Below are positions 1 through 64,000 of a stretch of 64,000 nt of DNA, in pieces; the first letter of the stretch is position 1, and each line of letters begins with the position of its first letter. The translations under genes and the position numbers were made by a program. Source of the DNA: Bosea sp. PAMC 26642 (GTDB lineage: Bacteria > Pseudomonadota > Alphaproteobacteria > Rhizobiales > Beijerinckiaceae); the NCBI RefSeq assembly GCF_001562255.1, contig NZ_CP014301.1, positions 930,001 through 994,000 on the forward strand, given 5' to 3'. Under the pieces are notes generated by a model. It ran no database searches. It had not been told where the DNA came from and worked only from the letters and a program-made list of their open reading frames with translations.

Positions 1-266
1 CCCTGCGCCAGACGCAAGATCTTGTCGGAATCGGCGATGTCGCCGGTATGGATGCCGCTGAACGGGCTGCTCGCGCCAGCTTCGAGTTGGCCAAGCTTGA
101 CGAAAATTCCCCGGCCATCTTCGCCTAGGTGGTCATAATAGGAGATCGCCGCCGTCGAGACGGCGCCCTTCTTCCGCGATTTGATCGAGCGTTCGGCAAG
201 ACGCGCTGCGTCGGCGGCCTGATCATCGTAATATGCCACAGCGTGAACGGCCGTGCAGTTGAACAT
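1..266 (-). CDS. Unrecognised protein, cut by window edge
   Basis: An open frame runs without a stop from an ATG at 266 to the left edge, so the C-terminus lies outside. The visible 88 residues begin MFNCTAVHAVAYYDDQ and contain a basic stretch (SIKSRKKGA). It starts 3 bp after the stop of the upstream small gene, so the two are probably one transcript. The AVxxAxYY-like beginning faintly recalls relaxase N-termini, but that is too weak to name a function. The codon pattern is that of a real gene. Confidence 0.5.
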   Translation of the reverse strand, partial: MFNCTAVHAVAYYDDQAADAARLAERSIKSRKKGAVSTAAISYYDHLGEDGRGIFVKLGQLEAGASSPFSGIHTGDIADSDKILRLAQ

Positions 267-269
267 CGA

Positions 270-575
270 TCAATCCTCTCGTTCTTCGGCGATAAAGGCA
301 CGGGAATGAGGCCGGCTTCGGTGGGAAGCGCTGATCGAGGTCGTCGCGATAAAGCGAACGATCGGGTCAATTTGGTCGGCGAGCGCATCTACCACCCCGC
401 GGACTGCGGCGATATCGACACGAAGTTTGTCGGCCTGCGCGTCGGCGTCCAGGTAACGCGATAGGGCATGTTGTACGAGGAACGGCAGCAGGACCCTGTC
501 CACGCGCGCGCGATGCCGGACTTTCTCAAGCAGCATGGGGTCGATGAGGACCCTGAGTTCAGATGGTTTGGCCAC
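270..575 (-). CDS. Small hypothetical protein, possible accessory-element gene
   Basis: A 101-residue protein from a GTG start. The first half (VLIDPMLLEKVRHRARVD, then a predicted helix HALSRYLDADAQ) looks like a small helical DNA-binding or mobilisation accessory protein; the C-terminus is rich in Ser, Arg and His. It is followed after 3 bp by the edge-cut gene and faces away from the gene at 794. Family not recognised. Together with its neighbours it suggests an integrative or plasmid-derived segment; this is inference from context and style only. Confidence 0.45.
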   Translation of the reverse strand: MAKPSELRVLIDPMLLEKVRHRARVDRVLLPFLVQHALSRYLDADAQADKLRVDIAAVRGVVDALADQIDPIVRFIATTSISASHRSRPHSRAFIAEERED

Positions 576-793
576 AGCCCATCACCGTAGGTTTTGTGAA
601 TGAAATCAGAGGCTTGAGAGCAGTCGCCAGCACCGAAGGGTGCGTGCCTGCGTCGTGAATCTACATCTCACTCGAACACAATGGCCGAGGCCGCGCTATC
701 GCGTCAAGCTCATTAGAGCGCCATTGCGGTCTATCAGATTTTAGAGTATCAACATGCTGCGGCGGACGGAACTGACTCCACGGGAGACATGAG

Positions 794-1396
794 ATGACCA
801 AAAAGCGTCAGCGAGCTGGCAGTGTTACGGCGACCGTCAATCGTGCGGCATTCGAAATGGTGCTGGAGAAGGCCGAGGCGATGCTGACGGACCGCGTCGG
901 TCTGCCAGAGCTTACCGCGCTCCACGGACGACGGCTGAAGCATGTTCTCGATCAGCATTTCGGCATCGAGTGGCTCGCGCAGGAATATAGCGCTGCCATG
1001 TCCCGACATGCAGGCGGCGACATGATCGATGAAGAGGAGCAGGCCAAGAGCCTCATCGCCAGCTTCGACGAGCGGCGCGTCGCGGGCACCCTTCGCCTGG
1101 TCCCGACCTCGCCGCGCAAGGGCGCTGCCAAGGTGCCTCAGCCGAAGGTTCCGCAGGACCCCGTGATTCAGACGGCTGTCCTTCCCGAGGACGCCCGGAA
1201 AGAGGTTGACCGGAGTGTTCAGCCCACCCCGGCGCCCGGTAACAGCGAAACTCGGGCACAGACCGTGCGACAGCCGGATGCGATGGCCATGGCTCTCAAG
1301 TTCGCAGGGATTGGGCGAGGGGAGACCAAGCGGGAAGAGGAGGGGGCTGGCCGGCCTGTGGTCGAGATCCGGTTGCTGGAGACATCCGAAGAGTGA
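794..1396 (+). CDS. Hypothetical protein (200 aa)
   Basis: ATG preceded by a GGGAGA ribosome-binding site. The N-terminal 90 residues are helical and charged, followed by a Pro/Gln-rich linker (PKVPQPKVPQDP) and a short acidic C-terminus ending ETSEE. No known domain recognised. It converges on the hypothetical gene ending at 1433. The layout of a helical head, disordered middle and short tail suggests a structural or DNA-maintenance accessory protein, but nothing in the sequence proves a role. Confidence 0.55.
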   Translation: MTKKRQRAGSVTATVNRAAFEMVLEKAEAMLTDRVGLPELTALHGRRLKHVLDQHFGIEWLAQEYSAAMSRHAGGDMIDEEEQAKSLIASFDERRVAGTLRLVPTSPRKGAAKVPQPKVPQDPVIQTAVLPEDARKEVDRSVQPTPAPGNSETRAQTVRQPDAMAMALKFAGIGRGETKREEEGAGRPVVEIRLLETSEE

Positions 1397-1432
1397 TCGG
1401 ATCCTGGCCGGACCATGCCACGCGCGATGACC

Positions 1433-2257
1433 TCAACTGAGATCGAGCAGGTGGGCTTGGACGTCATCAGGACGTCCAAGCTGATCCAGCACGATGCGGG
1501 CTACCTCCAGGTCTTCAGAAAGCCCCACGAGCAGAAGGACGTCATACCCGCGACGCGCATAACCCGTCAGGGTCAGAACAAGTTGCGCGATGGCCGTCGG
1601 CACGCGGCGCTTCTCACCCTGAGCCGACAGGACGCAGACAAGGAGGTGGCGATCAGGGTCGCTAACTGTGAACGCCAGGTGGAGGCTGGGCAAGAACTTC
1701 ATCCTTCCAAGAAGCCCAGGGATTTTGTTGTTGAAACGCGGGCCATCCGGTCCCCACCCTCGAGCAGCCCAAACGAACTTGGCTGCTGGATAGAGGCCTT
1801 CAACGAACTCGCTGGCTTTAACGGAAGCATAGGTCTGCCAGGCCCGGTCGGTCGCACCGGCTACCCGCTCGCCCGTGCTACGATCCGCCCGCTCCTGCGC
1901 GATGAGGCCTGTGAGACTGATCTTGCCATCAACAAGGTCCTCGGCGGCACGGGTCGCGTGATCGGGGGCATAATTGTACCACCGGGCAATAACGGACACC
2001 GAAGCAAGGGGTTGCGACCGCAGCCGCGAAGCGAGGAATTCAAACGGCGTTTCCTCTGCGAGCGTCGCCAGGAAGCGGGATGCCCTGGCAAGTCGCTGCG
2101 GTACATGCCGGCTAACCCCGTGCTCGCGAGCGAACGCCTGGTACACGCCCTCGCGATCGCCGTGACCAATTCTTGCCAAGCGCTCCTCAACGACTTTGGC
2201 AAGATCGTACCAGCCGTCAGCCGTCGCGATCGTTTGTCGTTTGGCTTGAGTATTCAC
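1433..2257 (-). CDS. Hypothetical protein (about 274 aa)
   Basis: I take the GTG at 2257 (NTQAKRQTIATADGWYDL follows) as the start because the open frame further upstream overlaps the 5' part of the oppositely oriented gene at 2330 and loses protein-like composition; a GGGGACGGGG stretch just upstream could serve as ribosome-binding site. The protein has helical segments with DRxGVYQAFAREHGVSRHV, which could be a helix-turn-helix, and a C-terminal part with VLLLVGLSEDLE. No family recognised. It lies divergent from the 2330 gene, sharing a short intergenic space. Confidence 0.5.
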   Translation of the reverse strand: MNTQAKRQTIATADGWYDLAKVVEERLARIGHGDREGVYQAFAREHGVSRHVPQRLARASRFLATLAEETPFEFLASRLRSQPLASVSVIARWYNYAPDHATRAAEDLVDGKISLTGLIAQERADRSTGERVAGATDRAWQTYASVKASEFVEGLYPAAKFVWAARGWGPDGPRFNNKIPGLLGRMKFLPSLHLAFTVSDPDRHLLVCVLSAQGEKRRVPTAIAQLVLTLTGYARRGYDVLLLVGLSEDLEVARIVLDQLGRPDDVQAHLLDLS

Positions 2258-2329
2258 GCCGGCCCCGTCCCCGTTCAATTTTTCGAAGCGTCTGAAAGAC
2301 GCTGATCCATCCGAATTCGGAGACCTACC

Positions 2330-2815
2330 ATGACTGAGAAGATCGACAACAGCCGTAACAAGGATCGCTTTGGCCTCGATTTCGGCATCGAGTCCGGCCA
2401 GCGTCGCGCCGCGCTGATCGATCCGGAGACCGGCGAAATGGCCGGATCGGAACGGACTGACACGCAGGTTACGTCGCGCATTATCGATGGTGCTCATGCG
2501 CTCATGCGATTGATGTCGTTCCAGGGCCGCGTGTACATCAAGACGGACGATGCCATTCTCCTGGCGGCTTATATCGTCGCTGTCGCCAGTTCCGAGGACA
2601 CGATCCGCCTGTTCGATGCGATCAGGGAAGGCAAGATTACGCTTACTGAACTGAAAACCCGGATCGACCAAGCGCTCAGCGACGCCAAGAAGGCCGGCGA
2701 GGCCGACGCAGACGCGCGCGCCAAAGCCCAAGCACAAGCCGACGCAGAATCCTTCGCAGCGGCAGGGCGAGCCGATTCCGATAACGGAGACATCAGCGTT
2801 TCCGGTCGCGCCTAG
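2330..2815 (+). CDS. Hypothetical protein (161 aa) with charged helical tail
   Basis: Good GGAGA ribosome-binding site upstream of ATG. The N-terminal half contains RIIDGAHALMRLMSFQG and the middle AAYIVAVASSEDTIRLFDAI; the C-terminal 50 residues are a low-complexity Ala/Asp/Lys/Gln helix (KAGEADADARAKAQAQADAE) likely to be coiled coil or disordered. It is followed after 49 bp by the next gene in the same direction, so an operon is plausible. No family recognised. Confidence 0.55.
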   Translation: MTEKIDNSRNKDRFGLDFGIESGQRRAALIDPETGEMAGSERTDTQVTSRIIDGAHALMRLMSFQGRVYIKTDDAILLAAYIVAVASSEDTIRLFDAIREGKITLTELKTRIDQALSDAKKAGEADADARAKAQAQADAESFAAAGRADSDNGDISVSGRA

Positions 2816-2864
2816 CAGCCAGCTCAACGCCGTTTACGGCCTGCCGGTCCGGGAGGGCGCAGAA

Positions 2865-3614
2865 GTGGCGAGCGAGAAGATGGAAGTACCAAAACTCAAC
2901 GCATACGACGTGCAGTTCGTGGCGCTGAATGGGCAAAAGGCGTTTCATTGGCGTGGGTTTGCGTACACGAACGTCGAGGCTATCGAACTCGCCAAGACCA
3001 CCTTCGAGGTGGTTTGGCTTGGCCTTGGCCACGCCCTGAATAAATCCCAGGCACTCCCGCGCGAGCTTACCAACGAATTCCGCTGTGCACCGGGCGACAG
3101 CGTCGCGAATTGGCTACCGCCGAGCATCTACTTCCTCTGTCGCGCCGCTCTCGACATCATTCATTGTGAGGCACAGCCGTCCGTAAACCATTTGTCGGAA
3201 GAGAGGGGAAACCGGCTGCTGGGTGAGATCTTGCTTTGCCGCCCGCTCGTTGCCCGGTCAGGCTGTGTGGGCCAGCTGACCTATCTGGACATCGAAGCTG
3301 GCTATACGCCTACGTGGTGGGATGGCGACCGTGAAGTCGGACCCAACATGGATTTGCTGTTCTGCTTTGAAGGGATGGCCGCTAAGGAAATATCCGCACT
3401 CGGATTGGATTTGCTGGCTGCTATCGGAATTCACCGCGCATGCGATGCTTTGGGCACCTGCTCCAGCACATACACGCACGCGCGACTGCCCGGTTCCGCC
3501 GTCTTTCGCGCGGTGATGAGTGTCTACCCTCCCAGCCCGAGCGAGCTACGCAGCTATCTGCGTGAATCTCAGCAGAGTGCCCTTCTCGAGCGTCTGGAGC
3601 GAGCTTTGCAATAG
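2865..3614 (+). CDS. Hypothetical protein (249 aa)
   Basis: Starts at GTG 2865, with ATG 2880 as an alternative. Rich in Cys and aromatic residues (YFLCRAALDIIHCEAQ, YTPTWWDGDREVG, LGTCSSTYTHARLPG) and without a signal peptide or clear membrane segment. No family recognised. It is the last intact gene of the left-hand accessory block; beyond it the DNA is decayed until the PRC-barrel gene at 4364. Confidence 0.5.
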   Translation: MASEKMEVPKLNAYDVQFVALNGQKAFHWRGFAYTNVEAIELAKTTFEVVWLGLGHALNKSQALPRELTNEFRCAPGDSVANWLPPSIYFLCRAALDIIHCEAQPSVNHLSEERGNRLLGEILLCRPLVARSGCVGQLTYLDIEAGYTPTWWDGDREVGPNMDLLFCFEGMAAKEISALGLDLLAAIGIHRACDALGTCSSTYTHARLPGSAVFRAVMSVYPPSPSELRSYLRESQQSALLERLERALQ

Positions 3615-3904
3615 GTGTGGATTATCGCCAGTTCTTTGCTATTTTCACGGCGAGAGCCAGCACCTCAACATAACTTCCGCCGATCGCTGCTGCGCTTTCT
3701 AACCAATCGATCGCACCAGTCATGCAGGTAATCGTCATCACGATCGACGAACTGACAATAAAATTTGATGTGGCAGGGGCCGACGCCAAGCCGTCCGCCC
3801 CACTCGTCTCCTTCCACGTCCGGGATGGCGTGCTAAAGGCGAAAGCGCACCGATCGATGGGGCGCTGGTCTACCTTCCGAACGATCTGGGTGCCCGCCTT
3901 CCAG

Positions 3905-4000
3905 CATGGCGCAGCGCGCGAAGTTGGTGTTGCATACCTCGGTCCATAGACACGAGACCACGACCTTCTTGCGCCCGTTGGGCGCGAGCGCGTCGCGGAC
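3905..4000 (-). pseudogene. Isochorismatase-family hydrolase remnant
   Basis: The minus strand encodes a piece with GRKKVVVSCLWTEVCNT and ARCAMLEGG, which matches the C-terminal core of YcaC-like cysteine hydrolases (GRKK-x-V-x-x-GLWTEVC, where the Cys is catalytic). There is no start, no full domain, and the frame breaks on both sides, so this is a fossil. It lies in the 750-bp gene-poor stretch between 3614 and 4364. Confidence 0.5.
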
Positions 4001-4052
4001 GTTTTAGTCGCCCCAGGAGTTCATCGAGGTCTGTGCGCGAATCTTGTTCTCG

Positions 4053-4154
4053 GGGAAGCGTCGCCGCGGCCTGGACGAGCGCGAACGCGGCCGGCGCGCC
4101 CGAAAGGTCCGTTACGAGCCAAGCGCTGGCGACGTCGCGCATGAAACTGCCGAA
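4053..4154 (-). pseudogene. MFS permease N-terminal remnant
   Basis: The minus strand reads FMRDVASAWLVTDLSGAP and ALVQAAATLP, the first transmembrane region of MFS_3 (DUF894/EntS-like) permeases. It is cut off after about 35 residues and runs out of frame into the hydrolase remnant. A regulator site on the plus strand (4172-4189) lies beside it, so the surviving upstream DNA now serves as the control region of the PRC-barrel gene. Confidence 0.45.
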
Positions 4155-4171
4155 CTCGATCGCTCGTGACG

Positions 4172-4189
4172 CTGCGTAGTTTCCGACCC
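4172..4189 (+). promoter_or_regulatory. FixJ-like site upstream of PRC-barrel gene
   Basis: The sequence CTGCGTAGTTTCCGACCC is identical over all 18 bases to the site at 11245-11262. The TTTCC half points toward the PRC-barrel start 175 bp downstream. Confidence 0.75.
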
Positions 4190-4363
4190 TATCAACCAAC
4201 GATGGCATGCCGATACCCATTGGACCATCAGAGGGCCCTAAACTCGCCGATCAGCATGGAAGGTTTGATCTGTCTCGGTCCCGTCCGCGGAGCCGGGCAA
4301 GACGTCGGCGCTTGCTGATCCGTCCAGTTTGGATGGCCGTCTTCGTCCAGAAAGGGTTCAGCC

Positions 4364-5131
4364 ATGCTGTTAGCCGCCTCCGCTCTGAAAGGTTATGCCG
4401 TCGAGGCGCAAGACGGCGCGATCGGCACCGTCAAGGATCTGCAGTTCGACGACAGAACCTGGCAGATCCGATGGCTTGTCGTCGATACCGGGAGATGGCT
4501 GACGGAGCGCAAGGTGCTCCTCCATCCTTCGGCGATCGGCAAGATCGACTATGGCGCGCAGACACTGCGGGTCGCGTTGAGCAGGCAGCAGGTGCAAGGC
4601 AGTCCAGCCTTGAGCTCTGATCTGCCCGTTTCGCGGCAGCATGAATCCGACCTCTACGGCTATTATGGCTGGAGCCCTCTTTGGGGTGGCGATCTCTATG
4701 GCTCGGAACTCGCGGGCGCAGGCTTTGGACCGTCGCGCTATTTCGGGAACAAGGAGCTTTACGACGACCTGGGCCTTGGCAACCACGGCGACAGCGGAGA
4801 CCCGCACCTTCGCAGCGTGTCCGAGGTCAAGGGCTATCACGTGCACGCCACCGACGGCGATATCGGCCATGTCGACAATCTCATGATTGACGACGGAAGC
4901 TGGGGCATCCGCTACCTTGTGCTTGACACCAGCAATTGGTGGATGGGCAAGCAGGTACTGATGTCGCCCTATGCCGTCAGCGAGATCAGCTGGTCGCAGG
5001 AGAAGGTCTATCTCGACGTCACGCGCGAACGGGTCAAGGCCAGCCCGGCCTGGGATCCCGCCGCGATGATAAACGACATCTACGAGAAACGCTTGCACGA
5101 GCATTATGGCTGGAGCGGCTACGGCTGGTGA
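4364..5131 (+). CDS. PRC-barrel domain protein, two domains
   Basis: A 255-residue soluble protein with two PRC-barrel domains, at about residues 3-75 (ALKGYAVEAQDGAIGTVKDL, then RWLVVDTGRWL) and 145-225 (EVKGYHVHATDGDIGHVDNL, then RYLVLDTSNWWMGKQVL). The linker and C-terminus carry matching HESDLYGYYGWS / HEHYGWSGYGW Tyr-Gly-Trp segments. PRC-barrels are small beta folds found in photosynthetic reaction centre H subunits and RimM; stand-alone stress-linked forms are common in alphaproteobacteria and their biochemistry is mostly unknown. Preceded at 175 bp by a strong FixJ-like site, so probably induced with the rest of the island. Confidence 0.85.
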   Translation: MLLAASALKGYAVEAQDGAIGTVKDLQFDDRTWQIRWLVVDTGRWLTERKVLLHPSAIGKIDYGAQTLRVALSRQQVQGSPALSSDLPVSRQHESDLYGYYGWSPLWGGDLYGSELAGAGFGPSRYFGNKELYDDLGLGNHGDSGDPHLRSVSEVKGYHVHATDGDIGHVDNLMIDDGSWGIRYLVLDTSNWWMGKQVLMSPYAVSEISWSQEKVYLDVTRERVKASPAWDPAAMINDIYEKRLHEHYGWSGYGW

Positions 5132-5207
5132 TGTTGGGCCCCGCTCGCCGCAATTTCCAAAAGGTCGACGCGGGGCCAGCGCCAGATTGTCAGTCGATCG
5201 CAGGCCG

Positions 5208-5537
5208 TCACGACAGATCGCCGAAGCGCGCTGGTCGTGCTGTCGCGAAGCCCTTGGCTGTCTGGGGTTTGACGAAGAGCGCGACGACCTCGGGATGAGC
5301 GGCGCGGATCTTCTGTTCAATGGCGGCGACCTGATCTTCGATCTGGCCCGAGCGCATGTCGTCGTCGAACGCGATGCTGAGCGCCACGAGAAACTGGTCA
5401 GGCGCCAATTGAACGCTCAGGAGGCCATTGGCTCGCGCGACCCCGCTTTCGGCGGCGACGCTGCCCAGGATGGAGTGGGATAGATCCTGATCGGCCCGCT
5501 CGCCGATCAGAAGACTGTTGTTTTCCTGCGCGATGAA
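5208..5537 (-). pseudogene. CDF transporter C-terminal fragment (partial duplicate)
   Basis: This 110-residue reading frame (from IAQENNSLLIGERADQD to AKGFATARPARFGDLS) is a near copy of the C-terminal cytoplasmic domain of the intact CDF gene at 9618-10595 but lacks all of the membrane segments. Both copies share long identical stretches such as LLIGERADQDLS and PEVVALFVKPQTAKGFA. It joins abruptly at about 5537 to a DUF6894 remnant in another frame, which marks an old recombination junction. It is probably not functional. Confidence 0.7.
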
Positions 5538-5539
5538 CA

Positions 5540-5706
5540 AGTCTGGAATACGCACATGCAAGGGTCTGGCAGGGCGTCTCGCGGGCCATATCTGCCAATG
5601 CGATCAGGGCGGCGTCGTTCGCGGCCTTGGTATGTGGGAATTCGAGGGGCTCATCTCAGCGCTCGGCGCTGTCGCCGATGTCCGTTGTGATCGTGAACTT
5701 AGGCAT
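5540..5706 (-). pseudogene. DUF6894-like gene remnant with in-frame stop
   Basis: From ATG 5706 the minus strand reads MPKFTITTDIGDSAER, then a TGA at 5656-5658, then in the same frame DEPLEFPHTKAANDAALIAL and ADMARE. This is the beginning of a DUF6894-type protein (beta strand, acidic turn, then the AAxDAAxxALxDMARE helix). It is disrupted by the stop and truncated by the junction with the CDF fragment. An intact relative lies immediately upstream on the same strand (5791-6102). Confidence 0.5.
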
Positions 5707-5790
5707 CGTGGGCGGTGCTGTGGTCCCCTGCTTTCCAATGGGGATTCCCGGAAGCTGTTTCGTCAGATGCCAGATGGTCTCAGTTCGCCC

Positions 5791-6102
5791 TCACAACGCC
5801 TCCTTGGGTTCCATGGACAGGAGAGCGACCGGCTGGCGAGGTTTCCACTTCGGGGGCTGTTCGTGACCGTTCTTCCAGCCGCCCATCAGCGCGATCGTCG
5901 CGCTGTATATAACGACGTGGTGAGCATTGCTGATCACGACGCCGAACGTGCGATGGTCGCCCTCGGCGATCTTGTCGCGGGCCATGTCCGGCAGGGTGTC
6001 CAAGCCGAACCATCTTGCAGCCGCGTCGTCGGGTAAGTCGCGGCCGGCTAAGTCGATCACCGGTTCGGACCCATTGTCGGTGTCGAAGAAGTAGTGGGGC
6101 AT
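5791..6102 (-). CDS. DUF6894 family protein
   Basis: The start ATG at 6102 is chosen because MPHYFFDTDNGSEPVIDLAG is the usual beginning of this family; the open frame upstream is not protein-like. The 103-residue product shows the family pattern: MPxYFFDTDxG, then LPDDAAARWFGLDTLPDMAR, then a strand region VVISNAHHVVIYSATIAL. DUF6894 proteins are small alphaproteobacterial proteins of unknown function. The adjacent DUF6894 remnant suggests a former tandem pair. Confidence 0.7.
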   Translation of the reverse strand: MPHYFFDTDNGSEPVIDLAGRDLPDDAAARWFGLDTLPDMARDKIAEGDHRTFGVVISNAHHVVIYSATIALMGGWKNGHEQPPKWKPRQPVALLSMEPKEAL

Positions 6103-6457
6103 CGAAGCCCTCCAGACGCGGGAACGGGCGCGCCAGACCATCACGCAGGTCTCGGGGAATGTTTCAAGCGGCGAGCCATTATTGCAGTGATCCAGACCCA
6201 GCCGCCAGCAACTCACCAGCTCGGCTTCCAAATGGACGGATGCGTCCAGCGCCAGCCGGGGCTGTCACGGCGCTTGTCGCCATCGCACGCGTCTGCTGCC
6301 ATCGTCGCTTAGCAGGTTGTCGGCGCCGCCTTTTTCCGAGCCAAGAACGACCGACGCGACGTCATGGTGGGCGCCGGCTGGCTGGAGCCTGTGCTAGCAT
6401 CTCCTGATTGGAGCGCTCCCGACCGACGGGTGCCAACACACCGATACGGACCGAGGC
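6103..6457. other. Gene-free stretch (355 bp)
   Basis: No convincing gene or RNA. The only item of note is GCCTTTTTCCGAGCC ending at 6342 on the plus strand, which matches the TTTCCGA half but not the TGCGTAG half of the recurring regulatory site; it lies 116 bp before the SOUL gene. Confidence 0.4.
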
Positions 6458-7072
6458 ATGTGGACGTTCAAGATGCTCGCGCTGATGGGGCTCGGCGTCC
6501 TTGCCGGGCTCGCGGCGATCGCTGTCGGGATCTGGATCTATGTCATGAGCACGATCGAGCAGCCGGCCTACGCCTCGGTCACACGCGACGACACTATTGA
6601 GATCCGCGACTATCCTGCGCTCGTCGTGGCGGAGGTGACGCGGCGCGGTGCGCGGCAAGCCGCGGTGCGCGCCGGGTTCTCGCCGCTTGCCGGCTATATC
6701 TTCGCCAAAAGCCGTGAGGGCGAGACCGTCAGCATGACTTCCCCGGTGATCCAGACGCCTACGCAAGCCAACGATCAGAGCTGGCTGATCCGTTTCGTGA
6801 TGCCGTCAAAATACACGCTGGAAACCCTGCCAAAGGCGGCTGGAGAGGATGTGCGCCTGCTAGAGCTGCCGGCTGCGCGCCGCGCCGCGATCCGCTTTTC
6901 AGGCACCGCGACCGATGCGTTGATCGCGCAGAACGAGGCGATGTTGCGGGCCTGGCTGGCGCAGCGCGCGATCGCAATCCAAGGCGCGCCGACCTATGCC
7001 TATTACAACGACCCGTGGACGCCCGGTCCGCTGCGTCGCAATGAAGTGCTGTTCGTCGTAGCGGTGCCTTAG
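6458..7072 (+). CDS. SOUL-family haem-binding protein, membrane-anchored
   Basis: A 204-residue protein with one N-terminal hydrophobic segment (about residues 5-30, LALMGLGVLAGLAAIAVGIW) followed by a SOUL/HBP domain: YASVTRDDTIEIRDYPALVV at the beginning, FxPLAGYIFA and EGETVSMTSPVIQTP in the middle, and PTYAYYNDPWTPGPLRRNEV at the end, all family signatures. SOUL proteins bind haem or porphyrins; in bacteria the exact role is unclear. The membrane anchor places the domain on the periplasmic side or at the membrane face. A half-match to the island regulator site lies 116 bp upstream. Confidence 0.85.
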   Translation: MWTFKMLALMGLGVLAGLAAIAVGIWIYVMSTIEQPAYASVTRDDTIEIRDYPALVVAEVTRRGARQAAVRAGFSPLAGYIFAKSREGETVSMTSPVIQTPTQANDQSWLIRFVMPSKYTLETLPKAAGEDVRLLELPAARRAAIRFSGTATDALIAQNEAMLRAWLAQRAIAIQGAPTYAYYNDPWTPGPLRRNEVLFVVAVP

Positions 7073-7218
7073 CAGGCTGAGGAAAAATCAGCGCTGTGCG
7101 CTGGTCGGTCAGAATTGAGCGCGGTTTGGGTCGGCTCTGATGGCCAAGTGACGATGACGAGCACCTCGGTATTTTATTTTTCGGCAGTTAATCCCAAAGA
7201 GATGCAGCGCAAAGATAC

Positions 7219-7250
7219 AAAAAAGGCCCAGCTTGCGCCGGGCCTTTCAT
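7219..7250 (-). terminator. Rho-independent terminator of groEL
   Basis: On the minus strand an AAGGCCC...GGGCCTT hairpin (arms 7240-7246 and 7223-7229, 10-base loop) is followed by a T run. It lies 25 bp after the groEL stop. Confidence 0.85.
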
Positions 7251-7274
7251 GGAGAGGTGGAGGGATGGGGACGA

Positions 7275-8933
<1,659 letters not shown>

Positions 8934-8966
8934 TTATGAAAGGATGGGAAGGGCGGTCTCAGGCGT

Positions 8967-9254
8967 TCAGCCGATGACGCCCATGATGTCGGATTCCTTC
9001 ATGATCAGGAGATCCTGGCCGTCGATCTTGACCTCGGTGCCGGACCACTTGCCGAAGAGGACGCGATCGCCCTTCTTGACGTCGAGTGCGACGAGCTTGC
9101 CAGCGTCATCACGGGCGCCGGGGCCCACGGACACGACTTCGCCCTCCTGGGGCTTTTCCTTGGCGGTATCGGGGATGATGATGCCACCCTTGGTCTTCTC
9201 TTCGCCATCAAGACGACGGACCACAACGCGGTCATGCAACGGACGGAACTTCAT
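8967..9254 (-). CDS. groS: 10-kDa co-chaperonin GroES
   Basis: A 95-residue protein with the standard N-terminus [20 protein letters not shown], the mobile loop region [20 protein letters not shown] and C-terminal [14 protein letters not shown]. It caps the GroEL ring. It is the first gene of the groES-groEL operon; the 5' region contains a CIRCE-like inverted repeat 61 bp and a FixJ-like site 170 bp before the start. Confidence 0.97.
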
Positions 9255-9314
9255 GGGTCATTTCCTTTAGGTAAAATCTGGATGCGAGGCTCAGAAAACT
9301 CGCGATGAACCCTG

Positions 9315-9341
9315 CTAGCAGTCTCTACCTATGAGTGCCAG
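9315..9341 (-). promoter_or_regulatory. Degenerate CIRCE (HrcA operator) before groES
   Basis: CTAGCAGTC, nine bases, then GAGTGCCAG. This keeps the exact 9-9-9 spacing of the CIRCE element (TTAGCACTC-N9-GAGTGCTAA) with a few mismatches. The location between the FixJ-like site and the start codon is as expected for HrcA repression. Confidence 0.7.
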
Positions 9342-9423
9342 CTTGGATACGGTTCTTCTCCCCGCGCAGCGAGGATCATGTTGGTGCGCGTGATCGATAC
9401 GAGGAAAGACTTTCGGCCGCACA

Positions 9424-9441
9424 GCCTCGGAAACTACGCAA
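9424..9441 (-). promoter_or_regulatory. FixJ-like site upstream of groES-groEL
   Basis: Minus strand TTGCGTAGTTTCCGAGGC, matching the consensus from the second base on. TTTCC points to groES, 170 bp away; no other gene starts downstream of it on this strand. Confidence 0.7.
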
Positions 9442-9617
9442 GACTCGCGCGCTGGCCGTTTATGACGTGGGGACGGGCGGCCTCGATCGCCATATCGTTT
9501 GCCGCGATGAGTGGACGTCGAATACCGGTGGGAAGGCTTTAGAGGACGGGGTTCGCCGCGCGGGGTCTGGGAGGACATTGCAATGCACTCGGCTTCGACA
9601 CCCGCATCGACCTCGGA

Positions 9618-10595
9618 TCACGGCATATCGCCAAAGCGAGCTCGTCGTGCTTTCGCGAAGCCCTTGGCGGTCTGGGGCTTGACGAAGAGCGCGACGACTT
9701 CGGGATGCGCCATGCGGATCTTCTGTTCCATGTCGGCGACCTGATCTTCGATCTGCCCCGAGCGCATCTCGTCGTCGAACTCGACGCTGAGCGCCACGAG
9801 AACCTGATCGGGCGCTAACTGAACGCTCAGGAGACCATTGGCTCCTGCGACACCCTCTTCGGCGGCGACGATACCGAGGATGGAACGGGATAGATCCTGA
9901 TCGGCCCGCTCGCCGATCAGAAGACTCTTGCTTTCCTGCGCGATGATCAAGGCGGTCGCGGCCAGAAGCAGTCCGATGACGATGGATGCGAGACCGTCCA
10001 GGATCGGCTCATGGAAGGCGGCAGCCGCATACGTTCCCGCAGCGGCCACGATGATTCCAAGAAGTGCGACGCTGTCCTCTAACAGCACGATGAAGGACGG
10101 CGGGTCCTTGCTTCTGCGAACCGCGTCGTAGAAGCCGAGATCGCCCTTGGTGCGTCTGAATCTCTGCAGGGCGACGAGCCACGAGGCTCCATCGACGAGG
10201 AACGCCACCGCGAGAACCCCGTAGATGATAAAGCGGTCCTGGACGGGCTCTGGGTTCAGGATATGTCCGACGCCTTCGAAGATCGCAGCGATTGCGCCGA
10301 GCGCAAACACCAGAAGCGCGACGATGAAGCTCCAGAAGTAGAGCTCCCGACCATAGCCGAGCGGATGGTCGGCGTCCGGGCGCCGGTCGGCGCGCTGAAT
10401 TCCATAGAGAAGCAGAATCTCGTTTAGCGTATCAACGACCGAATGCACGGCCTCGCTCGTCATGGCCGAGCTGCCGGTCCAGGCCGCCGCTGCGATCTTG
10501 GTGATCGCGACGACGCAGTTCGCCGCAAGGGCGGCATAGAGGACCGCCCTTGGCGATGGCGTGCGTAGCCAAGGGCGGTTGCGAATCTCGGTCAC
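9618..10595 (-). CDS. Cation diffusion facilitator (CDF) transporter
   Basis: A 325-residue CDF antiporter: about six membrane segments in the first 225 residues and a cytoplasmic C-terminal domain. Metal-site motifs are SEAVHSVVDTLNEI in the second helix, DHPLGYGRELYF after it, and LLEDSVALLGII in helix five. Such proteins export Zn, Fe, Mn or Co using the proton gradient; this sequence belongs to the subgroup with a long loop (RSKDPPSFIVLLEDS). It follows the DUF992 gene after 39 bp, so both probably share the FixJ-like site at 11245. Its C-terminal domain is duplicated as a fragment at 5208-5537. Confidence 0.88.
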   Translation of the reverse strand: MTEIRNRPWLRTPSPRAVLYAALAANCVVAITKIAAAAWTGSSAMTSEAVHSVVDTLNEILLLYGIQRADRRPDADHPLGYGRELYFWSFIVALLVFALGAIAAIFEGVGHILNPEPVQDRFIIYGVLAVAFLVDGASWLVALQRFRRTKGDLGFYDAVRRSKDPPSFIVLLEDSVALLGIIVAAAGTYAAAAFHEPILDGLASIVIGLLLAATALIIAQESKSLLIGERADQDLSRSILGIVAAEEGVAGANGLLSVQLAPDQVLVALSVEFDDEMRSGQIEDQVADMEQKIRMAHPEVVALFVKPQTAKGFAKARRARFGDMP

Positions 10596-10634
10596 GTCAG
10601 GGTCCGCGTCCTGTCTTGAGCGAGAGAGCCCCGA

Positions 10635-11171
10635 TCAACCGTTGTGCATCCGGCCATGCTGGCTATGGCGGCGATTGTGCGAACGCCTCGCCGGCGGTGC
10701 CGAGATCTCCGTCAGCGTCAGCGACCCGACGCCGACGGCCAGATTGGCGCCCGTCTGCCCCTGGAACGACAAGGGCTGCAGGGTGACGGCGCCGTCATTG
10801 CCGCCGACGAGAACGCTGGCACCGGCGCCGACGCCGACGGTGATCTCGGCGGTGACGCCATTATAGGTGCCATTCAATCCGCCAGGCCTCAGGGCCGGCT
10901 CGACGACCGCCCAGACCATCCCGCCTTCGGTCGTCTTGCCGATGTCGAGGCCGAACTTCTTGATTGTCCCGGTGTAGAATTCGACGCGACCGCCGACGGC
11001 GTCATAGCGGCATGTCAGCGCCTTCTCGGAGGTCAGGATCATACCTGTCCCACCGGCCACGTTGCAGATCAGTTCGCCTGCCCGTACCGTCGGCTTTGCG
11101 GAGGCCGCGATCGGGAAAAGCGCCAGCGAGACAGCCAGCGATAAAAATAGCTTTGTCGTCGTCTTCATCAT
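10635..11171 (-). CDS. DUF992 secreted protein
   Basis: A 178-residue protein with a signal peptide (LFLSLAVSLALFPIAASA, cleavage after AxA) and the DUF992 core: AGELICNVAGGTGMILTSEK, TCRYDAVGGRVEFYTGTIKK, FGLDIGKTTEGGMVWAVVEP, then the glycine-rich VGVGAGASVLVGGNDG. The two Cys probably form a disulfide in the periplasm. The C-terminus adds an unusual basic His/Arg tail (RRSHNRRHSQHGRMHNG). DUF992 proteins are alphaproteobacterial and functionally uncharacterised. A perfect-consensus FixJ-like site lies 74 bp upstream. Confidence 0.85.
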   Translation of the reverse strand: MMKTTTKLFLSLAVSLALFPIAASAKPTVRAGELICNVAGGTGMILTSEKALTCRYDAVGGRVEFYTGTIKKFGLDIGKTTEGGMVWAVVEPALRPGGLNGTYNGVTAEITVGVGAGASVLVGGNDGAVTLQPLSFQGQTGANLAVGVGSLTLTEISAPPARRSHNRRHSQHGRMHNG

Positions 11172-11244
11172 GTCACCTGTTCTCGGATAGCGAGGGGCCC
11201 CGGGCCCGAGACTTGATCCTAAAGCGAAAACCGCCCGGCACTCA

Positions 11245-11262
11245 GGGTCGGAAACTACGCAG
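11245..11262 (-). promoter_or_regulatory. FixJ-like site upstream of DUF992-CDF operon
   Basis: Minus strand CTGCGTAGTTTCCGACCC, the best consensus match together with 4172-4189. It lies 74 bp before the DUF992 start. Confidence 0.8.
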
Positions 11263-11301
11263 GATCCGAAGCCGCGGTGCTTAAGCGTGTGGCGCCACTC
11301 G

Positions 11302-12237
11302 CTAGCCGTCCGAGTACCTGGAGATCTGAACGGGCAGGGCGCTTTCGTCCGGTTCGAGCTGATGCCGAAGCGCGCGCACGCATTCGGCGATATGGGTCAG
11401 GGCGACCCTGATGCGGGGCGTATCGCGATTGTCCTTGTGGACCATCACCCAGATATCGGCGCTGGGCGGCTCGCTGGGAACGGCGACGCGCACCAGACCT
11501 GGTTCCCTGTCAGCGCGGAAGCAGGCGAGACAGGCAAGCCCTCCGCCATGGGCTGCCGCCAACACGACGGCCTCATGGCTGCTGGTCTGCATCGCAACTC
11601 GAGCGCGCGAAGCCAGGCCGGCGAGCCAGGCCGTCTGGGTCATCTCATGGTTGTCGTCGATCTGCGTGATGAGGTCGTGGCCCGGGCAGCCGTCGGCGAT
11701 ATCGAGCTCCCCATGGTCGTCGAGATAAGAACGGCTTGCATAGAGGCCAAACGCGATCCGCCCGATGCGCCGCACAACGAGATCATGCTGCTCTGGGAGT
11801 TTGAGGTGGACGGAGATGTCAGCCTCTCGCATTGCGAGGCTGAGTTCCCGTTGGTTGGGTATCAGTTCGATCATGATGTCCGGGTGGCTGGCCCGCAGCG
11901 CTGCGAAGCTCGGAGCAAGGATATGGGCGGCGACGGTCTCGGCGCACGTCACGCGGACGAGCCCGGCCCGTTGCGTGTCGCGCCCACTGATGTCGCGCTC
12001 GACGGTGAGGACCTCGGTCTCGAGACGTTCGGCCTTCGTGCGAAGCTCTTGTCCGGCCAGTGTCGGCACATAGCCGTCGGGTGTCCTGTTTAAGAGACGC
12101 ACGCCAAGGCTGGCCTCTAGCGACGTCAGGCGTCGTCCGACGGTGGACTGGGCGACATGGAGCGCCTTGGCCGCGGATGACAACGTGCCATGCCGGGTGA
12201 GCGCAAGAAAAAATCGGAGGTCGTCCCAGTCGAGCAT
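11302..12237 (-). CDS. LysR-family transcriptional regulator
   Basis: A 311-residue LysR protein. The N-terminal winged helix (MLDWDDLRFFLALTRHGTLS, then KALHVAQSTVGRRLTSLEAS) is typical, followed by a type-2 periplasmic-binding-like effector domain (about 90-300). It is divergent from the OsmC-like gene at 12412, the usual arrangement for a LysR regulator and its target. The shared intergenic region holds one copy of a 36-bp element also present before grpE, which could be its operator. The effector is unknown. Confidence 0.9.
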   Translation of the reverse strand: MLDWDDLRFFLALTRHGTLSSAAKALHVAQSTVGRRLTSLEASLGVRLLNRTPDGYVPTLAGQELRTKAERLETEVLTVERDISGRDTQRAGLVRVTCAETVAAHILAPSFAALRASHPDIMIELIPNQRELSLAMREADISVHLKLPEQHDLVVRRIGRIAFGLYASRSYLDDHGELDIADGCPGHDLITQIDDNHEMTQTAWLAGLASRARVAMQTSSHEAVVLAAAHGGGLACLACFRADREPGLVRVAVPSEPPSADIWVMVHKDNRDTPRIRVALTHIAECVRALRHQLEPDESALPVQISRYSDG

Positions 12238-12254
12238 GGATCACCTCCCGATTA

Positions 12255-12290
12255 TTTTTGCATTGCGGATCGCCGACTTTGGTTCACCCG
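12255..12290 (+). repeat. 36-bp chaperone-promoter element, copy 1
   Basis: TTTTTGCATT-N5-TCGCC-N2-CTTTGGTTCAC, located in the LysR-OsmC intergenic space, 157 bp before the OsmC-like start. Copy 2 with identical spacing is at 14355-14390, 177 bp before grpE. Confidence 0.6.
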
Positions 12291-12411
12291 CGTGTTCAAG
12301 ACTGCTTTATGGTCCTCAATTGCAACGCACGAGACGGATTTGAGGTCACGATGTGCCCGATTTTATTCGGCACCACGTTGCTCGAAGCCGTTTTATTTGG
12401 GGGAGATCAAG

Positions 12412-13053
12412 GTGGCTAAGCCTCAAATTCCCCTGGACGACGACGACCTGGTCTTCGTCGATGCCGCCAAAAGCGAGACGGCTCGTTCTCCGATACCACT
12501 TAGCAAATTTAGGAACTCTGGCTTGGATCACCGCGAACGTGATGCGACGATCTCACAGGGCGAAGCCCGTCCAGACTCAGTCCGTACCTTGCGATGTCGA
12601 ACGGTGGCGCAAGGTCGCCTTAGCCAGCTGAACTACATCCGGATTTTGCCGCCGCAGCTCGTCAAGGAGCATGAGGCCTCAAGTCAACTCGAAGAGGTCA
12701 ATGCACCGAACGCATCGGAGGCACTGCTTGCCGCGTTGGGCTCCTGTCTGGCCACCGGCATTCACGCCAATGCAATCGCGCAAAGTATTCCAATCCGTTC
12801 ACTCGAAGTGAATCTCGCCGGCGATATCAATCCGAACGCGGTGTGGGGAACGGGCGACCTAAACCCCAAGCCGATCGGCTTCCAGGCGATCGAGGTATCA
12901 GTGCGCTTGGATGCTGATGCGCCGCGAAAGGTCTTGGATGCACTCATCAAGCACGTCGTACTCTGGTCGCCCGTTGCCAACACGCTTCACAATCCGGTTC
13001 ATCTGGATGTGAAGTTGCTGCCGGATGCCACAGGCCCCAGCGACAGGTCCTGA
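12412..13053 (+). CDS. OsmC-like protein, second active-site Cys replaced
   Basis: Start GTG 12412 is chosen for its GGGGAGATCA ribosome-binding site. The 213-residue protein has an N-terminal extension of about 70 residues and then an OsmC fold: RILPPQLVKEHEAS, ALLAALGSCLATGIHANAIA with the first conserved Cys, and WSPVANTLHNPVHLDV where the family usually has Cys-Pro-Val. OsmC/Ohr proteins reduce organic peroxides with two Cys; with Ser at the second position, classical peroxidase chemistry is doubtful. It ends 4 bp before the cbpA start, forming an operon with cbpA and cbpM. Confidence 0.75.
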   Translation: MAKPQIPLDDDDLVFVDAAKSETARSPIPLSKFRNSGLDHRERDATISQGEARPDSVRTLRCRTVAQGRLSQLNYIRILPPQLVKEHEASSQLEEVNAPNASEALLAALGSCLATGIHANAIAQSIPIRSLEVNLAGDINPNAVWGTGDLNPKPIGFQAIEVSVRLDADAPRKVLDALIKHVVLWSPVANTLHNPVHLDVKLLPDATGPSDRS

Positions 13054-13057
13054 CGCC

Positions 13058-13987
13058 ATGGCTGACGATCCTTACAAGACGCTCGGCGTTGCCCGAGACG
13101 CGACCGACAAGCAGATTCGCAGCGCTTACCTGAAGCTCGCCAAGACCAGCCATCCCGATCTCAATCCCGGCGATCGCTCGGCCGAAGGCCGTTTCAAGGC
13201 CATCAACGCCGCAAACGACCTGCTGTCAGACAAGGACCAGCGGGCCCGTTTCGACCGTGGCGAGATCGATGGGGCAGGCCACGAGCAGGCGCGGCAAGGA
13301 CCGCCGCCGGGGCAGCGCTCGTACAGAGACCATGCGGAAGGTCCATCAGGGACGCGTTACAGCGCCGGTTTTGGCTCCGATGACGACCTCGGCGACATCT
13401 TTTCGGAGATGTTTGGCGCTCGCGGTGGGGCCCGCGCTGGATCTGCTGGACGACGTCACGGCGCCGATCGGCGCTATACACTTGCCGTATCCTTCCTCGA
13501 CGCCATCCGCGGGACGACCCAGCGCCTGACGCTGCCAGAAGGTGGCAGCCTGGACGTCAAGATCCCGCCGGGGCTGGAGAGCGGACAGATCCTTCGTCTA
13601 CGCGGCAAGGGAGGGGCGGGTGAGCCGCCCGGCGATGCGCTGATCGAGGTCGAGGTCGGGCTTCATCCGCTGTTTCGCCGCGAGGGCCGCGACATTCATC
13701 TGGAGCTCCCCATCACGATCCGCGAGGCCGTGTTGGGTGGCCCGGTGACGGTGCCAACGGTCAGCGGGCCTGTGACCATGACCTTGCCTCCCGGTTCCGA
13801 CTCGACAACCAAGCTACGCCTGAAGGGCAAGGGTGTGCCGGCCGGCGGCACCCATGTCGCGGGAGACGCCTTCCCGACCCTGCGCATCATCCTCGGACCG
13901 CCAGACGAGGCGCTTGCGACCTTCCTGCGGGATCGAGCCGACGTCGCGAGTTGGGATCCCCGCGCGGCCCTGGAGGCCATGTCATGA
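13058..13987 (+). CDS. cbpA: DnaJ-family co-chaperone (CbpA-like)
   Basis: ATG 13058 gives MADDPYKTLGVARDATDKQI, the normal J-domain beginning. The J-domain (about 1-70) has the essential HPD motif in TSHPDLNPGD. A Gly-rich linker follows, and then the two beta-barrel substrate domains (RYTLAVSFLDAIRGTTQRLT to the C-terminus). No zinc-finger Cys are present, so it is of the DjlA/CbpA class rather than DnaJ. It stimulates DnaK ATPase. Its stop overlaps the cbpM start by 4 bp (ATGA), and OsmC precedes it. Confidence 0.92.
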   Translation: MADDPYKTLGVARDATDKQIRSAYLKLAKTSHPDLNPGDRSAEGRFKAINAANDLLSDKDQRARFDRGEIDGAGHEQARQGPPPGQRSYRDHAEGPSGTRYSAGFGSDDDLGDIFSEMFGARGGARAGSAGRRHGADRRYTLAVSFLDAIRGTTQRLTLPEGGSLDVKIPPGLESGQILRLRGKGGAGEPPGDALIEVEVGLHPLFRREGRDIHLELPITIREAVLGGPVTVPTVSGPVTMTLPPGSDSTTKLRLKGKGVPAGGTHVAGDAFPTLRIILGPPDEALATFLRDRADVASWDPRAALEAMS

Positions 13988-14343
13988 TGACCTTTGATGT
14001 GCTGATAGCGACCATGCCGGAGTTTCAGCGCAGCGAGGTCGAGGACTGGATCGCCAGCGACTGGGTCCGGCCCTCGAAGCGCTCCGAAAATTGGATGTTC
14101 GACGACATCGATGTCGCGCGCATGCGGTTGATCCGTGATTTGCGTTTCGATCTCAGGCTGGATGAGCACGCCCTCCCGTTCGTCCTGCACCTGCTCGACC
14201 AGCTCTACGACGCCCGCCGCGGGTTGCACCGGGTGCGCAAGGCTCTCGAGAACGATGTGCCTGAGGAAATCCGCGCCGCGATGCTGATGGCCTTGTTGGG
14301 GTCGTTCCCTGACGACGGCCAAGCGTCGGAGACGTCCAACTAA
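13984..14343 (+). CDS. cbpM: Chaperone modulator CbpM-like
   Basis: A 119-residue protein beginning at ATG 13984, inside the cbpA stop (ATGA overlap). It has a MerR-like helix region (EVEDWIASDWVRP, then FDDIDVARMRLIRDLRFDLR) and a second helical half (LPFVLHLLDQLYDARRGLHR). CbpM binds the J-domain of CbpA and blocks its co-chaperone action; the tight coupling with cbpA supports that assignment. Confidence 0.85.
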   Translation: MMTFDVLIATMPEFQRSEVEDWIASDWVRPSKRSENWMFDDIDVARMRLIRDLRFDLRLDEHALPFVLHLLDQLYDARRGLHRVRKALENDVPEEIRAAMLMALLGSFPDDGQASETSN

Positions 14344-14354
14344 GGCATCGAGCT

Positions 14355-14390
14355 TTTTTGCATTCCCACTCGCCAGCCTTGGTTCGCGCA
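14355..14390 (+). repeat. 36-bp chaperone-promoter element, copy 2
   Basis: TTTTTGCATT-N5-TCGCC-N2-CCTTGGTTCGC, same spacing as copy 1 at 12255-12290. It lies between cbpM and grpE, 177 bp before the grpE start. No CIRCE or FixJ-like site was found here. Confidence 0.6.
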
Positions 14391-14531
14391 ATACAGCGCC
14401 GACCGGATAGGGTCGTTTGGGTCGGTAACGAAATGTCTCGCGCCGGTCCCGATTGTCCACTCTGACGACGCGCCATTCGGCCGCGGCGTACTCGCATCGA
14501 GGGTTGGGCCGTTGGCTCAACACGCAACAGC

Positions 14532-15092
14532 ATGACGTCGCCGCACGATAGAGGCACCCCTTCTTCCGATCGACCTGCCGACGCGTCAGAGGACACGGTG
14601 CAGGACGAGGTGGCGGATTTTCGCGACCGCTGGATGCGGGCAGAGGCCGAGATTGCGAATGTGAGATCGCGCGCGAAGCGCGATGTCGATGACGCCCGGC
14701 AATACGCCGTGCAGAAATTTGCGACCGACATCGTCGAAGGCGTCGACAACCTGCATCGCGGCCTGGCAAGCCTGCCGCCTCCTGAAGCCGACGAGCCTCA
14801 CCTCCTTTCCAGCCTGCGGACGGGCTTCGAAGGCATCGAACGCAACTTCCTGACCTTGCTGGAGCGCCATGGCGTCAGACGCGAGGATGTCGCAATCGGC
14901 GCGATCTTCGATCCGGAGCGTCAGCAGGCGATGTCGGAACAGGACGCCACGACCACCGCGCCTGGCGCCATCCTCCATGTGCTCTCGTCCGGCTGGGCGC
15001 TCAACGGGCGGCTGCTGAGACCCGCGATGGTGATCGTCGCCAAGGCTCGGCCGGCGAGCGCCGACACTGCGCATCGGATGAGCTCGGCCTGA
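14532..15092 (+). CDS. grpE: Nucleotide exchange factor GrpE
   Basis: A 186-residue GrpE: acidic start, long helix (EVADFRDRWMRAEAEIANVR SR in pieces), the DIVEGVDNLHRGLASLP region, and the C-terminal beta domain with FDPERQQAMSEQ and LHVLSSGWALNGRLLRPAMV. It releases ADP from DnaK. It is followed by dnaK after 162 bp with no gene between, so both may be co-transcribed or separately promoted. The 188-bp upstream space carries the 36-bp element. Confidence 0.92.
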   Translation: MTSPHDRGTPSSDRPADASEDTVQDEVADFRDRWMRAEAEIANVRSRAKRDVDDARQYAVQKFATDIVEGVDNLHRGLASLPPPEADEPHLLSSLRTGFEGIERNFLTLLERHGVRREDVAIGAIFDPERQQAMSEQDATTTAPGAILHVLSSGWALNGRLLRPAMVIVAKARPASADTAHRMSSA

Positions 15093-15254
15093 GCGAAGCC
15101 CAGCCTGGGCCCGGGCGCATTTCGCGCGGCCGCGCCTGGGCAATCTCTTCTCCACAAGCGCGTCGCGCAGGGTCTTCGCACGCCGCTGAACCATGCTTTC
15201 CCTTCGACCGGCCAGCGCCGGCCCGACCCCTATTCAACTGGAGCAGTCCGCAAC

Positions 15255-17162
15255 ATGGCGAAGATCATCGGCATCGACCTCGGCACCACAAACTCCTGCG
15301 TCGCGATCCTGGAAAGCGGCGATCCGCGCGTCATCGAGAACGCGGAGGGCGCCCGGACAACGCCCAGCATGGTAGCGTTTTCCAGCACCGGGGAACGGCT
15401 CGTCGGCCAGTCGGCCAAGCGCCAAGCCGTCACCAACCCCACTAACACGCTTTACGCGATCAAGCGTCTGATCGGCCGCCGCTTCGACGATCCGCTCGTT
15501 GGGAAGGACAAGGCGCTGGTGCCCTATGAGATCGTGCGAGCCGGCAATGGCGACGCTTGGGTGGCGGCGCGCAGCGAGCAGTATTCGCCAAGCCAGGTCA
15601 GCGCCTTCATCCTGGGCAAGATGAAGGAGACGGCTGAGGCCTATCTCGGCGAGCCGGTGACACAGGCCGTGATCACCGTTCCCGCCTATTTCAACGACAG
15701 CCAGCGGCAGGCCACGAAAGACGCCGGCAAGATCGCAGGCCTGGAGGTGCTGCGCATCATCAACGAGCCGACGGCGGCAGCCCTGGCCTACGGCCTCGAC
15801 AAGAAGAAGACTGGCACGGTGGCCGTCTATGACCTCGGCGGCGGCACCTTCGACGTGTCGATCCTCGAAATCGGCGACGGCGTCTTCGAGGTGAAGTCGA
15901 CCAATGGCGACACTTTCCTCGGCGGCGAGGACTTCGACAACCGCGTCATCGAATATCTCGCCAGCGAATTCCAGAACACGCAGGGCATCAATCTGCGGAC
16001 CGACAAGCTCGCGCTCCAGCGCCTCAAGGAGGCGGCGGAAAAGGCCAAGATCGAGCTCTCCTCGACCATGGAGACCGAGATCAATCTGCCTTTCATCACC
16101 GCTGACGCGGCCGGTCCCAAGCACCTCGCGATGAAGCTGACGCGGGCCAAGCTCGAAAGCCTCGTCGAGGATCTGATCGCCCGCACGATCGAGCCCTGCC
16201 GGGCAGCCCTGAAGGATGCCGGCGTCGCGGCCGAGGCGATCGACGACGTCATCCTCGTGGGCGGCATGACCCGCATGCCGAAGGTGATCGAGAGCGTGAA
16301 GCGCTTCTTCGGCAAGGAGCCAGCGCGCAACGTCAATCCCGACGAGGTCGTCGCGATCGGGGCCGCCGTTCAGGGCGCCGTCCTCAAGGGCGACGTCAAG
16401 GATGTGCTGCTGCTGGACGTGACCCCGCTGTCGCTGGGCATCGAGACGCTGGGTGGTGTCTTCACCCGCCTGATCGAGCGCAACACGACGGTTCCCACCA
16501 AGAAGAGCCAGATTTTCTCCACGGCCGACGACAATCAGGCCGCGGTGACGATCAAAGTGCTCCAGGGCGAAAGGGAGATGGCGGCAGACAACAAGACGCT
16601 CGGCAATTTCGACCTGACGAGCATCCCGCCGGCGCCGCGCGGCGTACCCCAGATCGAGGTCACTTTCGACATCGACGCCAACGGCATCGTGTCGGTCACG
16701 GCCAAGGACAAAGCGACCGGCAAGGAGCAGCAGATCAAGATCCAGGGGAGTGGCGGGCTTTCCGACGCCGACATCCAGCGCATGGTCAAGGAGGCCGAGG
16801 CCAATTCCGATGCTGACAAGACGCGGCGCGGTTTCATCGAGGCGAAGAACCACGCCGACGCGCAGCTGCACGCGGCAGAGAAGGTGCTGGCCGAGCATGG
16901 CGCGGCTATCACCCAGCCGGAGCGCAGTGCAGTTGACGCGGCGATGACGGCCGTTCGCGCGGCGATGGAGGGCACGGATACGGCCGGCTTGACGCAGGCC
17001 ACCGAGGCGCTGGCCCACGCCTCCATGAAAATCGCCTCGTCCGCGACGAAGCCTCAGTCAGGCGCGGCTGGACAGACGGCCGGAGCCGGGCACGCCAACT
17101 CCGGCGAAACCGTTGTCGACGCCGACTTCGAAGAGGTCGGAGCGACGAAGAAGTCGGCCTGA
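15255..17162 (+). CDS. dnaK: Chaperone DnaK (Hsp70)
   Basis: A 635-residue Hsp70. Signatures: [20 protein letters not shown], the ATPase loops [20 protein letters not shown] and [20 protein letters not shown], the substrate-binding [20 protein letters not shown], and a C-terminal tail ending [14 protein letters not shown]. It folds proteins with CbpA and GrpE encoded just upstream. It is probably a second dnaK copy in the genome because the usual dnaK-dnaJ pairing is replaced by grpE-dnaK next to cbpA-cbpM; that is inference. It converges on the hybrid sensor gene. Confidence 0.96.
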
Positions 17163-17197
17163 CGATCCGGAACGCAAAGACGAGCCACCGCTCAGGC

Positions 17198-20100
17198 TCA
17201 TGTCGCTGCGAGCGCCAACCTGGCCAAAGCGGGCAGCGATTTCGAGGCGGTCTTGTGCATGATCGAGGCGCGATGGTTCTCGACCGTTCGCTGACTGATG
17301 CCGAGATCTGCCGCGATGTTCTTGTTGGGGTGCCCGGCGAGAACCAGATCCATGATCTGATGTTGCCGAGCCGTGAGCCCGGCTAGGCTTTTCGTGGCGC
17401 TTGCCTTCCAGGCCGCGCGCTGGCTCGTGTCGCGCGACTGCTCGATCGCGCGCCTCACGCTGCCCAGGAGTTCGGTGCAACTGACCGGCTTCTCGATGAA
17501 ATCCGACGCGCCGGTCTTCATCGCCTCGACCGCCATCGCGACGTCGCTGCTGCCGGTGATCATGATGGCGGGCAGGTGGTGGCCTTGTTCGTTCAGATGG
17601 CGAAGCAACTGGAGTCCCGTCATGCCCGGAAGATAGGCGTCAACCAGGAGGCAATTGCCTTCGCCGGGCGAATAGGCAGCAAGGAAACCCTCGCAGCTTT
17701 CGAAGGCTGCCACCTTATGTCCGGCTTCTTCTAGAACCAGGCGCAATGTGTCCCGGATCTGAGCATCGTCATCGACGATGAATACGACCGGATTTTCAAG
17801 CTCCGGCTCTGGACGTTCTGCTTGGCGGATCGTTCCGGGCGCGACTTTCCTCTCTAGAATGCGCTGGATGGCCTGAGTGACCTCCTCGACCTTGACCGGC
17901 TTGTTAAGGTGCAAACAGTTCAGCAGCTTGATCGCGCGCAAAGTCTCGGTCGAGATGTCTCCGGTGAGGATGATCACCGGCGTTTCGCGGTGATCCCGCT
18001 CGCGCAGTTTCGCTGCGGTCTCAAGCCCATCCATGCCTTTGGGAAGGTTGAAGTCCGACAGGATGACGTCTGGCCGTGATGCGCCGCTCGTCATCAAGGC
18101 GAGCGCTGCATGACCATCTGACGCTGCAAGAACCTGATGGCCCTCATCCTTCAACAAAAGCTCAAGGAGATCGCGGAGTTCTGGGTCGTCTTCGATCAAG
18201 AGTACCGTCCCCGTCAGATGCGGGCTGTCGATGGCAATTGCCATTACATTAGCAAACTTCTCCACGTCCGGAGCACCCCGGACGATCGGACGAAGCAGGG
18301 CAAGTTCTATCGCGAACACGGAGCCCTTGCCGTGGTTGGAACGAACGCTGACGTGATGGTCAAGCAGAACGCCAAGACGCTTGACGATCGATAATCCTAA
18401 GCCGAGACCCAGGCTCCGTTGGCGCGCGGCGTTGTCGAGCTGATGGTACTCGTCGAAGATCGCCTTCAGCTCATCCTTGGGAATGCCGATGCCGGTATCC
18501 CAGATCTCGAGGCTGAGCTTGCCGTGACGCCTCTTGCAGCCCAGCAGCACCTTGCCGGTCTTCGTGTATTTCAACGCGTTGGAGAGGAGGTTTCGGATCA
18601 TCTGCTCCAGCAGATGGGGGTCGCTGCGCACGACGAGGCTCGACGAGACGACCTTGAGCATAAGCCCCTGTGCCTCGGCGTGATACGCGAATTCCTCTCT
18701 CAACCTGTCGAGCAGATCCTTGATAGGGAAATCGACGATTTCGGCATGGACGGTTCCAGCTTCGATCTCGTTGATGTCGAGCAGCGTGTTGAGCATGCTC
18801 GACATCGCGTCCACCGTATCGCTCAGCCGGGCGACAAGCGTCTTTGCCTTGTCGCCCTCGACGACCTTGGCGAGCAAGCCCTGGAGGAGCGCGAGGCCTT
18901 GCAGGGGTTGACGAAGATCATGGCTGGCGGCGGCCAGGAAGCGCGACTTGGCAACGTTGGCGAGGTCGGCCTGTTTGCGCGCGTTGTCCAGCGCGCGCGC
19001 AGCTTTTTTCTGCTCGGTGATGTCGGTGAAGGTGATGACGACGCCTTCGACGCTGTTGTCGTGGGCCCGGTAGGGCATGATGCGGCGCACGAACCAGATG
19101 CCGTTGCGCGCTTCGATGCGACGCTCCAGCGGCGCCAGCGTCTGCAGAACGGTGCGTGAGTCCACCGGCAGGGAGCCATCGACCGCGAGCGAATTCAGGT
19201 CTTCGAGCGGTCGGCCGACATCGGTCGGAATGATCTTGAACAGGGCCTTGGTGGCGGGTGTGAAGAACCTGATCTTGAGATCGCGGTCAAGGAAGACGGT
19301 GGCGACATCGGTGCTGTAGAGCACGTTCTGCAAGTCGTCCGAAGTCGTGCGCTGCCGTTCGAGCGTCTCCTGCAGCTGACCGTTGAGGGCGGTCAGCTCT
19401 TCGTTCAGGGACTGCAGCTCCTCCTTGGAGGTTAGCAGTTCCTCGTTGGTCGACTGGAACTCCTCGTTGACCGAAAGTGCCTCCTCGTTAATCGCGCGCT
19501 GCTCCTCGCTCGAGATCTCGAGATTGCGGATCGCGTCCTTGAGCTCTGCGCGCGTCGCATTGAGCTCTTCTTCGAGCTCTCCAACCCGCGGAGCATCGGT
19601 TGCAGAGGCCTTCTTTATCAGCGCCTTGTCATGTTTGGGGGAGTCGATGAAGGAGATGAGAAAGAGCGTTTCACCCTCATGCTGCAACGGCAGGACGGCG
19701 ATGCTGAAGGCAAAATTCTGAGCGCCGCGACGCGTCCGCATCCCATCTAGGCGAACGGCGTCGTTACTTTGCGTGGCCTTGTGAATCGCGGCCCGCAGCT
19801 TTGTTCTAATACCTTCGGGAGCCATAGCTAGGATGTCATGGCTGGGATGGCCGGCCACGACATGAAGGTAGTGTTCCGTCGGCCCAAGGCTGTAGAGGCA
19901 CTCATAGGTGCCGTTGACCAGCACTGCTGCCGGCGCGTAGGTCTCGATGACGGCGCGTTTGCATAAGTCGGCCAGCGCGCTTTGCCGCGAGACGGCATGG
20001 CCCTGACCCGCCCGCGACGGAATACGGATCGGTTCGCCGGCGCCCCCCAGGAATCGCGCGTCGGAGGGTTGGCTGCCGCCGATATGGCGGTAGATGCGCT

Positions 20101-21613
20101 GTGCCTTGGCGACGACTGCAAACCGGCCCTCGGCGTGACTGACCGTTTCTGAACTGCCGAGCAGCAGCGTTCCGCCTTCCCGCAAGGCAAAGTGAAACAA
20201 GGACAGTATTTTCTTCTGCGCTTCAGCCTGGAGGTAGATCAGCACGTTTCTGCATGAAACCATGTCCAACCGCGAGAATGGCGGATCGGCCAGCAGATCC
20301 TGGACTGTGAACACCACCAGACCGCGCAGTTCAGGCAAGACCCGATAATTCTGACCCTCTTTCTTGAAGAATCGAGCTAATCTCTCGGCCGAGACTGAAT
20401 CCTCGATCGAGTTTGGATAGAGCCCCTCCTGGGCGCTCTGCACCGCATCTGCATCGACGTCCGAGGCGAAAAGCTGAAGCTTGACGTTGCTCTTCGCCGC
20501 CGTGATCTGTTCACGAAAGAGCATCGCGACCGAGTAGGCTTCCTCACCGCTGCTGCAGCCCGCGATCCAGATGCGTAAAGGCCGATCGATAGGCTGCTTG
20601 CTGACCATCTCTGGGATAATGGTCTCCGCCAGAAGCGCGAATGTCTTGGGGTCGCGGAAAAAGCTCGTGACGTTGATCAGGAGATCCTTGGCGAGCAATT
20701 CGCATTCTGCGGGATCGCTTCGGAGCAGATCGAGATAGGCCGAGGTGTTGCCGGCCTCGATCCCAGCCAGCCCACGGCGTCGTTCAATCCGGCGCAGAAG
20801 CGTGCCGGGTTTGTAGAATGTGAAATTATGGCGGGTGTTGGCCTTGAGGACCTCGATGACGTCGGCAAGCCAGGTCTGCTCGGTATCCGTTGCCAAGCGC
20901 TCCATCATGGCCGGGTCGTCATGGATCGTCTTGGCGCTTTCCAGAAGCGCTTCGGGGATCTCGCTGGCGAGAAGCGTGCGATCGACGCTCCCTGTCGCGA
21001 TCGCGCTGCGCGGCATGCCGTCATAGCCGGCTTCCTCCGGGTCCTGCGCCAGGACGATGCCGCCTTTGGATTTGATCGCCTTGATCCCGATGCTGCCATC
21101 CGCGCCGGTCCCAGACAGCACGATGGCAATGCAGCGCGGCCCATATTCTTCCGCTAGTGACTTGAGCAGGAAGTCGATTGGCATGCGAGCCCCATGTCGC
21201 TCTTGGGGCGCTGAAACGTGGAGCGCGCCCCCAACGACCGACAAGGCGGTGCCCGGAGCGATGACATAGAGATGGCCCCGTTCCAGCCGCACGCCATCGC
21301 GTGCCTCCTGCACCGTCAAGGATGTGTGTGAGGACAGCAGTTCCGCGATCATGCTTGGATGATCGGGATCGAGATGCTGCACCAGGACGAAAGCCAAACC
21401 GTCCGTGTCCGGCATGGCGTCGAGCAATTTGCGGCAGGCCTCGAGACCTCCCGCAGAGGCGCCGATGCCGACGACGATGGGGCCGCCTGACTGCATTGCC
21501 TCGTCTGCCCCCGACGGAGCGCGTGCCATAGGCTGCTTTTCCGGTGTGCCATCGTGATGGTTGCGATCCGGCATTGAAATGGCTCTTTCTGGCGCGCGCG
21601 CATGCGCTGCCAT
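17198..21613 (-). CDS. CheB-CheR-PAS-histidine kinase-REC-REC-FixJ HTH hybrid
   Basis: A 1471-residue soluble protein. Domains in order: CheB-like methylesterase (about 45-235: GIGASAGGLE, HLDPDHPS, LSGTGADGS), CheR-like methyltransferase (250-510: IAGCSSGEEAYSVA), Glu-rich coiled coil (about 690-770), PAS (770-885), HisKA (ASHDLRQPLQGL) and HATPase (LLSNALKY, DTGIGIPKDE), a receiver (VLLIEDDPEL, DVILSDFNL), a second receiver (VFIVDDDAQI, LLVDAYLPGM, FIEKPV) and a LuxR/FixJ HTH (LTARQHQIMDLVLAGHPNKN, then GISQRTVENHRASIM). The last two domains are a complete FixJ. No transmembrane segment and no clear FixL haem histidine. ATG 21574 is an alternative start. It is the best candidate for the regulator of the recurring 18-bp sites. 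Confidence 0.9.
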   Translation of the reverse strand: MAAHARAPERAISMPDRNHHDGTPEKQPMARAPSGADEAMQSGGPIVVGIGASAGGLEACRKLLDAMPDTDGLAFVLVQHLDPDHPSMIAELLSSHTSLTVQEARDGVRLERGHLYVIAPGTALSVVGGALHVSAPQERHGARMPIDFLLKSLAEEYGPRCIAIVLSGTGADGSIGIKAIKSKGGIVLAQDPEEAGYDGMPRSAIATGSVDRTLLASEIPEALLESAKTIHDDPAMMERLATDTEQTWLADVIEVLKANTRHNFTFYKPGTLLRRIERRRGLAGIEAGNTSAYLDLLRSDPAECELLAKDLLINVTSFFRDPKTFALLAETIIPEMVSKQPIDRPLRIWIAGCSSGEEAYSVAMLFREQITAAKSNVKLQLFASDVDADAVQSAQEGLYPNSIEDSVSAERLARFFKKEGQNYRVLPELRGLVVFTVQDLLADPPFSRLDMVSCRNVLIYLQAEAQKKILSLFHFALREGGTLLLGSSETVSHAEGRFAVVAKAQRIYRHIGGSQPSDARFLGGAGEPIRIPSRAGQGHAVSRQSALADLCKRAVIETYAPAAVLVNGTYECLYSLGPTEHYLHVVAGHPSHDILAMAPEGIRTKLRAAIHKATQSNDAVRLDGMRTRRGAQNFAFSIAVLPLQHEGETLFLISFIDSPKHDKALIKKASATDAPRVGELEEELNATRAELKDAIRNLEISSEEQRAINEEALSVNEEFQSTNEELLTSKEELQSLNEELTALNGQLQETLERQRTTSDDLQNVLYSTDVATVFLDRDLKIRFFTPATKALFKIIPTDVGRPLEDLNSLAVDGSLPVDSRTVLQTLAPLERRIEARNGIWFVRRIMPYRAHDNSVEGVVITFTDITEQKKAARALDNARKQADLANVAKSRFLAAASHDLRQPLQGLALLQGLLAKVVEGDKAKTLVARLSDTVDAMSSMLNTLLDINEIEAGTVHAEIVDFPIKDLLDRLREEFAYHAEAQGLMLKVVSSSLVVRSDPHLLEQMIRNLLSNALKYTKTGKVLLGCKRRHGKLSLEIWDTGIGIPKDELKAIFDEYHQLDNAARQRSLGLGLGLSIVKRLGVLLDHHVSVRSNHGKGSVFAIELALLRPIVRGAPDVEKFANVMAIAIDSPHLTGTVLLIEDDPELRDLLELLLKDEGHQVLAASDGHAALALMTSGASRPDVILSDFNLPKGMDGLETAAKLRERDHRETPVIILTGDISTETLRAIKLLNCLHLNKPVKVEEVTQAIQRILERKVAPGTIRQAERPEPELENPVVFIVDDDAQIRDTLRLVLEEAGHKVAAFESCEGFLAAYSPGEGNCLLVDAYLPGMTGLQLLRHLNEQGHHLPAIMITGSSDVAMAVEAMKTGASDFIEKPVSCTELLGSVRRAIEQSRDTSQRAAWKASATKSLAGLTARQHQIMDLVLAGHPNKNIAADLGISQRTVENHRASIMHKTASKSLPALARLALAAT

Positions 21614-21710
21614 TGAGGAATGTCGGTCGGCGTTTAAGCGGTGCGGCGGCTCGACATGACGCCAAGCGGGCCCTTGTCATGTAGCAAATTCGGTGAGGGA
21701 CGGCTAGGCT

Positions 21711-21728
21711 ATAAGTATTTTCCGAGCC
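21711..21728 (+). promoter_or_regulatory. FixJ-like site upstream of lone receiver
   Basis: ATAAGTATTTTCCGAGCC, the T-variant of the element also seen at 63792. It points to the receiver gene 232 bp downstream, the longest spacing in the set. Confidence 0.5.
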
Positions 21729-21792
21729 TTAATGTTCCGTTTTTTCTGATTTAATCTGAGATAGACGATTGATTAAATCCACTACGCAATAT

Positions 21793-21816
21793 GATTTTCA
21801 TCGCTCGATGAAAATC
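21793..21816. repeat. Perfect inverted repeat in sensor-receiver intergenic region
   Basis: GATTTTCATCG-CT-CGATGAAAATC: 11-bp arms with a 2-bp centre and no mismatch. No T run follows, so it is more like an operator for a dimeric regulator than a terminator. Confidence 0.55.
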
Positions 21817-21959
21817 GTGAACGCCGTATTCTGATTTTTATTTGGATTAAACTGGCTTTTGTGACGGCTCAAGGCCCGTTCCAAGGGCAGGTGCTCGGCT
21901 CGGTGGGATCGCTTGCTTCAAGGCTCACACCGGCGAACTGATTGGGACAAAAGCGCGTC

Positions 21960-22334
21960 ATGATGAAGCTTCGCGTGCTCGTGATCGAGGATGAACCCAT
22001 CATTGCGACGCTGCTCGCCGAAGTTCTGATGGAACTCGGCCATGTGGTGAGCGGGGTTGCGGCGACGGAGGCCGAGGCAATACTGGCGGTGAGTCGGTGT
22101 CGGCCGGACCTGATGATCGTCGACGCCCGCCTGCGCCAGGGCAGCGGCGTGGCGGCAGTCAGCGACATTCTCAAGGACGGCTTCATTCCGCATGTCTTCG
22201 TCAGCGGCGATCGGCTGACCAGAGCCGCCTTGAGCCCGGACGCGATCGTGCTCCAGAAGCCTTTCCAGGAGCCGGATTTGGTCCGGGCCATCGCAAGAGC
22301 GCTCAGCGCGGCCAAACTTCGTCAGCCCGCTTGA
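21960..22334 (+). CDS. Single-domain response regulator
   Basis: A 124-residue receiver with no output domain: acidic pocket VLVIEDEPIIATLLAEVLME, phosphoacceptor Asp in DLMIVDARLRQGSG, and C-terminal VLQKPFQEPDLVRAIARAL with the conserved Lys. Such lone receivers relay or drain phosphate in phosphorelays. It is divergent from the hybrid kinase and preceded by a FixJ-like site, so it may be a feedback partner of that kinase. The start may be ATG 21960 or 21963. Confidence 0.88.
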   Translation: MMKLRVLVIEDEPIIATLLAEVLMELGHVVSGVAATEAEAILAVSRCRPDLMIVDARLRQGSGVAAVSDILKDGFIPHVFVSGDRLTRAALSPDAIVLQKPFQEPDLVRAIARALSAAKLRQPA

Positions 22335-22735
22335 ACATTCCTCTCGCGGCGCCAAATCTGCGCCAAGGGAATAAGGGCGGAAAGAATCTGGCCTGTCAGG
22401 CCGATCAGGCCTGCATGTGTCGCAATTTTGGCGAGATACTCGGCGCCGGACATCCCCATCAGAGCGGCAGAGCCGACATATTCAGCGGTCAGGAGCAAGG
22501 CGAAGGCCGATCCGCCCATCACGAGTCGCGGCACAGCCGACCGCGCGATCGCAAGCCTTGCAATGATGGCGCGTGCCGTCAGCCAGGCGATCGCGAGAAT
22601 CAGCGGCATTTCCAGCGCGACGGCAGCAACGGCGCCAAGTGCAGGTGCCACTAACGCGACCCGCAACGCTCCCAGAACGAAACCACCAGCGAAGACAAGC
22701 ACGAAGTAGAGCGCGCCTGCCTGCACTGCCGGCAA
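22322..22735 (-). CDS. Small integral membrane protein, unknown
   Basis: About 137 residues from a TTG at 22735 (a GTG at 22726 is another option; no ATG exists and the ORF further upstream overlaps the oleate hydratase). Four hydrophobic segments are visible: GALYFVLVFAGGFVLGALRV, APALGAVAAVALEMPLILAI, VMGGSAFALLLTAEYVGSAA and GLIGLTGQILSALIPLA. No family recognised with certainty. It follows the oleate hydratase on the same strand after about 30 bp and overlaps the receiver gene end by 13 bp, tail to tail. Confidence 0.55.
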   Translation of the reverse strand: MPAVQAGALYFVLVFAGGFVLGALRVALVAPALGAVAAVALEMPLILAIAWLTARAIIARLAIARSAVPRLVMGGSAFALLLTAEYVGSAALMGMSGAEYLAKIATHAGLIGLTGQILSALIPLAQIWRRERNVQAG

Positions 22736-22766
22736 GCAGCCGGCGTAAAACCTCTTGGTCGCGCCT

Positions 22767-24425
22767 TCAGGCGGCAACGTCGTGCAGAGCGAGGAACGCC
22801 CGATACAGGACCCGGGCATTGAAGGTGCCCTTGTAGACCGCCGGAGGTTCGCGCTTGAGGCCCAGCAGCGCATAAACACCGGTCTGCGCGGACCGGATCG
22901 AATACTCGACCGTGAAGACGACATCGTCGGGAAGTTCGCAGAACTGGCCCATCAGGGCCAGGTTTTCATAGCCGGCTGGAATGACCTGCGGCCTGTCGCC
23001 GGCCTCTCGGCGCAGGAACTGGCTCGTGATGAAGGGCTTCATGCAGGGAATGCAAGTGGACGTGTCGATGATCGCCGCAGCGTCCATCTTCACTCGCAGG
23101 TGACCCAGGATCTCCGTCATAATCTCGCGGCCGGTGCACTCTGACATCGGCTTGTTGACGAAGTCGCCAGGCGCGTCGACCGAAAGGCTATAGCCCCAGA
23201 ACACGCTGACCTCGTCGGGTTGGCCGATGAAATGCGGCTGGTGCGGGATGACGATCGAGGCGAGCCAGCTCGACTGGGGGAACGTGATCAGCCCCCCTTC
23301 ACCGGGAACGTTGCCGGTCAGGTCGCGCACGAAGTCGAGCAGCCTCGGATCACGCAAGGTCGTCGTGAAGGAGATCCATTTCGACTCCTCGACATGATCG
23401 GAAAAGACCGACGGTCGTCCGAACTCCGGTCGGTTGGCGGCGAGTTTCTCCCAGAGCGACCAGGCCCCACCGACCTTATCCAGCATCAGCGGGGGGCGAT
23501 CCATGGCGCCGAGACTCGACGCCTCCGTCATCGAACCCAGTGTAACCATGACCGAGTCGGACTTGGCGACCGTGATCGCGCCGTTCGATCCCGCACGCTC
23601 GAAGAGGATCTGATCGACGCTGCGGACACCGTCGCTCTCGGCGAAATGTAGATCGGTGACGCGTGTCCCGAGCTCGAAAGCGACGCCGCGCTCTCTGAGC
23701 CATTTCTGCAGTGGTCTGACCATGGAATCGTACTGGTTATAGGTGGTGCGCATGATGCCCTCGAGCCTGTCGAAGCCGGAGACCATGTGAGCGAAGCGCA
23801 CCAGATAGCGCTTGAACTCGACGGCGCTGTGCCATGGCTGGAAGGCGAAGGTCGTGCACCACATGAACCAGAAATTGGTCTTGAAGAACGCCGCGTCGAA
23901 CTGATCGGAGATTCTCGTCCGTCCGAGGACGAATTCAGGCTCGATCGCAAGCCGCTCGAGCGTCAGGATGTGCATTTCGCTCAACCCGAAACCCGGTGCG
24001 GTCTCTCGAGCGCCGTCACGCACGAGACGCGATTTCGACGACGTCTTCATCGTCTCGTTCCACGCAATGATCTCCTGCGTGACCGTCCGGCTGTCGTCCA
24101 GCGTCGGAATCGAGTCAAAGAGTGCGAAAGTGCACAGATACTTGCTCTCGATCATACGGCCGCCGCGAAGGACATAGCCCGTTTCAGGCGTTCCCGAGCC
24201 GTCCAGGCTTCCGCCTATCGTGCCCGTTTCCTCGATGATCGTGATGTTGTGGCCGAGCATGTCGCCATCGCGGATCATGAACGCGGCAGCCGCCAACGAC
24301 GCGATGCCGCCTCCGACGAGATAGGCTTTCGAGGTGCTGCGATCGGCAGTGCGGTCGAACTTCGTCACGGTGGGGAACTCCTGGATGCTATTTTGGCCGG
24401 GCGGATAAGCCACCGGGCCCATCAT
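22767..24425 (-). CDS. ohyA: Oleate hydratase
   Basis: A 552-residue flavoprotein of the 67-kDa myosin-cross-reactive-antigen family. The FAD-binding loop AYLVGGGIASLAAAAFMIRD is near the N-terminus, followed by HNITIIEETGTIGGSLDGSG; the later FWFMWCTTFAFQPWHSAVEF and TYNQYDSMVRPLQKWL are family signatures. It adds water to the cis-9 double bond of oleate to give 10-hydroxystearate and is linked to fatty-acid detoxification and membrane stress. It lies 24 bp after the BON-domain gene, in the same direction, so it probably shares the weak FixJ-like site at 25259. Confidence 0.9.
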   Translation of the reverse strand: MMGPVAYPPGQNSIQEFPTVTKFDRTADRSTSKAYLVGGGIASLAAAAFMIRDGDMLGHNITIIEETGTIGGSLDGSGTPETGYVLRGGRMIESKYLCTFALFDSIPTLDDSRTVTQEIIAWNETMKTSSKSRLVRDGARETAPGFGLSEMHILTLERLAIEPEFVLGRTRISDQFDAAFFKTNFWFMWCTTFAFQPWHSAVEFKRYLVRFAHMVSGFDRLEGIMRTTYNQYDSMVRPLQKWLRERGVAFELGTRVTDLHFAESDGVRSVDQILFERAGSNGAITVAKSDSVMVTLGSMTEASSLGAMDRPPLMLDKVGGAWSLWEKLAANRPEFGRPSVFSDHVEESKWISFTTTLRDPRLLDFVRDLTGNVPGEGGLITFPQSSWLASIVIPHQPHFIGQPDEVSVFWGYSLSVDAPGDFVNKPMSECTGREIMTEILGHLRVKMDAAAIIDTSTCIPCMKPFITSQFLRREAGDRPQVIPAGYENLALMGQFCELPDDVVFTVEYSIRSAQTGVYALLGLKREPPAVYKGTFNARVLYRAFLALHDVAA

Positions 24426-24448
24426 GGAACCGGTGGTTTATGCAGGCG

Positions 24449-25099
24449 TCAGACGACGGCAATCTCGTTGTCGACGGCCGTGGCGCCAGGTGCAGCCCAA
24501 GCCGTATCGCCGGCGACCTGCCGGTCGTGCCAGCTGTGGACGGTGCCGGTCAGGCGCACCTTGCCGCCCGTCGCGCTCACCCAGATGGTCTTGGGATCAT
24601 AGAACCAGGAGCGATGCAGGGCGGTGGTGATCTTGTCGCTGAGATTGACGGTATCGACCTGCGGCTTGATCGTGATCTGGCTGGACACGCCGAGCACGCC
24701 GAAAAGCCCGCGGATGTCGAGCTCTGCGGCGTCCTTCTGATAGTGCCACTCGACCTCGCCCGTCAGTGTGACCCAGCCCTTGTCGACCGTGACCTTCAAG
24801 CTGTCCTTGGGGATGGAGACGTCCCAGGACAGCCGGCTGACCGCGGCGGCGGCGATTTCATCGTCGGCGCGCTTCACATGGTAGGGCAGGCGAACCTCGA
24901 TCTCATCAGCGACGCCCTTGACGCCCTTGACGCGCCGCGCTGCGGTCTCAGCCGCGTGCTTTTCCATGAAGCTTTCGACATGGCCCGAAAGCGAGACCAC
25001 GCCGTTATCGGCGGTGACGCCGATGTGGGCGGCGCTGATGCTGGGCTCCCAGCTTAGCTCGGCGATGACGGACTTCAGCAGTTCTGTGTCGTGAGACAT
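24449..25099 (-). CDS. BON-domain protein, three BON repeats
   Basis: ATG 25099 is chosen from MSHDTELLKSVIAELSWEPS, the usual start of this family. The 216-residue protein contains three BON domains (about 1-70, 78-145, 150-216), each with a helix, then VTxxxGxVxLxGxV. There is no signal peptide, so it is predicted cytoplasmic. BON domains bind phospholipid or other surfaces; cytoplasmic triple-BON proteins occur in stress islands with unknown mechanism. A second BON gene lies at 39852-40503. A FixJ-like site lies 160 bp upstream. Confidence 0.85.
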   Translation of the reverse strand: MSHDTELLKSVIAELSWEPSISAAHIGVTADNGVVSLSGHVESFMEKHAAETAARRVKGVKGVADEIEVRLPYHVKRADDEIAAAAVSRLSWDVSIPKDSLKVTVDKGWVTLTGEVEWHYQKDAAELDIRGLFGVLGVSSQITIKPQVDTVNLSDKITTALHRSWFYDPKTIWVSATGGKVRLTGTVHSWHDRQVAGDTAWAAPGATAVDNEIAVV

Positions 25100-25258
25100 C
25101 TTTGGCTCCTGTGTGTTCGGATAAAGTGGCTCTGCCACTGCGCTAAGCGGCAGGCTCCGAAAGCTCGGCCGACCACAATCCAAACCGAGCGCTGAAGTGC
25201 CTGCCGGTCGGATCATCCAGCCCAACTCAGGCTAGGCGGGATGACGTCCGTGGCGACA

Positions 25259-25276
25259 GGGTCGGAAAACACGCAT
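25259..25276 (-). promoter_or_regulatory. FixJ-like site (weaker) upstream of BON-oleate hydratase
   Basis: Minus strand ATGCGTGTTTTCCGACCC; it differs from the consensus at three positions. It points to the BON start 160 bp away. Confidence 0.55.
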
Positions 25277-25383
25277 GTTCGATGGGCGAGACGAGTTGAG
25301 CCATGCGCCCGTTATTGGCGACCCCGCCGAGTCTGTTACGTGCCATAAGGCGCCTCACGCCAGGCCCGGGAGCCACAGAGCCG

Positions 25384-25995
25384 ATGACGGACCGTATGCG
25401 AGAACTGGCGAGCGAGATCGTGCGCCTGCAGACCGAACTCGACCGCGAGATTGAGGCTCGTCGGAAGGTCCTCGGTTGGAGCGTCAAGAAGCGCCTGGTT
25501 GCTTTCGAGCACGGCATCGCGATCGAAAATCGCCGCCTGCGCATGTCGGTCAGGAGCTTCCTCGGCAAATCGCCCCTGGCGACGATCGCGTCCGCGCCGG
25601 TGATCTATTCGCTGATCCTGCCGATGATCCTCATCGATGCCTGGGCCAGCCTGTATCAGGCGATCTGCTTTCGGGTTTACGGGATCCCGCGCGTCAGCCG
25701 GAGCGACTACATCAATCTCGACAGGCGACATCTCAACTACCTCAACTGGATCGAGGTACTGAACTGCCTGTTCTGTGGCTATTCGAACGGCGTCGTCGCC
25801 TACGTCCGGGAAATCGGCAGCCGGACGGAGCAGTATTGGTGCCCGATCAAGCATGCGCTCAAGATCAGCGACCCGCATCGCCGCTACTACGAATTCCTCG
25901 AATATGGCGATGCAGAAGGATACCGCGCCAGGTTGGACGCCTTTCGCGAGGGGCTCAAGGCCGATGCGGCGGTGGAGCCCGGAGCGGCCAAATAG
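25384..25995 (+). CDS. Conserved-looking hypothetical protein with coiled coil
   Basis: ATG 25384 gives MTDRMRELASEIVRLQTELD, an N-terminal coiled coil of about 40 residues. Next is a hydrophobic stretch (VIYSLILPMILIDAWASLYQ) and then a soluble C-terminal half with paired Cys (VLNCLFCGYSNG and WCPIKHA) and SDYINLDRRHLNYLNW. The CxxC plus a third Cys might bind a metal or haem, but no His motif is clear. Product 203 aa; family not named. It converges on the cytochrome c genes. Confidence 0.7.
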   Translation: MTDRMRELASEIVRLQTELDREIEARRKVLGWSVKKRLVAFEHGIAIENRRLRMSVRSFLGKSPLATIASAPVIYSLILPMILIDAWASLYQAICFRVYGIPRVSRSDYINLDRRHLNYLNWIEVLNCLFCGYSNGVVAYVREIGSRTEQYWCPIKHALKISDPHRRYYEFLEYGDAEGYRARLDAFREGLKADAAVEPGAAK

Positions 25996-26034
25996 AAGTT
26001 CGCGCTTGGTAGCTTAACGCTCGATCGGCCTGCG

Positions 26035-26361
26035 CTAGCGGGACCGCATGCTCTGCAGATAAGCGATGAGGTCGTCCATCTCGGATGGACTGAACTGATA
26101 GCGCGGCATTTCGCCATGGGGTGTGCGAAGAAAGACGCGTAGCGAGACCTCCGTCATCGACGGCATGTCAGCGACGGCCCCGAAGTCCGGCGGGATCCTC
26201 GATATGTCCCGGTCGTTGGCGCCAACCCGATGGCATGCCACGCATAGGGTCTCCGCCAGCACACGGCCGGCTTTCGCCTGATCCAGGTCTTGCGCGTTGA
26301 TCGGCTGCCACATGCCCACAAGAGCGATGATTGAAAATGGAGATATCGCTCGATAGACCAT
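26035..26361 (-). CDS. Small periplasmic cytochrome c
   Basis: Start ATG 26361 is chosen because it gives a signal peptide (AISPFSIIALVGMWQPINAQ). The 108-residue protein has the haem motif CVACH near residue 40, PPDFGAVADMPSMTEVSLRV in the middle, and a distal Met in the GEMPRYQFSPSEMDDLIAYL region. It is a monohaem class-I cytochrome. It follows another cytochrome c by 75 bp on the same strand; both are probably periplasmic electron carriers. Confidence 0.82.
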   Translation of the reverse strand: MVYRAISPFSIIALVGMWQPINAQDLDQAKAGRVLAETLCVACHRVGANDRDISRIPPDFGAVADMPSMTEVSLRVFLRTPHGEMPRYQFSPSEMDDLIAYLQSMRSR

Positions 26362-26435
26362 GGACAACAGACGCCGGCTACGCGCTTGGCGATACCAAAC
26401 AGAGGGAAGGGGGCCGTAGCATTCCTTCAATTCTG

Positions 26436-26822
26436 TCATTTGGGCGTCCATTTTCGCGAGATTCGCCGGATGTAAGCGACCAGGCCATCAGTTTCGTGTT
26501 CGAGGAGTCGGAATTCCGGCATGCCGGGATGTTTGACGACGGTGCCGTCGATCAGAACCGATGCCGGATTGTCGTCACGGTAGCGCTCCGCGATGAACGG
26601 AAACCGTGGGGATTTGGGATTGGGGCTCTCACCGTCGCGTCCGATGGCATGACAGCCGCTGCAATGACGCTCGGCCACCTTGTGGCCGACTTCGGCGCTC
26701 TCTGCATTCTCGGGCCGCTGCGCATCGGCCGGCATCGCACGGCCGGGCCCGCTCGTTCCGATCGACGCCATCGCGAATCCGAGAATGACGAGGCTGTGAT
26801 GAACTGTGTGTCGCAGAGTCAT
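26436..26822 (-). CDS. Small periplasmic cytochrome c
   Basis: Start ATG 26822 gives a signal peptide (HSLVILGFAMASIGTSGPG RA in pieces). Haem site CSGCH at about residue 58, distal Met in HPGMPEFRLLEHETDGLVAY. 128 aa. The longer reading frame upstream is not protein-like and would erase the signal peptide and the FixJ-like site 70 bp upstream. Sits first in a pair of cytochrome genes. Confidence 0.82.
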   Translation of the reverse strand: MTLRHTVHHSLVILGFAMASIGTSGPGRAMPADAQRPENAESAEVGHKVAERHCSGCHAIGRDGESPNPKSPRFPFIAERYRDDNPASVLIDGTVVKHPGMPEFRLLEHETDGLVAYIRRISRKWTPK

Positions 26823-26891
26823 CTTTGCATACGATCTCTTTGCCGCGGCGATATCGATTGAGATGGTAGGCTTTCTAAACGCCGTGAGAGA

Positions 26892-26909
26892 GCGTCGGAA
26901 AGTACTCAT
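26892..26909 (-). promoter_or_regulatory. FixJ-like site upstream of cytochrome c pair
   Basis: Minus strand ATGAGTACTTTCCGACGC; four differences from the consensus, all seen at positions variable in other copies except the C after GTA. It lies 70 bp before the chosen cytochrome start. Confidence 0.55.
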
Positions 26910-26942
26910 GGCGGTCGATGATTGTCGGTCTGCCGAGCTCAA

Positions 26943-27794
26943 TCAGGCGCGCCCCGACCGTCCGCGAACGCCATTGAAATAGGCATGCAGCCATGGGTCG
27001 TTCGACGTGAGCATCGTCTCGATCGGACCTATCGCGATCACCCTCCCATCGGCGATCGCCGCGACCCTGTCGCAGATCTGATGCAGGCTATCGAGATCGT
27101 GGGTGACCATGAACACGGTCATGTCGAGCGTCTTGCGCAGACTGCCGATCAGGACATCGAACTCTGCAGCCCCGATCGGGTCCAGCCCCGAGGTCGGCTC
27201 ATCCAGGAAGAGGATCTGCGGGTCAAGCGCCAGCGCGCGGGCAAGCGCTGCTCGCTTGGTCATTCCCCCGGAGAGTTCGGCTGGCGATTTGTCGGCCGCA
27301 TCGGCCGGTAGTCCCACCATCTCGATCTTCAGCGTCGCCATCTCGTCGAGAAGATCGTCGGACAGTTGCAGATGCTCGCGCATCGGGAACTGGATATTTT
27401 CCTTCACGGTCAATGAGGAAAACAGCGCGCCATTCTGAAACATGACGCCGCATCTGCGTTCCAGCAGCCTGGTCGCGTCAGCCGAGATTTTATCGACGTT
27501 CTCGCCGAAAACTTCGATGTGTCCTTCGCGCTTTGGAAGCAGGCCCAGAATCGCACGGGTGAGAACCGATTTTCCCGAGCCGGACGCGCCGATGACACCG
27601 AGGATTTCGCCGCGAAAGACCTCAAGGTCGAGGTGGTTCAGGATGATCTTGTCGCCAAATCCGACGACGAGATCGCGAACGTCGATGGCGATGTCCCGCC
27701 GGCTTTTCTCTGTCACGACGACGGGATGGCCGGGACCGAGAACTGCCGCGTTGGATGCCGGTTTGGGAAGAGAAGCTTTCTCGACCGAGCCCAT
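26943..27794 (-). CDS. MlaF-like ABC transporter ATPase (orphan)
   Basis: A 283-residue ATPase with Walker A IGASGSGKSVLTRAILGL, Q-loop GVMFQNGALFSSLTVKENIQ, signature SGGMTKRAALARALAL and Walker B ILFLDEPTSGLD. The FQNGALFSSLTVKEN and GMxKR patterns are those of Mla/Ttg2A phospholipid transport ATPases. No MlaE permease or MlaD substrate protein is near, so it must pair with a membrane component elsewhere. ATG overlaps the stop of the VIT1-like gene (ATGA), showing translational coupling to the metal operon. Confidence 0.82.
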   Translation of the reverse strand: MGSVEKASLPKPASNAAVLGPGHPVVVTEKSRRDIAIDVRDLVVGFGDKIILNHLDLEVFRGEILGVIGASGSGKSVLTRAILGLLPKREGHIEVFGENVDKISADATRLLERRCGVMFQNGALFSSLTVKENIQFPMREHLQLSDDLLDEMATLKIEMVGLPADAADKSPAELSGGMTKRAALARALALDPQILFLDEPTSGLDPIGAAEFDVLIGSLRKTLDMTVFMVTHDLDSLHQICDRVAAIADGRVIAIGPIETMLTSNDPWLHAYFNGVRGRSGRA

Positions 27795-28495
27795 CAGACC
27801 CGCGTTCCAAATAGGGCGCCGATGCCGGCCGTGACGGCCATCGCGAACGCTCCCCAGAACGTGACACGGACCGCGGCTATCCCCATCGCTGCTCCGCCGA
27901 CCCTTGCGCCGACAGCTCCCAGGACCGCCAGGAACACCAGCGATGCGATCGATACGGACGCCACAAGAAGGTGTGCCGGAGCGATAAGGGCAATGCCGAC
28001 GGGCACGATAGCCCCGACGGCGAAGGCGGCCGCCGAGGAGAGGGCCGCCTGAACCGGTCGCGCGGCGGTCGCGGTCGACAGGCCCAGTTCGTCCCGGGCG
28101 TGAGCGCCCAGTGGATCATGCGCCATCAATGACGTGGCGACCTCGGTGGAAAGTCGCTGGTTCAGCCCGCGACTCACATAGATTTGCGTGAGTTCGGCCA
28201 ACTCTCCGGCCGGATCGTCATGGAGTTCCTTCCGCTCTCGCGTGAGATCGGCATTCTCGGAGTCGGCCTGCGAACTGACCGAGACGTACTCGCCGGCTGC
28301 CATCGACATGGCGCCGGCGACGAGACCCGAAACGCCCGCGATGAGGATGTTGTGCGGTGTGCCTTGGGCACTGGCAACGCCGATGATCAGGCTGGAGGTC
28401 GAGAGGACGCCGTCATTGGCACCCAGAACGGCAGCGCGCAGCCAGCCGAGTCGCCCGATCACATGCCGCTCGATGTGGGTTTTGAGGCGTGTCAT
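27794..28495 (-). CDS. VIT1/CCC1-family metal transporter
   Basis: A 233-residue protein of the vacuolar iron/manganese transporter family. N-terminal RLGWLRAAVLGANDGVLSTS is diagnostic; then GVSGLVAGAMSMAAGEYVSV, a soluble acidic region (TRERKELHDDPAGELAELTQ) where the metal-binding Glu lie, and three further membrane segments. It removes Fe(II) or Mn(II) from the cytoplasm. Located between the copper ATPase and the MlaF-like ATPase in a single-direction operon. Confidence 0.88.
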   Translation of the reverse strand: MTRLKTHIERHVIGRLGWLRAAVLGANDGVLSTSSLIIGVASAQGTPHNILIAGVSGLVAGAMSMAAGEYVSVSSQADSENADLTRERKELHDDPAGELAELTQIYVSRGLNQRLSTEVATSLMAHDPLGAHARDELGLSTATAARPVQAALSSAAAFAVGAIVPVGIALIAPAHLLVASVSIASLVFLAVLGAVGARVGGAAMGIAAVRVTFWGAFAMAVTAGIGALFGTRV

Positions 28496-28547
28496 TGAGG
28501 ATAAAGAGCCCGGGCTGTTGTGTGTTGCAGCTGCCGGCTGAGGTCGA

Positions 28548-30716
<2,169 letters not shown>

Positions 30717-30743
30717 GGGAAAGGCCTTAAATAGCCAGCCGCT

Positions 30744-31622
30744 TCAGTGCTTCTCGAAGACCGCGCGGCCCGCCAGATCCAGCTCCCCGAACTCCTCGGT
30801 CGACAGCGCGATATTCGCTGCGGCGACGTTCTCCTCGAGGTGCGATACGCGGGACGTGCCGGGTATGGGCAGGAGGACCTCGCTGCGCTTCAGAAGCCAT
30901 GCCAGGGCGATCTGACCGGGTGTCGCGTGGTGTGCCTTGGCGATGCCGTCCAAGAGCGAGCCCGGCTTTTCGAGCGCGCCGGCTGCCAGTGGAAACCATG
31001 GAATGAAGCCGATCCCGTGCATCTCGCAATAGGCCAGCACATCTTCGCTCGTTCGGTCGATCAGGTTGTAGCGGTTCTGGACAGTGGAAACCGGGAAGAC
31101 CTTCCGTGCGGCTTCGATGTCCTCGACCGAGACCTCGCTGAGTCCCGCATGCCGGATCAAGCCATCATCGAGCAACGCCTTGACCGCGCCGAACTGCTCA
31201 TCGCGCGGCACCTTCGGGTCGATCCTGTGCAGCTGCCACAGTCCGATCTGCTCCACGCCGAGGAAGCGAAGGCTCATCTGGGCCTGCTGGCGCAGATACT
31301 CCGGCCGGCCGAGCGGCTGCCAGATGTCGGGACCACCCCGCACGAGGCCCGCCTTGGTGGCGACGAGAATGTCACGATAGGGATGAAGCGCCTTGTGGAT
31401 CAGATGTTCGGACACATCCGGCCCGTATGAATCGGCGGTATCGATGAGGTTCACGCCGAGTTCGGGCAGGCGCTTCAGGGTCGCCAGGCATTCGTCACGG
31501 TCGTACGGCTTGCCCCAGATGCCTTTGCCGGTCAGCCGCATCGCGCCGAAGCCGAGGCGGTTGATCGTGATCTCGCTGCCGATCTTGAACGTGCCGGACT
31601 TGCCGGCATCGAGTTTGGTCAT
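30744..31622 (-). CDS. Aldo/keto reductase
   Basis: A 292-residue (beta/alpha)8 NADPH-dependent oxidoreductase. The catalytic tetrad is visible as Asp and Tyr in [18 protein letters not shown], Lys in [10 protein letters not shown] and His in [11 protein letters not shown]; the cofactor region is IPIPGTSR-like ([20 protein letters not shown]). It reduces aldehydes or ketones. It follows the zinc alcohol dehydrogenase after 63 bp, which suggests joint handling of reactive carbonyls. Confidence 0.9.
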
Positions 31623-31685
31623 ATCGATGGTCCTCGAATAAAATGCTGGGAGGAGGTGCCGGGCGTCTCCGCGCAGCTGCGCCGT

Positions 31686-32720
31686 TCAGCTCGCAGCGAA
31701 ATCGAGCACGACGCGGGAGGGCACGTCGCCATGCTCCAGCCGCTCGAATACCGAGTTGATCGCCGACAGAGGCTGCAATTCGATATCCGCCTTGACCTTG
31801 CCCTCGGCCGCGAAGGCAAGCGCCTCTGCCATATCCTCGCGGGTGCCGACGAAGGAGCCGCGGATCGTGATGCAGTTGGCGACGACGTCGAAGAGGGGGA
31901 CGGGGAACTCTCCCGGCGGAAGGCCGACGAGCACGCAGGTGCCGCGTTTACGGGCCATTGCGATGCCCTGCTTGAAGGCTCCGAGCGAGGGCGCGGTGAT
32001 TAGAACGCCATGGGCGCCGCCGCCGGTGCCGGTCCTAATCGCCTCGACCGCGTCCGGCGACTTGGCGTTGACGACGAGATCGGCGCCCAGCCGCTTCGCG
32101 TGGTCGAGCTTGCCCTCGTCGATATCGACGGCGCAGACCTGAAGGCCCATTGCCTTGGCGTACTGGATCGCCAGATGGCCCAGGCCTCCGGCGCCTGAGA
32201 TGGCGATCCATTCACCCGGTCGCGCGTCGGACACCTTGATGCCCTTGTAGGTGGTGATGCCCGCGCAGATTAGCGGGGCGGCCTGCTGCGGCGTCAGCCC
32301 GTCAGGAATATGGGCGACGTAATTCGGATCGGCGAGGATATATTCGGCGAAGCCGCCGTTCTTGGTGTAGCCGCCGAACTCGGCCTCACCGCAGACCGTC
32401 TCCCAGGCGGAGAGGCAGTGCTCGCAATGGCCGCAGGCCGAATAGAGCCAAGGTACGCCGACCCGGGCGCCTTCCTTGACGATCGTGACGCCGGCGCCGA
32501 CCGCAACCACGCGTCCGATGCCTTCATGACCCGGAATGAACGGCAGGGTCGGCTTGACCGGCCAGTCGCCCTGAGCGGCGTGGAGATCCGTATGGCAGAC
32601 ACCGCAGGCCTCGGTCTTGACGAGGATCTGGCCTGGCCCAGGTGTCGGGATCGCGACCTCCTGGAAGGCGAGCGGCTTGCCGAACAGCTCGACGACGGCG
32701 GCGTGCATCTTGGCGGCCAT
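31686..32720 (-). CDS. Zinc alcohol dehydrogenase (AdhP type)
   Basis: A 344-residue medium-chain dehydrogenase. Catalytic zinc ligands: ACGVCHTDLHAAQGDW and PGHEGIGRVV; structural zinc: SACGHCEHCLSAWETVC; NAD-binding GAGGLGHLAIQYAKAMGLQ. The sequence is of the AdhP/ethanol type that interconverts primary alcohols and aldehydes with NAD. First gene of a five-gene unit (Adh, aldo/keto reductase, Cu-ATPase, VIT1-like, MlaF-like), with a strong FixJ-like site 111 bp upstream. Confidence 0.92.
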   Translation of the reverse strand: MAAKMHAAVVELFGKPLAFQEVAIPTPGPGQILVKTEACGVCHTDLHAAQGDWPVKPTLPFIPGHEGIGRVVAVGAGVTIVKEGARVGVPWLYSACGHCEHCLSAWETVCGEAEFGGYTKNGGFAEYILADPNYVAHIPDGLTPQQAAPLICAGITTYKGIKVSDARPGEWIAISGAGGLGHLAIQYAKAMGLQVCAVDIDEGKLDHAKRLGADLVVNAKSPDAVEAIRTGTGGGAHGVLITAPSLGAFKQGIAMARKRGTCVLVGLPPGEFPVPLFDVVANCITIRGSFVGTREDMAEALAFAAEGKVKADIELQPLSAINSVFERLEHGDVPSRVVLDFAAS

Positions 32721-32830
32721 GGCAGGCTCCTGCGCTTGTTGGGGTGACGATCTGGTGGCGCGCCACCGAGCTAGGGCGGATCAACCGCCATTCCGTTGCG
32801 CACAAGATCAGCGCCGTGCCGTCACGGGCA

Positions 32831-32848
32831 GCCCCGGAAACTACGCAG
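32831..32848 (-). promoter_or_regulatory. FixJ-like site upstream of Adh-metal operon
   Basis: Minus strand CTGCGTAGTTTCCGGGGC; identical to the consensus over the first 15 bases. It lies 111 bp before the Adh start. Confidence 0.75.
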
Positions 32849-32908
32849 GCGCGGCGCCATGCAGGCCTGGGACCCGGCGTTCACGGCACCAGGACCGGGC
32901 GTCGGGGG

Positions 32909-34291
32909 TCAGACCGGCGCCGGCATCGCGGCGGTGCGCACCAGCTTCTTGTTGACGAACTGCTGGATGCCCATGTCGCCGAGCTCGCGGCCGTAGCCGG
33001 AATCCTTGATTCCGCCGAAGGGCAGCTCGGCGTCGGACCAGTCGATGTTGTTGATAAACATCATCCCGGTCTCGACTCGGCTGGCGACGCGCTGGCCGCG
33101 CGCGACGTCCTTGCACCAGACGGAACCGCCCAGACCGAAATCGGAGTCGTTGGCGAGCGCGATCGCCTCGTCCTCGTTCTTGACGCGGAAGAACATGGCG
33201 ACCGGGCCGAAGAACTCGTCGCGGAAGGCGGGATTGCCGGGCTCGATATCGGTCAGGATGGTGGGCTCCATGTAGGAGCCAGGCCGGTCGATGCGCTTGC
33301 CGCCGGTGACCAGCGTCGCGCCCTTGTCGACCGCCAGCTTCACCTGTGCGAGCAACTGGACGAGCGCCGCCTCGCTAGAGAGCGGGCCGAGCGTGGTCGT
33401 CTCGTGCATCGGGTCGCCGGCCTTTAAGGCCTCGAGCGCTGCCTTGAACCGGGCCAGGAACGCATCGGCGAGGGACTCGACGACGATGAAGCGCTTGGCG
33501 GCGCAGCAGGTCTGGCCGGTGTTGTACATCCGCCCCCAGACAGCCCAGGGGATGGTGCGATCGAGATCGGCGTCTTCCAGGACGATGAAGGCGTCGCTGC
33601 CGCCCAGTTCCATGGAGGAGATCTTCAGGCTACGACCAGCCCTGGCCGCGACGGTCTGGCCGGCCGCGACGCTGCCGGTCAGGCAGACGCCCTTGACGCG
33701 GGGATCGTCGATGACCCTGTCGGACTGAGCATGCGAGATCAGCAGGTTGGTGTAGAGGCCGGCCGGGGCGCCGGCCTCGATCAGCAGCTTTTCAAAAGCA
33801 ATGGCGCATTGAGGTACGATGCCTGCATGTTTCACGACGAGGACATTGCCCGCCATCAGATGCGGACCGGCGATGCGGGCGAGCTGATAATAGGGGAAAT
33901 TCCACGGCTCGACGCCGAAGATCACCCCGATCGGGCTGCTCTCCATATGCGCCTCGCCGACCGTCGGGTGGAGCTTCACGGGCGCCAGGAAGCGCTCGGC
34001 GTTCTCGGCGTAATAGGCCATGATGCGGGCGCTGAATTCGACCTCGGCGCGGGCCTCGCCGATGCGCTTGCCCATCTCCCGCGTCATCGTCTGCGACAGC
34101 GTGTCCGCCTGGGCATGCAGCAGCGCCGAGGCCTTCGCGATGATCACGGCCCGCTGCGCGTAGCTGCGCCCGCGCCAGGTTTCGAAACAGGCCGCGGCGG
34201 TTGCGATCGCGTGGTCGAGTGCCGCGTCGGTCATGTCGTCGAAGGATGCGACCGCCACCCCGTTAAACGGGTTGATGCTCTGATAGGTCAT
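32909..34291 (-). CDS. NAD(P)-dependent aldehyde dehydrogenase
   Basis: ATG 34291 gives MTYQSINPFNGVAVASFDDM; the frame upstream overlaps the neighbouring gene's end. The 460-residue enzyme is close to succinate-semialdehyde dehydrogenases: GVEPWNFPYYQLARIAGPH, catalytic Glu in MELGGSDAFIVLEDADLD, catalytic Cys in YNTGQTCCAAKRFIV, and C-terminal PFGGIKDSGYGRELGDMGIQ. It oxidises aldehydes to acids. It follows a zinc dehydrogenase by 58 bp on the same strand, so aldehyde made there can be oxidised here. Confidence 0.92.
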   Translation of the reverse strand: MTYQSINPFNGVAVASFDDMTDAALDHAIATAAACFETWRGRSYAQRAVIIAKASALLHAQADTLSQTMTREMGKRIGEARAEVEFSARIMAYYAENAERFLAPVKLHPTVGEAHMESSPIGVIFGVEPWNFPYYQLARIAGPHLMAGNVLVVKHAGIVPQCAIAFEKLLIEAGAPAGLYTNLLISHAQSDRVIDDPRVKGVCLTGSVAAGQTVAARAGRSLKISSMELGGSDAFIVLEDADLDRTIPWAVWGRMYNTGQTCCAAKRFIVVESLADAFLARFKAALEALKAGDPMHETTTLGPLSSEAALVQLLAQVKLAVDKGATLVTGGKRIDRPGSYMEPTILTDIEPGNPAFRDEFFGPVAMFFRVKNEDEAIALANDSDFGLGGSVWCKDVARGQRVASRVETGMMFINNIDWSDAELPFGGIKDSGYGRELGDMGIQQFVNKKLVRTAAMPAPV

Positions 34292-34349
34292 GAGATGTCC
34301 TTTGAGATGTCTTCGTCCGGAGCCCGCCACGAGGCGGTGGCCCGCCCGG

Positions 34350-35414
34350 TCAGGCCTCAATAATGACCTTCAGCGCCTTGGTCTTGGCCGCATTGGCAAA
34401 GGTGTCGTAGGCGTCGAGGATGTCGGCGAGCTTGAAGCGGTGCGTGATCAGCAAGGTCGGGTCGATCTTCTGCGCCTTGAGAACCTTGAGCAGCATCGGC
34501 GTGCTGACGGTGTCCACGAGCCGCGTGGTGATGCTGATGTTGCGGTCCCACAGGCGCTCGAGATGCAGGGCGACCGGCACGCCATGGACGCCGACATTGG
34601 CGATAACCCCGCCCGCCGCGACGATCTCCTCGCAGAGCTCGAAGGTCGCGGGGATGCCGACCGCCTCGATCGCGGTATCGACGCCGCGGCCCTCGGTCAG
34701 CGACATCAGGGTCTCGACGGCCTTGCCATCGCTGCTGTTGATGGTCTGCGTCGCGCCGAAGCGCTTGGCGATCTCGAGTCGGTTATCGTCGAGATCGATC
34801 ATGATGATCTCGCCGGGCGAGTAGAACTGTGCGGTCAGCAGAGCGGCGAGCCCGATCGGGCCTGCCCCGACGATGGCGAGCGTGGCGCCCGGCTGGACCT
34901 TGCCATTGAGCACGCCGCATTCGAAGCCGGTCGGCAGGATATCGCTGAGCATGACCAGCGCCTCTTCGTCGGCCCCCTCGGGGATCGGATAGAGGCTGGT
35001 GTCGGCATGCGGCGTGCGGACGTACTCCGCCTGCGTGCCATCGATGGTGTTGCCGAGGATCCAGCCGCCGGTGGTGCAGTGAGAGAACATTCCCTTCCGG
35101 CAGAACTCGCAGCGGCCGCAGGCGCTGACGCAGGAGATCAGGACGCTATCGCCGACCTTGAAGGCGGTGACGCCGGAGCCGACGCTGTCGATGACGCCGA
35201 CGCCCTCATGGCCGAGGATGCGGCCGGGCTGGCAGCTCGGCAGGTCGCCCTTGAGGATGTGGAGGTCGGTGCCGCATATCGTCGTCCGCGTGATCTTGAC
35301 GATCGCGTCAGTGGCCGCGGCGATCTGGGGCCTCGCATGGTCCTCGAACGCCTTCTTGCCCGGCCCATGATAAACCAGAGCCTTCATCGTCGTGGTCTTC
35401 GCCACAGCGTTCAT
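34350..35414 (-). CDS. Zinc-dependent alcohol dehydrogenase
   Basis: ATG 35414 (MNAVAKTTTMKALVYHG) is chosen over 35459, whose extra residues are not family-like; ATG 35387 (MKALVYHG) is also possible. Of about 354 residues: catalytic zinc TICGTDLHILKGDLP and GHEGVGVIDSVG; structural zinc SACGRCEFCRKGMFSHC; Rossmann loop IVGAGPIGLAALLTAQ. It belongs to the threonine/2,3-butanediol/short alcohol branch. First gene of a two-gene unit with the aldehyde dehydrogenase; FixJ-like site 85 bp upstream. Confidence 0.9.
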   Translation of the reverse strand: MNAVAKTTTMKALVYHGPGKKAFEDHARPQIAAATDAIVKITRTTICGTDLHILKGDLPSCQPGRILGHEGVGVIDSVGSGVTAFKVGDSVLISCVSACGRCEFCRKGMFSHCTTGGWILGNTIDGTQAEYVRTPHADTSLYPIPEGADEEALVMLSDILPTGFECGVLNGKVQPGATLAIVGAGPIGLAALLTAQFYSPGEIIMIDLDDNRLEIAKRFGATQTINSSDGKAVETLMSLTEGRGVDTAIEAVGIPATFELCEEIVAAGGVIANVGVHGVPVALHLERLWDRNISITTRLVDTVSTPMLLKVLKAQKIDPTLLITHRFKLADILDAYDTFANAAKTKALKVIIEA

Positions 35415-35498
35415 CGTCAGTCCTCGACGGGGTGACGGGCTCCGACATGAAGATCCCATCCAGGGGCGCAGGCTGAGCCAGGCGCGGCACGATCAACA

Positions 35499-35516
35499 GC
35501 CTCGGAAACTACCCAA
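35499..35516 (-). promoter_or_regulatory. FixJ-like site upstream of Adh-Aldh operon
   Basis: Minus strand TTGGGTAGTTTCCGAGGC. Points to the dehydrogenase start 85 bp away. A second site in the opposite orientation follows at 35623, making a divergent control region. Confidence 0.75.
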
Positions 35517-35622
35517 GCGGGTGGCTGAGAGTGGTGGCCGCCCGCCGGACATGATCGCTTCGCGGTGGTTTGCGGCTCACGCCCCCGGAAAGGACCGGCG
35601 CTGCACGAGCCGATGGCGGGCG

Positions 35623-35640
35623 ATGGGTAATTTCCGAGCC
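35623..35640 (+). promoter_or_regulatory. FixJ-like site upstream of 62-aa protein
   Basis: ATGGGTAATTTCCGAGCC on the plus strand, 119 bp before the ATG at 35759 and 106 bp from the opposite-facing site at 35499. Confidence 0.65.
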
Positions 35641-35758
35641 TTCCGGCGCGTCACCGTTGGCCGCTACCGTCGTGAAGGTTCCCCCCGGTCGGAAGGACGA
35701 TCCTTCGCGGGCAGGGACATGGGAACGCCGGGCCCCGCCGGCATCGAAGGATACGCAC

Positions 35759-35947
35759 ATGACGTCCAAACCCGAAGCCAAAGCCGGCAAGAAGACCCTG
35801 GGCATCGTCCATCCCGGCATGATGGGGGACGGCACCGAGGAGCAGAACCTCAACGAGCGTGGCGACCCTTCTGCCCGGATCACGAAGGACGAGGTCAACG
35901 CCGCATTTGCCGACAAGACCAAGCCCAAGACCGACGGGACGAACTGA
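35759..35947 (+). CDS. Small charged protein (62 aa), unknown
   Basis: MTSKPEAKAGKKTLGIVHPG begins a hydrophilic, Lys/Asp-rich protein without hydrophobic core, Cys or signal peptide; the middle holds GMMGDGTEEQNLNERGDPS and the end ADKTKPKTDGTN. It looks intrinsically disordered. The family is not recognised. Its own FixJ-like site 119 bp upstream and the position before the DUF3775 gene argue that it is a real, co-regulated stress gene. Confidence 0.6.
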   Translation: MTSKPEAKAGKKTLGIVHPGMMGDGTEEQNLNERGDPSARITKDEVNAAFADKTKPKTDGTN

Positions 35948-36098
35948 CGGGCACAATGCGGAGGTCGCCTCCGCCTGAGCGGCCCTCAATCGACCTCCGC
36001 ACCAGGATGGCGACGGTCTCGCCGGGCGGCCGTCGTCATGAGACGGCGCCGCCACGGCTGAGCGCTCGACCCCCGATGTCTCTTCGATGGAAAACACC

Positions 36099-36512
36099 AT
36101 GACTGAATTAGCGGAACTGGGCATTGCCACCCGGAAGGTCTGCTTCATCCTGTCCAAGGCGCGACAGTTCGATGCCAAGGAAGGGGTGACAGACCCCGGA
36201 TCCGGCTCCAATGCCATCGATGACGGCATGGTGGACGTCCTCGAGGACGACCGCAGCGATCCGGTCGAGCAGGAACTGAAGAGCTTCATCCAAGATCTCG
36301 ATATCGACGAGCAGGTGGATCTCGTCGCGCTGGCCTGGCTCGGCCGTGGCGACGGCGCGATCGGCGACTGGAGCAGGCTCCAGTCCGATGCGCGCTATGC
36401 CCACAACACCCGCACGGCGGCCTATCTGATGGGGCTGCCCTTGCTCGCCGACTATCTTGCGGAGGGCCTCTCGCTGTTTGGCGAGAGCTGCGAGGATTTC
36501 GACGCCGAATGA
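36099..36512 (+). CDS. DUF3775 family protein
   Basis: About 137 residues from ATG 36099 (36087 is also possible). The family pattern is visible: KVCFILSKARQFDAKEGVTD, then ELKSFIQDLDIDEQVDLVAL AWLGRGDG in pieces, then TRTAAYLMGLPLLADYLAEG and an acidic end. DUF3775 proteins are alphaproteobacterial and uncharacterised. It lies 151 bp after the 62-aa gene in the same direction and may share its promoter. Confidence 0.8.
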   Translation: MTELAELGIATRKVCFILSKARQFDAKEGVTDPGSGSNAIDDGMVDVLEDDRSDPVEQELKSFIQDLDIDEQVDLVALAWLGRGDGAIGDWSRLQSDARYAHNTRTAAYLMGLPLLADYLAEGLSLFGESCEDFDAE

Positions 36513-36601
36513 GCGGCGACGCCCGCCGCGCTCCGGCGAGGGCGTCGGGCTCGAAGAGGGCAGGGGCGTCAATCCAGGCTCCTGAATTCAAGCGCAGGAT
36601 T

Positions 36602-37315
36602 TCAGCCCGCCGCTGGCCCTGACGCCCCGGCCTCCTGCCCAGAGATCCGCCCGTCGACCACGTCGAGAATCCGGTCGCAGCGCTGGGCGAGTTCAAGATT
36701 ATGGGTGACGATCAGGAACGTGGTCGAACGCTCTTTGTTGATGCGCCGCATCAGGTCGAAGACGCTGTCGGCGGAGACGCTGTCGAGATTGCCGGTGGGC
36801 TCGTCGGCCAGCACCAGCGAGGGGTTCATCGCCAGCGCGCGTGCGATCGCGACGCGCTGCTGCTGGCCGCCCGACATGTTGTTGGCCCGGTTATCGCGCC
36901 AGCGGGTCAGGTCGACATCCGCCAGCAGACCATAGGCGACGTCCTGCATCGCGTCCGTCCGCCGGCCGTGATCGACCAACCTAGGCATCATCACGTTCTC
37001 GGCCGCCGTGAAGGCCGAGATTAGATAGTGGTACTGGAAAACGAATCCAATCGCATGCCCGCGTAGCGCGGTCACCTCGGAATCGGGCAGGCCGGCGGTG
37101 TTGTGACCATTGATCGAGACCGTGCCGGATGTCGGCTGGTCGAGCAGGCCGATGATGTTCAAAAGAGTGCTCTTGCCGGAACCGGACGGACCCATCAGGG
37201 CGACGAATTCGCCGGCCGCCAGCGTCAGATCGATCCCGTGCAGGATTTCGGTCTCGACCGGCGTGCCGACATTGTACGATTTGCGGATTTGCGAAAGGGA
37301 TAGGACGTCAGCCAC
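36602..37315 (-). CDS. MacB/LolD-type ABC exporter ATPase
   Basis: GTG 37315 ([16 protein letters not shown] follows) is chosen; it overlaps the permease stop by 8 bp. Walker [21 protein letters not shown], signature [17 protein letters not shown], Walker [14 protein letters not shown] are those of the MacB/LolD family that powers FtsX-type permeases. It is the last gene of a BON - membrane fusion protein - permease - ATPase operon. Confidence 0.92.
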
Positions 37316-38534
37316 GGATCGCCTCCACGGGATCAAGACGGGCCGCCCTGAGCGCCGGCGCCATTCCGGCAGCCACGCCGGTGACGGTCGCGACCGCAGC
37401 AGCCGCGATGAAGAGGCTGGGCTCCAGCATCAGCCCGAAGAGCTCGGTGCCGTCGGCCTGCCGGGCGGCGCTGTGCCAGAGGACCAGGGCGCCGGCTCCA
37501 AGGCTCGAGCCGATCAATGAACCGATGAACCCTAGAACGCCGCCCTGGATCAGGAAGATGCCCAGCACCTGACCTCGCCTCGTCCCCATGGCCCGCAGGA
37601 TGCCAATATCTTTTGAACGCTGGATCACTGATACGATCAGCACGGCCGCGATGCCGAAGGCGACGGAGAGACCGACGAAGGACCGGATCAGCGTGTTAGA
37701 GGATTGCTGCGCCCTGACCGCCGTGAAGAACTGGGCGTTGGTCTTGATCCAGCTATCGGCCTGGACGGGAAGCGTGGCCGCAATGTCGCGCGCGATCGTC
37801 TCCGCGGCATAGATGTCGGTGACAGTGACATCCAGGGTCGTCACGCCGCCGATCAGCTTGAGCAGGCTTTGCGCTGTCCGTAGGGCCACGAAGGTGCTGC
37901 GCGAATTGGCGCCCTTGTTGCCGAGATCGAAGATGCCCGTGATGGTGAGCACTCGCGTGGTGCCTGTCGCCGTGCTGAGGTTGAGTTTGTCGCCGACGGT
38001 GGCCCCGAGATCCTTGGCGAGTTCGGTACCTACCAGGATATCATCGCTTTCGAGCTTCGAGGTGCCGGCGACGATGTAGTCGGGTATCCGCACGATCTGG
38101 AAATACAGGTCCGGCTCCATGCCGGTCAGAGTGATGCTTCGCGCCGCGTCGCCGCGAATGGCCAGGGCGGATCCCGCAGCGGTGGGCGATACCGTCACCA
38201 CATCGGTGCGCGCCTTGATAGCGGTTCGCACGGTCTGCCACTGATCGATCGACAAAATGCGTTGGGAGGGACGCTGGATGATCGCGCCCTCGAGCAGGCC
38301 TGGGCCCCGTCGAAGCGGGCGGGCGACCTCGTCGGGCGGGATGATCTGGATATGGGCCTGCGAGGTCAGGACGCGCTTGATGAAGTTCGCCTGCAGGCCT
38401 GCCAGCATCGCCGACATGAACACAATGACGCCTACGCCCATCGCGATGCCGGTCAAGATGAAGACGGTCTGCATGAGCCCTTCGGTGAGGAAGCGCAGGC
38501 CGATCGTCCATTCGATCGGCACCCAGTTCTTCAT
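37308..38534 (-). CDS. FtsX-like ABC permease
   Basis: A 408-residue permease with one N-terminal membrane helix ([20 protein letters not shown]), a large periplasmic domain, and three C-terminal helices ([60 protein letters not shown]). This is the MacB/LolC topology. Its start overlaps the stop of the fusion-protein gene. Together with the neighbours it forms a tripartite-type exporter; the substrate is unknown. Confidence 0.88.
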
Positions 38535-39802
38535 GACGCCACCGGACGCAGGCGCTGGCCGGCGCGGACACCGGCGGCCACCGGGATCAGGCGCTCGCCC
38601 GGTGCAACGCCGTCGAGAATCTCGATGCTGTCGGCGGCACGCAGCCCGATATGGACGGTCTGCATCCGTGCGCGACCTTCCCTGACGACGAGGATCCAGG
38701 GCTTGGCGCTGAGGGGATCGTGAACGGTGCGCGCCGGCACGACCATCACGCTATTGCGGCGCTCGATTTGGACATCGACCGAGACGGTCATGTCCTGCCT
38801 CAGATAGGCCGGCGGCAGCGTCGTCGTCAGCTTGACCTCGACGGAGGCGCGGCTGATGTCGACCGAAGGGTTGATGTAGGACAGCGTCACGGGAAAGCGC
38901 TGGTCGGCATAGGCATCGGCCGAGGCCACCGCACTCTGCCCGAGCTTGAGCAGCCCGATGTTCTTCTCGTCGATCTGCAGGACAAGCTGAACGGCGCCGG
39001 TCGGCGCCAGCACCAGCAAGGCCTTGCCGGGCGCGACGACCATGCCGCGCTCGACGCTGCGCGTGATCAGAATGCCGTCGCGCGGGGCCGAGATCGTTGC
39101 ATAGCCGAGACGGGCGCGGGCCTCGACCAGCCCGGCCTGGGCCTGGTCGAGCTGGGTCTGCGCCATGACGAAATCGGCGCCGCCGGCCGTCGCAGTGAAG
39201 ACCTGGAGCTCGGCGGTCCGGACCTGCGTCCGCGCGATGTCGAGATCTTTCGTGGCGGCATCGAGCACGGCGCGTGTGCCATATCCCGATGTTGCCAACC
39301 CCTCCGCGCGCTGGAAGGCGGCGTCGGCGTTGGCAAGCGTTGCCTTGGCCTGCCTCAGGCTCTGGTCGGCAGCCGGCAGCGTAAGTTCCCGCATCTGGCG
39401 AAGCCGGGCGGCGGCTTGTGCCGATGTCGCCTGGGCTTGCACGACGGCAGCCTCCAGTTCACGCGTGACCAATGAGACGAGCGGTTGCCCGGCCGTCACG
39501 GATTGGCCCTCCTCGACGAGCACATCGGCCACGGTCGCTGTGATCTGACCGGCGATCTCGACCCGGAATGGCGTCTCGACATGGCCGCTGGCGACGACGG
39601 TCTTGATCAGATCGGTCCGCATGACGGGATAGACCGCGACCTCTGGCCCCAGGAACCACCGCAAGCCGCCCATAGCGATGGCTACGCTGATGAAGAGCGT
39701 GGGGATGGTCGGCCATTTGTGAGTCCACAGCCATTTGCCTCCTTGGGAAAGCCACGACTTCGACGGCGTCACGATCGCGGGTTCTGCCGAGATTTGGCTC
39801 AC
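38531..39802 (-). CDS. HlyD/MacA-like membrane fusion protein
   Basis: GTG 39802 (SQISAEPAIVTPSKSW follows, with GAGGT upstream) is chosen because the longer frame overlaps the BON gene. The 423-residue protein has one membrane helix (PTIPTLFISVAIAMGGLRWF), a lipoyl-type hairpin region (GQITATVADVLVEEGQSVTA), a long coiled-coil of about 110 residues, and a C-terminal beta-barrel. It links the FtsX-like permease to the outer membrane. It is in the middle of the BON-fusion-permease-ATPase operon. Confidence 0.87.
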   Translation of the reverse strand: MSQISAEPAIVTPSKSWLSQGGKWLWTHKWPTIPTLFISVAIAMGGLRWFLGPEVAVYPVMRTDLIKTVVASGHVETPFRVEIAGQITATVADVLVEEGQSVTAGQPLVSLVTRELEAAVVQAQATSAQAAARLRQMRELTLPAADQSLRQAKATLANADAAFQRAEGLATSGYGTRAVLDAATKDLDIARTQVRTAELQVFTATAGGADFVMAQTQLDQAQAGLVEARARLGYATISAPRDGILITRSVERGMVVAPGKALLVLAPTGAVQLVLQIDEKNIGLLKLGQSAVASADAYADQRFPVTLSYINPSVDISRASVEVKLTTTLPPAYLRQDMTVSVDVQIERRNSVMVVPARTVHDPLSAKPWILVVREGRARMQTVHIGLRAADSIEILDGVAPGERLIPVAAGVRAGQRLRPVAS

Positions 39803-39851
39803 GATGACCTCATTGCTGAGCTGGTGCTGGAATGACCGAGCCGAGAGCGTT

Positions 39852-40503
39852 TCAATAGACGCCGATCGTATTTTCGACCTTGGTGACGCCGGGTACGGAC
39901 CAGGTCGCCGTCTCGGCGACGTCCCGGTGGTGCGGCGTATGGACATAACCACCCAACCTGATCTGGCTGGCGCGGACTTTGATCGTGATCCGATCGAGCT
40001 GGTTTAGGCCTCCGCGTGTGAAGGCCTGCGTCACAGATGCCAGAACGTCATAGGGGAGTTTGCGCGGCTTGAGTTCAATCTGATTGACCAGCCCGGTGAC
40101 GCCCGCGATCTTGCGAACCGCGAACTCGGCCTCCTCGCGCTGATAGTGCCAGCACAACTCTCCCGTGAGCGTCACGACTCCCTTCTCTACGGTGACTTTG
40201 ACCACGTCGTTGGGGATCGAGCCGTCGGAAGCCAGGCAAAACAGAGCGCGCTCGGCAATGTTCTCGTCCGAAAGCTGATCGTTGTTTAAAAGGGCCACCG
40301 TCAGCTCCTCGGCGATCCCGCGTACACCTCGCACACCGCGGGCGGCGCGGATCGCCGAATCCTTTCTCCAAAAGCTCGGCACATGCCCGAGCAGGGTGAC
40401 GACGCCGTTATGGACGGTGACACCGATCTCGGCTGCGGCGACGTCTGGCGCCCAGGCCAGCTCGTCGGTGACGTTTTTGCGGATTCGCTGTCTGTCAGCA
40501 TAA
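39852..40503 (-). CDS. BON-domain protein with apparent 5' frameshift
   Basis: The main frame gives two and a half BON domains (RKNVTDELAWAPDVAAAEIG, VVTLLGHVPSFWRKDSAIRA, ITIKVRASQIRLGGYVH). It is open upstream of the GTG at 40382 as far as about 40550 but has no ATG, GTG or TTG there. The natural start MLTDSE (ATG at 40503) is in the next frame; a single missing base near 40487 would join it to RIRKNVTDELAWAP exactly as in other BON proteins. Thus either a frameshift mutation, a sequencing error or a rare start. It is the first gene before the MacAB-like exporter. Confidence 0.65.
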
Positions 40504-40760
40504 GATTGGTTCCTCGAAATCGTGATCGGGATATGCGCCGCGACGCTCTGCGATCAGTTCTCGATGTCTCCACAAGCTTCGACAAGCCTCGGCTTTCCCT
40601 CATACGCGACGTGAAAAAGCGCGGAAAGACGTCACCAACAACGGGAGAAGGTGCGCGAGGGAGCGGTCGGATGCGCCGATGCGAAGTCCTCACCGCGATG
40701 AATCCGGCGTCCGTCAGCGGTTCATCGGCCCAACCGGAGTGCCCAAAAAGCGGCGCCTCC

Positions 40761-41612
40761 TCAATGCGACATGAGACAGGGAATGGTCGTTTTTGTCAGG
40801 AAGTCCCTGGTGACGCCGCCGAAAATGCGCTCTTGCATCCGGCCATGGCCATAGGCACCGGCCACGATCAGTCCCGCCTCTGCGCTCTCAGCGATGTCGA
40901 GCAACTGTCGCGACACCTCGTTTTTTGGATCGGCGCGTGGAGGAGGCTGGCTGGCGACACCGTGTCGGCGCAGATACTGGCTGACATCGGTCGCGCTTTG
41001 GTACTCGAGGTCGCCGCCGACCGCCACGACGGTCACCGCTTCGGCCCGTTTCAACAAAGGCAGCGCATCCAACACGGCTTTGCGGGCTTCGCGGCTGTCC
41101 TTCCAGGCGACGACGATGCGCTCCGACGACAGACGATGTGTTTTGGGAGGAACGACGAGCACCGGGCGACCGATCTCCATGATCAGTCCGCCCAGCGATA
41201 TCGCCATGCGTCCCTGACTTGCATCGTTGTTGCCCTGCCGAGCCATCACGACGAGATCGGCTGCCCTGGCCTGTTCCGCCAGAAACGTCCGAGGCGCGCC
41301 GACCCCCGCCCGCCATTCCGTCGCGATGGCCGTCCCGGCCGCCCGTCGAAATGCCCGCTCCGCCCGCAGGAGATTGTCGGCGAGGACCCCTTCGGCCTTG
41401 TCATCGACGGCGTCTTCCACGGCGGAGCCTATCTCGCCGGCGAACTCGGACAAAGCATAGTCTTCAGCCGCGACGCCGATCAAAAGCGCCTCGAATCGTT
41501 GCGCCAATGCAGCTGCGAACGTGACGCAACCAGCGCAATCGATGCCGAGGTTGACCGGCGTCATGATGCTGACATAGCCAGTGTATCGAGCTGGATCGTC
41601 GAATTCGCTCAT
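40761..41612 (-). CDS. Universal stress protein, tandem UspA domains
   Basis: A 283-residue protein with two UspA-type alpha/beta domains: the first (YTGYVSIMTPVNLGIDCAGC to about 145) is divergent, the second ends with the ATP-binding pattern GLIVAGAYGHGRMQERIFGG then VTRDFLTKTTIPCLMSH. Usp proteins bind ATP and support survival in growth arrest; mechanisms differ. It stands alone, divergent from the PstB-like operon. Confidence 0.88.
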   Translation of the reverse strand: MSEFDDPARYTGYVSIMTPVNLGIDCAGCVTFAAALAQRFEALLIGVAAEDYALSEFAGEIGSAVEDAVDDKAEGVLADNLLRAERAFRRAAGTAIATEWRAGVGAPRTFLAEQARAADLVVMARQGNNDASQGRMAISLGGLIMEIGRPVLVVPPKTHRLSSERIVVAWKDSREARKAVLDALPLLKRAEAVTVVAVGGDLEYQSATDVSQYLRRHGVASQPPPRADPKNEVSRQLLDIAESAEAGLIVAGAYGHGRMQERIFGGVTRDFLTKTTIPCLMSH

Positions 41613-41836
41613 CTGCCTGTGTCTCGCTGTAATAAGCGCCGTATTGGAAAAACCTTAGTTTATCGGTTAATCGATTAGCCGGCGTATAATATAAATCCAC
41701 TAGCTGCGTGCGTGGTCAGTGTTAGCAGAGCTCGATGATTGAGACGTGGATCGGAATATACTCACATCTCAGTGCAAAGCGGCGGCATAGTGAGCATTGT
41801 TCAGTTTTTTGATCACGAGATCGACATAAGGCGCGC

Positions 41837-41852
41837 TCCGAAAACTTTCGGA
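41837..41852. repeat. Short perfect inverted repeat
   Basis: TCCGAAA-AC-TTTCGGA, 7-bp arms, 10 bp before a FixJ-like site. The right arm repeats the TTTCCGA half-site imperfectly, so it may form an extra regulator contact. Confidence 0.4.
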
Positions 41853-41861
41853 TGCCCTCGA

Positions 41862-41879
41862 TAGAGTAGTTTCCGAACC
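41862..41879 (+). promoter_or_regulatory. FixJ-like site upstream of PstB-PhoU-PPDK-like operon
   Basis: TAGAGTAGTTTCCGAACC on the plus strand, 97 bp before the PstB-like start. Confidence 0.72.
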
Positions 41880-41975
41880 TCCCTTTTGCTGATCGACATC
41901 GGGTAGCGTCCCTCCGTGGGCTAGCCGGTGATGGTCGCCCGCACATCCGCGTCAGCGACATGAGGATCGGACGAC

Positions 41976-42848
41976 ATGGTCGAGGCGATCATCGAGCGAA
42001 CTAGGCCGGGACTGACCGGATCCGGGTTATCCGTTCAGGCGAGTGCGGTTTCCGACCGTGGCAAGACGCCGACCCTGCCCACCCGCCGGCCGAGCCGAAC
42101 CAAGATCGCGATCCGGAATCTCGATTTTTTCTACGGCAAGGACCAGGCTCTGAAGGGCGTGGCACTGGATATCCCGGAAAAGCAGGTAACCGGCTTGATC
42201 GGGCCTTCCGGCTGCGGGAAATCGACGCTGTTGCGGGTGCTGAACCGTCTTTACGATTTGTATCCGGGCCAGCGCGCGACCGGCGAGGTCAGCCTCGATG
42301 GCGAGGATATTCTCAACCCGACGATCAATCTGAGCTGGCTGCGCGGTCGGATCGGCATGGTGTTTCAAGTGCCGACGCCCTTGCCGATGTCGATCTACGA
42401 CAACATCGCCTTTGGCGTTCGGCTTCCAGGGACGCTCGCGCGTGCCGAAATCGACCTGCGGGTCGAAGCGGCCTTGTCGCGCGCCGCATTGTGGAGCGAG
42501 GCCAAGGACAGGCTGCGACAGCCGGCCGAAAGCCTGTCGGGAGGCCAGCAGCAACGTCTGTGCATCGCGCGCGCCTTGGCGATGGCGCCAGACGTTCTCC
42601 TGCTGGACGAACCGACCAGCGCCCTTGATCCCCTCAGCATGGAGAGGATCGAGGCGTTAATCATTGACCTGAAGCAGGAGGTGACCATCGCCCTGGTCAC
42701 CCACAACATGCAGCAGGCCGCGCGCTGCGCCGATCAGGTCGCATTCTTCTATCTCGGCGAGATTGTCGAAGCCGGGTCTACCAAGCAGATGTTCGAAGCT
42801 CCCAAACAGCCAAAAACCCAAGCCTATGTGTCGGGCAAATTCGGCTGA
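41976..42848 (+). CDS. pstB: PstB-like phosphate ABC transporter ATPase
   Basis: A 290-residue ATPase: [20 protein letters not shown], Walker [21 protein letters not shown], the PstB-type [11 protein letters not shown] and [20 protein letters not shown], signature [17 protein letters not shown], Walker [15 protein letters not shown]. The N-terminal 40 residues are extra. PstB normally works with PstS, PstC and PstA in phosphate uptake; none is present here. Instead it leads an operon with a PhoU-like protein and a shortened PPDK, all under a FixJ-like site. Confidence 0.88.
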
Positions 42849-42935
42849 GGGCACTCATTGGCTCCCACCAGCGACCTATGCGCACCGACCCTCCAGCCTT
42901 CAAGACATCTGCAACCCAAACCGACCGGAAACACG

Positions 42936-44831
42936 ATGAAATCCGAAATCCTAACCGCCATCGGCGAGATAGAGCTGCAGCCGGCGGCGCAACTCAACGC
43001 CGCGTTGGCGGCCAATGACCGGGTCAAATACGCTTTTTCCCTTCTGCAACTGGCTTGCGCGCACGCCAAGGATCCAGGTCAGCCATCTTCCACCTTGAAG
43101 CGCGAGCGGATCGCCTGTGGCATCGACGACCCCGATCTCGATCTCGTCATTGCACAAGCCCGCATGCAGGGAAAATCCTGCCATGTGGCCGCTGCCGCGA
43201 AGGTCGTGGCCCGGATCGCCGAGGACATGCGCGAGATGGCGGCGCCCGTTCTCGCCGGCAAATCCGACGGTCTGGCCACGCGGCTCGATGTGCTGTTGAA
43301 GGCTTTGCCGTCGGGCAAGGACGACCTGCTCGATCCCGAGGTGGTTTCGGCCATGACGCAAGCCGGCCGCAAGCACGCTGACAGCTTGCATAGTCTGGTG
43401 ATGGATCTTCACAAGCAGCTCAACGCCCTGCAGGAAGCGCTGGCCGAAGAGACAATCGACGGGGCCGCCGCCTACAACCTCTTAGAGGCCGACCGTCCCC
43501 TGGTGCAGGCTTTCATGGCCGGGCTTAACCGCACTGCCAGGCTGAAGTTCGACCATCCGGGTCTCGCCACCACAGCGACCCGCTCCGGCAAGCGGCTGCT
43601 GATCCAGAACGACATCGGCACCACGGATGCCCATGTCATCGTGATCCATGTCGAGGCCCATGTCGTCAATGTGACCTATACCGACGTGCATTCCGAACGG
43701 CTCGCCTTCTTTCAGGCGATGCTGAAACCTCATGCGGTGACGTGGGAGGGTGAGCGGACGGCGACGCTCGCCGCAGGCGCGCCCTTCTACCTGGCGACCG
43801 GGCGGCTCGAGGCGAAGGACGCCAAGAGTTGCCGCGCCTATCTCGAATTCCTGGGCTCGCGCCTGGTCTTCCTGATCGATTGGAACCGGGCGCGCAAACA
43901 ATTGCGCGGGTTCTTGCGCGGGAGCGACCGCCTCGCGCTGCTGCAGAGCGCCGCGGAAACCGAGACCGGACATCGCGCCTTCCTCGAGCTTGGCGGCGCC
44001 AGGCTGGTCAACCAGGCGATCGAGGAGACCGCCGGCTCCGCGATGCGGTTCGGCGACAGGCTCTGCGACGTTCTGGGTGACGCCGAGACGCTGGACTTCA
44101 TGACATTCGTGTTTCGCACGGCAGCAGAGGGACTGTTGGCGGGCCAGTCGCAAGCGCTGATCCGGGATCGGGTCCGGGTTACGCTGGCGACGCATTTCAG
44201 CAATGAGGAACGGCGGCTACTTGCGCTCGCCGGCGATCATGCCGGCCTGATCTTCGAGCTCGCGAGCCTGGTGAGGGACGGCTTGCAGTCCGATCAGGAC
44301 GGCTCCGGCAAACGCGCCAGACGGGCAGGGCGTTTCGAGCATGACGCCGATCTGCTGGTGAGCGAGGCCCGCGATGCCGTGCGCAGACGCCCCGACTACA
44401 GAGTGTTCAAGACGTTGCTCGAAGCCGCCGACGACGCCGCCGACGAACTCGAGGACACCGCCTTCCTGCTCGATCTCGACGCACTCGAAGGCAAGCCACT
44501 CGCCGTCTTGCAAGGTTTGGCCGACCTGCTGGTCGAGGCGTCGCAGGAATGGATCAAGGCGCTCGGTCACGCCACGCAGATTGGGCGTGCCGCAAGCCAG
44601 GCCGAGACCGAGGATTTCCTCACGGCGGTCGACCGCGTCGCGGCGCTGGAGCATCAAGCGGATGATGCGCAGCGTGCGCTTGCCGCAAGTGCCATCAAAC
44701 ACGCGAAAGATTTCCGCCAGTTGCATCTCTACAATGCGGTCGGCGGCCGGCTGGAAGCAGCAGCCGATGCGCTCAAGCACGCCAACCTGATCCTGCGCGA
44801 CCATGTGCTGACGGAGGTGGTCGATGGTTGA
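42936..44831 (+). CDS. Large protein with PhoU/DUF47-like C-terminus
   Basis: ATG 42936 (MKSEILTAIGEIELQPAAQL). The 631-residue protein has a helical N-terminus (1-210), a central region with ARLKFDHPGLATTATRSGKR and HVIVIHVEAHVVNVTYTDVH (about 225-330), and a C-terminal 180 residues with the repeated E-x-x-AD-x-x-x-D pattern of PhoU/DUF47 helical bundles (KTLLEAADDAADELEDTAFL; RVAALEHQADDAQRALAASA). PhoU proteins bind metals and signal phosphate status with PstB. The central part is not recognised. Its stop overlaps the PPDK-like start by 8 bp, so the two products are made together. Confidence 0.75.
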   Translation: MKSEILTAIGEIELQPAAQLNAALAANDRVKYAFSLLQLACAHAKDPGQPSSTLKRERIACGIDDPDLDLVIAQARMQGKSCHVAAAAKVVARIAEDMREMAAPVLAGKSDGLATRLDVLLKALPSGKDDLLDPEVVSAMTQAGRKHADSLHSLVMDLHKQLNALQEALAEETIDGAAAYNLLEADRPLVQAFMAGLNRTARLKFDHPGLATTATRSGKRLLIQNDIGTTDAHVIVIHVEAHVVNVTYTDVHSERLAFFQAMLKPHAVTWEGERTATLAAGAPFYLATGRLEAKDAKSCRAYLEFLGSRLVFLIDWNRARKQLRGFLRGSDRLALLQSAAETETGHRAFLELGGARLVNQAIEETAGSAMRFGDRLCDVLGDAETLDFMTFVFRTAAEGLLAGQSQALIRDRVRVTLATHFSNEERRLLALAGDHAGLIFELASLVRDGLQSDQDGSGKRARRAGRFEHDADLLVSEARDAVRRRPDYRVFKTLLEAADDAADELEDTAFLLDLDALEGKPLAVLQGLADLLVEASQEWIKALGHATQIGRAASQAETEDFLTAVDRVAALEHQADDAQRALAASAIKHAKDFRQLHLYNAVGGRLEAAADALKHANLILRDHVLTEVVDG

Positions 44832-46422
44832 TCATTATTTCATCGCGTCGGGCGCGGCCGTGGCCCCAGGCGGCGCCAAAAATGTCGGCAACAAGGCTTG
44901 GAACTTGATGCTCATGGCCAAGGCCGGCCTGCCCGTGCCGGCCGCTTTCGTGCTGCCCACGGCCTGGTGCCATCGCGATCTCACGGCGCAAGACACCAAG
45001 CTGCGGCAGGCGCTGTCGCACGGCATCGCCGCCCTAGAGTCAGCGACCGGCCTGGCCTTCGGGGCCGCGCGCGCGCCCTTGTTGGTATCGGTTCGCTCAG
45101 GCGCCGCCGTCTCGATGCCCGGCATGATGGAGACCGTGCTCGACATCGGCCTCAACGCGCAGACCGTCGAGGGGCTGATCCGCTTGACCGGCAATCCGCG
45201 GCTGGCCTGGGACAGCTATCGCCGTCTGGTGCAAAGCTATGCCGAGGTCGTCGCGAACCTGCCGACGGAGCCCTTCGATGCGCTTGTTGCAGCCGCGCTC
45301 GCTCATGCAGAAGCCGACACCGAGCGCGATCTCGACCACCGTAGCCTTCGGACGCTGACGAGGGCCATGCTGGAATGCTATCGCGGTCTGGCTGGAAGTG
45401 CCTTCCCGGCCGATCCGGCCGAGCAGCTCGCACAAGCGACGAAGGCGGTGTTCCGCTCCTGGGACGCGCCAAAGGCCGTCAGCTATCGCCGGCTGAACCA
45501 CCTCAATGACAAGGCCGGCACCGCGGTGACCGTCCAGACAATGGTCTATGGCAACGCCGGCGGGGCTTCGGGAGCCGGTGTTGGCTTCACCCGCAACCCC
45601 GCCACCGGAGCCCGCGAGTTCTATTTCGATTTCCAGTTCAACGCGCAGGGCGAGGATGTGGTCGCCGGTCGTCAGAAGCTGCGCGACAATGACCGCCTGC
45701 GCCGGGCGCTGCCGGCGGTTTGGACGCGGTTGGAGGAGATCTGCCACGACTTAGAAAGCCTGTTCGGCGACGCGCAGGATTTCGAATTCACCGTTCAATC
45801 GGGAGTGCTCTTTATCCTCCAGGCGAGAAACGCCAAGCGGACGGATTGGGCTGCGCTGATGATCGCCGTCGAAATGGTCGAGGAGGACGTCATCTCGCCC
45901 GCCCAGGCGCTTGAGCATCTCGACGGACTCGATCTCGCAAGCATCACGCGCAGCAGCTTCGCGTCGCCGGTTCCGGAAACGCTGGCGACGGCCGAGGTCG
46001 CCGGGATGGGGGTCGCAAGCGGGGTGATCGCGCTCGATTCCGAGGCGGTGAAGCGCTTCACGGCGGCAGGCGAGCCGGCCATTCTGGTGCGTCGCGACAC
46101 GGTAACGTCCGATATCGAGGGCATGGCGCTGGCTGCCGGCATCATCACTGCCTCGGGAGGCCGCACTTCCCATGCGGCGGTCGTCGCCCGCCAACTCGGC
46201 AAGGTCTGCCTCGTCGCCTGTCCCGGCCTTGAGATCGACCTCGATCACCGCCGCTGCACCATCGGTGGCGCACAGCTGAACGAGGGCGACCTCCTGTCGT
46301 TGAACGGCAATACCGGTACGATCCATTCAGGCCGGCTTACCCCGCTGACCGAGCGGCCACAGAAAGCTTTGGCGACCGTCTCGCGTTGGCGCAAGGATGC
46401 CGTCGGACTGGTCGAGAGTTGA
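44824..46422 (+). CDS. Shortened pyruvate phosphate dikinase-like protein
   Basis: A 532-residue protein with the PPDK ATP-grasp domain (KNVGNKAWNLMLMAKAGLPV, VSVRSGAAVSMPGMMETVLD, GVGFTRNPATGAREFYFDFQ) and the swivelling phosphohistidine domain (ASGGRTSHAAVVARQLGKVC, His about 450). It stops there: the TIM-barrel domain that binds pyruvate/PEP (about 350 residues in normal PPDK) is absent. It should still be able to phosphorylate its own His from ATP and phosphate, but the acceptor is not pyruvate in this polypeptide. Coupled to the PhoU-like and PstB-like genes upstream; converges on the DHOD-like gene. Confidence 0.88.
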   Translation: MVDHYFIASGAAVAPGGAKNVGNKAWNLMLMAKAGLPVPAAFVLPTAWCHRDLTAQDTKLRQALSHGIAALESATGLAFGAARAPLLVSVRSGAAVSMPGMMETVLDIGLNAQTVEGLIRLTGNPRLAWDSYRRLVQSYAEVVANLPTEPFDALVAAALAHAEADTERDLDHRSLRTLTRAMLECYRGLAGSAFPADPAEQLAQATKAVFRSWDAPKAVSYRRLNHLNDKAGTAVTVQTMVYGNAGGASGAGVGFTRNPATGAREFYFDFQFNAQGEDVVAGRQKLRDNDRLRRALPAVWTRLEEICHDLESLFGDAQDFEFTVQSGVLFILQARNAKRTDWAALMIAVEMVEEDVISPAQALEHLDGLDLASITRSSFASPVPETLATAEVAGMGVASGVIALDSEAVKRFTAAGEPAILVRRDTVTSDIEGMALAAGIITASGGRTSHAAVVARQLGKVCLVACPGLEIDLDHRRCTIGGAQLNEGDLLSLNGNTGTIHSGRLTPLTERPQKALATVSRWRKDAVGLVES

Positions 46423-46457
46423 TGCGAGGGGCTCGGCGTCGACTGTCGCTCAGCCGC

Positions 46458-47450
46458 TCAATGGCCGTAACCCTGCAGAATTTTGATGTAATTGGCGCGC
46501 TCGAAGGCTTTCGGCTCGTGAAGTTTTTGCTGGCTCATGATGCCCCGCGCCGCATCGACCGAGACGAAGTCGCGCGCATCGAGCCACTGCGCAAGACCGT
46601 CGATGAGGACGCCGATCTGGCCGGGGCCGTGGCGCAGCAGGGCCGAGGTGGTCATCACCACATCGGCGCCGGCCAGCACGTATTTGACGACCTCGTCGGC
46701 GGTCGTCACCCCTGTCGCTGCAGCCAGCGACAGCTTGACCCGCCCCGCCAGCACCGCCAGCCAGAGCAGTGGCAGGCGGATCTCGTTGGGTTCGCTCAGA
46801 TGCAGGTCGGTGAGCACCTTTAGCGCAACGATGTCGAGATCGGGCTGATAGAACCGGTTGAATAGCACGAGCGCATTGGCCCCGTCGCGTTCCAGTTCCA
46901 GCGCCAGATTTCCGATCGCGCTGAAGTAGGGGCTGAGCTTCACCGCCACCGGGATCGTCACCGCGGCGCGGACAGCCCTGAGGACATCGAGATAGCGCTG
47001 TTCCACCGCTCGGCCGTCGAGCGTGATGTCGGTGGGGATGAAGTAGACGTTGAGCTCCAGCCCCTGCGCGCCGGCCTGCTCGATCGATCGGGCATAGTCC
47101 GTCCAGCCCTCGTCGGTGACGCCGTTGAGGCTGGCGATCAGCGGGACCGCGGTCATCTCGCTCGCGCGCCGGACCAGTTCGAGATAACGGTGCGGCCCGC
47201 GCGCCGACTCCGGGAGCGCGGGGAAGTTCGTGCTCGCCTCCGGCCAGCTCTCGTCATGGGCGCCGGTCAGGCGGTCGTGGCGCGAATCCTCCGCCTCGAT
47301 CTCCTCCTGGAAGAGGGAGGGCAGGACGATCGCGGCCGCGCCCGCATCCTCGAGCTGCCTTATGCCGTCCAGCGTCCCCGTCAGCGGCGAGGACGAGGCC
47401 ACGACCGGGTTCTTGAGGGCCAGGCCCATGTAGCGCGACGACAGATCCAT
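46458..47450 (-). CDS. Dihydroorotate dehydrogenase-like protein
   Basis: A 330-residue FMN-type (beta/alpha)8 protein: DLSSRYMGLALKNPVVASSS at the start, VPLIASLNGVTDEGWTDYAR, LELNVYFIPTDI, VAVKLSPYFSAIGNLALELE and a C-terminal LAAATGVTTADEVVKYVLAG. Class-1 DHOD relatives of this kind are commonly found beside pyruvate:ferredoxin oxidoreductase and are probably not pyrimidine enzymes there. Its ATG overlaps the PFOR stop (ATGA). Electron acceptor and substrate are unknown. Confidence 0.82.
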   Translation of the reverse strand: MDLSSRYMGLALKNPVVASSSPLTGTLDGIRQLEDAGAAAIVLPSLFQEEIEAEDSRHDRLTGAHDESWPEASTNFPALPESARGPHRYLELVRRASEMTAVPLIASLNGVTDEGWTDYARSIEQAGAQGLELNVYFIPTDITLDGRAVEQRYLDVLRAVRAAVTIPVAVKLSPYFSAIGNLALELERDGANALVLFNRFYQPDLDIVALKVLTDLHLSEPNEIRLPLLWLAVLAGRVKLSLAAATGVTTADEVVKYVLAGADVVMTTSALLRHGPGQIGVLIDGLAQWLDARDFVSVDAARGIMSQQKLHEPKAFERANYIKILQGYGH

Positions 47451-50400
47451 CAGGCAGCTCCTGTCACGGGCGTCGCGACGCCGGGTCGAAACCGCCCGCC
47501 GTCGAGAGCGGCGAGTTCCTCATAACGGCGATATTTGGCGTCCACCCCCGCCTGCGCTTCCAGCAGAAGGGCTGCGGCGTCGGCCGGCATTGTTCGCGCC
47601 AGCGACGAGTAGCGGATCTCGTTATAGGCGTAGTCCTTGAAGGCGATCGTCGGCCGAGGCGAGTCCAGCTGGAACGGGCTCAGGCCGACGCTCTGCATCG
47701 CCGGATTGAAACGCATCAGCGGCCAGTAGCCGCTGGCGACCGCAAGATCCTGCTGCTTCATGCCAAAGCGCATGTCGATGCCATGGGCAATGCACTGGCT
47801 GTAGGCGATGATGAGCGAGGGGCCGTCATAGGCTTCCGCCTCGCGGAAGGCATCGAGCGTCTGCTGCGCATTGGCCCCCATAGCGACCTGCGCGACATAG
47901 ACATTGCCATAGGCGATCGCCAGCAGTGCCAGATCCTTGCGCGGCACGCGCTTGCCCGCGGCGGCGAACTTCGCCACGGCGCCCAGCGGCGTCGCCTTGG
48001 AGGCCTGCCCGCCGGTATTGGAGTAGAGCTCGGTGTTGAGCACCAGAATGTTGACGTTGCGGCCGCTCGCCATGACATGGTCGAGCCCGCCATAGTCGAT
48101 GTCGTAGGCCCAGCCGTCGCCGCCGACGATCCAGATGCTGCGCCGGACAAGATGGTCGATGACCGACAGGAGATCGCGCGCCTCCTCCGTGTCGATCGCG
48201 GCGAGCCTGTCCTTCACATCGGCGACGCGCCGCCTTTGCGTGCGCAGTTCGTGCTCTTCGATCTGGGGCGCGTCGAGCATGGCCTGGACCAGATTGTCGC
48301 CGAGCGTCGGCGCAAGCGTCGTCAGCAGCGCGCGGGCCATGGCGAGATGCTTGTCGGCCGCCAGGCGGAAGCCCATGCCGAATTCGGCATTGTCCTCGAA
48401 AAGGGAGTTCGACCAGGCCGGGCCGCGACCCTCGTCGTTCTTAGTCCAGGGTGTCACCGGTAGGCTGCCGCCATAGATCGAGGAGCAGCCGGTGGCGTTG
48501 GCGATCTGCGCGCGGTCGCCGAAGAGCTGCGATAGAAGCTTGAGATAGGGCGTCTCGCCGCAGCCGGCGCAGGCGCCGGAGAATTCGAACAGGGGCTCGA
48601 GATACTGCACGCCGCGAACATTGGCGAAGTCGACCCGCGAGCGATCATTGACCGGCAGCGTCTCGAAGAAGGCCATGCTTGTCCGCTCGGCCTCCAGCAG
48701 CGGCGCTTTCTCGGCGAGGTTGATCGCCTTCTTGCCCGGTTCTCGCGGGCTGGTGGCGGGGCAGGCCTCGATGCACAGACCGCAGCCGGTGCAGTCCTCG
48801 ACATAAAACTGCAGCGTGAAGCGCGCCTCGGGATAGCCGCGCGCATTCACCGGCGCGGATTTGAAGCTCGTGGGAGCATCGACCAGCACCGTCTCGTCAT
48901 AGGTGCGCGAGCGGATGACACTGTGGGGGCAGACGAAGCTGCACTGGCCGCACTGGATACACAGATCAGTCTCCCAGACCGGCACGAACTCGGCGATGTT
49001 GCGCTTCTCGTAAGCGCTGGTGCCGGACGGAAAGGTGCCGTCGGCCGGCATCAGGCTGACGGGGATGTCCTCGCCGCGGCCGACCAGCATCAGCGCCGTG
49101 ACATCGCGCACGAAGGCAGGTGCATTCGCCGGAACGATGGCGGGGCGGCCACGGAGGCTTGTCGCGGTGGAGGGCACCGCGACCTCGAACAGCACGGCCA
49201 GCGTGTCGTCCACCGCCGCGAAGTTCTTGGAGACGACCGCCTCGCCCTTGTGGCCATAGGTCTTCTTGATCGACGCCTTGATCTGCGCGATGGCCTCGTC
49301 GCGGGGCAGGACGCCCGAGATGGCGAAGAAGCAGGTCTGCAGCACGGTGTTGGTGCGCACACCTAGCCCGACATCGCGCGCCACCTTCGAGGCGTCGATG
49401 ACGAAGAGGCGCAGCTTCTTGGCGATGATCTGCTGCTGGACGGGCAGGGGCAATTCGTCCCAGGTTTCGTCCTTGCCAAAGGGACTGTTGAGCAGGAACA
49501 CCGCGCCGGGCGCGGCGACGCGCAGGACATCCTGCCGTTCGAGGAAGCCGAACTGGTGGCAGGCGACGAAGCTCGCCTGGGAGATCAGATAGGGGGCGTG
49601 GATAGGCTCCGGCCCGAAGCGCAGATGCGACACGGTCTGCGCGCCGGATTTGTGTGAGTCATAGACGAAGTAGCCCTGCGCATAGCGGCCGGCATCCTCG
49701 GCGATGATCTTGACGCTGTTCTTGTTGGCGCCGACCGTGCCGTCGGCGCCCAACCCGTAGAAGACGGCGCTCGTCCGGTTCTTGGGTTCGATCGAGAACA
49801 GCGGATCGACTGTCAGGCTTGTGTGGGAGACATCGTCGTTGATGCCCAGCGTGAAGCCGTTGCGTCCCGAAAAGCGCCCGTCCGCATCGACAAGGCCGAG
49901 TTCGTCCAGGGCCGCCTTGGCCATCGCTGGCGTGAAATCCTTCGACGACAGCCCATAGCGACCGCCGATGACGCGCGGCATGGTGGCGCGCGTGCCTGCC
50001 GAGAAGCCTTGCGCCAGCGTTGCGATCACGTCGAGATAGAGTGGCTCGCCGACGCCGCCGACCTCCTTGGCCTGTTCCAGCACAGCGATAGTCTCGACGG
50101 AGGCAGGAATGGCCGCTAGGAAATGGGACGCCGAGAACGGGCGGTAGAGACGCACCTGAAGGACGCCCACCTTCTCGCCCGTGGCGGCGAGCGCCTTGAC
50201 GGTTTCGCGCGCGGTTTCGGCACCCGATCCCATCGCGATCAGGATGCGCGTTGCGTCGGATGCGCCTTCATATTCGAACAGTTGATACGCGCGGCCGGTC
50301 AGCTCGGCGAAGCGGGCCATCGCCTTGTCTAGGATGCCGGGGACGGCGGCATAATAGGGACTGACCGCCTCGCGCGACTGGAAGAAGGTGTCGGGATTCT

Positions 50401-51121
50401 GCGCCGTGCCGCGAATGAAGGGATTTTCGGGATTGAGACCCCTGCCGCGATGGGCCCGCACGAGATCGTTCGGGATCATCGCGCGCATGGTGTCGTCGTC
50501 GATCAAGTCGAGCGTGTTCAGCTCATGAGAGGTGCGAAACCCGTCGAAGAAATGCATGAAGGGCACGCGCGAAGCCAACGTGGCTGCCTCGCAGACAAGC
50601 GCCATGTCGTGCGCCTCCTGCACATTTGCCGAGGAGAGCAGCGCAAAGCCGGTGGTGCGGCAGGCCATGACGTCGGAATGATCGCCGAAGATCGATAGCG
50701 CCGACGTCGCCAGCGAACGGGCCGCGACATGGAAGACAGTCGCATTGAGCTCGCCGGCGATCTTGAAGAGGTTGGGCAGCATCAGCATCAGGCCCTGCGA
50801 CGAGGTGAAGGTCGTCGTCATCGCACCCGATTGCAGCGCGCCATGGACCGCGCCGGCCGCGCCGCCCTCGCTCTGCATCTCCTGCACCACGGGCACGTTG
50901 CCCCAGATGTTGGGAAGCTGGTCGGCGGACCATTGGTCCGCCAGTTCCGCCATCGTAGAGGAAGGTGTGATTGGGTAGATCGCGCAGACTTCGCTGACGC
51001 GGTAGGCGACGTGGGCGACCGCCGTATTGCCGTCCATGGTCGTGCGCAGGGCGGCCTTCGCGAGCGGGTTTGCCACCGGGACGGCCGGAGCGGCCAAGAT
51101 GATCTTTGGGTCCGCGTTCAT
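47450..51121 (-). CDS. nifJ: Pyruvate:ferredoxin (flavodoxin) oxidoreductase
   Basis: ATG 51121 ([20 protein letters not shown]) is chosen; it overlaps the GltD-like stop by 4 bp. The 1223-residue single-chain enzyme has the N-terminal pyrimidine domain ([20 protein letters not shown]), two ferredoxin clusters ([17 protein letters not shown] and [15 protein letters not shown]), a proximal cluster Cys set ([20 protein letters not shown]) and the TPP domain ([20 protein letters not shown]). It converts pyruvate, CoA and oxidised ferredoxin to acetyl-CoA and CO2 and is oxygen-sensitive. It supplies acetyl-CoA for Pta-AckA encoded 6 kb away. Confidence 0.95.
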   Translation of the reverse strand: [1223 protein letters not shown]

Positions 51122-52764
51122 GCCTGCACCATCATCTGTTCGGGGACCATTTCCATGGCGTGGCAGGGGCATTGCTCGACGCAGACCGAGCAGCCCGTGC
51201 ATGTCTCGAAATTGATCTCGTATCCCTTGGTTGGACCGAGCTTGATGATCGCGTCCTCCGGGCAAGCGGCGAAGCAATTGTCGCATTCGAAGCAGTTGCC
51301 GCAGGACAGGCAGCGTTTGGCTTCGTGCAGCGCCTCGGTTTCGCTGAGGCCGGCAACGACCTCTTCGAAGCCCGTCTTGCGGGCACTCAGGGCCAGCTCG
51401 GACTGACGCGAGGGTGCGGCATCGGCATAGATCGGCAGGTTGAGCCCGGCATAGGTGATGCCCGGATGCTTTTCGACATCGGCCAGCTTGGTGTCGCGCA
51501 GCCAGGCATCGATGTGGCGCGCGGCCTTCTTGCCGTGTCCGGTTGCGATCGTCACCGAGCGCTGGCTCGGCACCATGTCGCCGCCAGCGAAGATGCCCGG
51601 CCGCCCCGTCATCATGCCGGCATCGATCTCGACGATGCCGCCGGGCAGATAGGCGATTTCGGGAATGGTCTTCAGAAAGCCGCTCTCGGCCTCCTGGCCC
51701 AATGCGAGCACCACCGAATCCGCTTTCAGCGTCTCGAATTCGCCTGTCGGCTGGGGATGGCCGTCCGCGTCCATCCGCATCCGCTCGACGACCATCGTAT
51801 CAGAACCGATGTCCTTGATCGCGCTCAGCCATTTGAAGGTCACGCCCTCATCGACCGCCTCCTGCGCCTCGAAGGCACGCGCCTCCATGCGCGACTTGTC
51901 CATGATGAAGACGACCAGCGCCTCCTCGGCGCCGAGCCTCTTGGCGGTGCGGGCCGCATCCATCGCGGAATTGCCGGCGCCATAGACAACGACGCGGCGG
52001 CCAAGCTGCGGCGCCGTGCCGGTCTCGACCTGATGCAGCAGTCCCACCGCGCTGTAGACCCGGGCGGCGTCGCGGGCGGGAATCTCTACGTGATGCGCCT
52101 TCTGGGCGCCGATCGCGATGAAGACCGCGTCGAAGCCTCCAGCGGCCTGCTCCGCCAGCAAATCCTTGACCTTGTGGTTGAGCACGATCTTGACGCCGAA
52201 TGCCTCGATGCGCGCGATCTCGCGCATCAGATCCGCGCGCGGCAGGCGATAGGCCGGGATGCCAAAATGCAGCATCCCGCCCGGCAGCGGACCGGACTCG
52301 TGAATTTCGACCTGATGCCCGAGCCGCGTCAGGTGATAGGCCGCCGATAATCCGCTCGGCCCCGCGCCGACGACGAGAACCCGCTTGCCCGACGATGCGG
52401 CGGGTTTGGGCATGGTCCAGCCGAGCAGCGACGCCTGGTCGCCCAGAAAGCGCTCGACCGCGTGAATGCTGACCTCGCTGTCGAGATCCTTGCGGTTGCA
52501 GCTGGTCTCGCAGGGGTGGTAGCAGACCCGCCCATGCACCGCCGGCATCGGGTTGTCGGCGATGAGGGCCTCCCACGCCGCCCTGAACTTTCCCGCCTGC
52601 GCCAGGCTGAGCCAGGCCTGAATGTTTTCCCCGGCCGGACAGGCCGAGTTGCAGGGCGGCAGCAGATCGACATAGACCGGGCGCTGGCTGCGGACGGGAC
52701 CGGTGCCGTGGGGAAGGGTCAGATCGACCCTTGGCGTCATGTCGCGCGCGAAGACGTTCATCAA
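51118..52764 (-). CDS. GltD-like oxidoreductase with C-terminal ferredoxin domain
   Basis: A 548-residue protein (ATG 52764 or 52761). N-terminal Fe-S region NSACPAGENIQAWLSLAQAG and CYHPCETSCNRKDLDSEVSI; FAD loop VLVVGAGPSGLSAAYHLTRL; NADPH loop VVVYGAGNSAMDAARTAKRL; C-terminal tandem 4Fe-4S (CFECDNCFAACPEDAII and CTGCSVCVEQCPCHAMEM). This is glutamate synthase small-subunit architecture plus a ferredoxin module. With PFOR adjacent and coupled, the likely role is electron exchange between ferredoxin and NAD(P)H rather than glutamate synthesis; no GltB is present. Confidence 0.88.
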   Translation of the reverse strand: MMNVFARDMTPRVDLTLPHGTGPVRSQRPVYVDLLPPCNSACPAGENIQAWLSLAQAGKFRAAWEALIADNPMPAVHGRVCYHPCETSCNRKDLDSEVSIHAVERFLGDQASLLGWTMPKPAASSGKRVLVVGAGPSGLSAAYHLTRLGHQVEIHESGPLPGGMLHFGIPAYRLPRADLMREIARIEAFGVKIVLNHKVKDLLAEQAAGGFDAVFIAIGAQKAHHVEIPARDAARVYSAVGLLHQVETGTAPQLGRRVVVYGAGNSAMDAARTAKRLGAEEALVVFIMDKSRMEARAFEAQEAVDEGVTFKWLSAIKDIGSDTMVVERMRMDADGHPQPTGEFETLKADSVVLALGQEAESGFLKTIPEIAYLPGGIVEIDAGMMTGRPGIFAGGDMVPSQRSVTIATGHGKKAARHIDAWLRDTKLADVEKHPGITYAGLNLPIYADAAPSRQSELALSARKTGFEEVVAGLSETEALHEAKRCLSCGNCFECDNCFAACPEDAIIKLGPTKGYEINFETCTGCSVCVEQCPCHAMEMVPEQMMVQA

Positions 52765-54065
52765 ACGCCTCCCAGCGCCGGCTGCAAAGGCGGCATCGGC
52801 CGATTGAGCGGCGTCGCCAGCGCCGATCCGGTCTCGCGAATAAAGAGCGACAGGATGATCGCGAGCACGATCCCGGCCACGCCGATCACGCCGGCTTTCT
52901 GGAAGACCTCGATGCCCAGCACGCCGCCGGCCGACAGCTCCAGCAGGGCCCAGCCATAGATGGGTGCCATCAAGGCGCTTAGCGTGAAGACAAGGAAGTT
53001 AATGGCACCGGTCGCGCTGCCCTTCACCTCGTCGGCATTGACCTCCTTGATGATCGTGTAGGGGATCATCGCCGCGCCCGAACCGACGCCCAGCAGGAAA
53101 CCCGCCAGATAGGGCGGCACGACGCCATGGGGCGCATAGAGGATGACCAGCGACGCTGCTAGCATGACGAGCGCGCCGCCGATCAGGACCGGCTTGCGGC
53201 GGCCGTAATGGTCGGCGACGTATCCCAGCAGCGGGCAGCCGACGACCCAGCCCAGCGGCACCATGGCCGCCCGGTTGACGGCTTCTGAATAGTCGATCGA
53301 CCAGCCCGCCCGCAGGAACGAGACGCCCCAGATCATGTCGCCGATCGTGGTCGGCAGAAACAGGAGGCCGGCCGCGAAGCCGCAGAGATAGGATTGGGGA
53401 TTGGTCAGCACCGATCTGTAGGGCGTGAACATCGACAGAACCGATTTCTGCGCCGGGGTCTGCACGGGATGTCCGCCGGGCGTCACCACCAGGACGACGA
53501 TGGCGAGAACGGCCGCGACGGCGCCGCCGATCAACCAGAACTGCTGCCAGCTGAAGGCGCCATGGATCAGCGGCGCGACGACGAACTGGCCCGAGGCGCC
53601 ACCGAGCATGCCGAAGCATTGGGTGAAGCCGATCGCGGTCGCGAGATACTTCGCCGGAAAACCGCGCGTTGCGAGATAGACCGCGCCGGTGAAGGCGAAA
53701 GCGGAACCAGCGCCCTGAAGGAGCCGGCCGGCCTGGGCCGCCGCATTGGACCCGAGACCGAACAGCACCGCGCCGCCGGCCATCAGCACCAGCCCGACCG
53801 GGATGACGTAGCGCGCCCCGTAGCGGTCGAAGCAGGCGCCCGAGACGATCGCGAAGGCGGAATAGGTGTAATAATAGAGTCCGATCAGCGCGCTGATCCC
53901 CAGCGCCGAGAGCCCGAAGGCCGCCGTGAGTTCGGGCACCATGACGCCGGGCGCCGATCGCAGCGCATATTGCAGGAAGTAGAACAGGACGCAGCAGGCC
54001 CAGGCGATTATGTAGGGCGTCTTGGACGGCGCCTCGGCGGGAGGGGAGGGTGTCGTGATGGCCAC
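52761..54065 (-). CDS. MFS transporter (organic anion type)
   Basis: A 434-residue protein with 12 membrane segments. The N-terminal AWACCVLFYFLQYALRSAPG and DRYGARYVIPVGLVLMAGGA (MFS motif A), and GYVADHYGRRKPVLIGGALV between helices 8-9 are typical. It is nearest to organic-acid MFS carriers such as the oxalate/formate or glycerol-phosphate groups. First gene of the MFS - GltD-like - PFOR - DHOD operon, so a role in exporting or importing a fermentation acid is plausible. FixJ-like site 83 bp upstream. Confidence 0.88.
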   Translation of the reverse strand: MAITTPSPPAEAPSKTPYIIAWACCVLFYFLQYALRSAPGVMVPELTAAFGLSALGISALIGLYYYTYSAFAIVSGACFDRYGARYVIPVGLVLMAGGAVLFGLGSNAAAQAGRLLQGAGSAFAFTGAVYLATRGFPAKYLATAIGFTQCFGMLGGASGQFVVAPLIHGAFSWQQFWLIGGAVAAVLAIVVLVVTPGGHPVQTPAQKSVLSMFTPYRSVLTNPQSYLCGFAAGLLFLPTTIGDMIWGVSFLRAGWSIDYSEAVNRAAMVPLGWVVGCPLLGYVADHYGRRKPVLIGGALVMLAASLVILYAPHGVVPPYLAGFLLGVGSGAAMIPYTIIKEVNADEVKGSATGAINFLVFTLSALMAPIYGWALLELSAGGVLGIEVFQKAGVIGVAGIVLAIILSLFIRETGSALATPLNRPMPPLQPALGGV

Positions 54066-54144
54066 GCGCGTTCTCCTGCAGATGTCGCTGTGAGCGATCG
54101 ATGACGGGTCGTGCCCATGCTCTAGCAGCCGGCAGGCCGGCCGA

Positions 54145-56766
54145 TCAGAGTCGGAATCTACGCAGACGGATCAGGTGTTTTGCCGGCGCATGATGTGGCG
54201 TGGCGCGTCGCTTTTGTCTGACGCTGTCGCCAAGGGCGAGCGGCTTCAGCAACTCCACGGCTATGAGGTACAGGACCGCGATGGCGCCGACTGCCGCCAG
54301 CACGCCGGGCGGCGGCAGGACGAAGCCGAACCACGTGCCGAGAGGCGTGAAGGGCAGCGCCAGGGCGACTAGCAGCGCCGTCAGCGACGTCGCGGCGAGG
54401 ATCGGGCGCGGCCAATCGGCCCAGGGCCGGCCATTGGTGCGGATGATGAAGATGACGAGGATCTGCGTCGTCATCGACTCGAGGAACCAGGCTGTGCGGA
54501 ACTCCGCCGGCGAAGCCTCGAAGACCCAGATTAGCATGCCGAAGGTCACCAGATCGAACACGGATGAGAGCAACCCGAGAACGCCGGCGAAACGCAGCAG
54601 CCCGCCGATATCCCAGATTTGGGGCTTGGCGGTCGTCTCCGGGCGCACCGTATCGAATGGGATGCCGATTTCGGAGAGGTCGTAGAGCAGGTTGTTGAGC
54701 AGGATTTGCGTCGGGAGCATCGGCAGGAAGGGCAGGGCGACCGAGGCCACCGCCATCGAGATCATGTTGCCGAAATTGGAGCTCGCGCCCATCCGGACAT
54801 ATTTCAGGATGTTAGCGAAGGTCCGGCGCCCTTCGTCGATCCCGTCGGCGACCACGGACAGATCGGAATCGAGCAGGATCATGTCGGCGGCCGCTTGGGC
54901 GACGCCGGTCGCGCCCTCGACCGAGAGCCCGACATCGGCCGCCCTGAGGGCCGGCGCATCGTTGATGCCGTCGCCGAGATAGCCGACCACCGCACCCCTG
55001 GCCTGCAGCGCCTTGATGATCCTGAACTTCTGATCGGGCGCGAGCCGGCCATAGGCATCCACAGACCTCACCTGCACCGCCAGGGCATCATGGCTGAGGC
55101 CGGCGATGTCGGCGCCGCTGAGCACCTTCTCGGTGCGCAGTCCGACCAGCCCCGCCAGTCTCCTGACCACGACAGGATCGTCGCCAGACAGTATCTTCAC
55201 GGAAATACCGGCCGCAGCCAGCCGCGCGATGGCGGCGGCGGCCGTTGCCTTGGGCGGATCGGCGAAGGCGCACAGACCCTCGAACACCAGATCGGATTCG
55301 TCATCCACGGTGAGGTCCCGCGCCGCGCCCGACCAGCGCCGCGAGGCGACGGCGATGCTGCGGAGCCCATCCTGAGCCAGCGCGCGCACCTGCGCGATCG
55401 CGGCAGCGCGGGCCGCCTCGTCCAATGGTCCGGTTTCTGCCCCCATGCGCCGCAGCGTGCAGCGTTCCAGAATGGCCTCCGGCGCGCCCTTGGCGATGAG
55501 CGTGACGCTCCCGGCCCCCGATGCCAGGACGGAGCCGATGCGGCGCGAGAAGTCGAAGGCGCGCCGCCCCGCCAGAGTCGAGCCCTTGGCTGCGTCCGGG
55601 CTGCCTTTGATCAGGGCTGCGTCCAGCGCGCCGCGGTCGCCGCCCAGTTCGGCGGCGATGGCTGCGAGCCTCGCGGGGCCTGCGTCGTCGCCGCCGCTTG
55701 GATCGAGGCTGCGCGCCAGCGTGATCTCGGCCGCGGTCAACGTGCCGGTCTTGTCGGTGCACAGAACGGTCATCGCGCCGAGATCGTGGATGGCGGCCAG
55801 CCGCTTCACGATGACCTTGCGACGCGCCATGCGCATGGCGCCGCGCGACAAGGTCACGGTCGTGATCATCGGCAGAAGCTCCGGCGTCAGGCCAACAGCC
55901 AGGGCGACGGCGAAGAGCACTGAATCCAGGACTTCCCGCCCGAGCATCACGCGCGCGGCAAGAACGACGACGACGAGCCCCATCGTGGCGCGCGCGACAA
56001 CGAGCCCGAACTGGTGCAGATCGCGCTCGAAGGGCGACGGCGTGGCGCCCTGCGCCAGCGCCGCCGCAGCCGAGCCGAACAGCGTCGCCCGCCCCGTACC
56101 CACAGCCAGCGCCAGCGCTTCGCCGGTCTGGGCCACGGAGCCTCTGAACAGGGCGTTGGCGGCCTCGGCGGCGCTGGCCGCCGCGCTTGCCCCCGCCCGC
56201 TTCTCGACCGGATAGGGCTCGCCGGTCAGCGCCGCTTCGCCGGCGGTGAAGGCGGTGCTTTCAAGGATCAGCGCATCGGCCGGGATGATGTCGCCGGCCC
56301 GCACGCGCAAAAGATCGCCCGGCACGACCGTGTCGACATCGACTTGGACGAAGGCGCCGTCGCGCTTGACTTCGGCTTTCAGCGCCACCGAGCGGCGCAG
56401 CGCTTCGGCCGCGTTCCGGGCCTGGCCTTCCTGAACCGTATCGAGACCGATCGAGAGCGCGAGGATCGCGACGATGATCGAGCCGCCGACCGTGTCGCCC
56501 GTCGCCACCGAGACGATGCCCGCTGCCAGGAGGATCAGCGACAGCGGCTCCAGCATGCGGCGGCAAACGGCGCGAAAACGGCTGTCCGTCTTGGCGGCCG
56601 CGTCGCTGTTGGGCCCGTATTGGCGAACGCGCCGCGCAGCTTCATCAGTTGAAAGCCCGCCAGCGCCGCAGGCGAGCGTCGTGCACAACTGATCGGGCGA
56701 CAAGGTCCAGAAGGTCGCAAGGGCGTCGCCGGAAGCGGGTGGTTCGGGCGTCTTCGCATCCGTCAT
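54145..56766 (-). CDS. Mg2+-type P-type ATPase (MgtA/MgtB-like)
   Basis: An 873-residue P3B-type ATPase: N-terminal cation-ATPase domain (LSTDEAARRVRQYGPNSDA), actuator region FTAGEAALTGEPYPVEK, phosphorylation VLCTDKTGTLTAAEITLARS, hinge YLGDGINDAPALRAADVGLS and C-terminal membrane helices with SSNFGNMISMAVASVALPFL, the MgtA signature. It imports Mg2+ down its gradient in known members. It follows ackA by 12 bp. The C-terminal end reaches into the PFOR-operon control region. Cation choice here is inferred only from family. Confidence 0.9.
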   Translation of the reverse strand: MTDAKTPEPPASGDALATFWTLSPDQLCTTLACGAGGLSTDEAARRVRQYGPNSDAAAKTDSRFRAVCRRMLEPLSLILLAAGIVSVATGDTVGGSIIVAILALSIGLDTVQEGQARNAAEALRRSVALKAEVKRDGAFVQVDVDTVVPGDLLRVRAGDIIPADALILESTAFTAGEAALTGEPYPVEKRAGASAAASAAEAANALFRGSVAQTGEALALAVGTGRATLFGSAAAALAQGATPSPFERDLHQFGLVVARATMGLVVVVLAARVMLGREVLDSVLFAVALAVGLTPELLPMITTVTLSRGAMRMARRKVIVKRLAAIHDLGAMTVLCTDKTGTLTAAEITLARSLDPSGGDDAGPARLAAIAAELGGDRGALDAALIKGSPDAAKGSTLAGRRAFDFSRRIGSVLASGAGSVTLIAKGAPEAILERCTLRRMGAETGPLDEAARAAAIAQVRALAQDGLRSIAVASRRWSGAARDLTVDDESDLVFEGLCAFADPPKATAAAAIARLAAAGISVKILSGDDPVVVRRLAGLVGLRTEKVLSGADIAGLSHDALAVQVRSVDAYGRLAPDQKFRIIKALQARGAVVGYLGDGINDAPALRAADVGLSVEGATGVAQAAADMILLDSDLSVVADGIDEGRRTFANILKYVRMGASSNFGNMISMAVASVALPFLPMLPTQILLNNLLYDLSEIGIPFDTVRPETTAKPQIWDIGGLLRFAGVLGLLSSVFDLVTFGMLIWVFEASPAEFRTAWFLESMTTQILVIFIIRTNGRPWADWPRPILAATSLTALLVALALPFTPLGTWFGFVLPPPGVLAAVGAIAVLYLIAVELLKPLALGDSVRQKRRATPHHAPAKHLIRLRRFRL
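54148..54165 (-). promoter_or_regulatory. FixJ-like site upstream of PFOR operon
   Basis: Minus strand CTGCGTAGATTCCGACTC: one change in the core (T to A) and one near the end. It lies 83 bp before the MFS start; it is also 20 bp beyond the end of the P-ATPase gene. Confidence 0.72.
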
Positions 56767-56778
56767 GGATTTTGCCGA

Positions 56779-57984
56779 TCAGGCTGTGGCGCGCGCGACG
56801 CCTTGGCGGGGGATCAGGAGCGAATGGGCTTCATTGGCGATGACCTGCTCCTCATCGGTCGCCATGATGAGAACCGCGACCGTGCTCGCCGCCACGTCGA
56901 TGCGGGGCTGGTTGGCGGCATTGGCAGTGGCGTCGATCGAGACACCTAGCCAGGCGAGGCGGCTGCAGATGGCCTCCCGGACCGCCGGCTGATGCTCGCC
57001 GATGCCGGCAGTGAAGACGATGGCGTCCAGCCCATGCAGCGTATTGGCGAGCGCCGCCACCTCGCGCGACACGCGGAAGGCGAATAGCGCGACCGCCTCC
57101 TTCGCTCTGGGGTCGGCGCTGGCGCAGAGCTCCCGGGTGTCGCCGCTGATGCCCGATACCCCAAGCAGGCCGGATTGATGGTAGAGCACGTCCTCGACGC
57201 GCTCGATCGACCAGCCGCGCTGCTTGACGAGGTGGATGACGACGCCGGGGTCGAGCGTGCCGCAACGTGTCGCCATCGGCACGCCGTCGAGCGTGGAAAA
57301 ACTCATCGTGGTGTCGCGGCTGACGCCTCCCTCCAGGGCGCACAGGCTCGCGCCGCTGCCCAGATGCGCCACCACGACCCGCCCCCTGGCGATGTCCGGA
57401 TAGAGGCGCGCCAGTTCGGACGCGACGAACTGGTAGGACAGCCCATGGAAGCCGAAATGCTTGATGCCCTCGTCGAACAGCGCACGCGGCAAGGCAAAAC
57501 GGCGGACGACATCGCTCTGGCTGCGATGGAAGGCCGTGTCGAACGAGGCGGTCTGTTGCATCTGCGGCCGCAGATGCGCGACCGCCCTGATCAGGCGGAC
57601 GCTTTGCGGCTGGTGCAGCGGGTCGAGCGGGACCAGGGCCTCGATCTCGGCCAGCGTCTCGTGGGTGATCAGCGTCGGCCCGGCGAACCGATCGCCGCCA
57701 TGCACCACCCGATGGCCGGCGCCTGCTATATCGTTCAACCCGAAATGGCGCGTCAGCCAGCCGAGCATCTCGTCGATGATCGCGTGCAGTTCGCCGCCCG
57801 GCCTGGCCGACAGCGCGATCTCCGTGGCTTTGCCGTCCTCGACCAGTCGCAGTGCCAGGGGCGCCCGCGACAAATCGATCTCCCCATGTCCCAGCCTGAT
57901 CGGCCCGTCCGCATGGAGCGCGAAGATGCCAAGCTTGATGGTCGATGAGCCCTGGTTAAACGTCAGCAGGATCGGCGGGCTCAC
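56779..57984 (-). CDS. ackA: Acetate kinase
   Basis: A 401-residue enzyme: LTFNQGSSTIKLGIF at the N-terminus (family NxGSSSxK), GHRVVHGGDRFAGPTLI, SFDTAFHRSQSDVVRRFALP, FGFHGLSYQFVA and SLCALEGGVSRDTTMSFSTL, then GIGEHQPAVREAICSRL. It makes ATP and acetate from acetyl phosphate. It overlaps the upstream Pta-like gene by 4 bp, so the two enzymes are made together and form the substrate-level phosphorylation route from PFOR-derived acetyl-CoA. Confidence 0.95.
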   Translation of the reverse strand: MSPPILLTFNQGSSTIKLGIFALHADGPIRLGHGEIDLSRAPLALRLVEDGKATEIALSARPGGELHAIIDEMLGWLTRHFGLNDIAGAGHRVVHGGDRFAGPTLITHETLAEIEALVPLDPLHQPQSVRLIRAVAHLRPQMQQTASFDTAFHRSQSDVVRRFALPRALFDEGIKHFGFHGLSYQFVASELARLYPDIARGRVVVAHLGSGASLCALEGGVSRDTTMSFSTLDGVPMATRCGTLDPGVVIHLVKQRGWSIERVEDVLYHQSGLLGVSGISGDTRELCASADPRAKEAVALFAFRVSREVAALANTLHGLDAIVFTAGIGEHQPAVREAICSRLAWLGVSIDATANAANQPRIDVAASTVAVLIMATDEEQVIANEAHSLLIPRQGVARATA

Positions 57985-59447
57985 GACGCCGCTCCTGCTG
58001 CATCACGGGCGGCGGCGACGATCTTGGCGAGCGCCACGGAGGCCAGGCGGATGTTCATCGAATCCGAGCGGCTGGTCAGGATGATCGGCACGCGGGCGCC
58101 GAGCACCAGCCCGGCCGCGTCGGCGCCCGACAGATAGATCAGCTGCTTGGCGAGCATGTTGCCGGCCTCGATATTGGGGACGACGAGGATGTCGGCACGG
58201 CCCGCCACAGGGGAGGCGATCGCCTTGATCCGGGCCGAATCCAGGCTGATCGCATTGTCGAAGGCGAGTGGTCCGTCGACGATGGCGCTCGTGATCTGGC
58301 CGCGGGCGGCCATCACGGTCAGCGAGGCGGCGTCGAGCGTCGCCGGCATCGCCGGATTGACCATCTCGACGGCCGCCAGAATGGCGACGAGCGGTTCGGC
58401 GATGCCGAGATCATGCAGGAAGTCGATGGCACTCTGGCAGATGTCGCGCTTCTGCTCGAGGGTGGGAGCGATGTTGATCACAGCGTCCGTCACCAGCAGC
58501 AGCTTGGCATAGGCTGGCACGTCGATGGCATAGACATGGCTGAGACGGCGCTGCGTCCGCAGGCCTGAATCCGATGCGACGATGGCGGCTAGCATTTCGT
58601 CGCTGTGCAGGCTGCCCTTCATCAGGGCCGAGACCTCTCCGGCCGCCGCCATCGCGACAGCGCGGGCCGCTGCCGCATGGCTGTGGGCGGCGTTCTCGAT
58701 GGCGACGTCCCTCAGCGAGAGCCCGGCCTCTGCGGCCAGGGCCTCGATCCGGGCTTGCGGACCCACCAGGACCGGCGCGATCAGCCCCTCGTCGCGCGCC
58801 TCGATGGCGGCCTGCAGCGCTTCGATGCTGCAGGGATGGACGACCGCGGTCTTGAGCGGAGGCAGAGCGCGGGCCTGCTTCAGGTAACCGGCGAAACGGG
58901 CGTGGCTGTGCAGCGTCACGTCTGGCAAGGGCGTCGGCGGCAGGCAGACGGCGTCGGCCGGCGCGGTCACGATCGCGGTCCCGTTCAGCACCACCTGCCC
59001 GGTCTGGTTCGTACAGGTCGTCGACAGCCAAACCCGGCGTGTCTCGACCCATGTCTCGAGAACCGTCACCGTTGCTGTGATGGTGTCACCCGGCGCAACG
59101 GCAGCGACGAATTGCAGGTTCTGTTCGCGGTAGATCGTCCCCGGTCCAGGCAACCGCGTGCCCAGCAGCGTCGAGATCAAACCGGCAGACCATAGGCTAT
59201 GCGCGACGAGATGGCCGAAGCTGTCGGTGCGCGCATAGGCGGCGTCGAGATGGCTGGGATTGATGTCGCCAGACACGATGGCAAACAGCCGCAGATCGTC
59301 ATCGGTAACCGTCCGCACCAGCGCGGCGCTCTGTCCGATTGTGAGGTCGTCGAAGCGGCAATTCGACAGACGTGCGTTTTCGATCGGCGGCTTGGTCGGC
59401 AAGCCCGGTCCGGAATGGGCTTGCGCGCGGTCTGAAGTCAAAGACAT
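57981..59447 (-). CDS. MaoC-like / phosphate acetyltransferase fusion
   Basis: ATG 59447 (MSLTSDRAQAHSGPGLPTKP) is chosen. The 488-residue protein has an N-terminal MaoC hot-dog domain (about 30-160: FDDLTIGQSAALVRTVTDDD, GDINPSHLDAAYARTDSFGH) and a C-terminal phosphate acetyl/butyryltransferase (about 185-485: VGPQARIEALAAEAGLSLRD, KGSLHSDEMLAAIVASDSGL, DGPLAFDNAISLDSARIKAI). Such bifunctional proteins convert acyl-CoA to acyl phosphate; the hot-dog domain suggests an enoyl-CoA hydratase activity. First gene of the Pta-AckA-ATPase unit with a FixJ-like site 91 bp upstream. Confidence 0.92.
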   Translation of the reverse strand: MSLTSDRAQAHSGPGLPTKPPIENARLSNCRFDDLTIGQSAALVRTVTDDDLRLFAIVSGDINPSHLDAAYARTDSFGHLVAHSLWSAGLISTLLGTRLPGPGTIYREQNLQFVAAVAPGDTITATVTVLETWVETRRVWLSTTCTNQTGQVVLNGTAIVTAPADAVCLPPTPLPDVTLHSHARFAGYLKQARALPPLKTAVVHPCSIEALQAAIEARDEGLIAPVLVGPQARIEALAAEAGLSLRDVAIENAAHSHAAAARAVAMAAAGEVSALMKGSLHSDEMLAAIVASDSGLRTQRRLSHVYAIDVPAYAKLLLVTDAVINIAPTLEQKRDICQSAIDFLHDLGIAEPLVAILAAVEMVNPAMPATLDAASLTVMAARGQITSAIVDGPLAFDNAISLDSARIKAIASPVAGRADILVVPNIEAGNMLAKQLIYLSGADAAGLVLGARVPIILTSRSDSMNIRLASVALAKIVAAARDAAGAAS

Positions 59448-59537
59448 CGATGCTCGTCCCAGCTTTTCCGGCAGCTTGATCGCCGCGACCACGCCCTCGC
59501 GAGCGCCACCCTAGTGCAGCACCGGGCGGGGCGAGCA

Positions 59538-59555
59538 GGGGTGGATTCTACCTAG
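59538..59555 (-). promoter_or_regulatory. FixJ-like site (divergent) upstream of Pta-AckA operon
   Basis: Minus strand CTAGGTAGAATCCACCCC. GTAG and TCC are kept, other core positions differ. It lies 91 bp before the chosen start. Confidence 0.55.
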
Positions 59556-59590
59556 CGTGGCCCGGTCGTCCGCCCGCCGCGGTCCCGGCG

Positions 59591-60697
59591 TCACGTGGCG
59601 ATGACCGCCGAAACGGGCCGCCGCGGCGCATAAGGCAGCACAGGCCCATAGCCGAAACGCATCACGAGATCGGGGCGCCGGCCCGGGAAGCCGATCAGCG
59701 CAGCCAGCTCCGGCCGCAGGGCCGGGACCTCGACCGGCTGATTGATAAAGGCGGTCTTGAGTCCAAGCGCAGTCGCCTGCAGCGCGAAACGCTGACAGGC
59801 GCGGCCGACGGCGACCCAATGCTCAGGATCCTCCCGCCCGCCTATGAACACCGCAAGGCCGGCGGATGTGCGGACTTGCCTTGCATAGGCATCATTCTGC
59901 GATTGCGCATTCGACAGCCAGTCGAAGGCGTAAGGCCCGAGCCAGTCGGGAAGCGCGGGGTTGCCGCTCGCGACGCTGTAGAGACCGTCGCCGGTCTCGA
60001 GCGCGCGGCGCGGATTGAAACGCAGCCAGGATTTGAGCTCGGTGACGAAGGCCGCATCGGCCATTTGCGCGCTGTTGCCGGCGACGACGAGATCGCGAAC
60101 GCGGTCCATGCCCGGCCGGTCGGTGATCAGCACCAACGCGACGGTTGGGCTGCCGGCGGTTTCGGCCAGCAGACGCAGGTTGGCCGGGCTGACAGCACGC
60201 CCGCCAAATGCGGCGCGGGTGGACTGGCGCAGAGGGATGGCGTCGAAGAGATCCGAAGCCTGCGCCGGCGCCGCCCCATGTGAAAACACAATCGAGCCCC
60301 CGCCTGCGGCGTCGAAGACCGCGTCTCCCCGGCACCCTTGCGCCGCCCCGGCCAGGACGAGGTTTTCAGCGGCGCAGCCCAGGCTGACGAACAGGTGGTG
60401 ATCGTCGGGATCGACCGCCGGCGTGCGACGGGCCAGATCCGGGCTGATCGTGATCAGGTCCGGCGCGACCGTAAAGCGCCATGGCTGCGTGTTGTGGCTG
60501 TTAGGCGCCAGCGTCGCATAGCGGATCAGCTCATGCGCATCAGGTCGGGACGACAGCGCTGCCCTGGCGGCCTGGGTCGCGGCAGTATAGTCCGATGCCG
60601 ATCCCATGCGCGATGCCGACATCCACGCCGCTGCGCCGGCGCCTAGCGCCGCGAGACCACCGCCAATCAGAATATTCCGCCGGTTCATTGTTATCAT
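59591..60697 (-). CDS. Acg-like nitroreductase-family protein, exported
   Basis: A 368-residue protein with a twin-arginine-like leader (NRRNILIGGGLAALGAGAAA) and a duplicated nitroreductase fold: RYATLAPNSHNTQPWRFTVA near the N-terminus and QRFALQATALGLKTAFINQP near the C-terminus. It resembles Acg (Rv2032) proteins, which are part of the mycobacterial dormancy regulon and may store flavin. The gene follows cydB after about 100 bp on the same strand and may be read from the cyd promoter. Confidence 0.8.
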   Translation of the reverse strand: MITMNRRNILIGGGLAALGAGAAAWMSASRMGSASDYTAATQAARAALSSRPDAHELIRYATLAPNSHNTQPWRFTVAPDLITISPDLARRTPAVDPDDHHLFVSLGCAAENLVLAGAAQGCRGDAVFDAAGGGSIVFSHGAAPAQASDLFDAIPLRQSTRAAFGGRAVSPANLRLLAETAGSPTVALVLITDRPGMDRVRDLVVAGNSAQMADAAFVTELKSWLRFNPRRALETGDGLYSVASGNPALPDWLGPYAFDWLSNAQSQNDAYARQVRTSAGLAVFIGGREDPEHWVAVGRACQRFALQATALGLKTAFINQPVEVPALRPELAALIGFPGRRPDLVMRFGYGPVLPYAPRRPVSAVIAT

Positions 60698-60798
60698 CAG
60701 TTAAGCACCGCCAGCTCACCATCCCCACCGCTGCTATAGCCTGGAGGGTAGGAACGGCTATAAGGCGGCAGCCGAGTGGGCCGCCGGTGGTCACAGTT

Positions 60799-61803
60799 TT
60801 AGTGATAGCCGCCCTCGGCCTTCACCTTGCCTCGAAAGGTCCAGTACACGAAGGCGGTGTAGAATAGGATCATCGGCAGGAGAAAGCTGACCCCGATCAG
60901 CACGAAGATGTGCGAGGCCGGCGTCGCCGCCACGTCCCAGATCGTCAGGCTCGGCGGCACGAGATAAGGGTAGTTCGAGATCGCGAGCCCTAGGAAGCAC
61001 AACACGAAGATCGCTATGGTGAAAGCGAACGGCGTGAACTCGTGTTTGCCGTGCAGCCGTTTCCACGCCATCCAGCCGCAGAACGCCGTCAGCAGCGGGA
61101 ACGGCAAGAGCCAGACCAGGTTGGAGAACGAGAACCAGCGCTCCGCGATGCGCGGATGGGCATAGGGCGTCCAGAGCGAGACGAGGACGGCGAAGGCGAG
61201 CAGGCCGATCAGCAGGGCCTTGGCCTGGCCGCGCGCCCGGTCGGCGACCGACCCTTCGGTCTTGTAGATCAGCCAGGTCGCGCCCAGCAGTGCGTAGCCG
61301 ACGACGACGCCCGCCCCGCACATCAGCGTGAAGGGCGTGAACCAGTCGAAGGGGCCGCCGGCGAACTGCCTGTCGACGACGGTGATGCCCTGGATCATGC
61401 CGCCCAGGATCAGTCCCTGCGAGAACGCGGCCAGCGTCGAGCCGAGCCAGAAGGCGAGGTCCCAGATCTGGTGCTTCGGCTTGGCGACCCAGCGGAACTC
61501 GAAGGCGACGCCGCGGAAGATCAGTGCCAGCAGCATCAGCGTCACCGGCAGGTAGAAGGCCGGCATGATGATGGCGTAGGCCGTCGGGAACGCGACCCAC
61601 AGCCCGCCGCCGCCGAGCACCAGCCAGGTCTCGTTGCCGTCCCAGAACGGCGCGACCGAGTTCATCATCTGGTCGCGTTCGCGCTCGTCCTTCGTTGTCG
61701 GGAAGAGGATTGCGATGCCGAGGTCGAAGCCGTCGAGCACGACATAGAGCATTACGGCGGTGCCGATCAGCACGGCCCAGATCACGGGGAGATACCATTC
61801 CAT
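60799..61803 (-). CDS. cydB: Cytochrome bd oxidase subunit II
   Basis: A 334-residue membrane protein with about eight helices; MEWYLPVIWAVLIGTAVMLY and VLDGFDLGIAILFPTTKDER are the family beginning, WDGNETWLVLGGGGLWVAFP the middle signature. It pairs with CydA in a quinol-oxidising, non-proton-pumping terminal oxidase of the inner membrane with high oxygen affinity. It follows cydA by 12 bp. Confidence 0.95.
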   Translation of the reverse strand: MEWYLPVIWAVLIGTAVMLYVVLDGFDLGIAILFPTTKDERERDQMMNSVAPFWDGNETWLVLGGGGLWVAFPTAYAIIMPAFYLPVTLMLLALIFRGVAFEFRWVAKPKHQIWDLAFWLGSTLAAFSQGLILGGMIQGITVVDRQFAGGPFDWFTPFTLMCGAGVVVGYALLGATWLIYKTEGSVADRARGQAKALLIGLLAFAVLVSLWTPYAHPRIAERWFSFSNLVWLLPFPLLTAFCGWMAWKRLHGKHEFTPFAFTIAIFVLCFLGLAISNYPYLVPPSLTIWDVAATPASHIFVLIGVSFLLPMILFYTAFVYWTFRGKVKAEGGYH

Positions 61804-61815
61804 AGCGGGTTCTCC

Positions 61816-63246
61816 TCAGGTCTGGGGCTGGATGCGGTCGTCGCCGGGACGGCCGTCGCCGAACAGGTCGGACGCCGGCGCCTGCGCCGCCTTGAGCGGC
61901 CGGCTCGACGGCTGCTCGGGCGGGTCCTCGCTGGTGATCTCGTCCGGCCCCTTGTCGATCAAGCGGTTGATCAGGACGATGCCTGCCGAGAAGACGACGC
62001 AGTAGACGCAGACGAACAGCGCCAGCGAAATCGCGACCTGCGCGGTGGTGACCGGCGAGATCGCGTCCTTGGAACGCAGAACGCCGGTGGCGATCCAGGG
62101 CTGGCGGCCGACCTCGGTGACGAACCAGCCCGCCAGGATGGCGATGAAGCCCAGCGGCCAAGTGTACTGCGCGACCCAGAGCCAGCGTCTCTCTTCGAAG
62201 ACGGCGCTTTTCCACCACAGGATCGCGCCGAGCCAGCCGAAGGCGATCATGAACATGCCGATGCCGACCATGATGCGGAACCCGAAGAACGGGATCTTAA
62301 CCGGCGGGCGATCCTGCACCGCGAAATCGTTTAGGCTCGGAAATAGCGCGTCCATGCTACCATGGGTCATCAGGCTTGCGAGGCCCGGGATCGAAACCTC
62401 GAAGCGATTGACGCCTGCAACCTCATCTGGCCAGGCGAAGAGCACCAGTGGGGCGGGCTTAGACGAATCCCAATGCGCCTCGATAGCGGCGAGCTTGGCC
62501 GGCTGGTACTTGGCGGTGTCCACGCCGTGGCTATGGCCGATCAGCGCCTGCGCGGGTGCTGTGATCGCGATCATCAAGATCGCCATCCGCACCATCGTCT
62601 TCGCCGCCTCGGTGCGGTGGCCGACCATGAGATGGCGCGCGCCGGTCGCCAGCACGACGAAGGCGGTGGTCAGGTAGGCCGCCGTCATCATGTGCATGAA
62701 GCGCATCGGGAAGGTGGGATTGAAGATGATCTTCATCCAGTCGAGCGGATAGGCGATGCCGTCGCGCATCTCGTGCCCGGTTGGGAACTGCATCCAGCTG
62801 TTGGCGGACAAAATCCAGAAGCCTGAGAGCGCAGTGCCGCACGCCACGATCACCGCCGACAGGAAATGTAGCCAGGGCGGCACGCGCTTCCAGCCGAACA
62901 GCATGACACCGAGGAACGACGCCTCGAGGAAGAAGGCGGTCAGCACCTCGTAGCCGATGAGCGGGCCAATGACGTTACCGACCACGACGGAGAAGCGGCT
63001 CCAGTTCGTGCCGAACTGATAGGAAAGCACGATGCCAGACACGACGCCCATGGCGAATGAGACCGCGAAGATCTTGGTCCAGAAGCGGGCGAGCAGGTGA
63101 TATTTCTTGTCGTCGGTCTTCAGCCACATCCCCAGCAGCGTCGCGATATAGGCCGATAGCCCGATCGTAAAGGCCGGGAACACGATGTGGAACGAGATGG
63201 TGAAGGCGAACTGGATTCGCGAAAGCAGGAACGCGTCGATCGTCAT
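61816..63246 (-). CDS. cydA: Cytochrome bd oxidase subunit I (CIO-type)
   Basis: A 476-residue subunit with nine or so helices. Haem and quinol motifs: RIQFAFTISFHIVFPAFTIG, ILSANSWMQFPTGHEMRDG, FPMRFMHMMTAAYLTTAFVV with ligand residues, and FVTEVGRQPWIATGVLRSKD. The Q-loop is short, as in cyanide-insensitive oxidases. The first gene of cydAB(-Acg-like), with a FixJ-like site 96 bp upstream. Provides respiration at low oxygen. Confidence 0.95.
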   Translation of the reverse strand: MTIDAFLLSRIQFAFTISFHIVFPAFTIGLSAYIATLLGMWLKTDDKKYHLLARFWTKIFAVSFAMGVVSGIVLSYQFGTNWSRFSVVVGNVIGPLIGYEVLTAFFLEASFLGVMLFGWKRVPPWLHFLSAVIVACGTALSGFWILSANSWMQFPTGHEMRDGIAYPLDWMKIIFNPTFPMRFMHMMTAAYLTTAFVVLATGARHLMVGHRTEAAKTMVRMAILMIAITAPAQALIGHSHGVDTAKYQPAKLAAIEAHWDSSKPAPLVLFAWPDEVAGVNRFEVSIPGLASLMTHGSMDALFPSLNDFAVQDRPPVKIPFFGFRIMVGIGMFMIAFGWLGAILWWKSAVFEERRWLWVAQYTWPLGFIAILAGWFVTEVGRQPWIATGVLRSKDAISPVTTAQVAISLALFVCVYCVVFSAGIVLINRLIDKGPDEITSEDPPEQPSSRPLKAAQAPASDLFGDGRPGDDRIQPQT

Positions 63247-63341
63247 CGCAAATCTCCGACCGTCTCGGCCTGATCCTCAGCGAGCGCGGCCGCTGCAACG
63301 TCGCCGTTTGAACTTATCTCTCCCGGTAGGACGACCGGATA

Positions 63342-63359
63342 GGTTCGGAATCTACTCAC
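63342..63359 (-). promoter_or_regulatory. FixJ-like site upstream of cydAB
   Basis: Minus strand GTGAGTAGATTCCGAACC, 96 bp before cydA. Shares the AGATTCCGA core with the PFOR-operon site. Confidence 0.7.
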
Positions 63360-63373
63360 GCGAGTTGAATTGA

Positions 63374-63655
63374 GCCGTAGAGATCTGCAAGGCGGGGCCG
63401 AAGGCAGAGGATGCCGCTCCGCCTGATCCGGAGGGCGCGAGTGGACCTGACGCATCGTCGGGCATTGGCTGGCATGGCCGGGCGTTAGGGAGCGATGAAG
63501 GTGGACCGCCGGACCGGGCACAGCGCAACTTCACCGACGAGGACAGCCGCATCCTGCCCGCACGCCGCTTCATGCAGGGCTACAGTGGCCAAATCGCAGT
63601 CGATGCCGGCCACCAGATCATCGTGGCCCACCCGATGGTGACCAATTCCTTTTAA
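63374..63655 (+). pseudogene. IS1182-type transposase remnant
   Basis: A reading frame with no valid start encodes GGPPDRAQRNFTDEDSRILP then MQGYSGQIAVDAGHQIIVAH, the central DDE-region signature of IS1182-family transposases. It begins after a stop at 63371-63373 and ends at TAA 63653-63655 shortly after the conserved segment. No terminal inverted repeats are visible. It marks an old insertion at the right border of the island. Confidence 0.75.
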
Positions 63656-63791
63656 GTTCGAGCATAGTTCCTTTATATTTACCGTTAAATTTAAAATCAT
63701 AACCCAGAAATTTAATATTAAATGATAAAAACGATTGGATCGCGATTTCAAGGAAATATATAATAACCGCGAAAATTGCGATTAAATATCC

Positions 63792-63809
63792 CTGAGTATT
63801 TTCCGATCC
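63792..63809 (+). promoter_or_regulatory. FixJ-like site upstream of second Usp gene
   Basis: CTGAGTATTTTCCGATCC, in an AT-rich stretch (63660-63800), 94 bp before the ATG at 63903. Confidence 0.65.
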
Positions 63810-63902
63810 TATGCAGTCTCCAAAATGGCATTACTCATAGATGGTAAGTCCTCTTCGCAGTCGGAGCGGTCGGAATTGAAATTTCAGGGTGAACAAGAAT
63901 CG

Positions 63903-64000
63903 ATGGCGATCAAAGATATCTTGCTGCAGCTCAACAGCTACCCGGACGCCGCGCCCGCCTCGGCGATCGAACAGGGCGTCGCGATCGCGGCGCTTTTGCG
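63903..64000 (+). CDS. Universal stress protein-like, cut by window edge
   Basis: ATG 63903 starts MAIKDILLQLNSYPDAAPAS then AIEQGVAIAALL and runs out of the window after 32 codons. The beginning fits tandem UspA proteins (strand KDILLQL, then a helix with repeated Ala). The preceding FixJ-like site, at the usual distance, supports membership in the same regulon. Function assignment is tentative because so little is visible. Confidence 0.55.
   Translation, partial: MAIKDILLQLNSYPDAAPASAIEQGVAIAALL

Follow-up and report, generated by a model that had tools for sequence, protein, structure and literature searches.

Several described systems bear comparison with the locus reported here. For FixJ, which acts in oxygen sensing within the FixLJ system, PMC4999443 cites the consensus GTAGTTTCCC, obtained by in vitro selection, and PMC7078487 states that fixT is induced by FixLJ. 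The lxa locus of Burkholderia cenocepacia and the DosR regulon of Mycobacterium tuberculosis are low-oxygen-linked and rich in universal stress proteins, according to PMC6127331; compared by that description, they resemble our island as gene sets rich in these proteins. The candidate regulator of lxa is, in the same excerpt, a FixK/Anr-type protein, whereas the island encodes a FixJ-type fusion. No description of this fusion regulator or of its motif was recognised in the literature searched, which was mostly open-access, with subscription papers largely outside the search.

The fusion is a hybrid sensor kinase-response regulator of 1458 aa, encoded at 17198..21574 on the minus strand of the window (the whole 64,000-nucleotide stretch of the Bosea sp. 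PAMC 26642 genome analysed here). Its Pfam domains run CheB-CheR-PAS-HisKA-HATPase-REC-REC-GerE. Its C-terminal 200 residues make up an entire FixJ-like module, with REC and GerE domains as in FixJ (Pfam); the best PDB match is FixJ itself (5xso, E 1.1e-38), and the NCBIfam FixJ model scores 246.2, under its cut-off of 255. It is in this C-terminal receiver and GerE output that the likeness lies; the island module is fused to its own kinase, whereas FixJ is a separate response regulator with a separate FixL. A single PDB sequence search with the PAS region, a weak negative, gave neither a PAS nor a FixL match, and no FixL-type sensor was recognised in the fusion by it. Kinase core and first receiver are similar to those of NahK/ErcS-family hybrid kinases (near NosP), below the family cut-off (NCBIfam near_NosP_CTERM, 361.6 bits against 400), but the fusion has CheB and CheR N-terminal to this part and REC-GerE C-terminal to it. 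The genome contains eight GerE matches, one of them in the window, and three FixJ-like receiver-GerE proteins; the FixJ pattern ISxRT[IV]ExxRA is present only in the island one, the other two having SE[IV]TVKxHR instead. Judged from these sequence features, the fusion protein is the likely binder of all island sites.

The sequence-only reading had reported fourteen copies of an 18-bp element, two of them identical. All 14 sequences are present at the positions it gave, and those at 4172 and 11245 agree over the full 18 bp. Column information places the core motif one base further on, as the 18-mer TGVGTANWTTCCGANSCT (positions 2-19 of the earlier numbering): the first base of the earlier 18-mer is nearly uninformative, and a T stands just 3' of that 18-mer in 14/14 sites. 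With at most three mismatches, the earlier consensus matches the window 7 times, against 0.03 expected. Leave-one-out scores reach at least 22 bits for 13 of the copies, which are thus strong; the copy at 59538, before pta, scores 7.4 bits and is not significant alone, because a Markov sequence background yields about 5 matches per window at 8 bits or more. This weak site nevertheless has a TANNNT at the right spacing. One further site, at 41747 on the minus strand (20.3 bits), had been missed. The suggested resemblance to FixJ sites stands when set against the consensus in the quoted part of PMC4999443: the core GTAGTTTCC is common to the island element and the selected consensus (binding here is predicted), whereas the right half reads CGANSCT here and CCCTTA in the S. 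meliloti fixK site of that excerpt. Chance origin is ruled out by counts in the window, in the genome and with column-permuted matrices, which put the element far above expectation; a riboswitch or other RNA feature is ruled out by the lack of any tRNA or any Rfam match above gathering scores. The element is a genuine repeat, and it marks the promoters of an island of stress and low-energy genes.

Downstream genes and start codons were picked by codon-scored frame choice. Site 1 (4173..4190, +, 29.6 bits) faces a PRC-barrel gene (4364-5131), site 2 (9423..9440, -, 28.3 bits) groES-groEL (8967-9254 and 7275-8921, named by eye from sequence) and site 3 (11244..11261, -, 29.6 bits) a DUF992 gene (10635-11171). 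Site 4 (21712..21729, +, 27.6 bits) lies before a small receiver gene discussed below, site 5 (25258..25275, -, 24.9 bits) before a triple-BON gene (24449-25099) and site 6 (26891..26908, -, 26.4 bits) before cytochrome c genes. Two genes of the alcohol dehydrogenase type follow, one AdhP-like (31686-32720) for site 7 (32830..32847, -, 24.4 bits) and one zinc alcohol dehydrogenase-like (34350-35414) for site 8 (35498..35515, -, 27.4 bits); site 9 (35624..35641, +, 26.4 bits) faces a 62-aa gene (35759-35947). The added site (41747..41764, -) faces a Usp gene (40761-41612, Pfam Usp), and site 10 (41863..41880, +, 26.1 bits) the gene at 41976-42848. Site 11 (54147..54164, -, 25.8 bits) faces 52761-54065, an MFS transporter by eye, which is followed on the same strand by 51118-52761, PFOR (47450-51121) and 46458-47450. 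Weak site 12 (59537..59554, -, 15.4 bits before leave-one-out) faces pta (57981-59492, pta-type family), followed by 56779-57984, acetate kinase by eye. Site 13 (63341..63358, -, 27.7 bits) precedes cydA-cydB (61816-63246 and 60799-61803). Site 14 (63793..63810, +, 27.9 bits) faces a Usp-like gene from 63903 that is cut by the window end; its continuation, read in locus L027, and the Usp gene of the window share 32% identity.

With the chosen starts, each of the 14 original sites faces the next start codon, just as the earlier reading had it. Its further statements on position need small corrections. Thirteen of the 14 copies are intergenic rather than all, since site 11 (54148 in the earlier numbering) lies within the terminal codons of the P-type ATPase gene upstream, and 26892 is intergenic only with the cytochrome c start moved from 26909, as set by the first gene caller, to 26771. 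Twelve copies rather than 13 lie 70-175 bp from the start, 21711 being at 230 and 59538 at 44. A -10-like TANNNT is found at offsets 41, 42 and 40 in 60, 40 and 12 of 208 sites, respectively, with a median of 1 over offsets 20-103. At this fixed spacing the site spans roughly -53 to -36, the geometry of a class II activator; three of 15 window sites have no TA at offsets 40-42.

A weight-matrix scan of the genome and its relatives, as the earlier reading had proposed, finds near-perfect sites confined to the island and sites recurring beside related fusions. The genome (5.51 Mb) has 10 perfect matches and 5 with a single mismatch, and all 15 fall in one 67-kb stretch, genome 934173-1001487, which extends about 7.5 kb beyond the window; besides the sites in the window, there are two a short way past its end, at genome 1001470 and 1002581. 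Matches outside the island were regarded as background because of low 18-mer score or overlap with coding frames: a strict 15-mer at genome 4746291 scores 13.9 bits as an 18-mer, and two matches near 5285 kb (14.6 and 16.7 bits) overlap integrase-like and helicase-like frames, so named by eye. A 16.6-bit match at 24100 of the window, inside the MCRA gene, was also rejected.

At least four strict sites occur in 9 of 297 genomes of the order, all 9 with the fusion gene or a piece of it. They comprise 8 of the 13 genomes with a fusion of at least 53% identity versus one of the 284 others (Fisher p 8e-12), among which a fusion gene could be missed, as about 10 candidates were scored per genome. 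The lone exception, G282, has a 60%-identical C-terminal piece of the fusion adjoining a site. G004 has a fusion, but its single strict site is on a different contig, and a 19.6-bit site lies close to the gene; G167 has a 49%-identical fusion, no strict site in the genome and none of at least 17 bits in the 15 kb examined. When loci were found by kinase sequence and chosen without regard to the motif, 72 of 80 contained the window-derived motif, four of the remaining 8 being contigs under 5 kb. The sites number 215; 60 column-permuted matrices gave a mean of 0.5 (maximum 13), and the reversed matrix gave none. In five plasmid regions, not used for the matrix, 22/22 sites lie outside the listed genes, the gene tables being incomplete; some features of L210, L213 and L214 were left out of this tally, and none of the 22 sites falls in those. 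Related switches with the same element occur in many other bacteria; Xanthobacter autotrophicus DSM 432 (L140) has a homologue of the regulator. Of 22 plasmid records, 10 list the regulator under the name 'chemotaxis protein CheB'. Just upstream of the regulator, in the 6700-7600 stretch of loci whose left flank is complete, 41 of 44 sites point away from it, so in most loci it seems not to regulate itself.

A frame was scored downstream of 165 of the 215 external sites, giving 174 non-redundant targets of at least 45 aa. The first 150, minus L132 and L145 (the regulator itself) and L152 and L153 (long frames at locus starts), make the 146 tallied; the control is a random draw of 146 from the 645 genes that have no site before them (L119-L184), minus 4 regulator pieces. 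Across species, the targets are enriched over neighbouring genes in the receiver, BON, CsbD, ferritin/Dps, PRC and OmpA families. Among the 25 commonest families listed per tally, the targets include 16 Response_reg, 10 BON, 9 CsbD and 6 ferritin, the 142 controls 3 Response_reg and at most 1 of each other. These enriched families suggest that the regulon signal points to stress rather than oxygen alone. The microaerobic or energy-starvation programme of the sequence-only reading is retained in part: cyd, adh, PFOR and pta-ack are low-energy genes of the programme in this genome, which makes energy starvation or low oxygen a possible signal.

Divergent from the regulator and faced by site 4, a gene at 21960..22334 (+) encodes a single-domain receiver protein of 124 aa (Response_reg). 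Like fixT, it is a small receiver gene that a FixJ-type regulator probably controls directly, as far as sequence can tell. FixT of the Caulobacter type has a 4-Cys Fe-S motif, whereas the island receiver, read from sequence, has one cysteine only and so lacks that motif; among NCBIfam models the PhyR family comes nearest to it, with a score under the cut-off. Receiver homologues outside the regulator gene are present in 31 of 80 loci (L123 and L193, with matches inside the regulator, are left out), 15 of them with a site facing the receiver gene. The small receiver is probably a feedback or relay element.

Directly observed are the sites, their island confinement, their association with the fusion gene across genomes, the spacing to the promoter and a module that is intact. 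From these we consider it highly probable that the island is a self-contained regulon, in which one fused FixJ-type sensor-regulator binds and activates the surrounding site-bearing promoters. The CheB-CheR-PAS-kinase-REC-REC-FixJ-type protein would sense a stress or energy signal, autophosphorylate and pass the phosphate to its own FixJ module. The phosphorylated module would then bind TGVGTANWTTCCGANSCT, centred near -44, adjoining the -35 region of promoters that are of sigma70 type and have a poor -35, and recruit polymerase as a class II activator; the divergent receiver would be among the targets, probably for feedback or relay. We infer the binding, the transfer of phosphate, the signal and that the effect is activation and not repression. 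The single FixJ-type regulator of the earlier reading is thereby well supported; that it is encoded in the window, as a fused kinase instead of a FixL/FixJ pair, had escaped notice.

Repression, or toggling between repression and activation by the bound fusion, is improbable in our view: the sites lie upstream of the promoter core and not over the -10 or the start, even if unphosphorylated FixJ reportedly represses nitrogenase genes of Rhodopseudomonas palustris (PMC13327599, in part). That the island is a classical microaerobic FixLJ regulon under another FixJ-like response regulator, encoded elsewhere in the genome, appears very unlikely. The proteins at genome 1377620 and 2595075 both have a FixJ-like receiver and a GerE domain, and the motif does resemble the FixJ consensus; but the 3-kb loci around them have no site at 17 bits, every near-perfect site is in the island, and FixJ-like receiver-GerE matches (E 1e-20) occur in 215 of the 297 genomes, far more than the 9 rich in strict sites. 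Standalone FixJ-like loci are without a site in 15 of 16 cases; the exception, L086 of G001, has a strong site beside the gene, so the fusion is perhaps not the only binder of the motif. Slightly less credible still is a promoter or sigma-factor signature, such as the -35-like element of an alternative sigma factor. The fixed spacing to TANNNT would fit it, as would a few sigma-70 family targets (4 of 146, and one in the plasmid set), but the 18-mer greatly exceeds a -35 element in length and information content, is FixJ-site-like and tracks the fusion gene across the 297 genomes, and no sigma gene was recognised among the window proteins scanned, a part of the total.

Returning to the self-contained regulon, we give roughly even odds to a broader proposal, that it is a mobile stress-survival cassette. 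One polypeptide would sense, relay phosphate and switch on surrounding genes via its own FixJ-type site, and the regulator-plus-sites unit would spread on chromosomes and plasmids from Alpha- into Beta- and Gammaproteobacteria, apart from PhyR-EcfG, with CheB/CheR as methylation-type input or memory. Regulators listed under chemotaxis would gain a predicted function together with a DNA site, promoter geometry and list of targets. A one-protein two-component system with sites around its own gene would be a simple case of a regulator and its regulon travelling together, and a plasmid-carried source of stress and low-energy tolerance is suggested.

All 14 sequences that the sequence-only reading had reported as an 18-bp FixJ-like element were found in place, and the feature it had sensed is real and strong. 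Their alignment gives the core TGVGTANWTTCCGANSCT, 18 bp long and shifted by one base from the original definition; seven columns (G, T, T, C, C, C and T) are invariant in 14/14 sites, and the flanks are mostly uninformative. When scored with a weight matrix built from these sites, 13 reach at least 24 bits, and at least 22 bits with each left out, and the site at 59537 is weak (15.4 bits; 7.4 left out). A further site at 41747 (minus strand, 20.3 bits), absent from the original list, precedes a usp gene. Ten Markov sequences of window length yielded a mean of 0.4 matches at 12 bits or more. The window is 89% coding by our gene calls. The claim that every site lies between genes holds for all but that at 54147, which falls within the final codons of the ATPase gene upstream of it; the site at 26891 was counted as intergenic only after one gene start was moved.

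When the 5.51-Mb genome, in which the window occupies G000:C1:930001-994000, was scanned with TRVGTANWTTCCGANSCT, all ten exact and all five one-mismatch matches fell in 934173-1001487. Six matches carry two mismatches. Four lie outside the island region; the two within it are at 954100, which falls in a gene, and at 1002581. Among the matches listed, those with three mismatches are scattered over the genome. With all classes up to three mismatches pooled, there are 199 matches versus 257 for the reversed control pattern. Because the near-perfect matches all occupy one stretch, the motif marks an island regulon and not a genome-wide one, in agreement with the single island-wide regulon proposed earlier. 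Two further sites lie immediately right of the window, one directed at a PAS/histidine-kinase-like gene some 400 bp distant, the other at a cytochrome b561-like gene (both named by eye).

With high probability, the regulator of these sites is the fusion protein encoded at 17198-21574 on the minus strand (1458 aa: CheB, CheR, PAS, HisKA, HATPase, two receivers and GerE). The genome has eight GerE matches, one of them in the window. The last 200 residues of the protein align nearly full-length with FixJ 5xso (E 1.1e-38). Against the NCBIfam FixJ model it scores 246.2 (cut-off 255), and its kinase core scores 361.6 (cut-off 400) against near_NosP_CTERM of the NahK/ErcS family; both values lie below cut-off and are thus near misses. 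The PAS region found no PAS match in a PDB sequence search. Among 14 aligned regulators (the window's own and 13 found in other genomes, G212 supplying two), the HDLRQPLQ histidine and, in each receiver, the Asp and Lys residues are invariant. Two further FixJ-like receiver-GerE proteins are encoded in the genome, with recognition segments SEITVKIHRG and SEVTVKVHRA; the fusion regulator has SQRTVENHRA and FixJ SPRTIEVYRA. A literature search covering few subscription papers revealed no recognised paper describing this regulator or the motif.

Sites and fusion gene were compared across the order. Among 297 evenly drawn genomes, only nine contain at least four exact matches to the 15-mer GTANWTTCCGANNCT (strict sites): the host G000 (13), G188 (23), G212 (20), G266 (13), G282 (11), G198 (7), G165 (7), G027 (4) and G137 (4). 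With up to 10 candidates scored per genome and at least 53% identity required, the fusion gene occurs in 13, namely these genomes except G282, plus G052, G004, G070, G203 and G206. Four or more strict sites are therefore present in 8/13 fusion genomes versus 1/284 others (Fisher p 8e-12, with G167 placed among the latter). Though missing from the carriers, G282 has a 118-aa frame (C320:5990-6325) 60% identical to the regulator C-terminus, with a site at C320:5775; we read it as a putative fusion gene cut by the contig end. Every genome other than the carriers and G282 has at most two strict sites. G052, G070, G203 and G206 hold eight combined, seven of which share a contig with the regulator and lie no more than about 15 kb from it; G004 has one, on a different contig from its regulator, and a 19.6-bit site near the regulator gene. 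The two regulator copies of G212 reside on different contigs (L113, L114), with sites around each. A case against the association is G167, whose fusion is 49% identical: it has no strict site in its genome, and its diverged regulator may have a different binding site. No motif site was seen in the 15 kb read around that gene (L116, contig C26).

Loci were also sought in named genomes independently of the motif, with a 14-row kinase-to-GerE alignment (A1); both peptide patterns used sit in the kinase, outside the DNA-binding part. Among the matches listed, 545/589 encode relatives, and the best 80 loci were used, labelled mostly as Alphaproteobacteria but also as Paraburkholderia, Caballeronia, Dyella and one bin labelled Acidobacteria. 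At 20 bits or more, the window matrix finds 215 sites in 72 of these 80 loci (1.43 Mb); on the same loci, 60 column-permuted matrices averaged 0.5 sites (maximum 13) and the reversed matrix found none. One locus (L173) is very likely a contig of G165, so this set and the order-wide one overlap in part. Of 16 loci around standalone FixJ-like genes (L083-L098, 57 kb), only L086 has a site. Here (G001:C8:146173-146784) a standalone FixJ-like frame of 192 aa, 51% identical and without fused kinase, has a 27.1-bit site directly 3' of it; possibly, it is a split version of the fusion system.

A search of 72,556 plasmids at the protein level returned 22 records matching the regulator at E 1e-100, the gene under the match being labelled "chemotaxis protein CheB" in ten and "CheR family methyltransferase" in five. 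In the regions examined from five of these records (Methylocystis, Caballeronia, Phyllobacterium, Methylocapsa and Acidiphilium; sites at 19 bits or more), all 22 sites lie outside listed genes, and the next listed same-strand gene is 80-245 bp away for 19 and over 600 bp away for three. Transposase genes occur in all five regions. On Methylocapsa plasmid pRX1 (L213, 17508-21788) the annotation splits the regulator into two genes, one for CheB and one for CheR-to-GerE.

In 208 non-redundant external sites, TANNNT appears at offset 41 (60 sites), 42 (40) and 40 (12) from motif position 1, versus a median of 1 across offsets 20-103, and is the sole further strong signal besides the columns directly adjoining the motif. 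TA stands at offsets 40-42 in 12 of 15 window sites. If TANNNT is taken as a sigma70 -10 element, the 18-mer spans about -53 to -36, with its centre near -44; no clear -35 hexamer accompanies the predicted site in the 208 sequences. Such a position would correspond to a class II activator arrangement.

Divergent from the fusion regulator, a gene for a 124-aa receiver is faced by a site. Of the best 80 loci, 31 encode a receiver homologue outside the regulator gene (33 search matches minus two that lie within that gene), and in 15 of them a site faces it. According to PMC7078487, FixT is a FixLJ-induced receiver and an inhibitor of FixL; by analogy, the small receiver may be a feedback element.

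The window targets include genes originally named: groES-groEL, cytochromes c, alcohol dehydrogenases, an operon with PFOR, pta-ack and cydAB (some named by eye). Downstream of cydAB, and oriented the same way, 59591-60688 encodes an Acg-family FMN oxidoreductase (Rv3131 type). The 19 plasmid sites with a listed gene at 80-245 bp precede genes for sigma-70 family, Spy, CsbD, DUF3309 (two), Dps, general stress, Usp, BON, HAD phosphatase, response regulator, CYTH/CHAD, oleate hydratase, ActD, adhP (then phosphoketolase and acetate kinase), glycine-zipper and three hypothetical proteins. Pfam families were tallied for 146 of 174 target proteins (14 window, 132 external): Response_reg 16, BON 10, CsbD 9, OmpA 7, Ferritin 6 and PRC 6 are commonest, followed by sigma-70 region 2 (4), Usp, LTXXQ and DUF3309 (3 each); more than half of the targets belong to none of these. 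Among 142 genes drawn at random from the same loci and not preceded by a site, MFS_1 leads (4), with Response_reg 3 and OmpA, PRC and DUF3309 2 each; BON, CsbD, Ferritin and Usp are absent from the 22 control families with at least two members. Receivers and stress-type families are thus commoner among targets, and the programme looks like stress protection combined with low-energy metabolism.
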